Assembly (NCBI GenBank): GCA_032358255.1
Contig: JAULBX010004443.1
Span: forward strand, 186,001-250,000
Source: Heterotrichella gracilis
Lineage: Eukaryota > Sar > Xanthophyceae > Tribonematales > Xanthonemataceae
DNA: 64,000 nucleotides
Direction: 5' to 3'
Part shown: positions 1 to 64,000 of the stretch, one piece after another
Layout: each line of letters begins with the position of its first letter
Numbering within the stretch: position 1 is the stretch's first letter
Program-made: the position numbers and the translations under genes
Notes under the pieces: model-generated
Told to the model about the DNA's origin: nothing
What the model saw: only the letters and a program-made list of their open reading frames with translations
Databases searched by the model: none

Positions 1-48
1 GAGGATGCATCCACCAATAGTCGCCAAACGCCAGGCATTCCTGTCCAA

Positions 49-130
49 CACAATACGCACAACCTACACACAATACGCACAATACGCACAGTACACACAA
101 TACGCACAGTACACACAATACGCACAACCT
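49..130. repeat. Microsatellite of ACACAATACGCACAGT-like units
   Basis: Short direct repeats alternate ACACAATACGCAC and AGTAC over about 80 bp. This lies just beyond the last recognised exon of the PA14 gene. The open frame through it (a TQYAQY run) is an artefact of the repeat. Confidence 0.85.
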
Positions 131-166
131 CCAACTCCCCCAGAAAATGTCTACCCACCCTCTTAC

Positions 167-1940
167 AACCCTGATCACGTTGACCGATGGTTGCATACTG
201 GACCACGATGGTGTGGTCACCCGCTGCCATGCCCTCAACCAAAGCCACGCCCACGGTGTTGCCTTTCCCAACTGCAACACAGGGCGGTGTTAGGGTTCAG
301 TCAAGGGTAAGGGTTTAGGGTTTCGGTTCAACATGGTGTTGCCCTCCCCAACTGCAACACAGGGCAGTGTTGGAATTCAAGGCCGGCATGGTGCTGCTGG
401 CCGACATGGTGCTGCTGCAGCTTGGGTCTGGCCTGCCGGCAGCACAAGCAGGGTGTAGGGTTTTAGGTTTAGGGTGAAGTGTGACCATATTGCTGCCGGA
501 GGTTTGTCAGGCCCGCCTTCAGCACAAGCCGCTTATAGCCAAGGGTTAGGGTTTTGGGTTTAGGGTCAACATGTTGCTGTCGGAGGGTTGGTCTGTCTCG
601 CTCCGACAGCAACATGGCCACGGGACCCACTTGACTTGATATATGTACATGCCTCGCAAGCACATGCCACCCAGGCAAATGCCTCGCAGGCCAGGTTCGG
701 GGTTTAGGGTTTAGGGTTTAGAATTTAGGGTTTGAAAGCCAAAGCAGGCCCATGTTGATGCATGCACAGCGCAGGGCATGCACAATCGGGTACTGGACGC
801 GCCTGCGCCTGCCACTCACCAAGACTACCTATTCGCACCACCACCTGGTCGTCTATGAGGAGCGCAGCCTCCTGATACTGGTACTGCAGGTTGACGCTAA
901 ACACGTAGTCGCCCGCGGTGGGCACCAGCAAATACCCGCTGAACCTCACGGCAAAGGCCCGGTTCCAAAAGTAATTGGGCCACAGCTGGTCGCCCCACCC
1001 CCTGGGCGCTGCGGGGCTGCTTTGGTTGACACCTGACCCGGGCTCCCTGCAATTCTCCTGGAACATGCAGGTGTCGGAGGGTTCCCCGGTGGGGTTGGAG
1101 GTATCCACAGGCCACGGCCACACAAAGCTTGGCTCGGCGATGACGTCGCTGAAGTCCTTGTCACGCAGGAGAGGCTCCGTGTCGTACCTGGGGGAGGCAA
1201 CCAGGCCAGGTATATCCATGAGCATGCAAGCAGGTCAAACGTAAAGCAAAGTTGAATTAACTCATTTTTGTGTATTTTTGTTGTCACGCAGCAAGGGCTC
1301 CTCGTCATACCTGGGGGAGGCAAACAGGGCAAGGTATGCAGGAGTTCAGCAGGCAAGCAGGCCAAAAACCAATATATGTACGTGTATTTTCCCCTTTTTT
1401 GAAACGGTTTGCTTTGTAAAACTCTCCTAATTTTAATAATTTTCTTCCTTGTTGGGCAGCAGGACAGAACTTTGGCTGGGCAACGGCGTCACTGAAGCCC
1501 TTGCCTTGGAGGGAGGGCTGCGCATCACACCTGGGCGTATTACTTGACGTCAATACTTGTGTACCCATTATTTAACTTTATATTTTTGATACTGAGACCC
1601 TAAACCCTAAACTGTAAACCTACAACGCCGTTTTGAACCGCAGGCAGGGCCCCACAGCGTACTTGACACACGCCATACAGATTATCCATGCTTAAATGTA
1701 TCCGGTATCTTGTGACCCGCATGCAGGGCCCCACAGCCACTTACCTGACACACGCCAGCATGTCCGCATAAGGGAAGCACCAGTTGCTGCCCGGGTAGCG
1801 GCGCGAGAACATGCCGTTGTTCAGGTTGTCCTCATAGATGGCACCTTCCCCGGGTGGAGAGGGGAATGTCGAGGAGAGAACGCAGCCCAGGGTGTAGCCG
1901 GGGGGGTCGAGCAGCTCCCAATAGTCTGCATGTAAGCCAT
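167..1940 (-). CDS. PA14-domain protein (partial gene model)
   Basis: Three exons are supported on the minus strand: 1940-1745, 1187-820 and 271-167, with phases 2 and 1 agreeing at the junctions (AG+G, G+TT). Together they give about 223 residues of a PA14-like beta-sandwich. The start is GLHADYWELLDPPGY, the middle has the typical FSGYLLVPTAGDYVFSV core and the ALLIDDQVVV strand, and the end is a VEGMAAGDHTIVVQY strand. PA14 domains usually bind carbohydrate and sit in secreted or cell-wall proteins. Upstream exons (signal peptide) and the true 3' end were not found, so the gene is partial; the last donor, at 166, is a guess based on GTAAGA. All three exons have decayed copies of their edges in the flanking introns. 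The family call is inferred from pattern alone. Confidence 0.6.
265..358 (-). repeat. Exon-edge echo, PA14 last visible exon
   Basis: The acceptor side of the 271-167 exon (CTGTGTTGCAG followed by TTGGG, read on minus) is repeated with its splice AG at 351/352, 80 bp upstream in the gene sense. The two copies differ at only a few positions and are separated by TTTAGGG-like strings. Confidence 0.75.
385..620. repeat. Decayed tandem repeats with telomere-like strings
   Basis: The motif AGCACAAGC preceded by a CTGCCGG-like stretch recurs at 441 and 521, and TAGGGTTTT-GGTTTAGGGT recurs at 456 and 547, giving a period of 80-91 bp. The stretch lies in an intron of the PA14 gene and holds no exon that I can recognise. 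Confidence 0.6.
695..735. repeat. Interstitial telomere-like TTTAGGG run
   Basis: Three adjacent TTTAGGG units and a fourth imperfect one occur inside a PA14-gene intron. This is the densest run in the window. Single or paired units occur in many other introns. Confidence 0.8.
1160..1540 (-). repeat. Exon-edge echoes, PA14 second visible exon (3 copies)
   Basis: The true acceptor edge is at 1188/1187. Decayed copies of the acceptor plus roughly 30-50 bp of exon lie upstream in the gene sense, with edges at 1311/1310 and 1531/1530. Both keep CAG. The farther copy still encodes a recognisable KGFSDAVAQP version of the exon's KDFSDVIAEP. Confidence 0.8.
1640..1765 (-). repeat. Exon-edge echo, PA14 first visible exon (donor side)
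   Basis: The donor edge at 1745/1744, with flanking GGCGTGTGTCAG and GTGGGGCCCTGC, is copied 82 bp downstream in the gene sense at about 1663/1662. The copy has lost the ideal donor. Confidence 0.65.
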
Positions 1941-2049
1941 CTGCGGTGCACACGCACACGCGCCTTTGAGAGCCAGCCAGGAAGGCGGCACAGGCTATAG
2001 GGTTCACAGCATGTGAGTGCCAACTCGGGTTACCAAGGGTGCGTGATTG

Positions 2050-2135
2050 CCCTGCTCAGGACTCTTGATGGAGTGCCTGACTACCCTGCTCAGGGTTCTG
2101 ACGGGAAGCATGAATACCCCTGATCAGGGTTGGCA
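2050..2135. repeat. Three imperfect CCCTGCTCAGG repeats
   Basis: CCCTGCTCAGGACTC, CCCTGCTCAGGGTTC and CCCCTGATCAGGGTT follow each other at about 40-bp spacing, each preceded by a GATG/GACGG/AAGCATG stretch. Confidence 0.6.
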
Positions 2136-3810
2136 AAGGGCAATGACAGTGGACGTTGACACATGCAGCCAGGATGCAGGACTGGCTGCTATTCTGGCTG
2201 TATTGCTGGGTTGCATGTGATTAAACTAACCACATAATGAAGCCAGGGTGGCCGCCATGGCATACACTGCCAAGTCGGGCGAACCAGAGTGTGGGCACAC
2301 TTTGGAAGACTACACAGCGCAAGGCGTGCCTAATTAGCCAGGCAGCTGTTGAGGTGCAGGGTACAGCACGTACACTGGCAGCTGGCCACTGCTGCTGTTG
2401 CCAGGAGGAGCCCCAGGCAGAGAGTGCTGGGTCTAGGGGCAGCCATTTGGATACCCTGTGCCGCCAGCAACAAGCCTGCAGGAGAGGGAAAAAGGGGAGT
2501 GGTCCTGCAGTACGGGGTTCAAACCAGCTGAATGCCGTGCACAAGGAGGCTGGAACCCCCGCTCAACCTTTGTCATCGAGGTAGTTAGGGTGGCATGGGT
2601 GTGCCGTTCAGTGGCACAGTGACATCACTGTCCCGGGGTTTGCAAACACAACCACGACTAGCTTGAAAAGTGCTTGTCACAGCCCTCGTGTTACTGGGTC
2701 CGTTGCAACAATAAAGGCGCAGGGCATGATGGATGTGCACATAATTTTGTAGTACGAACTCAAACCGCATGCATGCTGCTTGGGAGGCAACCCAAACACA
2801 AGCGCGCTGCGCACGCCTACCTTTTTAGCCTCTTCGTACAACCACTGGAGAAATCCAAGCTCAGCCCACAAGCTTCAGTACTTGGCACGCAAAGCGGGTC
2901 CGCCAGCTGGCTGCACAAAAGTCCTACCTGTCACAATACATCTGCCGCCAGGATCCGCCAGTCGAGAATTGTGTCGACATCACACGCAACGCCGTTCAGA
3001 AGGTACAAGCGCCAGGCCATAAGCTTAAAAATACTACAAAAACTTGGGTTTTGGAAGTTTGCAACCCGGGTGGGTGTTTAAGCAGGCTGATGCGTTTCAA
3101 ATGGCGTCCACATGGCACACCCAGCCCTACCCATGAACGGCCCTCGCTGCATCTATAGCGCCCGGTTTACAAGGGTGAGCCACTGCACTATATGCCTATT
3201 GCAGCGCTTGCACACTGAGGGGCATTTGATGCTTCTTACCCACCTTTGCGTTTTAGCTGGGTTGCGTGATGGACGTGACCTGTACGTCGCAACGCCTGCA
3301 AAGAAGGCGGTGATGCTGCCAAGGTGGGGATTCTCGGCAACGTGCACTACGTGCAAGTGGCTACGCGGAGGTTGCCACTGGGGAGAGTTGCCCGTCTTGC
3401 AGTTGTAGACGTTGCGTGATGGGACTGCAGTTATGGAAAGAAGACAGCAAAACGACCCGGCAAGGGAAGCACTGGGATAGATAGGTCAACCGGCACTCAC
3501 GCTGCAGCCACGCTGCAGCACGTATAACCCCTGCAACGCTGCCGTCATCGGCATATCGTCGCCTTCTTTGCTACAACCTACACCCACGGTATGTTCATAG
3601 CCTATGAACGGTGTACACCGTGGATGAACCGCACAGCTTAAATGTCCCACCGTGGTTGACCCCAAGCTAGGTACCTCAGTGCTGCTTCGCCTATTCACTG
3701 CGCTTCGTCAGTGGTAGACTACCCATCTGGTTGCTAAACGATAGTACGAGGAGTTTCCAGGTGCAGGCGGGTGGGAGGTGGTATTGGGAACAAAATTTTG
3801 AACTTCCGCA

Positions 3811-3882
3811 CTATATGCATGCATTGAGCCTATTTAGCTAGTTTTGAAACTATATGCATGCATTGGGCCTAGCTAGTTTTAT
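3811..3882. repeat. 40-bp tandem duplication with TGCATGCAT core
   Basis: CTATATGCATGCATTG-GCCTA-TAGCTAGTTTT occurs twice in tandem. The TGCATGCA palindrome recurs throughout the spacers of this window. Confidence 0.75.
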
Positions 3883-4324
3883 TAGCTTGTATAGTCACGA
3901 CTGGCAAGTGGGCATATGTATCGTGTCGAACGAGGCGATAATACATGCACGGTTTGTTAAACCAGCTGCCTCGGTTCCTGGTGCAGTACACTTCTTTGCA
4001 GTGATAGCTTTGTCTACCAAAGTGTACCTTAACCGAAGTGGTATTCGACTGTGTTCCCATTGCAGGCATGCAGCAGCCCCAGGCTTCCAGCTTGAGTGGA
4101 TCTGAATGATAAAGATTGGGCACTGCACCACTGTGGCTTGATCTGCCCACCTCACTGGCGGACATCTACTCCTTTGGTAGCTGTGCAAGCGCCTCAGAAG
4201 GGCCCTGCTTTGGTCATGATGAACCACAATAGTGGAGCCTGGTTGCAGCAGCAGCGCTACCACATGCTCAGAAGCAATCCCCTGCCAACACCAGCCACTT
4301 GATGACTGCACAAGCACAGCGACA

Positions 4325-7300
4325 ATGGGGATGCACAGCTGCAGGGGTGTCCTGCTGCTGGCGGGTTCAGCAGCCTCGATAGCTCACACCCTCCTTGCTC
4401 TGGCAGCCTTCTGTGTTGTGGTGGCAAGCCAAGGAGACAGAAACTCGCTGCACAAGGGCGCACTACCTATCTTGGGAAGCCAGTTTGTGTACAGTCACCC
4501 CGCAACCAACCCACCAAGCACCAATGCCTCGGTGGAACAACCGCCCGAGGACTTCCCCCCCCTCTTCCAGACCACCATCGACCTCACGGGCTTTGACGCA
4601 GCCTCTTATGACAACGAGACTGGGTCAGCTGACTTTGGCCACATAGTGCTGCACAACGTGGTCTTTGCGCCTGGGAACCGCATCTTTGCCTTCCTCCCAA
4701 ATGTGGTCGGGGGCGCACTGGAGGATGTACCGGACGTGCTGTTTGTGCGCACTGGCAATAAAGCCAGCCAGATATTCAGTGAGTGAGCCAGACAAAAACC
4801 CTTCCAGCTGCACCCTGCCATGTTGCATGGCCACCCAAATCACAGCGTTGGCATGCGTGAGGATGTTCATCACCTTGGTATTGCTACTCCCTGACCCTTG
4901 AACCCTCCATCACAAACCATGTCTGCTCTGTGCCCATACCCGTGCCCTGGCCTGGTGACACAGCCTATGCCCGGTGCAGTCTGTCCCAACCCCACCGTCA
5001 GTTACCCCATCTGTACCCCAGTGCTGCAACCCAACCTGCCCTGCGCCCTGGTTGGTTCGGTCCATGCCCGTTGAAAAATGGTTACACAGCTTCCTCCTGG
5101 TGCTCCATTCCAATCCCATCCTGTGCCCTGTGCAGTCTGGACCATCCCCACCGTCAACGGCTCCATCTCCATCCTCAACCAAAACGTCCCGCTGCCATAT
5201 GGCAAGATACGCGACCTGGGGGAGTTTATTCCCTCCTGCCAGATAATCAAGCCTGTGTACATGCTCTGTGGGGCAAAGCCCACGCAGGATTTCTACAACT
5301 ACTTTGGGGATTCGGTGCTTCCCAGCTTCCAAATTTTGCGGGAGCTTGGGATCCTGCGCACGCGGGAGTGCCCTGACTCAGCCACGCTCAATGGGACGGA
5401 CGGCTGCTACTACCCTAGGGGGGTTATCATTGAAAACCCAGATGAATATAAGGCAAGTCGGCTTTGTAGGTGCATGGCGGGGTATGTTGTGGAACAATGT
5501 GTAATGCGCACGTGGGACCCATTGTTGGGCGCTTGGAGGTCACATTGTGGTGCTGTTATCGGGGGCATGTTGATACCCCGCAAGGTGGGCACGGGTTGGA
5601 GGGACGTGCATGCTTGACGGTGGTGCTGGCTGCAAGTGGCTGGCGAGAGCAGGCGACGAATTAGCAACAGGTGGCCAAATGATCCACGATGCTGCGGTGC
5701 CACTGCCACCACTGCCTGAGAGTGCACGCATGCCCTCCATGCATAACCCCCACCCCTCATAGCTCTCACCCCGTGTCCTCACCCCCCACTCCTCCAGATC
5801 CTGTCCATGCGCAACACCATCTGGACCGACAACCCCGCGCCCCACCTGATTCCTTACCTGGCCTCCGACGTGGGAAACCTGCGCAACATGGAGGGGTGCC
5901 ATGTGCGCCACCTCATCATCGGCAGGCCAAAGCTGCTCACCTTTGACCGCCCAGACTTTGAGGAGAAGCTGAGCGAGCAGCAGGAGGCTATGGATGTGGC
6001 CTTGCGGTGGATGCGGCAGAGCCTGATGCACTGGCAGGCGCGGCCTGAGGCGCCCCCCAGCAACATGTAGGTCCCAGGTTGTGGGCATGGGGGTGCATGG
6101 CAGCAGCGCATATGCGGTGTGGTGGTGCATTTAGGCCAAGTGGGCAATGGCTGTGGGCGTGTGGGCGACACCCTAATCAAGGGTTTTCACTTTGCATCCG
6201 TTGGATCACAGCTGGCGGCACATGCTTGCGCATGCCGAAAAGGGTCGGATACCGGCTGGCCACCCACAATATGCCTGCGCCGTGTAATGGCGTCATTACA
6301 TTCCCACATAGCCGTCCACCCCAAACCACCACCGAGACACCCCCCCGCTCTGCCCCTTGTCCGCAGTACCCTCCCCCCCTTGCCCCCTTCCCCGGTTATC
6401 ACCTACGCCTCCCGCCTGCCCCCCCGCCTGCTGCTCAATGAGAGCCATGTGCGCGACCAGCTGGGCCAGGCGCACAGTACCGTAGTGGGCAGCGTGGGGG
6501 TGGACACCAGCCTGGAACACGTGCTCAAGGTGAGGAAAGTGCAGGGGAGGGAGGGGTGGTGGTGGGCAATTCATGCAACTCAATTGAGTGGTGCCGGGCA
6601 TCGTGATGCTACGGGGCATCGTATTGCGGTGTCGCCATGGCGCGGTGGGCAGCTTATCGCGGTGGTGTCATATTTGGAGCTGTATTGCGCATCAGGATAC
6701 CCACTGCAGGTGCTTGGTGAGACTTACCCCGTCAAGCTTAACAGCAAAGCCCAAACTCTAAATTGAAACCTAAACTCTAATATTTAAACGTCACTCCTGC
6801 AGGTGCTTGAGGGCACTGACGTGTACTACGGCATGACTGGGTCCCCCTGGTCCATGGTCATCTTCGTCAGGAGGGGTGCGTCGTGTGTGCAGGTGAGCGT
6901 GTGGAGATGGGGAGTGGGGGGAGGATCATGTTTGTCAGGCGGGATTGCTGTGTGCGCATGTGTTTGTGTATCTGTGGTTGTGTGCGCATGTCTGCATGAG
7001 CGCATATGCATGTGTGATATGTACTTATGTGGTTGGGGGGAGGGGGGTGGCTTTATACTTGCTAGGATGCGAGGATTGGGTGCATGCGAATGGAATGCCA
7101 GGGTTGAGCACTTGGTACTTATCATCATGCGCTACTGGTTGGGGCAAAAGGGGGTCATTGTGGTAGCAAAAACACCCCACGTCAATTGCCATTGCTGTTG
7201 CTCCCCTCCTCAAAGTCTCCCCTTCCTTTCCCCTGCAGCTCTTCCCCTACGGGTGGGACAAGTTCGACGCCGTCCTCGCCTCCCGCCAGGCCACCAGCCT

Positions 7301-7607
7301 CAAAGTGCGGCGCAGCCAGCAGGGCGCAGCCAACCGCAACAGAAACCTAGCGCTGGCTCGGGGCTGCCACTACTACGCCTACCACACCACCGCACCGGAG
7401 CGCGCCTTCCTCCACCGCAGCGACTTCCCGGCGGCGCAGCGCCCCAGCGCGCCTGTCCATCCCACCCCTGAAATGGTGCCCAATCCCTGGGATCCGGTGT
7501 GGATGCACCAGGACACGCAGGTGGATGTGGATGCGCTGGGGGCCCTGGTGAAGGAGGCGGTGGAGGCGGCGATGGGCAGTGGAGTGGGTCAGCAGCAGCA
7601 GCAGTGA
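4325..7607 (+). CDS. GT61-family (DUF563) glycosyltransferase, type II membrane protein
   Basis: Six exons: 4325-4778, 5136-5452, 5798-6066, 6367-6529, 6803-6892 and 7239-7607, giving 553 residues. All phases agree. A hydrophobic stretch at about residues 8-37 fits a signal anchor for the Golgi or ER. The catalytic region matches the GT61/DUF563 plan: a DFYNYFGDSVLPSFQILREL segment (in place of the family's NYYHWL-D-LPRL), ITYASRLPPRLLLNES (cf. SR-G-RRILNE), and GMTGSPWSMVIFVRRGASCV followed by LFPYGW (cf. G-HGAGL-N-F--PG--VVE-FP). Family members transfer xylose, arabinose or GlcNAc to glycans; the substrate here cannot be told. The Met at 4325 is chosen because it precedes the membrane anchor. 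Intron 2 starts GC (AAG then GCAAGT), a canonical GC-AG intron. The protein ends in a short Gln run. Confidence 0.8.
6700..6830 (+). repeat. Exon-edge echo, GT61 exon 5
   Basis: The acceptor and first codons of the 6803 exon (CTGCAG then GTGCTTGAGG) are pre-echoed at 6710 (CTGCAG then GTGCTTGGTG), 93 bp upstream. CTAAAC-type strings lie between. The echo keeps a usable acceptor AG. Confidence 0.65.
6940..7030. repeat. Low-complexity TGTGTGCGCATG stretch
   Basis: A GT/GCATG-rich simple-sequence run inside GT61 intron 5. No coding signal. Confidence 0.7.
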
Positions 7608-8795
7608 TGGGCCAGCTGGCACAAGCTGAGGTGAATGAATCCAATGGATGGTGTACAATGTGTGGAGCACCACGATAAGCGGATAGCGCTTGTGGACAAG
7701 AGATTGCGGACAGCCACCTGCAACCCCTAGCAGTGCAGGGTCGGCAAAACTCAGCGGCTACAACTTGCATGCTTTGTGAAGGGGCGCCTGCAGCATCAGT
7801 GTTCCGGTCGTTGTGGCGGTAATGACACATTGGCGCATGTACATGTGCACGCTGCTGAGAAGCAGCTGCTACCCATAGACTGCCTGGGGCCCGCATGTTT
7901 AGTGTCCTGCCGACGAGTCAAGAGTCCAGATCTAGAACTTGTCCAGGCGGTGCCGTGGGCCATGGGGCAGTGGGACACTTTGGCGACCTGATTCGCTGAC
8001 TAATGTACGAGATACTGTATGCAGTGAATGGATAAATTAATTATTTGATGAAGCCATGCACGATGAATCTTAAAAAAGGCGCCAGGGCAGGATTTATTAT
8101 GACTTGTAGATTTAAAACTTAAAGTTTTTGATAAATTAGTCCCAGAATTAAATTGGTCCCAGCATACTGCACTCTGTGAGTCATGGGCCGCCGGCCAGCC
8201 AGGGCTTTGGGTGAACCAATTGATTGGATCCGAGCCAGTCAGCGGAAAAAATGACATTTCCTTCTCGCATGCCCCGGGTACCCGGTGCAACGTTGCAAAC
8301 TTGATGGCACACATTCTGCGCAATGCGTGCCATGCATGGCGCATGCACCGTGACAGCATGGCATATATGTACTCAGTGCACCATGGCAGTGCACTGTGGT
8401 CAGCCACGATGGAACAGCCGCTGAGCTTCAAATGATGCAGAACACCATCATGATGTCGTCACCTGCAGGGGCCGCGATTGGCAATGCCAATTTGAAACCA
8501 TTTCCATTTGCCAGGCCAAGCCTTGAGTTTCGAATGCTGTCCAGACAGGGATTCGTTACAGCAGCCGATTCAACTGTTTTGAGCACAACTTGTCAAGCTG
8601 TGGATGGCCATGTGTGAGCCGCCACTGATGCTTCTCAATGCGCCACCAGTGACTGGTACGCACACAGGAACAATGTGCCTGTCCTTTGCAGGCACATCTC
8701 AACCCAAGGAAACAACCTTGGCATGGCATCTCTAGCCCCCAGCGGCGTGCTGCCCCTCCTCCAAGCCTGGTGTGCGGCTGTGTGGCCACGCGCGC
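7608..8795. other. Intergenic, between convergent GT61 and eS27 genes
   Basis: This holds the 3' UTRs of both genes. A TGTAA motif on the minus strand near 8556 could be the eS27 poly(A) signal. Nothing else is recognised. Confidence 0.5.
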
Positions 8796-10621
8796 TTACT
8801 CGCTCTTCTTGCGGAAGGAGCAGCCTGCAATGCACAAACCTAATCAGAGGGGAGGAGGGAAAGCAGGAGGGTAGCCATACAACTACTTCCTACTTGTGCT
8901 GTGAAGACTTTCAGGCAAATGGCGAGCTGGGTACAAATACGTGCATGGCCGCTACTCAAGAACCAGCACTGATGTCCAGCCATTGTGTGCTCCAGTGGTG
9001 CAGAGGCTGTTCAACATGCACATGCTACCGGAATAACCAGGGGTACAGGTGCAGAGCGACGATGGGGCTGCACACTGGTGTGAAGGAAGAATTCCAGTGC
9101 ACCATTCCTTGGCACCAGACACGCAAGGCTGACACACCTGGCTGTGCTAACTGTCCCAGCCCGCCAAAGGTTGAAAGCATGTGGGCATATTGGAGCAAAC
9201 TGTGCAGGTGGTGTTAAACCACATGTACGCCAGTGACGACCCCAAAGAATCATGCACATTCCCAACCATCGGATGTATTACAATCCCACACCCACCACAG
9301 GCTTCCCATACGCACGTACGCACATGTGCGCCCACGCCCACGCACGCACGGTCTACCCCATATTCCCCTTTTTCGCCTGCCACTTACCCTCTGTGAGCCT
9401 TGCCTTTCCTCCCGAGGGTGTGCACAGCACTGTTGAGCAGGAGCCGCACAGCACCACTGTCTGGGAGTGGGAGAACACGCAGGTGCTGCACAAGGGGAGG
9501 GGAAAGGGGGGTGAGGGAAGGATAAGGGGAGTGTGAGATGTTGGAGGGAGGAGGGCGGTGTAGAAAGAGGGTGGTGTAAGATGCGAGAGTGCGACGCACA
9601 AGTCTGGGCTGTGGTAGCTGCTTTGGAACATGACCCGTGCAGAGCTAAGGGGCAACTTGTCCCATACGAGGACTATCAGGCGTTTATAAGCTATCCCTGG
9701 CTGTATGCACAACAAATAGGGAGGACTGGGTCATGCAAAGCTGAGCTAGGTGAGCACACACTGCGCTGCGCTGCGCTGACACGCTGAAGTGCGTTGAGCT
9801 GCGCACACGCCCTGCCAAGATGGTTCCATCCAAATACTTTGTCTGGCGACAGTGGTTTGCGTGCGTTGCGCGTTGCTGACCACACTGGCTGCGCTGGTGG
9901 CAGCAGCTGATCACGCACTCCCATGTGGCTGTGGTTCTGATGACCAGCGGTGCTATCTCTCAGCTGTGCCAACTCTCCTAGCTGATGACTCATAAGCTAG
10001 GTGAGAGGAGGCTGCTGAAGATGTTGGCCGCCAGCTGTTTACGCTGGGGCCACACACTACCATGTTGCCATGGGGTGACAAGCTGGGTTTGGCCATCACC
10101 TCCTTCCATAGTCTCTCCAAGCCCTGGTTCGCTTGTTTCCTGACTGCTGCTCCTTTCCACGGCTGATTGCAACGCACAAGCTGCTGATTCTGCCCTTGAA
10201 GCCATTCTGCCCTACTGTAATTTTGGCTGAACCACCTGGCTTTGACACCCCCACTAGCCCCCGCCATGCTGGCCCATAGTTGGCCAAGTAACGCTTGGGT
10301 TGTGCAGCAGGAGGTGCACCGACTTACATGTTGAAGCACCCCTGGCACTTGACGTCCATGAAGAACGAGTTGGGAGACTGTACCAGTCGCTTCTTCTTAT
10401 GCTTGAGCCTCTCGAGCTCTGCTGGCGGGTGTAGCAGGTCAATGTCGCTAGAGAGCACCTGCGAACACAAACAACACACCTAAGTAACCAGCCTGACACA
10501 GATGGTCCCGTCTGGGCTGTGGGTTTGATGCACTTGCTGTGGGTTGTCAGGACGGCGCATGGTGCATGCAGGGGCTGGCCGGGTTTGAAAACGCAGCGTG
10601 CGAGGTGTGGCGCCCTACCAT
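8796..10621 (-). CDS. RPS27: 40S ribosomal protein eS27
   Basis: Four exons on minus: 10621-10619 (the ATG alone), 10458-10328, 9485-9388 and 8824-8796, giving exactly 86 residues, the usual plant and animal length. The sequence is a near-textbook eS27: [10 protein letters not shown]-like basic N-terminus (here [15 protein letters not shown]), [41 protein letters not shown]. Zinc ligands are Cys39, Cys42, Cys58 and Cys61. It is a structural protein of the small ribosomal subunit. The start exon is inferred: ATG followed directly by a GTAGGG donor is the only start that restores the conserved [11 protein letters not shown]-terminus. The gene converges on the GT61 gene. Confidence 0.95.
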
Positions 10622-11884
10622 CGTGTTGCACGAGGGAGCTCCCGAAAGCAACCTATCCAACGAATTGAAAGAGGGCGATGCTGGTCCTCGCCCCGCCCCT
10701 TGTAACAGCAGCCACTGCGCCGCACTCCTGTAGCAGCAGGGGTGTTAGCGTAGGGAGATTAGCGGGGCGGACTAATCGCAAATAATTTGGGGTGCGGCAA
10801 TGATCACAAATGATCCAATGAGCTTTTTGGGGCCAGTAAAAGCCTGCGGATTGAGGAAATTTACTGGACCCTGCGCCGATTGTCCGTTTCAGGCTGGCGG
10901 CCAAAGTTTCGCCTGCATATCCACTTTTACTCGCCGCGCAGCCAGCAACATAGTGCGTGACAGCCAAGTTGTACCATTTCCAACCAGAAGCAGTGCGTTG
11001 CAACACGTCGGGCTCAGCAGCACCTGCTTTCGACTTGTTTCAGCACCCCGCATATGCATGCATGCTAAGCAGCTCGACAAAGACTCGCTGATAGCAGCAG
11101 GAGGTAACGCCCGGAACCACACCCACACCCTGCTTGCAACAAACCTAGGCCCACTTTTAACTGTGCACTTCGGCTTCTTTGCTTCTTCACCCTCCCTGTC
11201 AATAGCGAACACCACTAAGTTGCACACTACACGACACTGGCGCTGCCCTCGCCTCGTTGCTGCGCGCCACGCGCTGTTAAACCATCGGGTGCAGCTATTG
11301 CTGTGCCTGCAGAACGTTCCCACGTTCACATATGCCTTGACCAGTGAGACACTGCTGCAAATCACACACACACACACATGCTGCCCCGCCTGTACCAAGC
11401 TGAAGGTGGTTGTGAGTGCCAACCCTAGCAGTAGGTTGCAGCTGCTGTTGCACAATGGGCCACTGCAAGGGTATCCTGAGACATACTGGGTGGCGGTGCA
11501 TACCTGTAACACATCTGCAACACGCCATCCGCTCACCCCTGCTGTACATGCAGGGTTTCTGCTACGGTGCCCCTAGCCGTATCGCCACCACTTGGCACAG
11601 GACTGGTACTAGACAACACCTGACAACTGAGGTGCACACAGCCTGCCAGCTGGCTTGACCAGTGACACAGCCACACCTGGAGGCTGGGCGACACAGCGGG
11701 GCAACCCACCTGGGCAACTGTGCAGCCCTTGAGGAGGCACCAGTACCCCGGCACAGCAGGTCCTTTGTCTTGCGCTGCAGTACTGTTGTCGTCACCTGCC
11801 GCCAGCAGTGCCGCACAACGTCACAGACCATAGCCAGGCGGCAGTGCAAGGGGCACAAAACCCTAAGGGTTACGCTAGGCCAGC
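10622..11884. other. Divergent promoter region, eS27 / DDX56
   Basis: Between two divergently transcribed genes whose products both serve ribosome production. Long open frames exist on both strands here but show no family signal. A short CA run lies near 11367-11378. Confidence 0.45.
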
Positions 11885-14800
11885 ATGTCGACAGCGGAGC
11901 AGGGCCCACAAGGGGTAGAGGAGGATAGGAAAGTTGGTGTAGCTAGAGAGGATGCCAAGGGGGGCGATGCTCAACCTCAGGAGGTGGCAGAGGTCAAGGC
12001 CGCCAGTGCACAGCCCGATGAGGCCACCACCAGTGGCCAGCAACAAGGGTATGTGCCCTTAGTCGGTTGATTTAGTCTAATGCTTTCCAGCAATACAGCC
12101 AGATTAGCAGTCATTCTTGCACATACAACGCCAAGCCCTTGCTACTGAGGTTTTGCCCTTGCTACTGAGGTTGTGCAGAGAGTTCTTTTCCTGAACAGCA
12201 TGGAAGTGCATTTTCATGTGCAACATGGGCAGCTGGTTGCATTGAATCTTGTGTTTTCCCTTTGCCCTAGGTGGGAAGAGATGGGCCTTGATGCGCGGCT
12301 GGTGCGGGCCATGGCACGGCAGGGCTTTGCAACCCCCACCCCTGTGCAGGCACAAGCGATCCCCCTGGCGCTGCAAGGTAAGGGCGGGTGGGGTAGTCTT
12401 GGTCACTTGCATTATGCACGTATCTGAGTACGGATCCGTGATGTGCATCCCATCAGTACATTTTGAAGCCAATTTAGTACCCCCCCAGCGTACTGCCTAC
12501 AGACGTCACCCTAGCACATTAAGGAGAGGTTCAAGTTGATACAATCTCATCCATGCGCTCATGGCATGTATATGTGGATGGCTGCAGGGCGGGACGTTGT
12601 TGCTCGGGCGCCCACAGGCAGCGGGAAAACAATTGCCTACCTCATACCCCTGCTCCATCGGGTGCTGGGAGGAGCTCGAGGGCGCACCCCTTTGCAAGCC
12701 CTCATCCTCCTCCCGACCTCCGACCTGTGCATGCAAGTCAGGGCGGCAGCAGCCTCTGTGACTGAGGGCCTAGGGTCCAGCATCAACCCTACTGTGCTGG
12801 CGGGGGCAACCGCGGCCACCAAGGTCATGTTTGCCACAGCTGGGCAGGTGAGCAGCCACTTTGGACGTCAGGAAATTACTACACAGCTGGGCAAGTGAAG
12901 GGCAACTCCTTGGTCCAGCACGAAAGCCTTCTTGTTGGATATATTTACCGGTATACTAAAAAAATACAGTAAACATTCTTTAGTCAAGGCCTGGCGGTTG
13001 CGTGTTGATCATTTTGTTTAAAACATTATGCGGATTGATATGGCCAACTCTTGGATGCTTGTCCACACATACATGGATGATGACCCCCTCCCCTGTCCCA
13101 CCCTCCTCTCCCTCCCTTGCAGGTGGTCGCCGCCACCCCAGGCAAGATAGCCAACGCAGTCAAGGAGGGGGTGGTGGGCAGCGACGTGCTAAAAAACCTG
13201 CAAACCCTAGTACTGGATGAAGCCGACCTGCTGCTGTCCTATGGATTCCTTCAAGACCTGCAAACCATCGCCCCCTTGGTATGCTGCCCCTAAATGACCC
13301 ATAACCCTAGACCCTAACCTGCAGTTACACACACAATTACGTTTCCAGGAAGGTAGCATGCACCTGCGGTACTCGCGTGCAGGATCATTGGGGGCCATGC
13401 ACCTCTATCGGCTATAATGCAATGCTAGGTGCCATCCCCGTACTGCACCCATGTAGTGCATGCCGTGAGTTGGAAATTGCATTTACCTTTTTCCCCCCGT
13501 CATTGTCCCCGTCTAGGTTCCCCGCACCTGCCAGTGCCTGCTCATGAGCGCCACCATCAACGAGGACGTGCAGAAAATCAAATCCCTGATGCTCCACAAC
13601 CCACAATCCCTGGACCTGCTGGCGCCTGGTCCTCACGCAGCGGCTGGGGATGCCACAACCCAGACTGGGTCCCCGGCAGAAATCTCCCACTTCAGCCTCC
13701 ACTGCCCCCCTGAGGACAAGCTCCTGCATATACTGGCACTTATTAAGCTAGGGGTGGTCAGGTGCGGCTGGAGTGTCGACTATCTGTGGTGCCTCACATG
13801 TGCACTTAGTGTGTCTTGGTGGGTTGTTTAGGGTTTAGGGTTGGCATTCAGGGAAGGTGGTGACCTAATTTGGGGTTCTGCATGATCGCATCCCTCCCAC
13901 CTTTCCGTCCCACCCCCACATACCCCTCGCTTATCTGTACACGCCCGTCCCCCCGTGCTACAGCAAGTTGTAACAAATGTCGCCATGCACCTGCACCTCC
14001 CCTCTTCTTTCCTTCCACACACACATGGTCATCCTCCCTGACATTGGCATCCCCTTACACCCCCTCCTTTCCTGCCGCAGGAAGAAGATCGTCGTGTTTT
14101 GCTCCAGCGTGACGGCGGGCATGCGAGTGCGGCTGACCCTAGAGGGTTTCGGCGTCCGCGCCGCGCTGGTGCACCCGCAGCTCCCGCTCAACAGCCGGCA
14201 GCACGTGGTGTCAAACTTCAACAGGGGGCTCACCGACTACCTGGTGGCTGTAGGTGAGCGGGGTGGTGTTGGGGGCTTAGGGTTTTGTAGGGTTTTGAGG
14301 GAATGGTGGCGGGTGGGATGGGGTGGGGCTCAATAGGGTGCACCATCTACCTGGTGGCGGGGGGTGAAGGGGGTGGTGGGTGTGGGGGTGACGGTGTTGG
14401 GTGATATGGGTCCACATGGCTCTGAGGTACAATATATGTAATGTGCATTCCCTGTGGCTGATTTGCAGTTCCTATGACTGCTCCCCATGCCCCACCTGCG
14501 GCGCCTACCACTGACCTTGGCCATGTGCCCGCGGCCCCTCATTGGGTGCCTAAATACCCAGCATTTGCCCTTTACCCACAGACACCGCCGACAGCCCCGC
14601 ACCCAAGCCCGCACCCAAGCCAGTGCCTGCCAAGGGGAAGAGGAGGAAAGTGAAGCACGACGAGGAGGAACCGGATGTGGAGTCCAGCGTGGCACGGGGG
14701 GTGGATTTCAAGGGGGTGAAAACCGTGGTCAATTTCGACCCCCCCTTCAGCATCTCCAGCTACATCCACAGGGCAGGGCGCACGGGCAGGGCGGGCAATT

Positions 14801-16356
14801 CCGGGACGGTCATCTCCATTTTGACCCCCGAGGATGCGGAATTCGAGTCCCAGCTTGCAAAGGCAGTGGCAGAGATGCCCTCTGGGGAGCAGGTGGGTAC
14901 AGCGCGGCACCAGGCATTGCAATGCAAACATCCCAAATGGAGACACATTAGACCCTTGGCCCCAGCTCTGTGGTCAACATGTGGCCGCAGTCTTGGTCAC
15001 GGCAGGGTGATCTAAATGACCTGCAGTGGATAGCTTGCACCCTTCACTGTAGGCTCCATCTGGCCTTTGTGGAGATGATGGCAGGGGAAGGGGGGACATC
15101 AGGGAAAGGGGCCAACTGGGGTTGGAATGGCGGGGCGGGGGAGAGGGAGCATGTCAGATTGGAGACATAGAGCCTGGCGCAATCAAATGAGACTAGCCTT
15201 GCAATGCCCTGCTCCACCCATGTGTAGGGTACCCTGAACCCCACAAGCATCTCCACCCTCAAACCCTAGCGCTTACCGTCAAACCCTTAAGCCTCTGCCT
15301 CCCCCTTTCACCAGGATGGCGAGCAAGACAGCAAGCAGCTGAGCGAGTACCTGTATATAGTACCCTGAGGAAAACAGCCCTTAAAACCCTACTGCACTCC
15401 CCCTCCCCACAGGATGGCGAGCAGGAGAGCAAGCAGCTGATTGAGTACCCCCAGCTGCGCAAGGCAGGGGTGGAGGCGCTGAGGTACCGAGGGGAGGACC
15501 TCATACGCTCCCTCACCCCCGCGGCCATCAAGGCAGCACGCGCAAAGGAGCTGCGCAGCGAGCTGCTGGCCTCACAGGCGCTCAGGGACCACTTTGAGGT
15601 AAGCATTAAAATGGACGGAAGCGTAAGAATGGAAAAGAAACGTCCCTGTTCCTCCTCATGGGGCTTGCTTGGGGACCAGGTAGCGGAGAGTACTTGTGCA
15701 GTAAGCCCTCCGCCCGCTATGTCCCCTACCATGTCCGCCCATTTGGTTTCACACCACAAAATGTGTGTCCACAAACGTTACATACAAAGGTACCAGCCTT
15801 TATTACCCCCCCTCTGAAAGTTTTCCTCCACCCCCTCCCACTGCAGGAACGCCCCGGCGACCGTGCCCTCATCACCGCCGCCATACCCCAGGGGGCAGCC
15901 TCAGCCGCCCCTGCGCACCTGAAGCACATGCCGCAGTACCTGAGGGGCAAGGCGGGGAACGTAGCGGTCACGACGCGCGCAGGTGGGTCTTTGGCGGGGG
16001 TGTTGTGTGGGGTTATGGGGGTTTGTGATAAGGGATTGTTCACTTGCCCAGCGGCACATAGCTCACCCTGCTGGTGCATAAAATAGGTTGAGAAACATTA
16101 AATTCTCACTCTCCCCCTTGACGACCTGTATGCAGGCTCAGGGCAGAGGCTTGGGGCCAGGAAGCGCAAGCCAGGGCAGCGGGTGGACCCCGTGAAAGGG
16201 TTTTTGCACAAGGGGAAGAAGCGCAAGTCCACGTCAGGGGAGGAACTCACCGAGATGGAGAAGAAGGTGATGGCCACCAAGCCCAAGGTGAAGCCAAAGC
16301 AGGGCACCTTCGTCCCCAAGCAGAACGTGCGGCGCAGCAAGGGGAGGAGCAGGTAG
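11885..16356 (+). CDS. DEAD-box RNA helicase, Dbp9/DDX56 family
   Basis: Ten exons: 11885-12048, 12271-12377, 12588-12847, 13123-13278, 13517-13761, 14081-14253, 14582-14892, 15413-15598, 15847-15982 and 16136-16356, giving 652 residues with every phase agreeing. Helicase motifs in order: Q motif [17 protein letters not shown], motif [13 protein letters not shown], motif II as [14 protein letters not shown], motif III SAT, ARGVDF, and motif [12 protein letters not shown]. The [10 protein letters not shown] context and the basic insert ([14 protein letters not shown]) between the ATD and ARGVDF segments are typical of Dbp9/DDX56 (plant RH16), a nucleolar ATPase for 60S subunit assembly. The C-terminus is Lys/Arg-rich, fitting nucleolar location. 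The N-terminal 55 residues are acidic, low complexity and poorly constrained. Confidence 0.93.
12135..12178. repeat. 21-bp tandem duplication
   Basis: CCCTTGCTACTGAGGTT occurs twice in direct tandem in DDX56 intron 1. Confidence 0.8.
14225..14375 (+). repeat. Exon-edge echo, DDX56 exon 6 donor
   Basis: CACCGACTACCTGGTGGC with its following GGTGAGCGGGGTGGTG is echoed 110 bp downstream (CACCATCTACCTGGTGGC at 14341, then GGTGAAGGGGGTGGTG). The echo keeps a GT. Confidence 0.65.
15305..15452 (+). repeat. Exon-edge echo, DDX56 exon 8 acceptor
   Basis: The acceptor CAG and the first 37 nt of exon 8 (15413) occur 98 bp upstream at 15315 with 33 of 37 matches. Using the echo acceptor would shift the frame and reach a stop before the true exon. 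Confidence 0.85.
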
Positions 16357-17352
16357 CTGCCGGTGGGGAGGAAACGCGATGTGCGCCGATAGTGGCTGGT
16401 ATTGGTGGTGCCCTGGCCATTGTTTTCCGGACATGCATGACAGCGACTGGGGTCGGGTGATTGAGAATTGTTGGGGGCTTTGCTGGCTCGGCGTTGCAGA
16501 AACTGCTGGTGTGAAGATGAGTCCAGCGCAGTGGCTGGAAGCTCTTCACTTGACACTGTGCAGTGACTGGTATCACCCAAAAATTACCCAGAAATCAGTA
16601 GGGTCAAAATTAGGGTTAGGGAGCATTTCAGCCTGCCGTAACATCAGTTGTAATAAACGAGAGCACGTGTACAAGGGTACCTTGTTACAGGGGTATTTCT
16701 TTGTGTGACTTGGGCTGCCTGAGTATTCGAGTAACCAAAGCCGGAACTCCTCGAGAATGCACTCCTCGAGAACGCACTCATAAAAGTGTGGGTTGTTTGT
16801 TCATGGCATGGTGTGTGCATTAAGTGTGCACTGCAGGCAACGTGTGTAGTGGGCCAAAATAACAAACTTGCAAAAGGGTTCATTTATTCTATTTTAATTT
16901 ATTGTTTTTAGAAGGTTGCACCTGCCCATGCCGGTTTATGATAGCGAATGTCCAAAGTAGTTGCCAAAACACACAGTTATACACGCATGCTTTCTTGGTA
17001 AGCTTACCACTGGTACCGTCGCAGCCGTAAACCCTCCTCGACACTCGGAATCATATGCATGCATGTTCGCTTGCATGCATACACCACTTGCTGGTGCCCC
17101 AACGTCCAAACTGCCAGTGCATCAATACAACATCGTATACATCTATCCTAATTACCGTCCCGAGTTGGAATTGACGGTCAGCAGCGACCAACATGTCACT
17201 TTCTGCTAAACACCATTGTTGCTTCTGCTATGTGAACAGTTGAAGTGGTCCCACCACACCCTTCCATTGCAGCCACACGGCACCACAGCCAATCAGTCCT
17301 CCTTGTCACGCCATCCTATTTGCCACTCCGCAACAGCCAGCCTACTTGAAAG
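16357..17352. other. Intergenic, DDX56 to TPR-MYND array
   Basis: 3' UTR of DDX56 and the promoter of the first array gene. It includes a 16-bp tandem duplication (ACTCCTCGAGAA) near 16744-16779. No further gene seen. Confidence 0.45.
16649..16653 (+). terminator. Candidate poly(A) signal TGTAA
   Basis: TGTAA, the usual green-algal polyadenylation signal, lies about 290 nt after the DDX56 stop and is followed by TAAACG. Position only; not proven. Confidence 0.4.
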
Positions 17353-18206
17353 ATGTACATGCACTCAGTGGGCGATGGCCCTGTCAACTTTAGCCCCTCC
17401 ACGGCTGCCAACATGCAGTTCTTGACCACGGGCATCGACGAGGCAAACCGTGCCACCGAGTTGAACAAACAAGGCCGTCATGCGGAGGCGCTGGCCATTC
17501 ACCGCCGCGTGCTGGCGATGAAGGAAGCAGCGTTTGGTGCAGAGTCCATCCAGGTAGGAGCTCCCCAACCCTAAACCGTGACAACTGTTTCCAACTGCTC
17601 AAGTCCTGGTACTCAGTCGCTTTGAATTGAGACTTGGGACAAGAATACGTCTCCTGGACTTCTACCTTCGGTGCGTGCCTGCACTTATGTGCAGCGCAAA
17701 CTTGCATACGCTCAAACATGCAAATATTACTCTCAGTGACGGTTAGATCATGTAGCTAGGCTGGGCAAGCTTCACTTGGTTCCTGAAGCGCGTTTACTGG
17801 CTCTTTCCAGGCAGGGCTGACCTACTACGCCATGGGGGACTGCCTGGTCAGCCTGCACAGTTACGAAGAAGCGCAACCCTTGCTGGACCGCTCTTTGGCC
17901 ATTCGCACACGGGTTGAGGGGCCTGACTCTCTGGACAGTAGGTGCTCTCGTGAGCTTTTTGCACGCATCAAGGAGGAGACGGGGGACAAGGAGGGCGCCA
18001 GGCAGCTGAGGCGCTACGGGAAGAACGTGTGTGTGGCGCCACGATGCCAGGCGCCACACCCAACTGGGAGCCAGCGGCTCAAAGCCTGCCAGGTGTGCAA
18101 GACCACGTACTACTGCAACAGCGTGTGCCAGAGGGCTGACTGGGCCCGCCACAAGCGATACTGTGGAGGGCTGGCGCGAGCAGCTGACAGCAGCAACGAC
18201 GTGTGA
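17353..18206 (+). CDS. TPR-MYND zinc-finger protein, array copy 1
   Basis: Two exons, 17353-17553 and 17811-18206, give 198 residues. The N-terminal half has TPR-like helices (ANRATELNKQGRHAEALAIHRRVLAMK; then LTYYAMGDCLVSLHSYEEAQPLLDRSLAIR; then an EETGDKEGARQLRR helix). The C-terminus is a MYND zinc finger with CQVCKTTYYCNSVCQRADWARHKRYC preceded by an upstream Cys pair. MYND fingers bind proline-rich peptide motifs, so a protein-interaction adaptor is likely; the partner is unknown. The intron falls right after the first TPR (AESIQ), as in all four copies. The start matches copy 2 (MYMHS / MYVHS). Confidence 0.85.
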
Positions 18207-19428
18207 ATGTGCCAAGATTTAGTCTGTAGGTTTTAAAGCGGGCGGTTTTTTTCTTTGTTTTGGTTATCTATGGCGGATGATGTTCTTGTCTATGGGGGTA
18301 CAACATGTCTAAAATGGCATTGATTTGTATAGGACCCTCGTCACCATCTGGGGTGCACTGGCTGGACAGTTAGCTGCCCAAATGAACAAATAAAATGAGT
18401 TGACTGGTGTGGGAACCTAGAATTTTGTATACATTATATATGATATATGCTTTACAGCCGTACGAATTTTGTTTCTAACCTGCTGTTGTGTTGACTTTCC
18501 TGTCCTCTGCTGTGGTTGGTTTGTTTCATTGTTTCAGTTTGCTGTATCTTCCGCTTGGCTTTCACACGCCAGGGAGTCTGAGGCAGTATCAGTGGAGGCT
18601 TGGGCATTTTGGTTTCAACACTTGGGCTGAATAAAGGATGCATGCATATGATAACTGCTGGCATTGGGGCCAGCGGCAAGCAACCGCAGCTCGTATGTAC
18701 TATGGTAAACACTTGTCTTTATTATTATTATTAGCAAGCTTGAGTATGAGTAAACACTAGTCAAAGAAATCTTATCACGCTGGGCATGCCTGGGCCGTAA
18801 TTTATATTGCCTGGACCAATCTGCCCCACCGCCACAAGGCCTGCTGCTACACTGTTTCACCGCATGGCCTGTAGTATGGGAACTTCCATTGGGAAGCCCT
18901 ATCAATTGCACCACACTGCACAAGCGGTTCAGCGGCTGAATTAGCTCCTCTGCCACTTCAGGAAAGTTGGGTAGCTTCAGCTGCCCAGCAAACATGCAAG
19001 AACTCCTTGTATATTGGCATCAAATTTGATGCATGCATTGGATTGCATGCATTACAAAATGCATGCATGCATGTGCATTAGAGGAACTTGCAGACCAAGA
19101 TGCACGGGGAGCCAACTTAAGACTGCTGCTTATCATCACATAACTGCATATGAATTGTTACAGATAGTTGCACATCCATCTCGCCTTTACCGCGGTCCAC
19201 GACGCAAAGGCATGTACAGAAGTTTAAACGTTGCTTGCATAGAAAGTGGCAGGGACACTGCATTTGCAAACTTTGGTTGCCTCTATCCCACGTTCCATGT
19301 TGTCAGACGTGTTTGAATACAGCACAGTCACTTTTCGAACCGTTCAAACTGACCAGCAGCAACACCATCTTACTTGACCACTAGCAGTCCTTAACACCTT
19401 GGTGCACCTCATACCGCAATCTGCCGGG
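18207..19428. other. Spacer between TPR-MYND copies 1 and 2
   Basis: No exon was recognised. It holds an AATAAA-like string, AT-rich stretches and clustered TGCATGCA palindromes near 19018-19075. Confidence 0.45.
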
Positions 19429-20238
19429 ATGTATGTGCACTCGCACGATGGCGCTGCCAATGCGGGCTCCGCGAGCCTCGCCACGATGCAGTTCATGACC
19501 TCCGGCATAGAAGAGGGCAACCACGCTATGATGCTTCAGAAGCAAGGGAAGCACGCAGAAGCCCTGGCCATTCACCGCCGGGTACTGGCCATGAAGGAAG
19601 GGGCGTTTGGTGCTGACCCCATCCAGGTAGGAACTTCCCTAAACCCAAATTCCATGAGTTGTGAGCTGAAGGGAGTTGGCACGTATGCTGCGGCAAACCT
19701 CCACTAGGATGCAGCCCCTGCCCAGCGTGTTGCACAAGTATTTGCAGGAGCCGTGGCATGAACTCATCATGTATGTGATACATCAGTTCTGTACTTAAGC
19801 AAGTTCTGAAGAGGCAACTGAAGCGCTTGTGCTGGCTCTACCCAGGCAGCGCTGACATACAATGCCATGGGGGACTGCCTGGTCAGCCTGCACAACTATG
19901 AAGAAGCCAAACCCATCCTGGGACGGGCGCTCGCCATACGGGAGCGGGTCGAGGGGCCTGACTCCATGGACAGCAGGTGCTCTTGGGAGCTGCTGGCACG
20001 CATTGCGGAGGAGACGGGGGACAGGGAGGGCGCCAGGACACTGAGGCGAGACGGGAGGAACCTGTGTGTGTACGAGCTTTGCAGTGCACCACACCCAACT
20101 GGGAACCAGAGGCTCAACGGCTGTACGGTCTGCAAGGCCACCTACTACTGCAACAGCGCGTGCCAGAAGAAGGACTGGGCTCGCCACAAGAAGTATTGTA
20201 AAGGGCTGGCAGAGGGAGCTGAGGGCAACAACGCATGA
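19429..20238 (+). CDS. TPR-MYND zinc-finger protein, array copy 2
   Basis: Exons 19429-19626 and 19846-20238 give 196 residues. It has the same plan as copy 1: the TPR-like segment KQGKHAEALAIHRRVLAMK, then LVSLHNYEEAKPILGRALAIRE, an EETGDREGARTLRR helix, and a MYND finger (CTVCKATYYCNSACQKKDWARHKKYC). Its intron is 219 nt, against 257 nt in copy 1, and its N-terminus resembles copy 1 more than copies 3 and 4. This suggests the array grew by duplicating an ancestral pair. The Met at 19429 is chosen by homology with copy 1; the frame stays open upstream. Confidence 0.85.
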
Positions 20239-21502
20239 ACGTTGTTCTACTCTCTAGCCTGCAAGTTGACAAAGTGTATGTTGCTGGTGGAGTGCCGTTG
20301 TGGCTCAATTGCTTCGAATCGATATTATTTTATGGTTTCTATACATGTATGGAAAGGGTCGTGTGTGGTATTTGTGTGGGGCAGGACAACAAGCTATAGC
20401 AGCTCTAAATATGTGTGGATTGCACAAGGTGAACATCAATAAACCAACATAAACAGTTCAAACACAGGTTGATATACAATCAGGAAATAATCATACTCAG
20501 AGTAGTCGCCTTGGATAAGCAGCAAGCATTTGTGACCTGCCAACCCAGATAGCATATTCTCGCTCGCTATCCTCATGTATGGGAAGCTATAGGCTGGGAA
20601 GGGCAGCTGAACGGGGAGAGCTATGGCCAAAGGCATGGGTGTCTAGGAAGGCCAAGGGGAACTTAGCATGACACTTTTACTTGTGTGACAGGCAGTCTAC
20701 TCTTACACTTACAGTGTACTTCTTTCCCTCGTGTTCCCTCACAACCCCTCGGCGCACCTGTCTTCCAGGCCCACGGGCACTGTGTCGTCCCACCAGTGCG
20801 CAAGTACGTGTGCTCTCCCACATGACACCCACCACCATATGCGCAGTTGTCACTGTGCTATTTGTGAACAAACCATGTTCACCGCACTCAGTTGCTGACC
20901 ATTCATGCCAAGAACATGTCAAAATTGGCGTAGGCCTAGAACAGCTCTGTTACATCCAGCAGGTGCCACCCCCGCAATGTACCGCTTTGTGCCAACGATA
21001 CAGTCAATGATACTTTCACAAACCTGCACAACTCAGCTCCTCGGAAACACGACCATGGCCTGCATGCATGCATGTGCATGGCAAGATGTCCCAAACACGG
21101 CCACATGTGGAGGCATGGTAGTGCATGGCAATGAGATGCAACATACCCCTGTGTTACGTTGGATGGCGCTTGCGACTGTGCTGCCTACCAACGACTTAGC
21201 GAAGTATTATAGCACCGCAGCCTTCACCTCACCCTCGCCTCGACCCTAGCGGGTGTTCTACTCGTAATGCATGCATAAGCACGACTATTCAGGTCTGGAA
21301 GGGATACAATGGTGCGTTGGTCCCTCAACGACACTAATTTGCAGCATCCACAAAATAAAACCCCCATTCTGCCAGATGACCTTGTTCAACCAACAGCGTC
21401 GCGGTTGAAACTTTCCGTTTTTGCTGTTGTGACTGTTGGGCAGTCCAATAACTGGTGCTTCAACACGGCGGTGTGCTCACACACAGCCACACTTCTGGCA
21501 AC
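20239..21502. other. Spacer between TPR-MYND copies 2 and 3
   Basis: No exon recognised on either strand. Short open frames lack family signal. Confidence 0.45.
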
Positions 21503-22119
21503 ATGCTAAGCTTTAAGCAGATAAGCAGGGTCAAATTTGCCGCCCAAAAGCACTTTATAACCTCCGTCATCCCAGAGGCCAACCGTGCCACTGAGCTGCA
21601 TAGGCAAGGGCTTCACTCCAAAGCCCTTGAGATTCACCGCCGTGTGCTGGCCGTGAAGAAAGAGCTGTTTGGTCCTGAATCTACCCAGGTAAGAGTTTCC
21701 TGAACCCCATAAACCATAAAGTGAAGGGATTCCTGAAGCTTTTTCGTGCTGGTTCTATGTAGGCAGCGCTGACTTATGGCCACACAGGAAGTTGCCTGCT
21801 CAGCCTGCACAAGTATGTAGAAGCTAAGTCTTTCCGGGAAAGGGCCCTTGCCATCGAGGAACGACAGGGCCCTGGCTACCCTGACATAAGGTACACGCGT
21901 GAGAAGCTTGCACGTATAGGGGAGGAGACGGTGACAGGGAGGGTGCCAGGAAGCTGAGGCGCTATGGGAGGAACGTGTGTACCTACACAGAGGACTGCTC
22001 CGCACCATTTCCAACATGGAGGCAGAAGCTCAAAGGCTGCAGTACTTGCATGACCACGTACTACTGCAGCAGCGCGTGTCAGAAGGGGGACTGGGCTCGC
22101 CACAAGAAGTACTGTTAAG
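21503..22119 (+). pseudogene. TPR-MYND array copy 3, frame-broken
   Basis: Exon 1 at 21503-21688 and exon 2 from 21763 are homologous to the other copies, with a 74-nt intron. In exon 2, around 21930, one base is missing relative to the paralogs (GAGGAGACGGTGACAGG where the others read GAGACGGGGGACAGG or the like). The EETGD helix therefore runs out of frame to a stop at about 21958. Beyond the break a complete MYND finger is still legible (CSTCMTTYYCSSACQKGDWARHKKYC), ending directly at a stop without the short tail seen in the other copies. Either a recent pseudogene, or the base is a sequencing or assembly error; the MYND part is well preserved, so decay is young. Confidence 0.75.
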
Positions 22120-23290
22120 GGCTGGCAGAAGGAGCTGGTACCCAAAGGCCAGAGGCACAACTGACGCCGTGTTTTTATTGGTTCACAGGTATCTTTCTGG
22201 CTGGATGCCTAGCTGCCTTAGTGCTCGCTTGGTGTCGATGACACGAAGTTTGTTTACAAGTAGAGAATCCCCAGGAAACTTAGTGGGCGTTGGTGCAGAG
22301 GTGTAGGGTTTGTGGTGCGCAACGCTGGCCCCACGTGGTGCACCGTGACCCTACGTGGTGCACCATGTTTGTGGTGCACCCTGGGTGTGGTGCACCAGTT
22401 GGTGTATACAATATTGACAGCGGCTGGGCTCCTTGATGCCCTGTGGTTCTCTCCAGTGTTTGTGAAGTTGTGGAAATTTTGTCTAATATATTTTCCTGCT
22501 GAGATTTCATAGCAATCCTGGCTTCTGGGCGTTATAACCTTTCTTCATGCTGAGTGGACTGCACGCCGCAGCGCAATTCTAGCAGCGCTTGAGCTCCTCA
22601 TATTTGATCACTTACATGTTGTTACTTCAGCTGTAAATTGATGTTGCCTTAACAGTGAACGGGTGTTTCAGTTTGGGTGATTGGATGAACGGTGCATCCA
22701 CACTATGGCAGTCGTTGGCTTTTCAAACTTTGCAATTGCCGCCGCTCACAGCTTGGGCCAACCCTGTCCATGCAGCAGGTGCCAACCCTCCGCTGACCAC
22801 ATGTCACACACAAAATATACAGTGACTGAAGCATAAAAAAAAACTGGGCTGCTCCAATGCGACCATGCAACTGTTGCATGCAGGCATGTGTCATGCCACA
22901 TTATGCATGCAAACACGGCATGTCCCATGTTCAAATCAAACCTGACCTCAAAGGTGCCAAAATTGTATTGTCTACATAAGCCTTAACATCTTGAACCGCT
23001 AGTTGTTATCAAGCGAGGCAATACAGAGCATCAGACGTAGTATCAAAGTACACCCGCCTTCACCCCGGGTCACCCTAGGGGCCTCAGGCACTGTTCAAGG
23101 CCGTGGTGACAGTGCATGCATAAAAAACCCTGGTTGACTACTGCACCAACGTCCCAAAACCACATTGCCCACAAACTGAAATCAACACGTGTGGGGTGAT
23201 TTCAGTTACCAATCCGAGTGGCCCTGCGAGTTCACCTTGTCGTTCCGTGTAACCACCCTCAATTCCATTCCGCATCCTACGGATAACAAG
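22120..23290. other. Spacer between TPR-MYND copies 3 and 4
   Basis: Contains the GTGGTGCACC cluster. Otherwise nothing was recognised. Confidence 0.45.
22311..22396. repeat. Clustered GTGGTGCACC repeats
   Basis: Five GTGGTGCA(C/G) units at 16-24 bp spacing lie downstream of copy 3. A shared string TAGTGGGCGTTGGTGCA just before them (22281) also lies downstream of copy 4 (about 24327), marking a common duplicated 3' flank. Confidence 0.7.
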
Positions 23291-23964
23291 ATGTCCTTCA
23301 GCTTTAGCCCCATCAGCAATGACCCAGCAAAACTCGCTGCCCATCTGCACTTCGTAACCACCGTCGTCCCAGAGGCCAACCGTGCTACCTACATGAACAG
23401 AGACGGACACCATTCTCAAGCCCTTGAGATTCACCGCCGTGTGCTGGCTGTGAAGGAAGAGCTGTTTGGTGCTGACTCCACCCAGGTACTTGTTTCCTCA
23501 ACCCTTAACCTGTAAACCATGAAGATAATATATGGTACTGAGCGTTTCGTGCTGTTTCTATCCAGGCAGCCCTGACATACGGCCACGTTGGCAGCTGTTT
23601 GCTCAGCTTGCACAAGTATGAGGAAGCCAAGTACTTCCTGGAAAGGGCCCTTGCCATCGAGGAACAACAAGGCCCTGACTACACTGAGACAAGATGCAGT
23701 TATGAGAAGCTTGCACGCATCAAGGAGGAGACTGGCGACAGGGAGGGTGCCAGGGAACTGAGGCGCGGGAGGAACATGTGTGCGTACGAGCTGTGCCTTG
23801 CGCCGCACCCAACTGGGGACCAGAGGCTCAAAGGCTGCAAGACATGCATGACCACCTACTACTGCAACAGTGCGTGCCAGAAGAAGGACTGGGCTCGCCA
23901 CAAGAAGTACTGTGCTGGGCTGGCAAAAGGGAAAGCTGAGAGCAGCAACTGCAGCAGCGAGTGA
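23291..23964 (+). CDS. TPR-MYND zinc-finger protein, array copy 4
   Basis: Exons 23291-23485 and 23566-23964 give 197 residues. TPR-like segments are HHSQALEIHRRVLAVKEELFG and LLSLHKYEEAKYFLERALAIEE, then EETGDREGARELRR, then a full MYND finger (CKTCMTTYYCNSACQKKDWARHKKYC) and a short polar tail. The closest relative is copy 3 (same LEIHRRVLAVK, intron 80 nt against 74 nt). All ligands are present and the frame is intact. Function unknown beyond a probable adaptor role. Confidence 0.87.
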
Positions 23965-24047
23965 ACGGATCCGGAACCAAACACACCAATCAGCTTTTAG
24001 ACTGGCTAGTCTGGCACAAGGAGCTGTGGAAACATGGCAGCTGCGGT

Positions 24048-24078
<31 letters not shown>

Positions 24079-26373
24079 GCAGGAGCAGCAGGAACAGTGA
24101 ACTGCACCTACAGTATCGGTAGCAGTTTCAGCTTCACAACCGTGGTGGTATGCGTACATATGTGTGTGGTAAGAACTCCTTTATAACCCAACTAGTGCAG
24201 GATTATGTCACAATAGTGGTAGCATAGTGATACAGAGCATAGGATTGGCTGAACCCCTTGCTGCCCAAGTACTAACTTGATGTCTCTGGCAGCAACTTTG
24301 GGTACGAGCAAGCAATTAGGAGATTTTAGTGGGCGTTGGTGCAAGGGAGCAGGGGTCCGGGTGTGGGATGCAGGCACTTGGGGGTATACAATTGCAAGTA
24401 GCCACTGGATCTCTGTGGTTGTACCTAGACTTTGGTCGTGAGTGGTGCAAATATTGCCGCAATGCGTATATGCTGTCTTGTTATGAGGACTTCATTATGG
24501 GATTTCCATTTCCGCTTATCAAGAGGAACGTTCACGGATGCGCGCATGCGCTAGGCATGCATGCAGCCGTTGCACTCCTTTGCGCATCTACATGGATCCT
24601 TGATAAATTGGATCACCCACCTGCGTGGACATTAGGCTGTTTTCTTGAGCCTCGGTGCGTCAGTTTTCATAAAAAGCTGCATCCCTTGGGCAGTGCTTGG
24701 CAATAAAGGGCCGCAAGCGATGGCCACTGCAGGCCATGGGCAGGCGCTAGCAGCTCTACATACCTGTGTAATGCATCAAAAAATGGTGAACAACATTACA
24801 TGCGTTTGCATCTCTTCCTGGTGTGTGATTTGAAGGTCAGTCTGAAAATGGGGCTAAATCAAAATAAACGGTTTCCTTTTAATCCTGTTCAACGGCGGAG
24901 ATATCAGCGGGCGGTGGGACCGTTTAAGGCGGAAACCACTGGGAAAATGGTTTCGAGCAGAACGGAGTTTGCGGTGCACAACAACTTGGCAACGATAGTC
25001 CTTGAACAACACACTTGGTGTGCAACACAGAGGGGAAATACACCCACATCTCTAGATATTGCCACCGGATAGTGCAAACACAGCTGACTGCGCCTAGCCG
25101 CAAACCCTCGCTTATCACAAGGGTCTACTACACCCACACAGTCAGCTGTCACGTTGGGTCCTGTACCGTGAACTAGGCTCAGCACCCAGCTGCGACGGTT
25201 ACAACCTCAGCACACTCACCCCGAGACCTGCTTTGCACAAGCTGAGCTGTCACTTGCGGCGCACGTGTGTTTCGGACGAGGCGCGAATGGCGACACCGTT
25301 GGGTGCGCTGTCGTCCTTGTTGCCCAGAAAGACAGGCTTTGGCAGCCACCATGCCCCACGCAGCGTGACGCATGCTACTGGGCGGTGCATCCCGAAGGCC
25401 AGGACCTCGCAGTTGAACGTGGCATGTGATGGCAGGAGGTGGGTAATGCTGCGGTGGTTAGGACTCTGGTGGGCAGCCAGATATTTAACACGAAACCCAT
25501 GTCTGCGCGTTGACGCCAGCTAGCTGCATTTTGCCCCAAGTGGATGTGGTAGTGAAGTAAAGCGCTGCACGACCTGCGAGTTGTTGGTGAACGGTCACTG
25601 TCACCGTTCATGGGCCATGGCCCCATGCCTCGCCACGATGGCAAGTGCACCACCTCCTTCGGAGTCGTCACCCGCATTGTCCCCTTGTTGGCACTAAGTC
25701 GCGTCAGGGTGTCCCTACCGCCCGTTGCCAATGTACACGACCGAGACGCAGTCGCGACCCACCGGTGTACGGTTACTGTCGAGACCAGGGAAATCACTTT
25801 TACTTTCATGCTTTGCGTTCCGTGCATTCTGTGACTTTGCTCCTTTTGTATGGAGACGCAAAGAGAGGCTGCTGCGTCAAGTGCCCGCCTAACCCTAAAC
25901 CCTATACGTTCTTTAGCGCTGCACACACGAACTCTCCGCTCCATCTCCATCCCACGTGCACCTTGCCGCCGCTCGAATCCTACCCTCGCAACGTCACTCG
26001 TAAGCAACGCACCAGGCATCAGTGCACATACTTTTCCCTGGTAGTACGTCATTAAGGAACCCTCGAATCTCAGCCTGCTAGTGTGCGTATCCTGTCGGTA
26101 CTGTTGCAGCTCCACTCGGCTGGCCACCAGCCACGTGGGGATGTAACTCACCTCACTTCAGGATTATCCACTGCTACGCCACATGGCTGACCCACGTTCC
26201 CTCCTGTGACTGCATTCTGGCGCTCTCCCGGTATCAGACTGGTTTCACCACTACTCGAGTGCACCGCCACCCACCCCTCACAACGCCCATGCACCCACGC
26301 CTTCACCTGGTTTGACCAGGGCCAATGTTCACAGCACCTTGTCTGACACAGCCACCACCTCCCCCACCCACAG
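23965..26373. other. Intergenic, array to glucan water dikinase
   Basis: 2.4 kb without a recognised gene. A 258-codon open frame on minus (25375-26151) shows no family motif. The first exon(s) of the dikinase, with the start codon, must lie in the right part; an ATG at 25850 (METQREAAASSARL) is one candidate but no splice link was proven. Confidence 0.45.
24040..24105. repeat. CAG/CAACAG trinucleotide run
   Basis: About 20 CAG/CAA/GGAGCAG triplets in the 3' flank of copy 4. The minus-strand frame through it (a poly-Cys run) is an artefact. Confidence 0.85.
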
Positions 26374-29300
26374 GTTTGCCGGCCCCCTCCGCAGCCCCAC
26401 CCCGGCCCGCCATGGCGCCTCCCTCGTCCCCCGAGTGGCCGCAATCACCGCGCCCCCCCTGTCCCTCAGCACAGACACACCCATGGAGCTGCTCATGTCT
26501 GACAGGTGCGCAGGGGGGAAAACCTCGCTGTTTGACTCTAAACCCTACCGTGTTAACCACAGCGAAGGCTGCCCTCGCAGTACCCACCCCGTTTGCTCCC
26601 GCTCACCGCTGTTTACATTTAGTCGTAAGTTCCCACCCCGTTTGGGAGGTCCACCTGCACCTGCCTGCACTTGACTTGCACACCTCGTGCACCGCAATGC
26701 GCCACTCAGACCCCCTGCGACCGCCACCAGTAGTCGCTCCTCAACCTCCAACCCCTAGCTACGCAAGAGGGGAAACCCTAAGAATAAACCCTAAACCCTT
26801 AACCCTAGCTGAGGGAGGGCCCCACCCTCTTCACCCCCAGGTACGAGGACGCCGGCGTCACCGCCAGGGCCTTAGTGGGGTTCCTGGAGTACACATATGT
26901 GTATGAGCAGTTGTGTTTGTGACCCGAAGTGATGCACTGCGCAAAGCCCACACCTCCCTCCCCACACACCCACGCGCCCCACCTTCCCTAGGTCCAACCC
27001 CCGCTCTGTACGATAACGAAGAAGCCCTGACCCTCCCCCCTACCCCCAGGTACGAGGACGCCGGCATCACCGTGAGCGCCTTTGAGGGCCCCGATGAGTA
27101 CAAGGTGGTGGTGCTGTCGGACAAGCAGCGGCCCATGGTGCTGCACTGGGCGGCGGAGGGCTGGGCGCTGCCGCACCCCTCCACCTGGCCCTGGGGCACC
27201 CTGCAGGTGGAGCCGGGGGCGGTGCAGACCCCCTTTGGGGCAGACTCCAAGGCGGTGACCATCACGCTGCCAAAGGTGGGTGGTTTGGGTGTCTATGGGT
27301 TTTATTGTTGTTTAGGACGGAGGGCTGGGTCGTACCCTACACTCCCAAGACGGTGACCTTTTGCTGCGCAAGGTGGGTGATTTGGACCTGAATGGGGTTC
27401 TAGGGTGTAGGGCGGGTGGCAGGGGAGAGGGCTGGGCCGTCCCTGTTCTTCCAAGTAGGGGCCATCGCCGCGCTGCCAAAGGTGCGGGTCGTGGGAGGGA
27501 CTACGGTGTGAGTGCAGTGCTTGGCTGTAGTGCGTTGCAGGCCATGTCAGTGCGTTGCGCACAGCTGTCAGTGCAGTGGGCACAGCTGTCAGCTGAATGT
27601 GATGCAGCTGCCCGCCAGTCTGCACCCCCTTGCCAAGACCTTTCCCCCTTGCACCTGATCCCAAGCTTTCTCCTCCCCCTTGCACTTGATCCCAAACTTC
27701 CTCCTGCAGTTGCACCTGATTCCAAGCTTTCTCTCCCCTAATACCTCGCTTTCCCCTCCCCCGCGCAGGAGGTCTCCCCCGACCGCCTTGTGTTTGTGCT
27801 CAAGGAGACCCAGCCCGAGAAGTGGATCAACAACCACGACAGGGGGTTCCACGTGCAGCTCAGGCAGAGGAGGGAGCTCAAGTCGAGCACTAGGTGGGGC
27901 GGAGGGTTTTAGGGTTTTAAAGTTGTAGGGTTGTAGGGTTTAGGGTTCCCGCTGCAGCTCAGGCAGAGGAGGGAGCTCAAGTCGAGCACAAGGTGGGGCG
28001 GAGGGGGTTGGGATGGTAGGTTTTTGGGTTGCAGGGTGTGGGGTTCCATGTGCAATTTAGGCAGAAGAGGGAGGTCACAAATGCTGTGGAGGATTGTAGG
28101 GTTTCTCCGATTGTGGTGTTGGTGGAAATATGCATACAAGGGCTGACATGAGAAGAGTTACACAGCGCCACTTCCTCAGCGTACCCTCCGGTATGTCCTG
28201 TATTACCCTCTTCCCTCACACCTTGTGAACCAATCACCCCGCTCCCCCCTTCCAGGTATGAGGAAGTGGGCGTGAAAGTGGACACATACGAGGGGGAGGG
28301 ATTCAACCAGGTGAGGAGGGGGGGGGGATACCCGGGACCTTGCTCCATGTACGGGAAGGAATCAATACCACCCAGACAGTGCATGTAAATGCAGCTTGTT
28401 TTGGACCAAAGAGTTATAAATGCATATGGGCTGGGGCCGCACATGTCCACTTCATGTGGGTCATCCAGCCTTCACAAATGGCATGCATATGGGTCATGCT
28501 TTGTTGCGTAATTGCTCAGCCACCCTATTCTTATCCATTGGCCCACTGTTGCCATCAAGGCATATCTTTATTCAACCACATGTGGCCGCCATAACCACCC
28601 CCTGTCCCATTCTCCCCTCACTGACCCCCCCTTTCATCCTTTCTCAGGTGGTTGTGTCCTCCACCTCCCCCAGCCCCCTGCTGCTGCACTGGGGGGTGGA
28701 CGAGTGGGTGGTCCCCCCTACCCCCTACTGGCCACCGGGAAGTGCGCAGGCGGGGTCCGATGCGGTGCAGACCCGCTTCCCGCCCTACGGCACTATCAAG
28801 GTCACATTCCCAAAGGTAGGGGGCACTGGCCAGCTATTCCCCAGGATAAGTACAATGAATACAACATCATGGGGAATTAAGAAAAAATAGCGGGGCGTGT
28901 CTTGGTAACAGGGGTTGGTATCCATGTTCCCTTGCTCCCTTGCTCACCCACACAGCGTCGTTCCCCCCAGGATGTCTGCCCCTCTGGCTCCGTGTTTGGT
29001 CTCAAAAAGGTGGACGCATGGGTGTGGCGCATATCCTGAAAATAGACACAGACAAATACAGAAGCCACACCGCCTGTCCTTTGACAAGTGCGGTGGTTTG
29101 AGAATGGCGGTTTAGCAATGTACCTGCGCATCACCCTCCCTGCCCGCTGACAGTTCCCCCCACCCTCCCCCCACCCAGGACGCCTGCCCCTCCCGCTTTG
29201 TGTTTGTGCTCAAGGAGATTGACACCGACATGTGGCACAACAACGGCTCCTGCTACCGCGCGCAGCTGCGGCAGCCCAACCTGGCATCCATCACCGACAA

Positions 29301-32300
29301 GGTGTTTGACGGGGAGGTGAACTACCAGAACTGGGGGATCTACGACAGGTACAACATGGCCAACGAGACGCTGGACGCCTTCATTGGGGCAGGTGCGCTT
29401 GAAACCCTCGATCCTACACCCTAAACCCTGCATTGAGGCAGGGGCGGTGGAAATCCTACCGTCACCCTATGTACTTTTGCAAGGCGATATAAAGTGCTGG
29501 GCGAATTTGTTGGGGCAAACCCTAGGAGCACTTTAAACCCTAAATATATTTGACTGCTGAAATCCAGAGATCGGAAGCATGTATCATGGACCAAATTTAA
29601 CATGGCCAAGGCAATGCCATGGCCCATCCACCTCATCTTACTCAAACCCTAACCAACACCCTCATGAAAACCTTCCGGGCCCCATGGGCATATCCTCCCT
29701 GTTCACCAAACTGCGCCAGGCCCGACCCGACCCACCTAAAGCCTGTCAATCACCACAATCCCTGCAAGCCCCCAGGGCATGTCCATCCTGTTCACCTGGC
29801 TGCACCCAAACCACAAACCCTAACAGCTACCCTACTCCCCGCAGGCCCCCAGGGCATGTCCTTCCTGTTCACCTGGCTGCGCCTGAGCGCCACCAAGCAG
29901 CTGACCTGGCACCGAAACTCAAACTACCAGCCAAAGGACCTGGCGCACTGCCAGAAGACGCTGGCGCAGAGGGTGGCGGACGCGGTAAGGGGGCTGGGGA
30001 GGAGTGGGGTGGCGCTGGCAGAAGGGGCTAGGGCAGTTTCTATAGTACAGTGAAGGGTTTTGGTACTGAACAGGGTGTGGGATTGGAGGCAGCGTGTGGC
30101 AGCTGGGCACCCCACTACATGCAGGGTGAATAACAGAATAAATAAATTAATTAAAATTCAGAACAACAGGATGATGAAAAAAATACAGGGTGGCGGGGCA
30201 CTCGTAGCATCTTGCTCTCCTCGGCCTACCCCTCCTCCCCTCTCCAATTGCACTGATTTTTGTTTTCTCTCCCCCCTGCAGACCCGCACTGCTGATGATT
30301 GGGAGAGCCGCCTGTGGGCGCGTCTCACCCTTGCCATGCTGCCCAGGGGGGGTGGCAACGGGGATGAAATCAGGCATGGCATCCTGGACATCATGCGCAG
30401 CAACGGGATCAGGGAGGGGCACCGCCCGGTGAGTGGGTTAGGGTTTGAGCAGGGTTTTGGGTAGGGTTCACCAGAAGGGTTTGACATTGCCATGCGCAGC
30501 AATGGGATCAGGCAGGGGCACCGCTCGGTTAGCGTGAGCGGATTGGGCAGGGTGATTGTGTAGGGTTTTGATTAGGGTGGGGACATCATGCGCAGCAAGG
30601 GCACCAGGGAGGGGCACTGCTGAATATGTGTGGGGGAGTTATGCAGGGTTCAATGAACAGGCATTTTGACCGCGCAGCAGAATGAGGAGGTGGCTCTGCA
30701 AATTGTCAACAAGCAACCCACTAACGCATGCCATTGCCACCCAATTTCCCCAGGGTATCCAGGATGACTTTCTTGAGCAGTGGCACCAGAAGCTGCACAC
30801 CAACACCTCATCCGAGGACATCACCATCTGCGAGGCATACCTGGCGTTCCTTGAGTCAGGCAGCATGGACAACTTCTGGAAGGTGGCATACGAGAACGGG
30901 AAGCTGACACCTGACAGGCTGGCCAACATGGACAAGCCAATCAAATGTGAGTGGGGTCGAGGGGGTGAATCAGGGATGGGATGAGGTTGGGAATGGGCTA
31001 GGGGAAGGATTTGGCATTTGGGAGCTGTGGATGTGGGACGTGTACGTACGAGTTGGGCAAATGCGGCGAAATGCGGAACATCTTGTATTTTGGAGGGCAG
31101 TGCTGTGAGCATTAAAGGCGTAACCTTCAAACCCCAACTTCCTCCCTAAGGGCCAACTCTCCCATGTGTAAGCCTTGTCTATACCACTGGATGGTCCCAA
31201 TCACCACCTGTGGATCCTCATTACCCTGACCAGATCCACAGTCAACAGCCTGACCCTCGAACGCACCCTGACCAAAACCCTAATTAAACCCTTCCCCCCT
31301 CCCGCAGCCAACCCCGTGCACCTGCCCCACCTGGACGGCCCCTTCAAGCACTACCTGTGGATCCTCAACATCCTAACCAGATCCCTGATCAAAACCCTGA
31401 CCAAAACCCCTCCCCCCTCCCACAGCCAACCCCGTGCACCTGCCCCACCTGATTGGCCCCTTCAAGCACTACCTGTGGATCCTCAAGACCACCCACTCGG
31501 GGGCCGACATGGACACCTGCCTGGAGATGGCCAAGGGGGAGATTGGGGGCAAGGACGGGGAGGTGCTGGGCTGGTGCTACGAGGTGCTTGCCAACAGGCA
31601 CGAGTGGTGGGTGCCGGGCAAGATCGTGGAGGTCAGGAGGAGGCTCAAGGCCATGTGGCAGGTGGGTGGAGGGGAAAGGGGGTGGGAGGGGAGGTGTGCG
31701 GGTGCGGGGATGGATGGGGATTCTGGATGAATGGGGTGGAGGTTTAATGGTTTTTGTTCGGTGTCTGGGCAATGTTGCGATTCTGTGATGGTTGCTTCCT
31801 GCTCCCGTCTACCGTGGCTGCCTCCTGGACTTTAACACAAACCCTATCCCCCTTTACTGCGGGATGGCGGCTCCTGCCGCTCGGCAGTAAAGTTGACTCT
31901 GGACCTCCACACATACCCTACGCCAAACCCTAATTGCCCCCCCCACTTGCAGCGCGACGGCGGCTCCCGCGACCTGCTCATGTTTGACATCTCCCTGGAC
32001 AAGTGGTTCCGCCTGTGCGTTGAGAAGAGCGAGAAGAGCAGCCTGGCGGGGGACGACCTGGTGGAGCTCATGGGGCTGGTGCTGGACAATGCAAGCCTGT
32101 CAACAGACAACAAGGATTTCTACCAGGTGGGGCAAGGCTGCGTGGGTGGTATTGATGTCTTTAACTGCTCGGGTTGCTTGTGTATGCTGTGCTAGGGTTT
32201 CCTGTGTACCCTAACTCAGGGTTTTTCGCACCCTAGGAGTTGTATCAAAAAGGGTATGGGGGTTGGCACAGGCTAGAATACCTTGTGTACCCTAAGCTTG

Positions 32301-35300
32301 GGCTCGTCGTGATGCTGCTGGACAATTTGCTCCCCCCGCCCTTCGCCCCTCCTTTCTTCCCCCACCTTACCCCCCCCTCCCTCACACCGCAGTGCGCCGC
32401 CTACTGGAACCGCGTCAAGGCGCTGCCCCGCTGGTCCCGCCAGTGGTCCGCCCAGGCCATGTCAGCGCTGGAGCGCTGCTCGCTGGCACTCGAGTCGCAC
32501 GCCGACCTGCTCTACTCGCGGGTGCAGCCCCACGCGCAGCGCTTTGGGGAGAAGTGCAAGATCCCCGAGGCGAATGTGGTGAATTTCGGGGAGGAGGTGG
32601 TGCGCGGCCAGCCCGAGTTTGTTCTCAGCGAGCTGATCAAGTACCTCGAGCCCATGGTGGCTAAGGAGACGGGCAAGAAGAGCTGGCAGGTAGGGGTCCG
32701 AGCACTGCGGGGGTAGCGTGACGTTGTCTGGTGTGTGTGGTTGTGCGTAATGTGCTGTGCGGTGATGTCTGAAATGTAGGAAATGTGCCCACCCCCCGTA
32801 TCTCGGACCCTGGGACCTGCTAGGCAGCGGCAGCCGGTGGGGAGGGGGGGTTGGGGTTAGGGTGGGGAGCGTTGTGCAACAAACACATGCTGTTCATAAT
32901 GCATACATTGGTTGAGGTGAGGGTGGCTCGCGCCGTTCTGTCAGTGGTTGTCACTGTATGGAGTAGAAGCATGATTTTCCATTCTTAAGCCGCAAATTCT
33001 GGTCCTCGTGATTGAGGGGACGTATGTAGCAGGGATGATTCTTGTATGTGCAGGGATGATGGGTTTTTGTTCCAGGCTTTTTTAGTTGTAAATCTTGTTG
33101 CTGGGGATGGATTTTTGACCGCGGAGCTTTGTTTCGACTTCTGATTTTGGTATACTTCTTTGCTGGGAATTTTACTGGGCCTACTGTGTTGGGTGTTGAA
33201 AACACTGGGGATTGATTGGACGGTCTGCATGAGGTGGACCGGATTTAAGATTTTTGATTGCTTTGCGGGAAACGGTACCTTTTTTAGCACATGTTGGGTA
33301 GTTTGCAAACGACGCATGCACAGAACGCGACACTGCTGTTGAGTTGAATTTTGAAAAGGAGTTGTTTTTTTGTCGGATGATGGGGATTTTCAAGGCTTGT
33401 GCCAGTTATTACATAATGTGGCGCTGTTTTGTTTTTGCGGGATGCGCTGCATTGGGCTGACTATTGTGACTGACGTGACGCAGGCTGGTTTTCCTGTTAC
33501 TATTGCCACGGGCTATTGAAACCAGTTTGAAGGTTGCATCTGCATTTGAACCTCTGTTGTTTCTATCTCCCTGGGTTGCCCCATTTGGGCGCCCTGGACT
33601 ATGTTTCCTTTTTGCGTGATGCCATTTTTGAAACACTGACTGGCTCAAGCCGCTTAGCTATTATACGGACACACTCACTGTACTATCTAGTGTCCTTTTT
33701 TTGACTGCCTTATGCATTTCTAAGCCTGTGTGTTTGCTGTTGTGACGCGTATCAGTCCTTCAAGCCTGTGTGTGCGCAGTGCACCTTCTGGGGAGGATGA
33801 TGCTTCCGCACCTGCCCTGCTCGGTTGCACTGCTCCCCCTACTTCACTGGTGTTCAGTTGAAAAGCAATAGGTTAATTCTCGTGTTTGACCAACATTATT
33901 GGATCCTGCATTGGATCTGGAGGTAAAAAAATGGGTTTGCAGTTCACAGCTGTTGTAGTTAACTATGCTTAAGAGATGCGTGTAGGCCTTGAATTGACAA
34001 GTGAGATCATGCGTTGGCTTAACATGAAAATATTCTTAGGGAAAATGTCGATGGTTGAATGTCCAGATGATTCATGTAACATGAATCATGTATTTCAGAG
34101 ATGCAGGGTGGCTCTTGCTGTAATGACTTGTGTAATTAGACTTTGATAGCATCTGATAGTCCATTGCTGATAGATGAAGTTGTATGCATTTAGCTAGATC
34201 AGCAGCCATCCTTGCCCAAGCGTGCGCCACTCAGCTCTATCCTGGCATTGTTTTTACCTTTTTCTGAATGTTTGTAGTCCTCAAGTCCTGATACTTCATC
34301 TAATAGGTAGTCCTGGTACTATCTATTAGATGAAGGCCATTTTAATTGTTAACCCTGGTTGACCAATCTCCTGCAGCCCTCGCCACCCTGGAACATTCAT
34401 CCTAGGGACGATGTATGCCCAATGTACATGATTTGTGGACAGCAGCGTACCTGCATGCTTTAGCCACATACCACCCACACAAATTCCATTTTTTAACCCC
34501 ACTGTGCTCACGCACAGCCGCACACTTGTCATCCTAGACCATCATTCCCCACAGTGAAATGCACAAGCGCACACACTTTTACCCACCTCACAAAGCCGCA
34601 CCACACTTTTACCCACCGGCACCTCACCCCCACTACGCCACCTGCCCCCTTCTCCCCCAGGTTGTTAGCCAGGCGAAAGCAGTAGGGGAGGTGCTGCTTC
34701 TCCCGTCCCTCGAGCCCATCCAGGGCCAGCGCTTCACCACCCCCCAGGTGGTGGTGGTGGCTGAGCTGGGGGGCAATGAGGACATTCCTGAGGGGGTAAC
34801 TGCAGTGCTGACTGCCTCTTCCACAGATGTGCTGTCCCATGTGGCCATCAGGTGGGTGGGGAAAAGGGGATGCAGTTGGTGGTATCTTGGGAATTTGCCG
34901 CAATAGCCGCAATATCTAGCATCATTTACACATGTTTTTCAGATATTGCCGGTACGAGAACCTTGTGCACCTCACCGGTGTGGAGCGTGGCGCAAATCTG
35001 TGATGGCAATCAAGCGCAGCATGCATGGTTGCAGAGAAAATGTAGGACGCTGTACGCCATAACAACGCCCAGACCATAGGTATCCCCAACAACCGTGCCA
35101 TCCTAGGCACATCGCACAGCCATGTCCTCCCCTCCGCGCTGACTCTCAAATACCCCTTGTGCCTCCCCCCCAGGGCCCGTGCCCAGCAGGTGCTGCTTGC
35201 CTCCTGCCACCTGGACTCCTCCCTGGATGAGATCAAGAAGATGGCAGGGGAGTTTGTGAGCGTGGCAGTGAAGGCAAACGGGGAGCTGGCAGTAAAAAAG

Positions 35301-38300
35301 ACGGAGAGGCGCGAGGTAGGTAACCTGGGGTGGGACGGGTGCATGCAGTATTTGGTACCACACACGAGGTGGAGGGATTGAATAAGGGGAGAGGCATGGG
35401 CTGAGAGGACATCCTTGCATGGCAACCACACCGGCGTGTACATGCAATGCCCATGCGTGTGTATCGCGCACACCGGCGAGCGCATCGTCTATTACACACC
35501 CCACCTCCTTTACAGGCTACATTCCCCCTGTGGCGCACAGCACAAATCGTGCACGCCCGCATCTTGCTAGAGGCCAATTTAAAACCCTCCGCTTTTCTGC
35601 AGGTGGCCTCAAATGGGAATGGCAGCCATGCCCGGGTGTCCCTCAAGCCCTCGGGATCCACCCACAAGTGGGCGCTCACCGAGGACACCTTTTCCAGCGG
35701 GCTGGTGGGTGCCAAGGCGCTCAACCTGGCCGAGCTGAGGGTCAATATTCCAATTTGGATCGGGGTGCCCGCCTCCGTGGGCCTGCCATTTTCCACATTT
35801 GACCAGGTGCTCAGGGACCCCGTGAACCAGGGGGTGGCAGGGGACATTGCGGCTGCGCTGCGGGAGGTGGAGAGTCAGCAGGGGCACGATGGTGAGCGGA
35901 GGGGAGGGGGAGTTACGGGTGTGCGAGCGCGGCATGCCTCACAAGTGGGTGGTTGGCTAGCTATGGGTGATTATCTGGTAGCTGTGCGGAGGTGTGTGAG
36001 AATCTGGTTGCCATGCTTTGAAATGTGTGGTGTCCTGTTAGCCATGATCCTGCCTAGGCAAGCGGGAAGGCAAGTGGGTTACTGTGCGACCCTTATGCGC
36101 ACACCTTCCTCCACCCCTTTTCACCCTCCTTGCTCACACCCCTTCTCCTCTCTCTCCCCCCCAGGCGTCCCCCCTGCCCTTGGCCACGTGCGCCACCTTG
36201 TGTCCACACAGCTCAAGGCGCCTGCCCCCCTGGTGGAGGAGGTGACCAAGGCAGCGTACTCGGTGGGGGTCATCCCTACTGACACATGGGAGGTGAGGGA
36301 GGAAACCCTACTGTTGTTCAGGCGAGGGAGGAAACCCTAATTATCTCAAGGTTTCCCAGTACAAGGCAGTGCGACTTGCAAGTGCATGGGTGCGCTGGGC
36401 TCACAAGGGTGCTCGCAAGGGTCTTATAAACGACCCCAGTACACATGTAAACTACATTTCCCTGCTTCTACTCCAAACACTTGGACTGCATCGCCCCAGT
36501 TGCACACCCGCATTGACACTACCCTCTCGGCCCCCTCACCCTCTCCCCCATCATCCAATACCTCTTGACCCCCTCTCCCACCCCTGCCCCAGTCCCCCGC
36601 CTGGTCCGACACCTGGTCTGCGCTGTGCGGCGTGTGGGCGTCAAAGTGGAGCGAGCGCTCATGGCTGTCCCGCAGGACCTGGGGCATACCCGACCAGGAC
36701 CTCAAGATGGCGGTGCTGCTGCAGCAGGTGAGAAGACAGAAAGAATTCACTACTGCTATGTATGAAATAAAGTGACGTACTTTTGGAGGTAGGGGGGATG
36801 CAAGGTACCTTGTAGGTCCGGTCCCTGCCGGTAAGGCCCGAGGGTTCATGAGCACTAGTCATCCTTTGCTGGTGCTGTGCTGGCAACTTCAATAAATAAC
36901 ATGCACAACCCTTCTTTTAACAGGATCCTATGCTTAACCTTCACACTTAACCCCCCGTTCCCCATCACAGGTGGTCCCCGGTCAGTACGCCTTTGTGCTG
37001 CACACCGCCAACCCCTTGACTGGCAGCAAGGACGAAATGGTGGGGGAGGTGGTGGTGGGGCTGGGGGAGACGCTGGCAGGCAACTACCCAGGCAGGGCGC
37101 TGGGCTTCAAGGCGACAAGAGGTAAGGGTGTAGGGTTTAGGGGTTGCACAGGGTTCATTATTGGCAGGCAAATAACCAGGCAGGTAGGGTGAGGACATAG
37201 GGCAACCAGGTTGAGGGTGCAGATTTTGGGGCTGATCATGGTTTTATGCGCGTCTAGGTACGTTGCTTGCCTGGGTTTGTATTCTACTTGTGTGCTTGGC
37301 TTTTTGCCGGTGCGGTGATTAGGGAAGTCAAGCGGCCTGCATACACAGAGCCAGGTATGATTGCAATTTACAAGAGAGGTTCCAAGCCGAGCACTGGCCA
37401 TGCACTTGTGGTGCAGGAATGCTGTTGCCCATACTTGCGCACCTTTCCAAGTCTGAAACACTCCTCTTTCCCCCCCTTGCAGCCAACGGCCAGGTTGAGA
37501 TTGAGTGGCTGCCCAGCAAGCGCATGTGCATGACGGCAGGGGAGAAGCCCACGCTCATCGCCAGGTCAGACTCAAATGGGGAGGACCTGGAGGGGCTATC
37601 GGGGGCAGGTAAGGGCCGTGGTGGTGCAATCTTAGCAATGTTATACGCAAACTCTAAACCCTAAAATTTAAACCCTAAACAGACTCAAATCAGGGAGGAT
37701 CTGGATGGCCTTTTAGGACGGTGGTGGTACAGCACGGTATATGCAAACCCTTGACCCTAAACCCTAAGCATACTCAAAACGGGGAGGACCTGGAGGGGCT
37801 GACGGGGGCTGGTAAGGGCCTTGTTGGTAGGGATGGTGCTAGGACCTGGTCTGCATTGTGGCGCTGGTAGGGTGGGGTAGGGGTGTGTTTGGATCAATCA
37901 TTGCCTGGGCGACAGGTTTGGAGGGAGGGAGGCGATGGGCAAGGGACATACAGCGGCATGGTATGACTGCAGGCGGGTGATTTGAAGCCAAGCCCTCTAC
38001 AGCAATCGCGAACAGCCTCCTCCCTAATGGAAGGCGTACGGCAGCGCTCTCCACTCACTTCAACCCTCACAAAGCCCCAAGACACTCACACGCTGTACAG
38101 CTCTTGCCCCACACACCTAACCCCCCTTGCCCCCTGCCCTCCCAGGCCTGTATGACAGCCTTGCGGTGGGTGGTCTCGAGCATGGCACCGCTGACTACAC
38201 CAACGAGCCGCTGCTGTGGGATGATGGATTCCAGCAGGAGCTGCTGCGGGGCCTGGTCAAGGTGAGGGGGGGATTAGGGTATTCAGTGAGGGTGTAGAGT

Positions 38301-38780
38301 TTGTGGTGAGGGTTCCAGCAGGAGGGGATGCAGGGCCTGGTCAAGGTCAAGGGGGTGCTAGGTTGTAGGGAGAGGGCTTAGGATTTGTGGCGAGGGTTCC
38401 GACAGGATTGCAAGGTGTGTGTGTGGGAAGAGGGGACTGCTGGTTTATAGGAATAGTATTCAAAACAAACTTGTGCTGGCAATGGTTGTGGGTCAGGTGA
38501 TGGCATCCTATGATTAGGTTGGAAGGTCAGGGTTTCCAGCCGGTGCTTTTGCAGGTGCTGTTGAAGGTGAGGGGGGTTTGTGGTGTATGGTTGTAGGCAC
38601 TGCCCTCCCTCCCCGCTTCCTCCACTCATTCCCTTGTCCCCCCCCCCTTGCCCCCAGGTTGGCGAGGCGGTGGAGGCTGCCTTCCAGGGGGTGCCCCAGG
38701 ACATCGAGGGTGTGTGGGTGGAGGGCAAGTTCTACGTGGTGCAGTCAAGGCCACAGATCATTGCCACGCCACAGAAGTAA
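26374..38780 (+). CDS. GWD1: Alpha-glucan water dikinase (starch phosphorylation), start codon not located
   Basis: Twenty-one exons with agreeing phases (26374-26505, 27050-27275, 27769-27893, 28256-28310, 28648-28815, 29179-29392, 29845-29984, 30282-30428, 30754-30946, 31426-31661, 31953-32126, 32393-32689, 34661-34851, 35174-35315, 35603-35891, 36165-36292, 36593-36727, 36971-37121, 37483-37608, 38146-38261, 38658-38780) give about 1,168 residues. After a transit-peptide-like lead come two CBM45 starch-binding domains (YEDAGITV..LVFVLKE and YEEVGVKV..FVFVLKE), then the dikinase body with QWHQKLHTNTSSEDITICEAY. The catalytic histidine is in DVLSHVAIR, near residue 760. The C-terminal nucleotide-binding domain has RSDSNGEDLEG-SGAGLYDS and DIEGVWVEGKFYVVQSRPQ. 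The enzyme transfers the beta-phosphate of ATP to glucose C6 of starch in the plastid, opening granules for breakdown. At least one 5' exon is missing from the model. Confidence 0.93.
26830..27085 (+). repeat. Exon-edge echo, first CBM45 exon acceptor
   Basis: CCCCCAG followed by GTACGAGGACGCCGGC occurs at 26841 and again at the true exon, 27050, 209 bp later. The echo soon diverges and runs to a stop. Confidence 0.8.
27150..27500 (+). repeat. Exon-edge echoes, first CBM45 exon donor (3 copies)
   Basis: GGAGGGCTGGG...GCTGCCAAAG then GTGGGTGGTTTGG (true donor 27276) is followed by decayed copies with donors at about 27373 and 27482, spacing 97 and 109 bp. All three keep AGGTG. Confidence 0.75.
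27845..28085 (+). repeat. Exon-edge echoes, second CBM45-1 exon donor (3 copies)
   Basis: GTTCC-GTGCAGCTCAGGCAGAGGAGG occurs at 27846, 27945 and 28043 (period 98-99 bp). The second copy is nearly identical to the exon end including AAGGTGGGGCGGAGGG. The third is worn. TAGGGTTTAGGGTT lies between. Confidence 0.9.
28960..29245 (+). repeat. Exon-edge echo, CBM45-2 last exon acceptor
   Basis: CCCAG then GACGCCTGCCCCTC (true exon 29179) is pre-echoed at 28971 (CCCAG then GATGTCTGCCCCTC), 208 bp upstream. The likeness runs on for about 60 nt (VFGLKKVDAWVW against VFVLKEIDTDMW). Confidence 0.8.
29672..29892 (+). repeat. Exon-edge echoes, dikinase exon at 29845 (3 copies)
   Basis: CCCCCAGGGCATGTCC-TCCTGTTCACCTGGCTGC occurs at 29846 (exon), 29769 and, worn, 29680, with spacing 77 and 89 bp. 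The upstream copies have lost the acceptor AG context. Confidence 0.85.
30385..30628 (+). repeat. Exon-edge echoes, dikinase exon ending 30428 (3 copies)
   Basis: CATGCGCAGCAA-GG-A-CAGG-AGGGGCAC occurs at 30392, 30491 and 30587 (period 99 and 96 bp). The second copy keeps GGTTAG where the true donor is GGTGAG; the third has none. Confidence 0.9.
31203..31492 (+). repeat. Exon-edge echoes, dikinase exon at 31426
   Basis: A 61-nt block beginning right at the acceptor (CCAACCCCGTGCACCTGCC...) occurs at 31308 and 31426, with about 58 matches and both preceded by C-rich tract and CAG, 118 bp apart. A third remnant (CACCTGTGGATCCTCA) lies at 31205. This is the best preserved echo; the upstream copy reads open but 118 bp is not a multiple of three. 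Confidence 0.92.
31810..31980 (+). repeat. Exon-edge echo, dikinase exon at 31953
   Basis: GCGACGGCGGCTCCCGCG at the exon start is matched by GGGATGGCGGCTCCTGCC at 31861, 93 bp upstream. A weaker third copy is near 31812. Confidence 0.6.
32690..34660 (+). other. Longest dikinase intron (1.97 kb), AT-richer than its surroundings
   Basis: Lies between the LIKYLEPMVAKE exon and the exon that carries the catalytic histidine. It is T-rich with no recognisable exon, repeat array or element; base composition differs visibly from neighbouring introns, which may mean inserted DNA. Confidence 0.6.
37565..37815 (+). repeat. Exon-edge echoes, dikinase RSDSNGEDLEG exon (3 copies)
   Basis: ACTCAAA-GGGGAGGACCTGGAGGGGCT-CGGGGGC occurs at 37570 (exon), 37683 (worn) and 37772 (well kept, with GGTAAGGGCC donor). 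Copies are separated by CCCTAAACCC strings; spacing 113 and 89 bp. Confidence 0.9.
38225..38585 (+). repeat. Exon-edge echoes, dikinase exon ending 38261 (4 copies)
   Basis: TTCCAGCAGGAG-TGC-GGGCCTGGTCAAGGTGAGG occurs at 38229 (exon), 38313, 38397 and 38534. The first two steps are exactly 84 bp each. The last copy keeps a strong AAGGTGAGG donor. Confidence 0.85.
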
Positions 38781-40627
38781 GCGATGTGGGGGGTCTGGGA
38801 GGGTGGGGATGAGTTCCAAATTGTGGCGCGCCGCAGGGAGGGGGGAGGGAAGGATCTGGCTGTGCGGGAAATCGGGGGGTTGCATCGGGCGGGGCGGGTG
38901 GCAGGGAGTGCGCGCTGTTGCGCAAAAGGGGGGATGGGTTGTAGTTGGTGGGAATATCTAGGGCTGGGCTGGATGGAACCAGGGTTAGGGTTTGGGGTTT
39001 AGGGCTGGATCTTTATGTTCACCCAGCCCAGTACACATGTTAGCTGCTTATCAGCGGGACACTGAGATCATTTGCTACGCAAGACTACCCAACAACACAG
39101 GAACATTGTACCAACATCCTGCACGGGTATGTAAATGTTTTTGGTGTTCGTTTTCTGCTGCAACGCCTGCGGCAATGAGCACAATTTTCTGTGCGTGATA
39201 CAATGCACAGCCTGCCCACATTCCTGCTGTGGTATTATTTTCCACTGCAATATGTATCGCATTTTCCTGCTGCCAGGATTTGGCATGTTACAGGTGCGCA
39301 TGGTCACCATGCCATGTTGTACACACAAGCCTGGCGGGTGTTTTCACGTGGTTTTGCTGGCTGTACCCTACTGTGTTTTCCTGACATTCCATGGCCTTGA
39401 AGGTGCCAGTTCTGTATGCTGTATCGGAGCAGTGGTGCCTATTTTCAATCCAAACCCGTGAGACTGCAAGCTGGTGGGCAGCAGTTGTACATGTATTGTA
39501 TCTGGTGGGTGGTGAGTGTGTTTGTGGTAGCATCAGCGGTGGCTGCTGGTGCACAGGGGCACAGCAGTGATTTTCCTTGTGCCACAGGCATATGAATATT
39601 CCATTAATGCTGGGCCATGCAGATTTTGGTGCACAGGCACTTGAGACCTGGCAGGTACTGTGTTTTTACCGACTTACGTGTATTTGTTGGTCCTCAGGAG
39701 GCTCGCTGCACGTTGTGCAGCGGCTGAGTAAGCTTCGTGGTACTATGATGGATGCTGCAGCAGTGCTAACAGCTTATAGTATCTGTCTCTCCAGGGCAGC
39801 CTAGACTAGGTATGGAAATGGTCTACTGAATGCCTCCTCACCGTGGGCCACGTGAGGGTCCTTGGATATTGCTGGGTAGACGAGTATTGGTCAGGGATGC
39901 AGTGCAGTGCATGCCATGGGCCACAGGCCGCGCATGATATAACTGTACGCCGTACACCGTCGGTGTTGTGCATAATCTGGTTCAAAAATGGAATTATTCA
40001 ACAATGTTCTTGAATGTTAACAGCAGCAACTGCAACGTGTGACTGTAATTCAACTGAATTCATATTTTCATCCGGCAGTACAAACGTACAGTGCGTTGAA
40101 TTAGTTAAATGGCTGAGCCTCAGCCAATTGGTTCACGAAGTGCATTTACAACCACATTGACTGTTACAGTACATAGTAAATCAGATATTCTTTATAGCCG
40201 GACTACCGGTGGTAATTTGGGTAACGAGCAATTATATTGAAAACAAACGCAAGCCGGCATGGTGCTTGTGCAGTGCAAGGAACGCGCAGGCAGGCAGAAC
40301 AGGGATCAACTTCCCATAAGGCTCAACTGCAGTCAGAAGCCTTAGGCTCACACAAACTATTACATTGCAAAAATTACAAAGTGTTACTCCAAATTTTGAT
40401 ACAATCGTTACTGCCAACAGTATTGTCAGTAATTGCTGCAGCGCAATGCAAAACTGGCTGCAAACACTGTACAGTAGCACACATTGTGAATAAATATATA
40501 TTGTTCTATGTCCAGAAGCAAGGGAACGGCAATTTTGTGCCCTGCCAAGCCTGCCACCAGCGGTTGCTTTAATCAGGCTTCTGGTGGCTGACACAGAGTG
40601 CCAGTTGCTGCAGCGTGGTGGCAAGTG
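38781..40627. other. Intergenic, dikinase to F-box gene
   Basis: 3' UTR of the dikinase followed by spacer that becomes AT-rich after 39950. No gene recognised. Confidence 0.45.
39130..39134 (+). terminator. Candidate poly(A) signal TGTAA
   Basis: TGTAA lies 350 nt after the dikinase stop in a T-rich context. Position only. Confidence 0.35.
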
Positions 40628-41980
40628 TCATATCGATAGTAGCTCAAGGGGCAGCGCATCATCAACGGAAAGCCAGGCCCCATCCCCTGCACTCCGCTCC
40701 AAGGCCCCTGAAGGCGCCAGGTAAGTGGTGCAGCTGTGCTGCGAGCTGAAGACTTGCACCTCCACTGCCTGGGCTGGCATACTTCTCCAGCACAGGTGCT
40801 CCAGGCGGGGCAGCCAGGGCACAGCCAAGACCGGCACCGCCCCTTCCTCGGGCTCCCCGCACCAGCCGAGGTGCAGCTTGACCAGATGGGTCAGCTCTGG
40901 CAGACAGGCCAGCCATGGGATGGTTTGGCGGGTGGTGGGGATGTGGATGTCGCGCAGGTGGGAGCCAATAGCCTTCCAGGGCGGCTCTGAGGAGGCGGCG
41001 TTGTCGGGCCTCAAGTGGAGCTTCTGCACCGACTCGGGAACGCAGCGTTGGGAGAGGGAGATCCCCCCACTGTTGTAAAACATCAAGTGCCTCAACAGCC
41101 CTGGCGAGCTGGACACAGGCACTCCTCCTGTGGGTGAGAAGCGGAATTTTTTCCGGTGACCGTTAGAGCGGTCAGGGCAGCTGGCAAGCTGTATTCTGCA
41201 AGGTTGGTGACGCGGGGAGCCCCAAGGATGTTGATTTCCTGGAGAGCTGGCAGCTTAGTGGAATTGGTCAGGTTGATCCTGCCTCCCTCTCTGGGACCGA
41301 ATGTCACATGAACTAGACCCAGACGGGTAATGCTCGTCAGCTGCTGCTGGTGCGTGTCCCACTGCACTTGTGCTTCTTCTGAGGGGTGTGAAGTAGCCAA
41401 CTTGAGGTCGATCAGTGACACTGGCAGCAGTGGTAGGCGGCCCACAAAGGTCGTGGCTAGGGAGTTCTGTAAGGGCTGTCAAGGCGCTGAGGCAAGAGCG
41501 CACCAGCCCCTCGCCACCTGCCTGGCTGGCAACGTTCACCTTGAGGGACTTCAAACTGGAGAAGCTGGAGGACAGGTAGCGAGCCTCCACCACGGTGATA
41601 CCAGTGCACTCGAAGCCGTCCAGGTGGCTAGGGAGGGCGGCCAGAAGCCACCACAACCACCGCTGGCACATCACCCATTGTTGGTCATCGCCACGGCCAG
41701 GCCACGCTTGGATGGGGAGCATGAGCCTCACTCGGAGGGTGGCTTCAAGCTTGCGGGACAGCCAGGGCATGAGGTATCCCCAGGAGGCCGGGGCCGGCGA
41801 AGCCACTCGCCATACGTTGGGTGGTGAGGCATCGAGGAGCAGCGACTCCCATGCCGGGCTGGGGCCGTCCAGGGCGTCCCTCCAGGCCTTGCAGACTGCT
41901 TGCGCACGTGCTTTGGTGACCAGGTCTGCTTTCTGAAGCACCTGCTGCAGCAGCTCGAGCGGCAAAACGGTGATGTGCAT
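40628..41980 (-). pseudogene. F-box/LRR-like protein gene, frame-broken
   Basis: An uninterrupted homologous stretch without introns, read in three successive frames. It starts at Met 41980 (MHITVLPLELLQQVLQ) with an F-box-like motif ending in RAQAVCKAWRDALDGPSPAW. About 150 residues follow that lead into leucine-rich repeats (FSSLKSLKVNV, LTALTEL). Near 41445 the likeness moves to another frame (LTSITRLGLVHV, LPAALTALTV) and near 41130, by an A6 run, to a third (VQKLHLRPD, LTHLVKLHLGWCG, LPRLEHLCW). F-box/LRR proteins present substrates to SCF ubiquitin ligases. No plausible intron explains the shifts, so this is a pseudogene or carries two sequence errors. A CTATATAC box lies about 35 nt before the ATG. 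Confidence 0.65.
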
Positions 41981-42768
41981 CGGAGGTTGGGGGGGATATG
42001 CATGCATTGCGTATATAGACCTCTGTGCAGAGTATAGCAGAACAACACCCTTTAACACTTGTTGCGTTGGTGCAGCTTACGAAACTGCTGTTGATGTGAC
42101 TGCGACGCAGTTGTCCCCGTGCTCTTGTGGGCAACAGTGTTGGGCAATCGAGTAACTCTCGATCATTAAATAACAAATTGATTTTATTTCAAATATGTTG
42201 TTTAACAATAAAAATAAACCGACCAATCTTGAACATGCTAACAGCACACCACTCTTTCTACGCTGACTCGTGAACAGTCTGAATGGTGATCAAAGTGCAA
42301 AATCGTAATCGGTCCACTTGAGCTTGGTTTTCAGCTTCCCATTTGCAATCATCGTGCATCATGCACCCCACAGCGGTTCAGGGCAGCCCTGCAAGCCACT
42401 TACTAGTGCAAAGTACATCATTAATCAAGTTAGTAAGGATCAAATTGAGGACCTTCCAGGCACTGGGGGCACCCAGACTGAAATGTGCTTGAAGGGACAA
42501 GTGAAAATGTTGTCTGTAACGGTTATGGCGGTCCCACCCCTTGTGGCCCACGACAAATCCTGAATGGGATTGAGTCTACCAGGCTCTTCCTTTGGGACTC
42601 CTGGAAACACCCCTGAGCTGAATTGCCAGGGCGTCCAGACAGGAGTACCTGGTGTTGGGTGTGGCGGTGGTGGGCGTGGGGTAGGCTACCTGTCACGCGC
42701 CCACGGGCAGTCTGCAAAGACTGCATCTCTGGGGGGCATCTCACGATGTGCTGCTGCCTGGAAAGGGA
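41981..42768. other. Spacer between F-box gene and secreted Pro-repeat gene
   Basis: The left part is the F-box promoter and the right part is the 3' UTR of the minus-strand repeat gene. AT-rich at 42160-42260. Nothing else seen. Confidence 0.45.
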
Positions 42769-44756
42769 TTACCCTCGCGAGTAGCTGTAGACGTACGCAG
42801 TGTCACTTGTGCCATCGGCCGGTGTCGCGGCAAGTGGGGAGTCAGCTATGGCGTCCACGGGAGTGACTGAGGTGGCGCTGCCAGCTGGCGCTGGACCTAG
42901 GGTGTCCACAGGCACATTGCCGCTGCCAGGCAACTCATCCAAGGGGTTTGGGGAGGCCGCAGAGGAAGTAGGAGGGATATCGACTGGTGTGTTGTCAAGG
43001 GGAGTGAATGAAGCGGCGCTGCCGGCTGGTGCTGGGCCCAGGGTATCAATTGGCACATTGCCGCTGCCAGGCAGTTCATCCAAGGGGTTCGGGGAGGGCG
43101 CAACCGTAGAGGAAGTAGGGACTTGGACAGGTGTAGTGACCACGGGGGTGACTGAGGTGGCGCTGCCCGCTGGCGCTGGGCCAAGGGTATCAATGGGCAC
43201 ATTGCCGCTGCCAGGCAACTGATCCAAGGGGTTGGGGGAGGGCGCGGCCACAGGGACCTCGGGTGGCAGCGGTGCTGGCTTGTGGTGTTTTGCTGGGTGG
43301 GGTGATTTGTTCCTCCCTTTCTTTCTGGCGGCAGCCTCTGGGCCCTGCGAGGGGACATCTGCCAAAGCACCCCCGCTTGCGCCGCCGCCAGCCCTGGTGT
43401 TCCCCTCCTTGATGGGCTGTGGAGTGGATACATCACTGGGGCCGCCTGCGGAGCCTCCATAGCCATCGCTCCCACCACCCATGCCGGGGTACCCAGGCGT
43501 GGACTGGCCTGTGACATCGCTGCCTGGCTCCGGCGCAATGCCTGGGTACAAACCAGCATAGGCCTGGTTCAAATCGCCGCCACTGTCTACTGCCACGCCC
43601 TTCCCGTTAGAGGAAGCAGTGTCCCCACTCTGCGCCACTGCCGGGTAGTACGGAGCAACGTCTCTCGTGCCAGCTGTTGGCATCGATGCTGCTGTGCTCT
43701 GCTTGGATGCTGAGTCATACATGGCTGTGTACAGGCCCACCAGATCTCCTTGCAGCAGTGTGTCGGATACAGCCTGCACACAAAATGGCTTTTAATATTG
43801 GCTTGAATTTACCCTCGGAAGTGGCCATTGCCATTGGGCCCTCATGCCAGACGCCACCATGATGAAGCTGAGATTATATCGTCAATTTTCAGGGGAAGAG
43901 GGATAGAGATACTTACGACTGAGAACTCACAAAATCAATCACAGCTTTCCTTTTGATTTTTACCCCAAAAATACTTCTCACTTTGCCGCGTGCAGGTGAC
44001 CCAGTGGGGTTGCATGGTGCACCAAACCCATGAGGCATGTGGCGCAAACTCCTTGCAAATCAGACAAAGCTATACATAAACAACCAGACCTGCACCCCTG
44101 CTTGCTCCCGTCCATTTGCTCACCTGAACACTCTGGCCGGCGCTGTCCTCCACCAGCTGCAGATCCACGCTGTCGTACCCCCCCTGCCTCAGCTCCTGCA
44201 CCACGCCCTCCAGGTCCCCTGCCGAGTAGCCATACAGCACCTCCCTGAGCCCAGCCGCCAGCTCCTGGCCGCTGGTTGCGTTGTCCAGCAGTGGGTAGAG
44301 GTCATCCAGCAGCTGGAGGTGCTCCTCGGGGCTGGTGGGGTGGGAGGGGCCCGCTGCACAGCCAAGGGTTTACAAGGCTCAATGACACCGCCAAGGCAAT
44401 CAATGGCAGGTATTTAGCGCAGTGCTGGTGGTGTAACAGTCCGGTTCCAAATGGCAGCGTTCTTTGAATGCCAAAAGTTGCGTTTAAAGTAATGCAAGGC
44501 AAGGCTGAGCGTGATAATGCCGTTGGTGACCAAGGCAACAAGCTCCATCATATTAGCTAGAGGACCTTGAGAGTGACGCTTTGCAACAACTGACAAACTT
44601 TTCCCTTTAAGGCCAGCCTCCTGACCCACCTGGCAAATGAGTTGTAGACGACAGTGAAGCATCCTTAAGAGTCCTTGCAGCCGCTGCGTGAAGGCCTGTG
44701 AGCAAGCAGGCGGCCAGCAGTGTAGCTTGCAGGTGGCTCCTTGTGACACCCGCCAT
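42769..44756 (-). CDS. Secreted protein with Pro-rich tandem repeats
   Basis: Three exons, 44756-44630, 44353-44124 and 43773-42769, give 453 residues with agreeing phases. The N-terminus is a clear signal peptide (MAGVTRSHLQ then a hydrophobic ATLLAACLLTGLHAAAA core). A predicted helical segment of about 90 residues follows (SPEEHLQLLDDLYPLLDNA, GDLEGVVQELRQGGYD). The last exon is Gly/Ser/Pro-rich, with a basic patch (ARKKGRNKSPHPAKHHKP) and then three repeats of 47-48 residues, each with NPLD(E/Q)LPGSGNVP(I/V)DTLGPAPAGSA. Such proteins are typical of algal extracellular matrix. I recognise no named family. The repeats differ by few residues, so the array is recent or under homogenisation. 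Confidence 0.75.
42790..43245 (-). repeat. Three in-frame 141/144-bp coding repeats
   Basis: The string GGCACATTGCCGCTGCCAGG recurs at 42911, 43052 and 43196 (plus strand), spacing 141 and 144 bp, and encodes the Pro-rich repeat of the secreted protein. Confidence 0.9.
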
Positions 44757-46200
44757 GGGCAGAGCCCTAGCTAGGGTCTGCTCAGGGTCCTGGACAACGG
44801 CAAGCAGTTGGTAAGCATTTGAGAACGCAATGTGTGACTGCACATTGTGCACTGTGGACCGGGAATTGGAGTGGTAAAGGTTCAAATAAATGCTCCTTTA
44901 TCTCCGGTCACACATGCATGCATGCATTCCACATTGCATGCAGTGCCAACTGTATGTCTTGCCCATCGGACAGAGGATGGCCGTGGAGGGTTGAAATGGA
45001 CATACAAAAGGCAGACAACGACCGGGGCTACCAAAACACCTGCGAATTTACTGCATTCATTCAAGTGTCTCGCCAACTGGCAAAACATAATACTTCCCGC
45101 CCAAACGCTGGGTGGTAGCTGATGGCAGATGGGCTGTTGTACGCAACGCAAGGTGTACACAACGGTTGGCCCAAGCCCTCATCCGTGCTGTACCGAGACA
45201 AACGTGCAAAAGCAGTGATGACGCCATACCTTGGAACCTGCTATAATCCGTGTGGCCTTTCTGGCGGGCTGCCCCTGCTGTAACTTTGTGGGTCGCTGAA
45301 ACGGAACTGCAGGTACCAACAACCCAATGTCAGTGGGTAACCTGCACGGCCATCGAGGAAAGATAACGCAGAGAACACACACCTTTGCCCTCAGCCCTTT
45401 GGAGCGCAGGCCTAGGTAGTCCACTGCCAAGGGCGGCAACCCCGTGGTGGGGTGATATCTGCCCAGAGGTGCCCACAAGATAGTTGTATGATACAGGTAT
45501 CACCGTCAAAGTTACTGATGCTGCCAGTTTAACTACGTGCTACGGCCAGATGATCACTGTTACCTTGCCTCTTGGGGCTGTAACGTGGTGCGTTGGGGAC
45601 CTTATCAAATAGTCAATGACAATGTGAGTAAGGTAGAGTGGTCAATAAGGTGGATGCAACAGCAGTGGGCCACTGGGGTAGGCAGTAGGGAGCCAATGAG
45701 TTGTCAGGTATGCTTCCTCGACTTTTAATGTTTCGAGATATAAGGTTGCACAACACTTGGTTGCAGTTGTAAACCCTTTCTCCACTGTCTGCCAACCTGG
45801 CAGAGTAAAAGATATCATTTTCCTTTTCTCAAGTTGAAGGTATTTGATTTTTACCCAAAAAACAACTACTTGGTCTACGTAAAGAACAAGCTGGTGCACA
45901 CTTACAACAGGTACTCTTCCGTTTGCAATATTCAACATGTGCATAAGTCCTTGCAGCACTCAAGTGTATGGTCACCGAGTCTATTCCATCCCCTCCATGG
46001 CATTGGCGCTCCACACACTAACAGTATATTTGTCAAACTTGAGCCTGTGCACTTGGCGCAATCCTTCCATTCCACAAAAAAGCATACCAACTCGACTCAT
46101 GTATTTGTCGTGACACACAGTGTGTTGTGCCGGCTGCGCTAAGGCTGCGCTGCACCAAGTGTCTCAACTGCCCAAGCGGCCACTCCTCTTCTGGCGCCGT
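44757..46200. other. Intergenic, secreted repeat gene to formate dehydrogenase
   Basis: Promoter of the repeat gene on the left and 3' UTR of formate dehydrogenase on the right. A minus-strand TGTAA near 45905 could be the dehydrogenase poly(A) signal. Confidence 0.45.
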
Positions 46201-49200
46201 TCACGCATACTGGTGCGAGAGCTTCCCCTCCCTCACAATGTAGTAATCCTCCTGGAAGGCCTTCCCATCAATCCAAGACTGGATGATGTCGCATGTCCCC
46301 TGGGCGTAGCGGGCCTGAAAAGGGAATGGCATCCAATAAGATCCAGTGGATTACACCACCTGGGCGGCTTGCTTGCACAGTGCCATGCACGGCATGCACT
46401 GAAGCTATATGCACAACTAGCAGTGTGTTATTTACGTAACAGGTTTCTGAGGTATAACAAATGCCACATTGAACATATTTTACATCATGATATAACACGA
46501 GTCCACAACGTCTTGCCATATCCAATAATCTGATGCAGTTTATTCCATTCAACCTGGTCAAGCATTGATTACCTGCGCATCCAGCGTTGTGCCTGACAGG
46601 TGGGGCGTCATGGCGTGGTGGGGCATGGTGCGCCAGGGGTGGTCCTTGGGGGGGGGTTGGGGATACCACACATCTCCACCATAGCCTGGGGGCACAAGAA
46701 AACAGGGTCACAAGAAAACAGGGTCATATCAGAATGCAACAATGAAGAATCCTGGGATGAAAAGCGCAACACAATGTCAACCTCAAACCCAATTGGAACA
46801 GCTATGAATACTGCCCTCTATATTGTGCTTTTCGATTTAGGCCAGCCTACTGCAGTCACAATCGCATGATGTATGACAAACACATGGATGCAATTGCAAA
46901 CAGTGCTGCATGCACCATGTTACGCTGCTGGTTAGTAACCAGGCCAATGCAATAAGCACAATCCCCCACCTCAAGGTAACAGAGTCACCTGCACAACTCA
47001 CTCACCCCTGCTCCTCCCTCCTGCAAATCCTAACCCCTTCCCTCCCCCCTCCCTGCCCAGCACTCACCCCCCAGCTGGCCAGATTTGCTTGCCTCCACCA
47101 CCGCATCCACATCCACAATTGGTCCACGCGCGTTGTTCACCAGGTAGGCACCCTTCTTGAACTTACCCAGGAGCTTCTCGTCAAACATCCCCCTGCCAGT
47201 GAAAAAATTAAACTGAGGGCAGCGGGAAATAAGGTTTATAAGGGTCCCACAGCTTGGTAGGATGGTGCAAGCATATCAGCAAGATGGTACAGGCTGATGA
47301 GTATACACAAAACCTCAGCCCAGGAACCTGCCGTGCCCTTGCAACTGCACATGCCCTGATTATGATATTACTCCCCTGTCTTAAGCACCATGCCTGTTAA
47401 AGGATACAGGTCAAGGGCTGCGGTTGTGTTGCTATTCATTATTGGCTTTCTAACATTAAACATTATTTTTGTAATTTTCAATTGAGCTGCAATTGCTACC
47501 TTGTCTTGTCGCTGAGCGGCAGGTTGATCGACACCACATCGCACTTGGAGACAAACGCCTCCAGGTCGGGCTCAAACTCTGCACCCAGCTCCTTTGCCAC
47601 GGCCTCATCCAGCGGGTGGCGTGCGTAGTACACAAGGTGCACGCCAAAGGGCTGCGGGAATGGGGCGGCTATCAGATCAGTGCATCATTGGAAAGTACAT
47701 TAAGGCCACAGGCCACATCTTGAGATGTTAAGGCCACAGGCCACATCTTGATACGCGCGCGCTTGACAGGTCGAGGGAAAGCGAGGCAGCCCACTGATAG
47801 TATGCCAGGCTGTTGTTGCATTGGGACAGAAAAACCCTATTAACTTAATATTTCAATATCCCAGATGCAGAATACATGGACACAGTCCCATTGCACAGAG
47901 AAGATTGCATTGCTTTCTTTACTTCAACCCCCACCCACTCACCTTGAGCCTCCTCATGAACTCCACACCAATGCGCCCGCCGCCCACACTCCCCACAGTC
48001 TTGCCCTCCACATCCCTGGCGCGGGACGCCACCGCTGCTACGTTCCACTCCCCATCGCAGGCCTGGCGGTAGCCTGGCAGGAAGTTGCGCACCAGCAGCA
48101 GCACGCGCATCACCTCATCCTCCGCCACACTCACCACATTGCTGCCTGGGGGGATAACATGTATATGTAAAAGCTGTATTGAACAGTACATGTCAGCTGT
48201 TTGGCAACCAGGGCAATTTATGTGCCACAGCCAAGTGTCCCATAATATGTAGCTTTCATGATAATTGCTTTCGTTTTATAGTTTTGAGTCTGTGCCTGGA
48301 AAGACTTTACAGATGATCCTCCTCCGCACCGTGTATCCCTTAGTTTCCAGCCATATGCTGGGTGATGTCGACATGCAGTCACCACTAGCTTGAGACGTGT
48401 AGCTAATTCCTGTAGGCACTGTCAACCCTACACCCAGACCCTCAACCCTTGTCATCTTACTCCCCACCCACTTTCTCCCCGCCTACCTGTCACCTCCGCC
48501 ACTGTAATCCCCTTGTCAGCAGCCGCGTGCAGGTCGATGTGGTCCGACCCAATGCCCGCGGTGACCGCCAGCTTGAGGCGCTTGGCTGACTCCAGGCGCT
48601 CGCGGGTGAGGTAGGCGGGGTGGAAGGGGGTGGTTACCAGCACATCGGCATCCACAATGTGGCGAGCAAACTCTGTGTGAGGTGGGGAGGGGAGGGTGTG
48701 GATGGTTATGTGGAGGACACTATTATGACCAAATAGCATTAAAATCATGACTGTGCTGGGTGCAGGTGAGCATGCTGGATGGGGTGATGCGCGGCTCAAC
48801 CCAAAGCCTTTGTGTGCATTTGGGCTCACCCAAATGCACAACACGTGTGCAAGGTCAGCCAACAACACCTGCACCAGGCACAACTTGAGGCTATGCGCAT
48901 GGCTCCAAGCTACCAAGCATATATGCGCAGCGCCCCAAATCATCCAAGCATACCAGCATGCAAATTCTAGCCTTCTATTTGTATTACGATAAACTTAGAT
49001 ACATCTGCCTTTTACCGCCCCTCATCAATGCCACAGACCTGCATGGCTACACACCAGCGCTGTGCTGCCCTGCACCTCCTCCTCATCCCCTCCTCACCAC
49101 CCCCCACCCACCTGAATCATCCCCCTCCTTGTCATCCGTCACCACCACCTCAATCCCCTTGGGCTCCAGCACCTCCCGCAGCCCCAGGGCATTCTCCGCA

Positions 49201-49579
49201 CAGCCCAGGAAGTGCTCGTCCTCGGCATATTTCCCCGCGGTGTACAGCACGCACAGCACCTTGCGCACATCGCGCTTGGCATTATCGCCCTGCAACACAT
49301 CATGTCACATGTGGGACACGTGGCGCAGGCGGTGGGGAGGGGAAGTGTGGGTGCGCGGTTTTATATACACATATCAGTTTATTTTCTGGTGCCCTGTAGG
49401 AATGTGCAATGAAGCATGAACCACAAGCGTAACAGCTGCATTTTTCTTTCAAGGTATATGTAAATAGATACATGAATGATACCTACGCTCCTCATCTCAA
49501 GTGTGCAGGCGTTTGTTGCGGAAGAGACAGAATGAGAGAGAGCCATCCTCTTGCTGTGGCAGTACATGTATGGAGCCAT
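46201..49579 (-). CDS. FDH: NAD-dependent formate dehydrogenase, mitochondrial type
   Basis: Eight exons on minus: 49579(or 49546)-49487, 49289-49112, 48672-48487, 48145-47943, 47651-47500, 47192-47068, 46685-46573 and 46314-46201, giving 376 residues from the inner Met (MALSHSVSS) or 387 from the outer, with agreeing phases. It matches plant FDH throughout: [36 protein letters not shown]-like [37 protein letters not shown]. The Rossmann glycine motif is [10 protein letters not shown]. The catalytic Arg is in [10 protein letters not shown], Gln in [11 protein letters not shown] and His in MTPHLSGTT. The enzyme oxidises formate to CO2 with NAD+, normally in mitochondria. The short N-terminal extension is Ser/Thr-rich and arginine-bearing, fitting a transit peptide, but exon 1 is the least certain part. 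Confidence 0.93.
47697..47756. repeat. 28-bp tandem duplication in FDH intron 4
   Basis: TTAAGGCCACAGGCCACATCTTGA occurs twice in direct tandem, apparently very recent because the copies are identical. Confidence 0.9.
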
Positions 49580-52495
49580 TATGCATCATGCTGAGTTAAC
49601 TTGGCAACTGCATGCCGTGTGCAGTTCACTTAGTGGCCGTCCACACTTTTAAAAAGCAATGCCGCCCTTGATAAGTGGGCACCAAACTAAAAGAGCTCAA
49701 CAAACTTTAATAGTGTTTCGCCATTCATATGTACAGAATGCCCCATTTTATATCAATCAGGACCAAGAATGAATGCCACTGACTTTCAGCGTCTGTTGAA
49801 CAGAGATAACTTCCAGCGCGGGCACTACGGTAGTGCTAACTCTGCTGAAGAATTACCCTACGAGGGCTTTCCCTGACTTTGGAACGCAGTGACTGGTGTG
49901 CAACCCCAGAGAGACCCACCTTGGACATGTTGGACGGTGTCACGAGGCGGAATATCTTAGCCAAAGTGGTCTTCTAGCTTATGCACTGCACGAGTAAACT
50001 CTGCCTGCCAATACCACCCTTGGACTTGGTTGCAGCTTTGCGTCACGCTACCCTACACTCGGGTTCTTCCTTAGCAAGCTGAATGTGTGGGCTTCTGCAC
50101 TTATTTCTTTGCCTGAAACAAAGATCGACACTTATTATTCCCGAACCTCTTGCATAGAATGGTTATACCTTCGACTTTGGGCTGCTTGAAACTTTCAAGA
50201 CTTGGGATGCAGTGGCCACCAGGCAGCTATCCCCAATACCTGGAAAGTGCAAGCCTCAAGCGGAGCCACACCTTCCAGTGGGGGTCGCGACGCACACCCA
50301 AAGCTGTGGACGGCTGTTTGTTAGGCTTGCCGTGCCATAATGATTTTTCAGAGCTGCACCGAAGGTACCCTGCAGCTGCAGGCCTTGGAGTTCCTGCCAT
50401 GTGGCGCCACGTGGCCTAAACGAATTTACCCCAATGGCCCTTGTGACCCCGGGGTGGAACAACGCAAAACGCAATCCCAGGTAGCTTGGCAGAGCCCCCA
50501 TCCACATGTGTTGCTGAATGTTTCAAATAAGGATTTCAGCATAGCTTGGGCCATGGCAATTTGCTGTGTGCATTTCCACTGGTGACACTGCGCGCATGGG
50601 CGCCTGTTCTGACTGACAGTGACTAGCCTAGTAAAGTATCGTACGTACTAGGTCAACTACCAATCACATGGTGACCGTGTCTTTAGTCTTCTTCAGTCCC
50701 CACGCACTGTGAGCACCATCACGCCATGCAGCATGGCATATGTTTGCCAACGCAGTTTTGCCAGGATAATCCAATCATTGCCAAATTGGATACCGGGTGT
50801 GACATGGACCAGTTTCACGCCTGGCGGCCCACTGACATGGCGCATCATGCGCATTGAATTTCAAAAAAGAAAGTTTTCTAGAAAACTTAGGAACGCCCAC
50901 AGGTGACAGCATTGCCTTAGCCGTCCCAAGCATGTGGCGCATGAAGTCTTCGATGTGGCTAAAACGATTGAAACAAAGACGTGACACAATGATCCACCAA
51001 CCAGGGATATCAGCTTACCAGGCCTGGTCATGGCCAGTCATCAAGACTTGGTGCCTTAGAATTGACACCATGCCATGGTTAACCATAGTTAATTGCACTC
51101 ATCGGGACCGTCCCTGGCAGGCGCTGTCCAGACAATTACCTTGCTTGAAATGTCAAGGCACTCCACATGGTATCATAGTATATACATGAAACCCGAAATG
51201 AATCATTCTATGATAGATCAGCACTGGTTGCTCACAAACTTTCAAGGAGAAGGACATGTGTAGACCGCCTACCGCTAGGTACGTAATCAGTACGCGGCAT
51301 GCGCTCCAGCAGCACAATAGCATTAGCGAGGCTCAGCGCATATGCAAAGCTTGCACCAATGACCTCTGATCAGGCTGCCTAATCGGCATGTCAATAGATG
51401 CAAACGTTACCCTCATTGGCTTGCTATGGTCCATATTCCAGGTAGCATGTGCATATTTATAACATACAACAGTTGTATTCTGTACCCATAATAATTATTC
51501 ACGAAGGCTCATCAAGGCTTCACCAACAGCGTCATTGCCCATCAAACTACTTTGCAGCTATTGACAACAATTGATGCATGAATGTACAACACATTGTACA
51601 ATTGTAAAAAGAACACAAAAATGAATGCAAAAGGAAAATGAGCTGAAAAAAACACCAAAGAATTCCGAGTGGAATTTGGCAGTGCTAGGGGTGACGTCAC
51701 CACAGCAGGATGCAGCCCACCCCCAAGGCTAACTAACAAAGTCCAATTCTACCCATAGTCCATGCCCTAATTGAACACACCCGTTGCCAAATTTGACAGT
51801 TTGGCCCAAGTTGCCCATCCGAGTGCACCCCACACCTGCCTTGGTAGCTTGGACCATTTTCCCCCTGGCTTCGGCCCCATGTTGCCCCCACCTTTGCTCA
51901 CGTGAGTCGTTTGCACTTGGGTCCCCCAGACACCGCCGCCCCAAGGTGGATTTGGGAACCAAAGCTGGCCACATCAGGTGTGTCGAAGCTGCAAGGAACA
52001 AGGTGGATAAGAGGCGCTTTAGAAGGGAGGGCAGCATGCAGTGGTGGTGCTGGACCATGGATACAGGGGAAGGTGGCGTGAATGTTTCAGGTAAATTGGT
52101 GAATAAATTGGGCCCATCCTCGTTTCAGTGAGTTTTGGGTCGACCTTCCAGGATTTTTTCCCTACCCCCCGAAAGTTGCAAGGCGGGGACTTGAGGGATC
52201 CCACAGGCCTGCACCCTGTTTGTGCGGGGTGGAGCTGCTGGTTGCATAATGTACACGGATGATCACCTGATGATCATGTGCAAGGCTGATCACGTGATGA
52301 TCACATGATGACTATGTGCACGGCTGAGTGCTGATACAGCTGCACTGCAAGAATGCATGTAACCATATCAACATTTGACCAACCAAGCAACCTTATAACA
52401 CAACCAACACTAGGCACGCTATGCCAGGCAACTGCAAACCCCACAATATGCGGCGGAATGCATTAATGGCGCCAAGAGCACCACAGTGCATTGAC
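49580..52495. other. 2.9-kb gene-free region
   Basis: Upstream of formate dehydrogenase. No coding signal on either strand; a 115-codon plus-strand frame at 51784-52131 has no family motif. Includes a cluster of TGATCA palindromes at its right end. Confidence 0.5.
52255..52325. repeat. TGATCA/TGATGATCA palindrome cluster
   Basis: GATGATCACCTGATGATCATGTGCA is repeated, slightly changed, about 40 bp later as TGATCACGTGATGATCACATG. Each half can fold back on itself. Confidence 0.75.
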
Positions 52496-54588
52496 CTACA
52501 AGTGCGGCTGGAGGCTGGGCACCGCAATAGTGAAGTCTGGTGCCACCAAACCATTGGCCCAGGTGGGAAATACCGCCTTTGTGGTGGGCCAGGTGGTGTC
52601 CTGCGCGTCGCTGGCCTTGAGGGGGCGCTCTAGGGTAATGAAGAAACCCTTGGCGTTTTTCTGGCAGTTGAGCAGCTTGACGTTGTCCTTGCCACCAAAG
52701 GCGGTGTCTGGACACGCGCCCAGGACCGAACCCTGTGTGGCACACACCAGTACACATCAGCCTCAGGGAGTGACTTAATCCCGGTGTTGCGGCACATCAT
52801 GCGGGCAAGCTTTGGACGACGCAGCCAAACACGCAGCCTGGCATTGTGCTGGCGCGGTCCAGGGCTAGGGGTTAGGGTTTAGAGTGTGGGCAGATGGAGC
52901 CCTATGGCGCAAATGCACATTGCGCATTGCCCCAGGGGCGTAGACAGCGGGGCACCAGCCCTGCCCATCAAACGCTTCCCTGGGTGCCATCTTGGCACCA
53001 GTGTTGTCAGCGCATGGCGATGGTGCGCGTGCCACCGGCACCCCACGGGTGTTGCTGCATCCTGTGGTGACCCAGCCAGTGCCCCACAACCCCACGCACA
53101 CTCTGAAAGCCTCCACCGGTGCCCCTTTTGGGAGGGTGTAGGGATAGGATTTAGGGTTAATCACCCACCTCAAACGATTGGCAGCGGCTTGAATCCGACA
53201 GGAAGTAATCCTTTGCCCAGCACTTGCCCCCAAAGTACCCCGCTACAACTGCGTCGCTGCCCGCCATGATCCCAAACAAATTATGGTTCTGGTTGAAGCC
53301 AAACCCTGCCCAGCGGTCGCCGCTGCCCGCCAGCTCCAACCCTAGGGTAATGGTGGCGGCGGCGCTGTTGAGCTGCACACAGGGGGGTGGCATTGTTATG
53401 TACTTGCATTCTCGCCAAATGGCCACAATGGCAGTCAGCCTGGTACACATGGAGTGCCAATCAGGTCTGCCCAAGTCAGTGCTTGGATACTTAATCTTGC
53501 GTGCGTGTGGGGGATAATGCGGGGAGTACATACGCAAGCTTCCCTTGCAAATACGTAAACAATTGTCTCTACTGGGCGGGGATTGAATGACGGAGAGAGG
53601 GAGTGGAGAAGCATCCAGCGAGGGCTGAGATTTAATATGGTGCTGTCAGTCACTTTACGAGTGATAGATCGGAGAGTGAGGGATCGGCCAGCAAAATGCT
53701 GTGCTCTTCATTTCTAGATCTCTTCTGCACTATTTGTCCCCCAGGACGAGTCCTAGTTTCTAGGTAATGGACTCAACAATAGTGGCGCTCATGGGTTGCT
53801 TATGAACATGTAGCTGACCGCCAGTGGCATGCCCCACGTGCCTGGCCACCATGTCATATGGTCCCTTGAAACCCTAATCCAAAAACCCTAAACACTGGCC
53901 CACCAATTTGACACTGTCTATAGCTGCATGTGGCAAGGTCGCAGGAGCCCCCAACCCACCTTCCACCACAGGTTGTAGCGCCCCTCTGCCAGGGTGCTGC
54001 AGTGCGAGAACCCAAATGCCTGCACAGGGTCGCTGCTCGGGGTGGTTTGCTTGGGAGGAGGGGCCGGTTGCCGCTTGGGTGGGGGGCTGCGTTTTGTAGG
54101 TGGTGGGCTGCGACGCCTGGGTGGTGGGGACTTGCGCCTTGCAGGTGGGGATTTCTTGACGCTGGTTTTGGTTTTTGAAGGCAGTGATGTTTTTGACGAG
54201 ATGGACTGTGTAGTGTAGGTCTTTCCACTGCTCTCGCTCACGCCGTGGCCAGCATACTGCAGGGCCTTGCGGGTGGTGTGCGGTAGTCGGTGGTGCGCCT
54301 GGTCCAGGGTAGTGAGGCAGGGTGACGAGCGGGTACAGACAGTGATTGTGCATACATGACAGGGCGATATACAACACTACCATAATTGCACTGGGCCTTA
54401 CAGGGCCTTGACACTGTGTGCACCCCCATGAACGCCAGCCCAGGCAGTGTGATCTGCGGGAATGGTGCCACAGTGTCCCACCAGTTTGCCATGCACAGGC
54501 GACAAGTGCGGCTTACCAGGTCTTGCAGCTGTCCCTGCTCCTGCGCACTCCCCTGGAGGCACAGTGCTGCCAGTGCTAGCTGCACCAT
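52496..54588 (-). CDS. Secreted SPPP-linker DOMON-domain protein
   Basis: Four exons on minus, 54588-54373, 54256-53960, 53372-53169 and 52732-52496, give about 317 residues; all junctions are phase 0, but the first one (donor GTATAT) is the weakest. A signal peptide (MVQLALAALCLQGSAQ) leads a Cys-bearing segment (TCRLCMANWWDTVAPFPQI). A basic, Pro-rich linker with repeated (K/R)SPPP motifs follows, then the DOMON-like fold: AATITLGLELAG, DRWAGFGFNQN, MAGSDAVVAGYF, KDYFLSD, and in the last exon GFFITLERPLKASD. DOMON domains bind haem or sugar in extracellular proteins. SPPP linkers are hydroxyproline-rich glycoprotein style, common in green algal walls. Residues for haem binding cannot be judged by eye. 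Confidence 0.7.
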
Positions 54589-56075
54589 GACCACATGCCT
54601 AAGGCATAAGGGTCTGATCATTGCTGCTGGGGGCTGCTTTGAAGGGGTGCTTGGCGAGTGGTTTTGTCAGAGGCAGCAGGGGCTGGGTTGCTGAAAGCTT
54701 GGTGACCGAGGTAGGGTGGCTGCAATACTCTGTAAATAATAGCAGTGCTGTGGAGTTGTCTGAGACCTGAGAAATGCGGTTAAGTCTTACAGTGCTGAAA
54801 TGGGTTGCTGTGCCGCGCCCAACACAGTTGCCCTGCAGGTAGGGGAGAAGTATAGTTACACACGCTGTGGGATCATGACCCAGCCTCCATGGCAACTGCA
54901 TGTACTATAATACAAACAGTGCCAGCTGGCACATGGCATGGCAAGGTTCCTGCAACAAGAACTGCCCAACAACTTCTGCCGACACCAAAGCAGAGTCAAC
55001 CCGCTAAGCGCAGTCTAAAGTTGCACACAACTTCTAGAAGGGTGCCTGCAAAGACGCGGACTTGTTGGGTGCTTTCACTGCACAGGCCAAAAGGGCTGAG
55101 AAGATGGTCGAGCCTGTGGCAGATTCCAGACCACACAGGGCTTACTGCTTGGTCGTAAGTCAAAATCAGGAGATTTACAGTCTTCCGTGTCTTGTTGGGT
55201 TAGCTCCTAACAGGCTCTCGAGCCGTGCAAATCTGTGGTCGTCTGCATGCATGTACTGTCACTGGCACGATCACTATTGCACGGTCACTCACCACGCTGT
55301 GTTCTGGCGTCCCCTGACCCAAGCCCAGATTGAGAGCTAGACAATGATCGACCTGCGAAGTACTGCAGGCCTGTGGGTTAGGGTCCTTACGCAGCAGAAC
55401 GTATACGGTTCTGCCTGTCTCGGGTGCCAGGTGCTTGATGCCACCTGTCCCCAGCAGGGGGGTTCCAACTACAGCTTGCACGAGCTCGCCCGTCTGGCGG
55501 ATACCAGTGCAGTGCAACCTGAAAGGCCTGCCTTTTACTGGCAGAGCACCCTTTTGAAGCGTTGGTGCGTATGCTTTCTGGTGCTTAAGTAACCAGAGCA
55601 CTGTGTTGCTTGTGTTTGGTTTTGATATGTCTGTACTGAGCCAGCCTCTTGTGTGCGGCCACCTGCGAGCAAGGGCAAGCGTATTCGCGTGTGCAAAGTC
55701 AAACTTGACCGCTGCCGGCGCAAGTGGCAGGCGGCTATTGGGAGCGTTTGGGTACAGGAGGTGGGGAATGCAAGCATATATGAACTAGGTGCATATCAAC
55801 CGTCAACCACAGCACCGTCCCCACCGTCGGTGGGTCTGCACATAAATACCAGGAACCATGTTTTTAGCAAGAAAGATGCTTGGGTTTAGGTGTGAGTTAA
55901 GTGTTTCTGTTGCTATTTGGTACCAACTGACAATGCATGCATATAAAGTGTTGCGCCTTGGCTTCAACTGAGCTGGGCTATAGAAGAAACAGGACAAAAA
56001 GAGGCACTATTTCACTGCAGGGCACCATCACAGCGCACGTTCACCAAGCATTCCGTATCGTCATCTGCTGAAGGC
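54589..56075. other. Divergent promoter region, DOMON gene / aminopeptidase
   Basis: No exon recognised. Scattered short open frames only. It should contain both promoters. Confidence 0.45.
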
Positions 56076-59000
56076 ATGGCATCAAAAAGCGAGGCCCAGG
56101 ATGGGTCTGGCAACGGTGCCCCAGGGAAGCGCCACATGGCGCAGGAGATGCTGGACTTCATCAACGCCAGCTGGACCCAGTTCCATGCAGTGGGTGAGTG
56201 CCATTTGTGTGGGTTTAATTGAACCATTGCGCTACACCTGCAGAGAACTTTTTGGGTGGACGCACTACTGTGCCGCCGTATGCCCGCTGCTGCCTGTAAA
56301 CACTCAGTCAAAAGCTTTGTTACCTTCTGTAAACCCTACCATCCTCCGAGCATCAACTGAAAATCTACCGTTGTGCACAAACCTTGAAAACCCTACCACC
56401 CTGTTCAAAACCTCACAACCCATGGCGCAACTCCGTACCACCCCAGTGCTTCAACACCCCACCCACGCGCACCCCCATACCCCCCAGAGGAAGCCAGCAA
56501 GCGCCTGGTGGCCGCGGGCTTCACACACATTGCTGAGCGGGACGCCTGGGAGCTGACGGCTGGGGGGAAGTACTTCTTCACGCGTAATATGTCCACCTTG
56601 GTGGCGTTTGCGGTGGGTGGGAAGTACCAGGCGGGCAACGGCTTCCACATGCTGGGGGCGCATACGGACAGGTGGGGGGAGAAGAAATCCTAAGCTAGGG
56701 CTACAGGGTGCAGACAGACAGGATGGCAGGGAAACCCTTAGCTAGGGTTCCACCTGCTTGGCACACACGCTACCGCCCTATGGCCATTCCCGCACACGTT
56801 CCTTATTACACACCCACACCATGGCCATCCCCACCCACCACAGTTATACCTCCCACTGCCACGCACTCACACAGTGGGCAAAATCATCAATCACCCTGAA
56901 CCACCCAAATTTGTTGATCACAATCCCACCCCCCCTCCCCCTCCAGCCCCTGCCTGAAGCTGAAGCCCGTGAGCAAGGGTACCAAGGGGGGCTACGACAT
57001 GGTGAACGTGGAGTGTTACGGGGGAGGCCTGTGGCACACCTGGTTTGACCGCGATCTGGGGGTGGCGGGGAGGGTGCTGGTGCGGCAAGGGGAGAAGCTG
57101 GTGCACAAGCTGGTGAGTAGGGGAGAGAACTGGGGGAATGGCTGGGGCCTGCGGAGTATTGCACGTGGGGGGCAGTGAGGACATTGCAACTGGGCAGCGG
57201 TGTTGATCGCAGTGCATCGGTTGGGGTTCACATGATGTTGCATGGCCCAGGCGCACACAGCAGCCATGGAATGTCACCCGCCGGTGCGCATGCATCCACC
57301 CATGATGCATGAAAGTTTCATGATGAAACACTTGCACCCTCCTGCGCGGCATCGAGGCATGCACGGAACCCCCCGCACCACTCACATGCGGATCGCATCA
57401 ACACCCCCTCCAGCATACCCCAGAAACATGAAGGCACTGGACCACCACTCATACCACCCCATCACCACTCACCCACCCCACCACCCGCCCCCTCAGGTGA
57501 AGATCGACAAGCCCATCCTGCGCATCCCCATGCTGGCCATCCACCTGCAGCGCGACCTGTACGAGAAGGGCTTCAACCCAAACAGGCAGCAGCACCTGGC
57601 GCCAATCATCGCCACGGCAATCAAGGTGGGTGGCGGCGAGGAGAAACCCTAGTGTTAGCTCTGAATCCTAGATAAGGGTGAACTGAGAGCCGTGACCTCA
57701 ACAGGCAGCAGCACCTGGCGCCCATCATCGCCACGGCGATCAAGGTGGGGAATTCTAGATACTCTTCTGTAAACATGAAAGATTTAGTGGGCTGTGGATT
57801 GCTAGAATTGATGATGGTGGGATGAAGTGAAGGCCCTGGATCCAGCAATACCTTACGCCGATTATCCCAATGGCGGTTCAGGCGGGATGGTGGGAGGGGA
57901 ATCCCCAACCTTGACCCTTCCTCCACCTCACGGCACAGTCAGCCATGCGAGGACCAGTAATCACCCACCCACTCACTTATAATCCCATGTAAATGCTACT
58001 TGGCTGATGTGGGCTTAACACATGTCGTGTGCATCAGAATCGGTTCAATAGTATGAAGCATAGGCTGGGAAATTAAGCGGGGCCGTGGAATTGCCTGTAT
58101 CGTGTGTGGCCATCGATTGAGCCCCCCCACCCCCACCGCAGGATGCAGTGAACCCTCCCCAGGATGGCGCCAGCCCCCCTCCTTCTGGCGCTGACGAGTC
58201 TCGGCACGCCCCCCTGCTGCTGCGCCTGCTGAGCGCCCAGCTTGGGTGCGCCCCTGGGGACATTGTGGACCTTGAGCTTAACGTGTGCGACACGCAGCAG
58301 GGGGTCATCGGAGGTGGGTGGCGGGTGGGCGGGGTGCGGGAGGTGCGGGTGGCCATTGCTGTGGCATCTTGATGCAGTGTGGTTGGATGGGTTGTGGGGA
58401 GTGGCGGTACGGTACTTCCCCCAGGGGTAAGCGGTGGCAGCATTGGGTTGCCAAGCCTGCAGTCCTTACATGCTGCGCATCTGAAGGTATTTGGTGGTGG
58501 TGGTGGGTTGGGGATGGACCCTATTCAATTCCCAGAACACCCTATTCATGCCCACCACAACGCCTTCCACGGCTGGGTTGCCACCATCTGCCGCACTGAG
58601 ACAGTGCCAGACAAGGGATAGGTCCTGGACTGGGGTGAGGCATACCAGGCGTGCTAGTCTCGCTTTAAAGCTGAAAAACCCATACTGCAATGCACACACT
58701 TGCTAACTTACCCCATGCGCAAACATGCAAACTTACTTACAACACCCCCCCTGCCAGGCGTCGAGGACGAGTTTGTGTTTGTTGGCCGCCTGGACAACCT
58801 GTGCATGAGCTTCTGCTCGCTCCAGGCGCTGATAGACAGCTGCAGCGGGGAGGGCGCGCTGGACGGGGAGGGTGCGGTGCGCGCGGTGGCGCTGTTTGAC
58901 AACGAGGAAGTGGGGTCAAGCTCAGCGCAAGGTGGGGGACTGGGGCAGGGCGTGGGGCAGGATTTGGTGAGGGGTTGCTTCAGCAACACCGGCGAAGAGT

Positions 59001-60354
59001 AGGGTTTTGGTGCAGGGTTTGGTGCGGTGGTGATGACAATCTGCGCATGGACCCCATGCACCCTCTTCAACTCCCTCCCACACCATTATACTCAACCTGT
59101 GCCTCTGGCCACTCTCAGACGCCTGCGGCCATTCCTGCAGCGCTCCTGTCTTGCCACCATTTGCATGGCCGCATGCACAGCACCACAAATCCATCCCCCC
59201 ACATTTCCTCTCCCCGCCTCCTGCCACTTGAACCCCACCCCCTTTACACACCTCTCCTGCCCCTCCCAGGCGCCAGCGGCCCCGTGATGTGCGACACCAT
59301 CACACGTGCGCCTCCGCCACTCTCAGCACCATCGGCGCCACCGTCCGCGTGTTGAATATATCCATTCCTGGAACTTGTTATTGACAGGGTGCATGCAATG
59401 CAAACCCTTTCATCACCCTTTACGTTCCTCTCCCACCCGCAGCCACTTGACCCCACCTCCCACGCACCCCAGGTGCTGGCGGCCCCGTGATGCGCGACAC
59501 CATCACGCGCGTGACCGCCGCCCTGTCGCCCAACACCGAGGGCGCCACCATCCGCGCCCTGCAGCGCTCCTTCCTAGTCAGCGCTGACATGGCGCATGCA
59601 CTGCACCCCAACTACCCCGACAAGCACGACCCGCAGCACCAGCCGCAGTTCAACAAGGGCCTGGTCATCAAGCACAATGCGAACCAGCGCTACGCAACCA
59701 CCTCCATCAGCTCGACGCTGTTCAGGTGGGTGGGGTGGGGGAGGTTGGCATGGGCATGGCATAGGCATGGCATTTGGCACGGCAGTGCAAGGCATGGGGT
59801 ATCTGTCGCCGGTGCAAGCGCCAGGGCGCCAAATCCCGCTGTAGGGTAGGCATGCATAGGCAACTGATGCCTAGCTGAGCACGCTTTTATAAATGGGCAT
59901 GTTTGTCACAGGCAATAAAAGCCCTGCTGCAGATCCATCACCCAAGGCCATCCCTGCTCACACAATCCTCATCCTGCGCGGCCGTTCCAAAACCTGTCCC
60001 AACCCCCACCCAAACCCTCACGCTGTGCCCCCCCGCAGGGAGGTTGCCCGGCGCCACGACATCCCTGTGCAGGAGTTTGCCGTGCGCAATGACATGGCCT
60101 GCGGGTCCACCATCGGGCCCATCCTGGCCTCGGCACTGGGGGTGCGCACCATCGACGTGGGGGCGCCTCAGCTGGCCATGCACAGCATCCGGGAGATGTG
60201 CGGGGTGGAGGACGTGGACTACACCTACAGGCACTTCCTGGCGTTTTTCAGGGACTTTTCTGAGCTGGACAAGTGCGTGGACTTTGATTCGCTGCCCCCG
60301 CCGGACATCCAGGGCACGCTGGCGAATGAGGCCGCCTGCGGGCACGTCCACTAG
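56076..60354 (+). CDS. DNPEP: Aspartyl aminopeptidase (peptidase family M18)
   Basis: Eight exons, 56076-56193, 56488-56671, 56947-57112, 57497-57625, 58142-58313, 58758-58931, 59473-59725 and 60039-60354, give 503 residues with agreeing phases. M18 signatures in order: [16 protein letters not shown] with the first metal-binding His, [53 protein letters not shown] with the Glu pair, [27 protein letters not shown], and [36 protein letters not shown] with the last metal-binding His. The enzyme removes N-terminal Asp and Glu from peptides as a large dodecameric dizinc complex in the cytosol. No targeting peptide is evident. The start Met at 56076 is followed by [11 protein letters not shown] and gives the expected length. 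Confidence 0.95.
56655..56755 (+). repeat. Exon-edge echo, aminopeptidase exon 2 donor
   Basis: ACGGACAGGTGGGG followed by AATCCTAAGCTAGGG is echoed 50 bp on by ACAGACAGGATGGC followed by AACCCTTAGCTAGGG. The echo has lost the donor. Confidence 0.6.
57580..57885 (+). repeat. Exon-edge echoes, aminopeptidase exon 4 donor
   Basis: AACAGGCAGCAGCACCTGGCGCC-ATCATCGCCACGGC-ATCAAGGTGGG occurs at the exon end (donor 57626) and 119 bp later (donor at 57745) almost unchanged. A very worn third copy may lie at 57841-57880. Confidence 0.9.
59262..59560 (+). repeat. Exon-edge echo, aminopeptidase exon 7 acceptor
   Basis: CCAG then G-GC-GGCGGCCCCGTGATG-GCGACACCATCAC occurs at 59271 (echo) and 59473 (exon). 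Likeness runs for about 85 nt and both carry a good acceptor; spacing is about 202 bp. Confidence 0.85.
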
Positions 60355-61029
60355 GGTTGGTGGAGGGTTTTGTTGGGGTTCCCCGGGGTGGAGTGGTGGT
60401 GTGTTAACAGTGACCAAATACGTGGCAATGTTTGCATGCTGCAGCAGTTCCACTACCAGTTGTTTGTGATACGGCGCTTTTGCGACAATCACTGATATGA
60501 GTCTCAACCTCTTGGAAAGGCAAATTGCGTTGAATTTACTTTGAAAACTTTTCCATGCCAACAGTGCTTCAGAGGGTGCAGTAACTATATTTACTTTGGC
60601 AAGTCAGTTGTGACAGCATCGTGCAACGTTTGATGCAGTCACATGGTGTACTAGCAATTCAATGTCATGCAATACGATCTTCAAATGATTGCCACAATAT
60701 TTTAAATGCAACTAAATTAGTTGCAACAGACATGTCAATGACAACAATCTTATGTGTGATAAATATCTTAAAATTTTACAGGACTATGCGGCCAAAAATT
60801 TGCCAACTCAGAAGTTCCATTACGGTTGAGAACAGGTTCGAAATAGCTAAAGTATATCAGCCTGAAACATATTATGGTCCTGAAAACGGTACGCCTAAAA
60901 TAGGCAAATTAATTGAGTAATTAACAATGTAAAATATACTCTTGAGGTTCGAGGCAACAAGATGCCAGAATAAAGGGGCCCGGCCGGCCAAGCCTGGCTA
61001 CAACACATAATAACATCAACATGTGTTGG
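60355..61029. other. 3' flank of aminopeptidase gene
   Basis: AT-rich spacer. TGTAA at about 60926 is a possible poly(A) signal. No gene recognised. Confidence 0.45.
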
Positions 61030-61120
61030 AATCGCCACACCGGTGCCATCCCGAGGGCCTCGGCCCAAGGGAATCATTCCTTTAGGCCCAGGCCCTCGGG
61101 ATGGCACCGGTGTGGCGATT
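61030..61120. repeat. 91-nt near-perfect inverted repeat (hairpin)
   Basis: Arms at 61030-61060 and 61090-61120 are exact reverse complements over 31 nt (AATCGCCACACCGGTGCCAT... against its mirror). The 29-nt centre pairs further, imperfectly (GGCC-AAGGGAAT with ATTCCTT-AGGCC), leaving almost no loop. It lies between the 3' ends of the aminopeptidase and the second F-box gene. It could be a hairpin small-RNA precursor, a transcript-end structure, or a tiny inverted-repeat element. Confidence 0.9.
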
Positions 61121-61173
61121 ATGACACCCATCCCCTCACATGGGGCCCATATTTTCAGTCAACGCCTGGAGAC

Positions 61174-62951
61174 CTAGGATTCTGCTTCCAAGCATGTGCG
61201 CACTGCTGCAACCTCTGCCCTCACCCGCGCCGCATTGCCTACCAGCATGCTGCCAAATTCCACGGGATCATGTGACATGAAATCTTCCCCTGGACTCCAT
61301 TCCAGCTTGCCTTGGCAAAAGGTGTAGACCAAGCCCCCCGCCCCTCTCAACCTCACTGTGACTTTGCTGCCAGCCAACGACACTCCGCTGTCAGTCACGT
61401 ACACCTCGCTGTCACGCCATTGGCTCTTAAACAATGTAACCAAGCGCGGTGGGATGTCTTTTGGCAGCCAGAGGTCAAGCACCTGCTCACAAGAGGCCCT
61501 GCTGTGGGTCCCAAGCCGGAGAGAGCGCAAGCTTGGCAGTGGGGGCAGCCTGAAGGTCGCGGCAGACTTGTATCTTTTAGCATGTACGTATTCAATGCAA
61601 TCCATGTCCAGGTACAGCTCCTCCAAGAGCTCAAGCCAGCAAGCGCCCCTTGGAGGTTCATGCCGGGGTAGGTGGGCAGGTGTAGGCGTGTGAGCTGCGT
61701 GAGCGGGTGCACATCCAGGTCGAGCTGAGGCATCTCGCATGGCAGCTCATCCCCTTTGATGGTCAACGCCCTGAGAGAGGTTGGCAGCCAAAGGGATGGC
61801 ATCTCCACTAGGTCCAGGGTTCCCGAACCCGAGCGCCCGGACAGGAGAAGCGTCAAGCCGGTGAGAGAAGTGACGCTAGCCAGCGACAGCGCGCCGGGCA
61901 TGTCTTCAGACCAGATCACAAGTGCCAGGCTGCTGAGCTGAGGCATGTGCTCGAGGGCCGCCAGACACTCGCCTCCCACTGTCCTCGGGTAGTCGCCGAT
62001 GCCAGAAAGGGTCAAGCGGAGGGCTGAGAGGTTGGCAAGTGGCGGGAGGCAAGGCGGCGGGCCCCACTCCTGGAAAATCGCGCACTCTACAGACAGCTCC
62101 AAGCTGGTCAGGAGCTGGAGGCTGGACAGTGCACCCACCACAGCCGCCATGGTATCCAGGCTGGGGTCATCTGTGCGCGGCATGTGCATCTTCAACGCCA
62201 GGTGTCGCAGGCCCGTGAGTGTGCTGATTGCCTTGACAGGGTCGTTGAACTCCTCCTCACCGCTCGCGCTCCACATGGTCAACGTCAGGTCTAGAGAACG
62301 CAGGCTGGTGAGGCCGCCCACCACCACCACATCCCTCACCGTGGGGGCGTCCGTGCCTCGTGAAGTGAGGCGCAAACCCGCCAGGGACCGCAGGTGCTTG
62401 GGGCTGGTGGCTTGCATGAGCGGCGCTTGGACGAGTGGGTAGGGTCTATCTATCTGGGAGTTGAGAGCGAGGTGGCTGGCCTGGGTCAGCCTGGCCCCCT
62501 GGGCTTGGCGGCTGCTGGCTCCAGGTGTGGTGGAAGGCGTGACCATGGCTGACGTGCTGCGGGGCTGGGACTGTACGAGAGCGGCAGAAGCGGCTGCTTC
62601 AATTCCCTGACCGCCTGTCAAGAATGCCAGAAGCTGGCGCTGCGCTGGACCATGGATGTGGCTAGGCAGGGTATCGGGCCAGGCCACGCTCCGCCACGCC
62701 GCGCTGGGCCCCTGCAGGGCCTCCCACCAGCGCTTGCACACTGTTTGGGCTCGCACACGCTCACTCACAGGCAGCTGGCCCAGAACCTCCTGGAGCAGGG
62801 GCTCTGGCAGGGAGTGGAGGGTGAAGGACTCCGGTATTCGCTTAGCCGCCATGGTGGATGGGACCCCTTGGTAGCGGGTGGAAAGTGGAGATTGATGTAG
62901 CACCTGCACAGCATGTTGGGTCAAGCTTGCTGACGTTGTTGGCAGAGTCAT
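61174..62951 (-). pseudogene. F-box/LRR-like protein gene with one frameshift
   Basis: Intronless. From Met 62852 (MAAKRIPES; an outer Met at 62951 adds 33 residues) it encodes an F-box-like motif (LHSLPEPLLQEVLGQLPVSERVRAQTVCKRWWEALQGPSAAW). A Ser/Ala/Gln-rich linker comes next, then at least eight leucine-rich repeats (LTSLRSLDLTL, LTGLRHLALKM, LQLLTSLELSV, LANLSALRLTL, MPQLSSLALVI, VTSLTGLTLLL, LTQLTRLHLP). At about 61635 the frame changes by one base and continues as LLEELYLDMD, LPSLRSLRLG and a plausible C-terminus to 61174. Total about 560 residues. It is a paralog of the gene at 40.6-42.0 kb (shared RAQ-VCK-W--AL-GPS-AW). Probably a young pseudogene, or a single sequence error; an SCF substrate receptor if functional. 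Confidence 0.7.
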
Positions 62952-64000
62952 GTCTACGGGTGGTACAAGGGGGAGCGAATTACTGTGAGGCTTGTATAAC
63001 CCTTACTAAAGTTAACAACACGTAACATGCATGTATGCGTGGCTTCTGCTTTGTATGGGCCGGCCTCCTGCTATTCCTACACTTACAGTTGCCATGTGGT
63101 CTGGTACATAACGGATACGCTGAGGCGTCGCGGCGCCTGTTATACTTGGAGGAAGTGTATGATCATGAAGTAACATTCATTTCGATGTGCAGCCAATTTA
63201 ATGGGTCGTGTAGCTGAAAGACCTGCACTGCATGCAAGGTGGGCACCACCACACAGCGTTATGCATGCATATGCCAATTGAGACGGATTTCGGGTTGCTG
63301 CCTCCTCAACAACGCGGTCGCACACACGGGTTAGTAATGAACTTCAACTATCCTCGATGCAGTGTATTCTGGTGTGATATGTACTGTTGTGACCATAACT
63401 GACGTTGTCGCACCTCGCACTAGGTGCTGTGGAAGGCGACTTCAAGAAGCTTTTAGAAGACAGATTGTGAATCCCACAGGTTGGCAGTACAGGTGGGAGC
63501 AAAATGTCTGTGTTCAGCTGGTAGGCACCAAGTAGATATTGGGCGTCACACGGCAAAGCAGACAGCAAGGCAGATTGGTGTCTCATGGCCGATTGGTGTC
63601 TCTGGGAGGGAGGGAGGGAGGCCCCTGTTGAATTATTCGGCTGGAAGGGCAGCAAGGCTATCAGCAGTGGCCCTCAAACATGAAGATAGGCCAGGCCTGA
63701 ATAGGGGCTATTTGCTTCTTTCACACATATTCAGGCCATTTTTGGCTCACTCCAATGCCATCTGTAGGTGGTTGCAACTCCGTCGCCTGCGGGCCTCCGA
63801 AACTGCCATTTTTAACACAGTGGGCTTTTGTTCGTGAAAGTTGCTGGGTTTGACGACCTGATAGTGGTTAAAAGGTGTTCCTTGGCTACGCGTATCCTGC
63901 GTTGAAGTGACTTTCCGTTCCCAAAGTCGGGGAGTAGCAGAAGCCACGCATACATGCGTGTTACATGTGCGCCCATAAAGCTGAGTTTTCCCTTCCATAG
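62952..64000. other. Right end of window, no gene recognised
   Basis: Upstream region of the second F-box gene and further spacer. It contains a (GGGA)n run near 63606-63621. The short frames show no family signal. Confidence 0.45.

Follow-up and report, generated by a model that had tools for sequence, protein, structure and literature searches.

Tandem copies of exon edges beside telomere-type repeats suggest intron growth through DNA repair at splice sites in the alga Heterotrichella gracilis

Results

Genes of the locus and detection of exon-edge echoes

Five genes were modelled by hand in the window, i.e., the whole 64,000-nt stretch of Heterotrichella gracilis DNA analysed here: a PA14 gene on the minus strand (2446-172) and, on the plus strand, a GT61 gene (4331-7607), a DDX56 gene (12271-16356), a dikinase gene (26374-38780) and an M18 aminopeptidase gene (56076-60354). 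The models have in-frame exons and comprise 43 introns with 86 borders, all of the GT-AG type apart from one GC donor. A domain search detected the DEAD-helicase and M18 domains, the PA14 domain scored slightly below the Pfam cut-off, and the dikinase name is backed by homologs. A family search with two GT61 exons returned no family, and the names GT61 and DDX56 as such are those of the original prediction. An Rfam search of the window at gathering scores gave no match.

Copies of an exon edge in the neighbouring intron, hereafter echoes, were detected by banded self-alignment (offset 20-500, score at least 20). The held-out material consisted of two regions, c5 and c46, 100 kb together, with exons predicted by an HMM that, on the training genes, placed 74 of 84 predicted borders correctly and recovered 74 of 96 true borders. 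Low-complexity alignments were removed before the circular-shift test and from the final alignment list. Four c46 alignments (31520, 16638, 39280 and 34069), which the circular-shift test classed as lying off borders but which by eye mark borders of exons missed or wrongly ended by the HMM, were left out of the 32-border count used below.

In the PA14 gene (minus strand), the exon 4 acceptor (border 271) has an echo at 351, with CCCTAAA units in the filler (252..611). The exon 3 acceptor (border 1187) has one at 1310, 123 bp away (1158..1366), and an older one at 1530 (1129..1535), and the exon 2 donor (border 1745) is echoed at 1663, at 82 bp (1631..1757). The echoes of the next two genes lie on the plus strand: that of the GT61 exon 2 acceptor 5136 at 4980 (4961..5168), that of the DDX56 donor 14253 at 14363, with telomere-like filler (14218..14399), and that of the DDX56 acceptor 15413 at 15315 (15284..15449).

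The dikinase gene (plus strand) is the richest in echoes. Its echoed donors are 27275 (echo 27372; 27244..27424), 27893 (spacing 99 and 197, telomere-like filler; 27843..28077), 29392 (short spacing of 49 bp; 29378..29469), 30428 (two echoes, 30527 and 30623, with a unit of 99 and TTAGGG-like filler; 30386..30650), 37121 (echo 37210; 37074..37243), 37608 (two echoes, 37713 and 37811, with CCCTAAA units in between; 37567..37828) and 38261 (echoes 38345 and 38566; 38215..38577). The echoed acceptors are 27050 (echo 26841; 26821..27102), 29179 (echo 28971; 28948..29239), 29845 (two echoes, 29768 and 29678; 29643..29907) and 31426 (echo 31308, unit 118, plus an older partial copy; 31184..31490). 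In the aminopeptidase gene (plus strand), donor 57625 has an echo at 57744 with 93% identity over 55 nt (57576..57749), and acceptor 59473 one at 59270 (59171..59605). A weak exon-end echo (score 20, spacing 172, border 6 nt outside the match) was also found on the minus strand in a sixth gene with HMM-predicted exons (48321..48593).

Echoes concentrate at splice borders

Self-alignment of the five genes yielded 34 alignments at or above the score threshold of 20; 40 shuffles gave 0.05 on average. A splice border is contained in 25 of the 34, and these represent 19 distinct borders among the 86, spaced at least 60 from the copy at 18 of the 19. The original prediction, which had counted about nineteen such cases in these five genes by inspection, is thus confirmed in each of them, its count included, and the same kind of echo is present in both held-out regions. 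Of 204 tests with exon-edge blocks, 27 gave a match in the adjacent intron, against 2 of 121 with exon interiors; therefore, the outcome that the prediction had named as its refutation, edges matching no more often than interiors, did not arise. Its other reservation, an assembly artefact, is unlikely, because the border alignments range in identity from 0.61 to 0.97 and a paralogous gene has an echo at the same border.

Placement at borders was also compared with circular shifts. In the window, 24 alignments fell at borders against 8.6 expected, a number reached in 0 of 1000 shifts; for c46 the values were 8 and 2.9 (15 of 1000 shifts), and for c5 the signal was weak (15 against 8.8; 146 of 1000 shifts), two minisatellite arrays filling much of the c5 list. 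In the parts of the window beyond the five genes, the list of duplicates contained no intergenic one of about 100 bp.

Over the window, c5 and c46 together, 32 borders are echoed and 192 are not. One explanation would be that tandem duplication is unbiased everywhere and is seen mainly at borders for two reasons: selection holds the exon copy constant, and therefore the pair stays recognisable for longer, and units of about 100 bp are large relative to introns with a median of 337 bp. Geometry alone indeed yields many border matches by chance, the decay of the echoes looks neutral, and, as we read the alignments, the length of the exon part looks consistent with uniformly placed units that retain about 35 nt of intron or more. 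A simulation of random duplication and decay, run with today's intron lengths and with small indels and with the slower decay of the exon half built in, nevertheless gave 1047 intron-only and 658 border detections (61% intron-only), whereas only 3 independent intron-only alignments, one of them a 31-bp minisatellite, were observed against the 32 echoed borders. The probability of 3 or fewer among 35 is 1.3e-10 at an intron-only share of 0.61 and 2.3e-4 at 0.36. In addition, the five displayed alignments with at least 92% identity all lie at borders by eye, including c46 31520, for which the exon was read by eye and is absent from the HMM prediction; the sole other alignment of this identity in the list is the 31-bp minisatellite at 27649. 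Border duplications thus exceed the random-duplication model, which, moreover, predicts no link to the telomeric repeats described below, and we consider unbiased duplication an unlikely explanation.

Spacing and decay of the copies

The nearest echo lies at 77-125 bp for 21 of the 32 borders, in line with the spacing originally proposed; the range of 93-99 bp, which had been singled out, forms no special group (4 of 32). The claim that the copy nearest the exon is the best kept holds at 5 of 10 borders with several echoes, with three ties or near-ties and two reversals (window 37608 and c5 26821), so neither a strict distance-decay rule nor the 93-99 bp group is supported.

Mismatches between exon and echo are distributed over codon positions as 0.170/0.166/0.234 (1228 positions); the echoes decay like neutral sequence, without coding constraint. 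Their spacing is not kept to multiples of three (modulo 3, 9/11/12 for the 32 borders). In a comparison of 10 dikinase junctions having an echoed border with ten homologs, five show no gap column in the median homolog and one shows a single one, while the remaining four sit where the homologs align poorly. As these six junctions align with no or one gap column, the copies there must be spliced out. Some echoes retain an AG and a pyrimidine tract (e.g., c5 53579), as would be expected of functional decoy or alternative exons; given the lack of coding constraint and of a preference for multiples of three, and the conservation of six of ten dikinase junctions (no more than one gap column each), we regard such a function as very improbable.

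A plain tandem unit does not fit well the young copies c5 5960, c5 52040 and window 57625, in which only 37-55 nt match at spacings of 90-119. A few young copies hinted that the exon and splice site alone are copied, an idea that was dropped as many echoes match in their intron part too. Units centred on the border were likewise considered and set aside, the regular-looking exon share seeming compatible with a uniform position and a minimum of intron kept.

Two echoes present in one PA14 paralog and absent from the other

One PA14 intron of 557 nt carries both a donor echo (border 1745) and an acceptor echo (border 1187), and the paralogous intron of 304 nt lacks both; the older acceptor echo is common to the two paralogs. 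The pair thus differs by two duplications and shares an earlier one, which supports the original proposal that introns lengthen in steps, through tandem duplications that span the exon-intron border. The fillers at the two borders that are unduplicated in the paralog contain no telomeric heptamer.

Tandem duplication is also a step of the Rogers model of intron gain, in which an exonic AGGT segment is duplicated, and introner-like mobile elements are a further candidate origin. The Rogers model has the wrong geometry, the copies lying beside one existing border and not at both intron ends. As for introner-like elements, only 7 of 111 matches join different introns, four of them between paralogous genes and one within a single predicted gene, and no dispersed intron element was found in the 164 kb of host DNA compared. 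Either origin therefore seems most improbable.

Telomeric repeats adjoin the echoed borders

CCCTAAA appears to be the telomere unit of this genome: contigs C70 and C140 carry arrays of it at their starts, C46 close to its end, and many contigs internally. Heptamers of this unit (TTTAGGG on the other strand) were found in the adjoining 65 intron bases at 20 of 32 echoed and 33 of 192 other borders (p 3.4e-7), both at donors (13/17 vs 18/95) and at acceptors (7/15 vs 15/97). Three permuted heptamers of the same composition showed no link (3/32 vs 9/192, 2/32 vs 9/192 and 1/32 vs 8/192). When echoes were called by exon letters alone, a telomeric heptamer was present at 15 of 27 borders against 34 of 177, and telomeric coverage was 11.6% between the copies against 4.2% elsewhere in the same introns (31 borders). 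The association is absent at held-out acceptors (1/6 vs 10/63); at the level of whole introns it is not significant in c5 (6/11 vs 14/37, p 0.49) and only a trend in c46 (4/4 vs 7/16, p 0.09). The original prediction mentioned neither the telomeric tie nor the excess over random duplication.

Relative to dinucleotide-shuffled introns, six heptamers of the telomere unit are enriched 3- to 21-fold. Duplicates cover windows dense in G/C runs more often, and do so in each of four zones. Such tracts were rejected as the driver, the number of runs not differing between echoed and other borders (4.8 vs 4.9; 7.2 vs 7.9) and control words of the same composition showing no link.

UAGGG is a silencer motif and CTAA a branch-point core. 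The repeats could accordingly be selected splicing signals, e.g., for silencing decoy sites, with the duplications being generic; candidates are branch-point-like CTAA before acceptors and UAGGG-type silencers or G-run enhancers after donors. The orientation of the repeats does follow the intron (G-strand 55 and C-strand 20 at echoed donors; C-strand 65 of 66 at echoed acceptors), and intron ends are GGG-rich at the 5' side and CCC-rich at the 3' side. However, perfect four-unit arrays, with 209 overlapping matches genome-wide, are longer than a splicing motif needs, and signals alone do not account for the higher repeat content at echoed borders; we give this explanation little weight. Of three four-unit arrays examined, two are flanked by predicted exons of the same strand, in gaps of 211 and 751 nt.

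Discussion

A proposed repair-based model of intron growth

The lengthening of introns and the origin of their sequence are, for the most part, poorly understood. The echoes make up one class of intron sequence with a visible parent, the adjoining exon edge, in worn copies of varied age. Together with the adjoining telomere-type DNA, they suggest DNA repair at splice sites as the route of intron growth in this alga.

We hypothesize that DNA at exon-intron junctions repeatedly breaks or stalls in replication. Repair there would create a local tandem duplication, in most cases 77-125 bp in size, that extends for some tens of bases into the exon as well as the intron. The telomeric repeats may accompany the repair, with telomerase or telomeric DNA filling the break; in the alternative order, repeats already at intron ends would destabilise the spot. 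One copy would remain the exon edge with its splice site and the other would be spliced out and decay neutrally, such duplications surviving because splicing takes out the extra copy. Per event, the intron would gain about 100 bp. That breaks or stalls at junctions, associated with telomeric repeats, leave the border duplications is the reading we favour with modest confidence; within it, the break or stall itself, the route of its repair and the order of telomeric repeat and duplication are inferred.

In a more specific version, introns of this alga would grow mainly through telomerase-assisted repair of breaks that prefer exon-intron junctions. A broken exon end would acquire TTTAGGG units and be rejoined to a duplicate of the exon edge, and therefore telomeric filler and exon echoes would be found in introns and hardly in intergenic DNA. 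Healing of the true-exon end would give the observed strands, G after most echoed donors and C before echoed acceptors. We put this version forward as tentative and rather doubtful.

The paralogous site without the two copies and the telomeric clue to the repair route render the question testable. If breaks do cluster at splice junctions, this bears on the interplay of transcription, splicing and genome stability.

Comparison with known systems

Splice-border duplication and telomeric insertion at breaks are each already known; their dense combination was not found in the literature searched. The review of intron gain lists tandem genomic duplication as a mechanism and, as in the alga, has duplicated splice signals reused, with an exonic AGGT segment giving rise to a new intron (PMC3443670), whereas in the alga the border of an existing intron is duplicated. 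In potato RdRp, an intron was gained by one tandem duplication across an intron-exon boundary, which, as here, takes in the 3' portion of an intron together with the 5' portion of the exon that follows; this is a single case of a new intron that recruited a cryptic donor (PMC4974935). In contrast, the alga shows many events in existing introns, at donors and acceptors, with telomeric repeats adjoining.

In Daphnia, neointrons are described as containing internal direct repeats from staggered double-strand breaks, and repeated break repair leaving direct repeats is proposed as passive intron lengthening, a likeness to the alga; the repeats in common with the adjacent exon measure 4-12 bp (PMC4202315), whereas the units in the alga are mostly about 100 bp and carry the splice site.

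As for the telomeric component, the alga has internal runs of its own telomere unit, i.e., interstitial telomeric sequences, which are reported to cause instability (PMC6410037) and, in mammals, to be inserted during break repair (PMC7215372). There, too, they come at times with target duplication: 3 of 66 horse loci show duplication alone and two more a deletion, addition and duplication (PMC7215372). Human interstitial telomeric sites lie in introns in 31% of cases, compatible with random insertion (PMC7215372), whereas the telomeric units of the alga cluster in its introns and at the echoed edges of exons.

Decayed copies of exon edges in adjacent introns

Exon borders of five genes in the window (PA14, minus strand, 2446-172; GT61, 4331-7607; DDX56, 12271-16356; dikinase, 26374-38780; aminopeptidase, 56076-60354) were set by reading the sequence, with frame continuity and GT-AG ends (one GC) as criteria. 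The GC-AG intron lies in the GT61 gene (5453, donor GCAAGT). Banded self-alignment of these genes (score at least 20, offsets 20-500) yielded 34 alignments, whereas 40 dinucleotide shuffles, with exons and introns randomised separately, averaged 0.05. A splice border lay inside 25 of the 34. These 25 involved both donors and acceptors, at 19 borders out of 86, and their other copy contained no exon bases. The original prediction, that about nineteen exon edges have decayed copies (echoes) in the neighbouring intron, was thus borne out.

Exons in two held-out regions, c46 and c5 (100 kb together), were called by a script-made gene finder trained on the five hand-built genes, on which 74 of its 84 predicted borders were correct and 74 of 96 true borders were recovered. 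Echoes of like kind were present there; across the window, c46 and c5, 32 of 224 borders were echoed (score at least 20, spacing at least 60). When only 50 exon letters were used, 27 of 204 edge tests gave a match in the neighbouring intron, where shuffles predict 0.2, whereas exon interiors matched an intron in 2 of 121, so that the matches do concentrate at edges, as had been proposed.

For the dikinase gene, ten homologs were aligned over its 20 junctions, ten of which have an echoed border. No gap column occurred at 28815/29179, 29392/29845, 30428, 37608 and 38261, and one occurred at 30946/31426; the extra copies therefore cannot be in the protein at these six. At 26505/27050, 27275, 27893 and 37121 the homologs align poorly, which makes these junctions uninformative on splicing-out. 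The N-terminal part of the gene (26374-29390) apparently carries a module twice, as two similar exon sets, and the homologs seemingly have one copy. Intron 12 (32690-34660) is 1971 nt long and T-rich by look; the other 19 introns measure 243-544 nt.

Border preference and decay of the copies

An apparent excess at borders could reflect visibility, as an exon half frozen by selection would keep a border pair recognisable longer than an intron-only pair. Tandem duplications were simulated with uniform placement, a frozen exon copy and the indel rate seen in echoes; the simulation gave 1047 intron-only and 658 border detections. Because it took introns at the length they have today, its intron target is somewhat too large, and its small indels may have kept intron-only copies recognisable for too long. 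Three independent intron-only alignments were observed in the data (score at least 20, spacing at least 60), one of them a 31-bp minisatellite, beside the 32 echoed borders. The probability of three or fewer among 35 is 1.3e-10 at the simulated intron-only share of 0.61, and still 2.3e-4 at 0.36 and 0.0024 at 0.30, which argues against visibility bias; the border preference is taken as real.

The self-alignment list showed no duplicate of echo size in window intergenic DNA outside the five genes. Apart from a single exon-end echo at 48.3-48.6 kb, its entries there were a coding repeat (42.8-43.3 kb), repeats with short units, and weak matches close to the last MYND gene. The coding repeat (42832-43263) comprises about three copies of 141 bp in a minus-strand open frame. 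A tandem array of four related genes occupies 17350-24180 (pieces 73-83% identical); the one that was scanned has TPR and MYND-finger domains. Two long minus-strand open frames, one with an F-box (61395-63002) and one similar to it by look (40628-42188), contained no echo-type alignment in the list. The other alignments in held-out DNA comprised a G-rich repeat between genes (c46 8717), two c5 minisatellite arrays, four alignments that are borders by eye (c46 31520, 16638, 39280 and 34069) and a small number that were weak or hard to place.

Exon and echo mismatched at rates of 0.170 at the first, 0.166 at the second and 0.234 at the third codon position (27 alignments, 1228 positions), and 79 of 233 changes were synonymous (0.339 vs 0.267 expected for random changes). 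Wear at the first two positions is what drift of the echo would give, and the third-position excess can come from silent changes of the exon itself. Intron halves, 10-30 nt into the intron, were 0.56-0.65 identical, with an anchored random level near 0.53; they are more worn than exon halves, as expected if both intron copies drift.

Telomeric repeats at echoed borders

The telomere unit is probably CCCTAAA: its arrays open contigs C70 and C140 and recur some 145 bp short of the end of C46, the contig that contains the window. Four-unit arrays also occur at many sites inside contigs (209 overlapping matches in the genome overall). Of three that were fetched, two sit between predicted exons of the same strand, in gaps measuring 211 and 751 nt, and the third in a 1552-nt gap. 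AAACCCT and AGGGTTT occurred 39 and 20 times in 43 introns, where shuffles gave 1.9 and 1.6; in intergenic DNA each had a density of about 0.1 per kb.

Telomeric heptamers covered 11.6% of the sequence between copies and 4.2% of the remainder of the same introns (31 of 32 borders), with 0.39% coverage in window intergenic DNA. Within 65 nt of the border on its intron side, a heptamer was found at 13 of 17 echoed vs 18 of 95 other donors, and at 7 of 15 echoed vs 15 of 97 other acceptors. Held-out donors agreed (5/8 vs 10/61, p 0.0098, all p-values here being guides, as donor and acceptor of one intron are not independent); held-out acceptors showed no link (1/6 vs 10/63). Counted over whole introns, the window gave a significant link (17/17 vs 14/26, p 0.001), whereas c46 (4/4 vs 7/16, p 0.09) and c5 (6/11 vs 14/37, p 0.49) did not. 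The link persisted when exon letters alone defined the echoes, which keeps intron content from aiding the call (15/27 vs 34/177, p 1.4e-4). Control words made by moving the A, which leaves the composition unchanged, showed none (3/32 vs 9/192, 2/32 vs 9/192, 1/32 vs 8/192). Three of four words one letter off the unit showed a weaker link (p 2.8e-4 to 4.4e-4), as decayed telomeric arrays would give, and the fourth, CTTAGGG, none (p 0.12).

Paralogous genes

A PA14 paralog lies about 5 kb left of the window gene (172-2446) on the same contig, at C46:179972-181449 (3972-5449 of piece L024). Intron 2 is 557 nt long in the window gene vs 304 nt in the paralog. Both share an older acceptor echo; two further duplications, one of 82 bp at the donor and one of 123 bp at the acceptor, are present in the window gene only. 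The paralog has one donor region and one acceptor region, and these align with the window gene's echoes, not with its working copies. Either two border duplications arose in the window gene or both were lost from the paralog; a gain is the simpler reading. Further pairs of this kind could date the gain and loss of echoes. In a second, young pair (C46:177381-179620 and C46:183681-185700; c46 31381-33620 and 37681-39700), several exons are nearly identical, and the introns can still be aligned at their edges but hardly in the middle, as if exons had been homogenised by conversion or introns turned over very fast.

Source of the DNA

The host DNA covered is 164 kb of one genome, a 68.5-Mb assembly of 903 contigs that includes the window (G000:C46:186001-250000). 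Best matches of the conceptual dikinase protein include the green algae Chlorella, Myrmecia, Coccomyxa and Trebouxia at about 52% identity, none a near relative; on these matches the host would be a green alga, probably of trebouxiophyte type. At least one contig, C1 (894 kb, about 36% GC; pieces L001-L010 and L017-L020) was left out of the host DNA as bacterial in appearance. The genes of L005, its sole listed piece, are intronless, tightly packed and Bacteroidetes-like by look, and C1 looks like a bacterial associate or contaminant within the algal assembly.

Possible mechanism and comparison with known systems

We hypothesize that some process acting where exons meet introns makes tandem copies of about 100 bp and is accompanied by telomeric repeats. 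Breaks might be repaired with telomeric filler, or replication might stall at telomeric repeats already present at intron ends. Behind the second copy in the 27893 and 30428 arrays, the sequence is again telomere-like by eye, so repeats there would predate the later duplications. That telomeric words are scarce in intergenic DNA speaks against their plain random insertion. Selection would account for the survival of border-spanning copies, as each leaves one intact edge and splice site, with the remainder spliced out.

Our search of the open-licence literature turned up no description of densely occurring border duplications in association with telomeric repeats. Related work includes a review of routes of intron gain (PMC3443670), studies of interstitial telomeric sequences (PMC7215372, PMC6410037), and, as cited in PMC4974935, Rogers 1989, Hellsten 2011 and Gao and Lynch 2009. 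The break-linked repeats of Daphnia belong to new introns (PMC4202315), and the potato case is a single duplication across an intron-exon border (PMC4974935), whereas 32 of 224 borders are echoed here.
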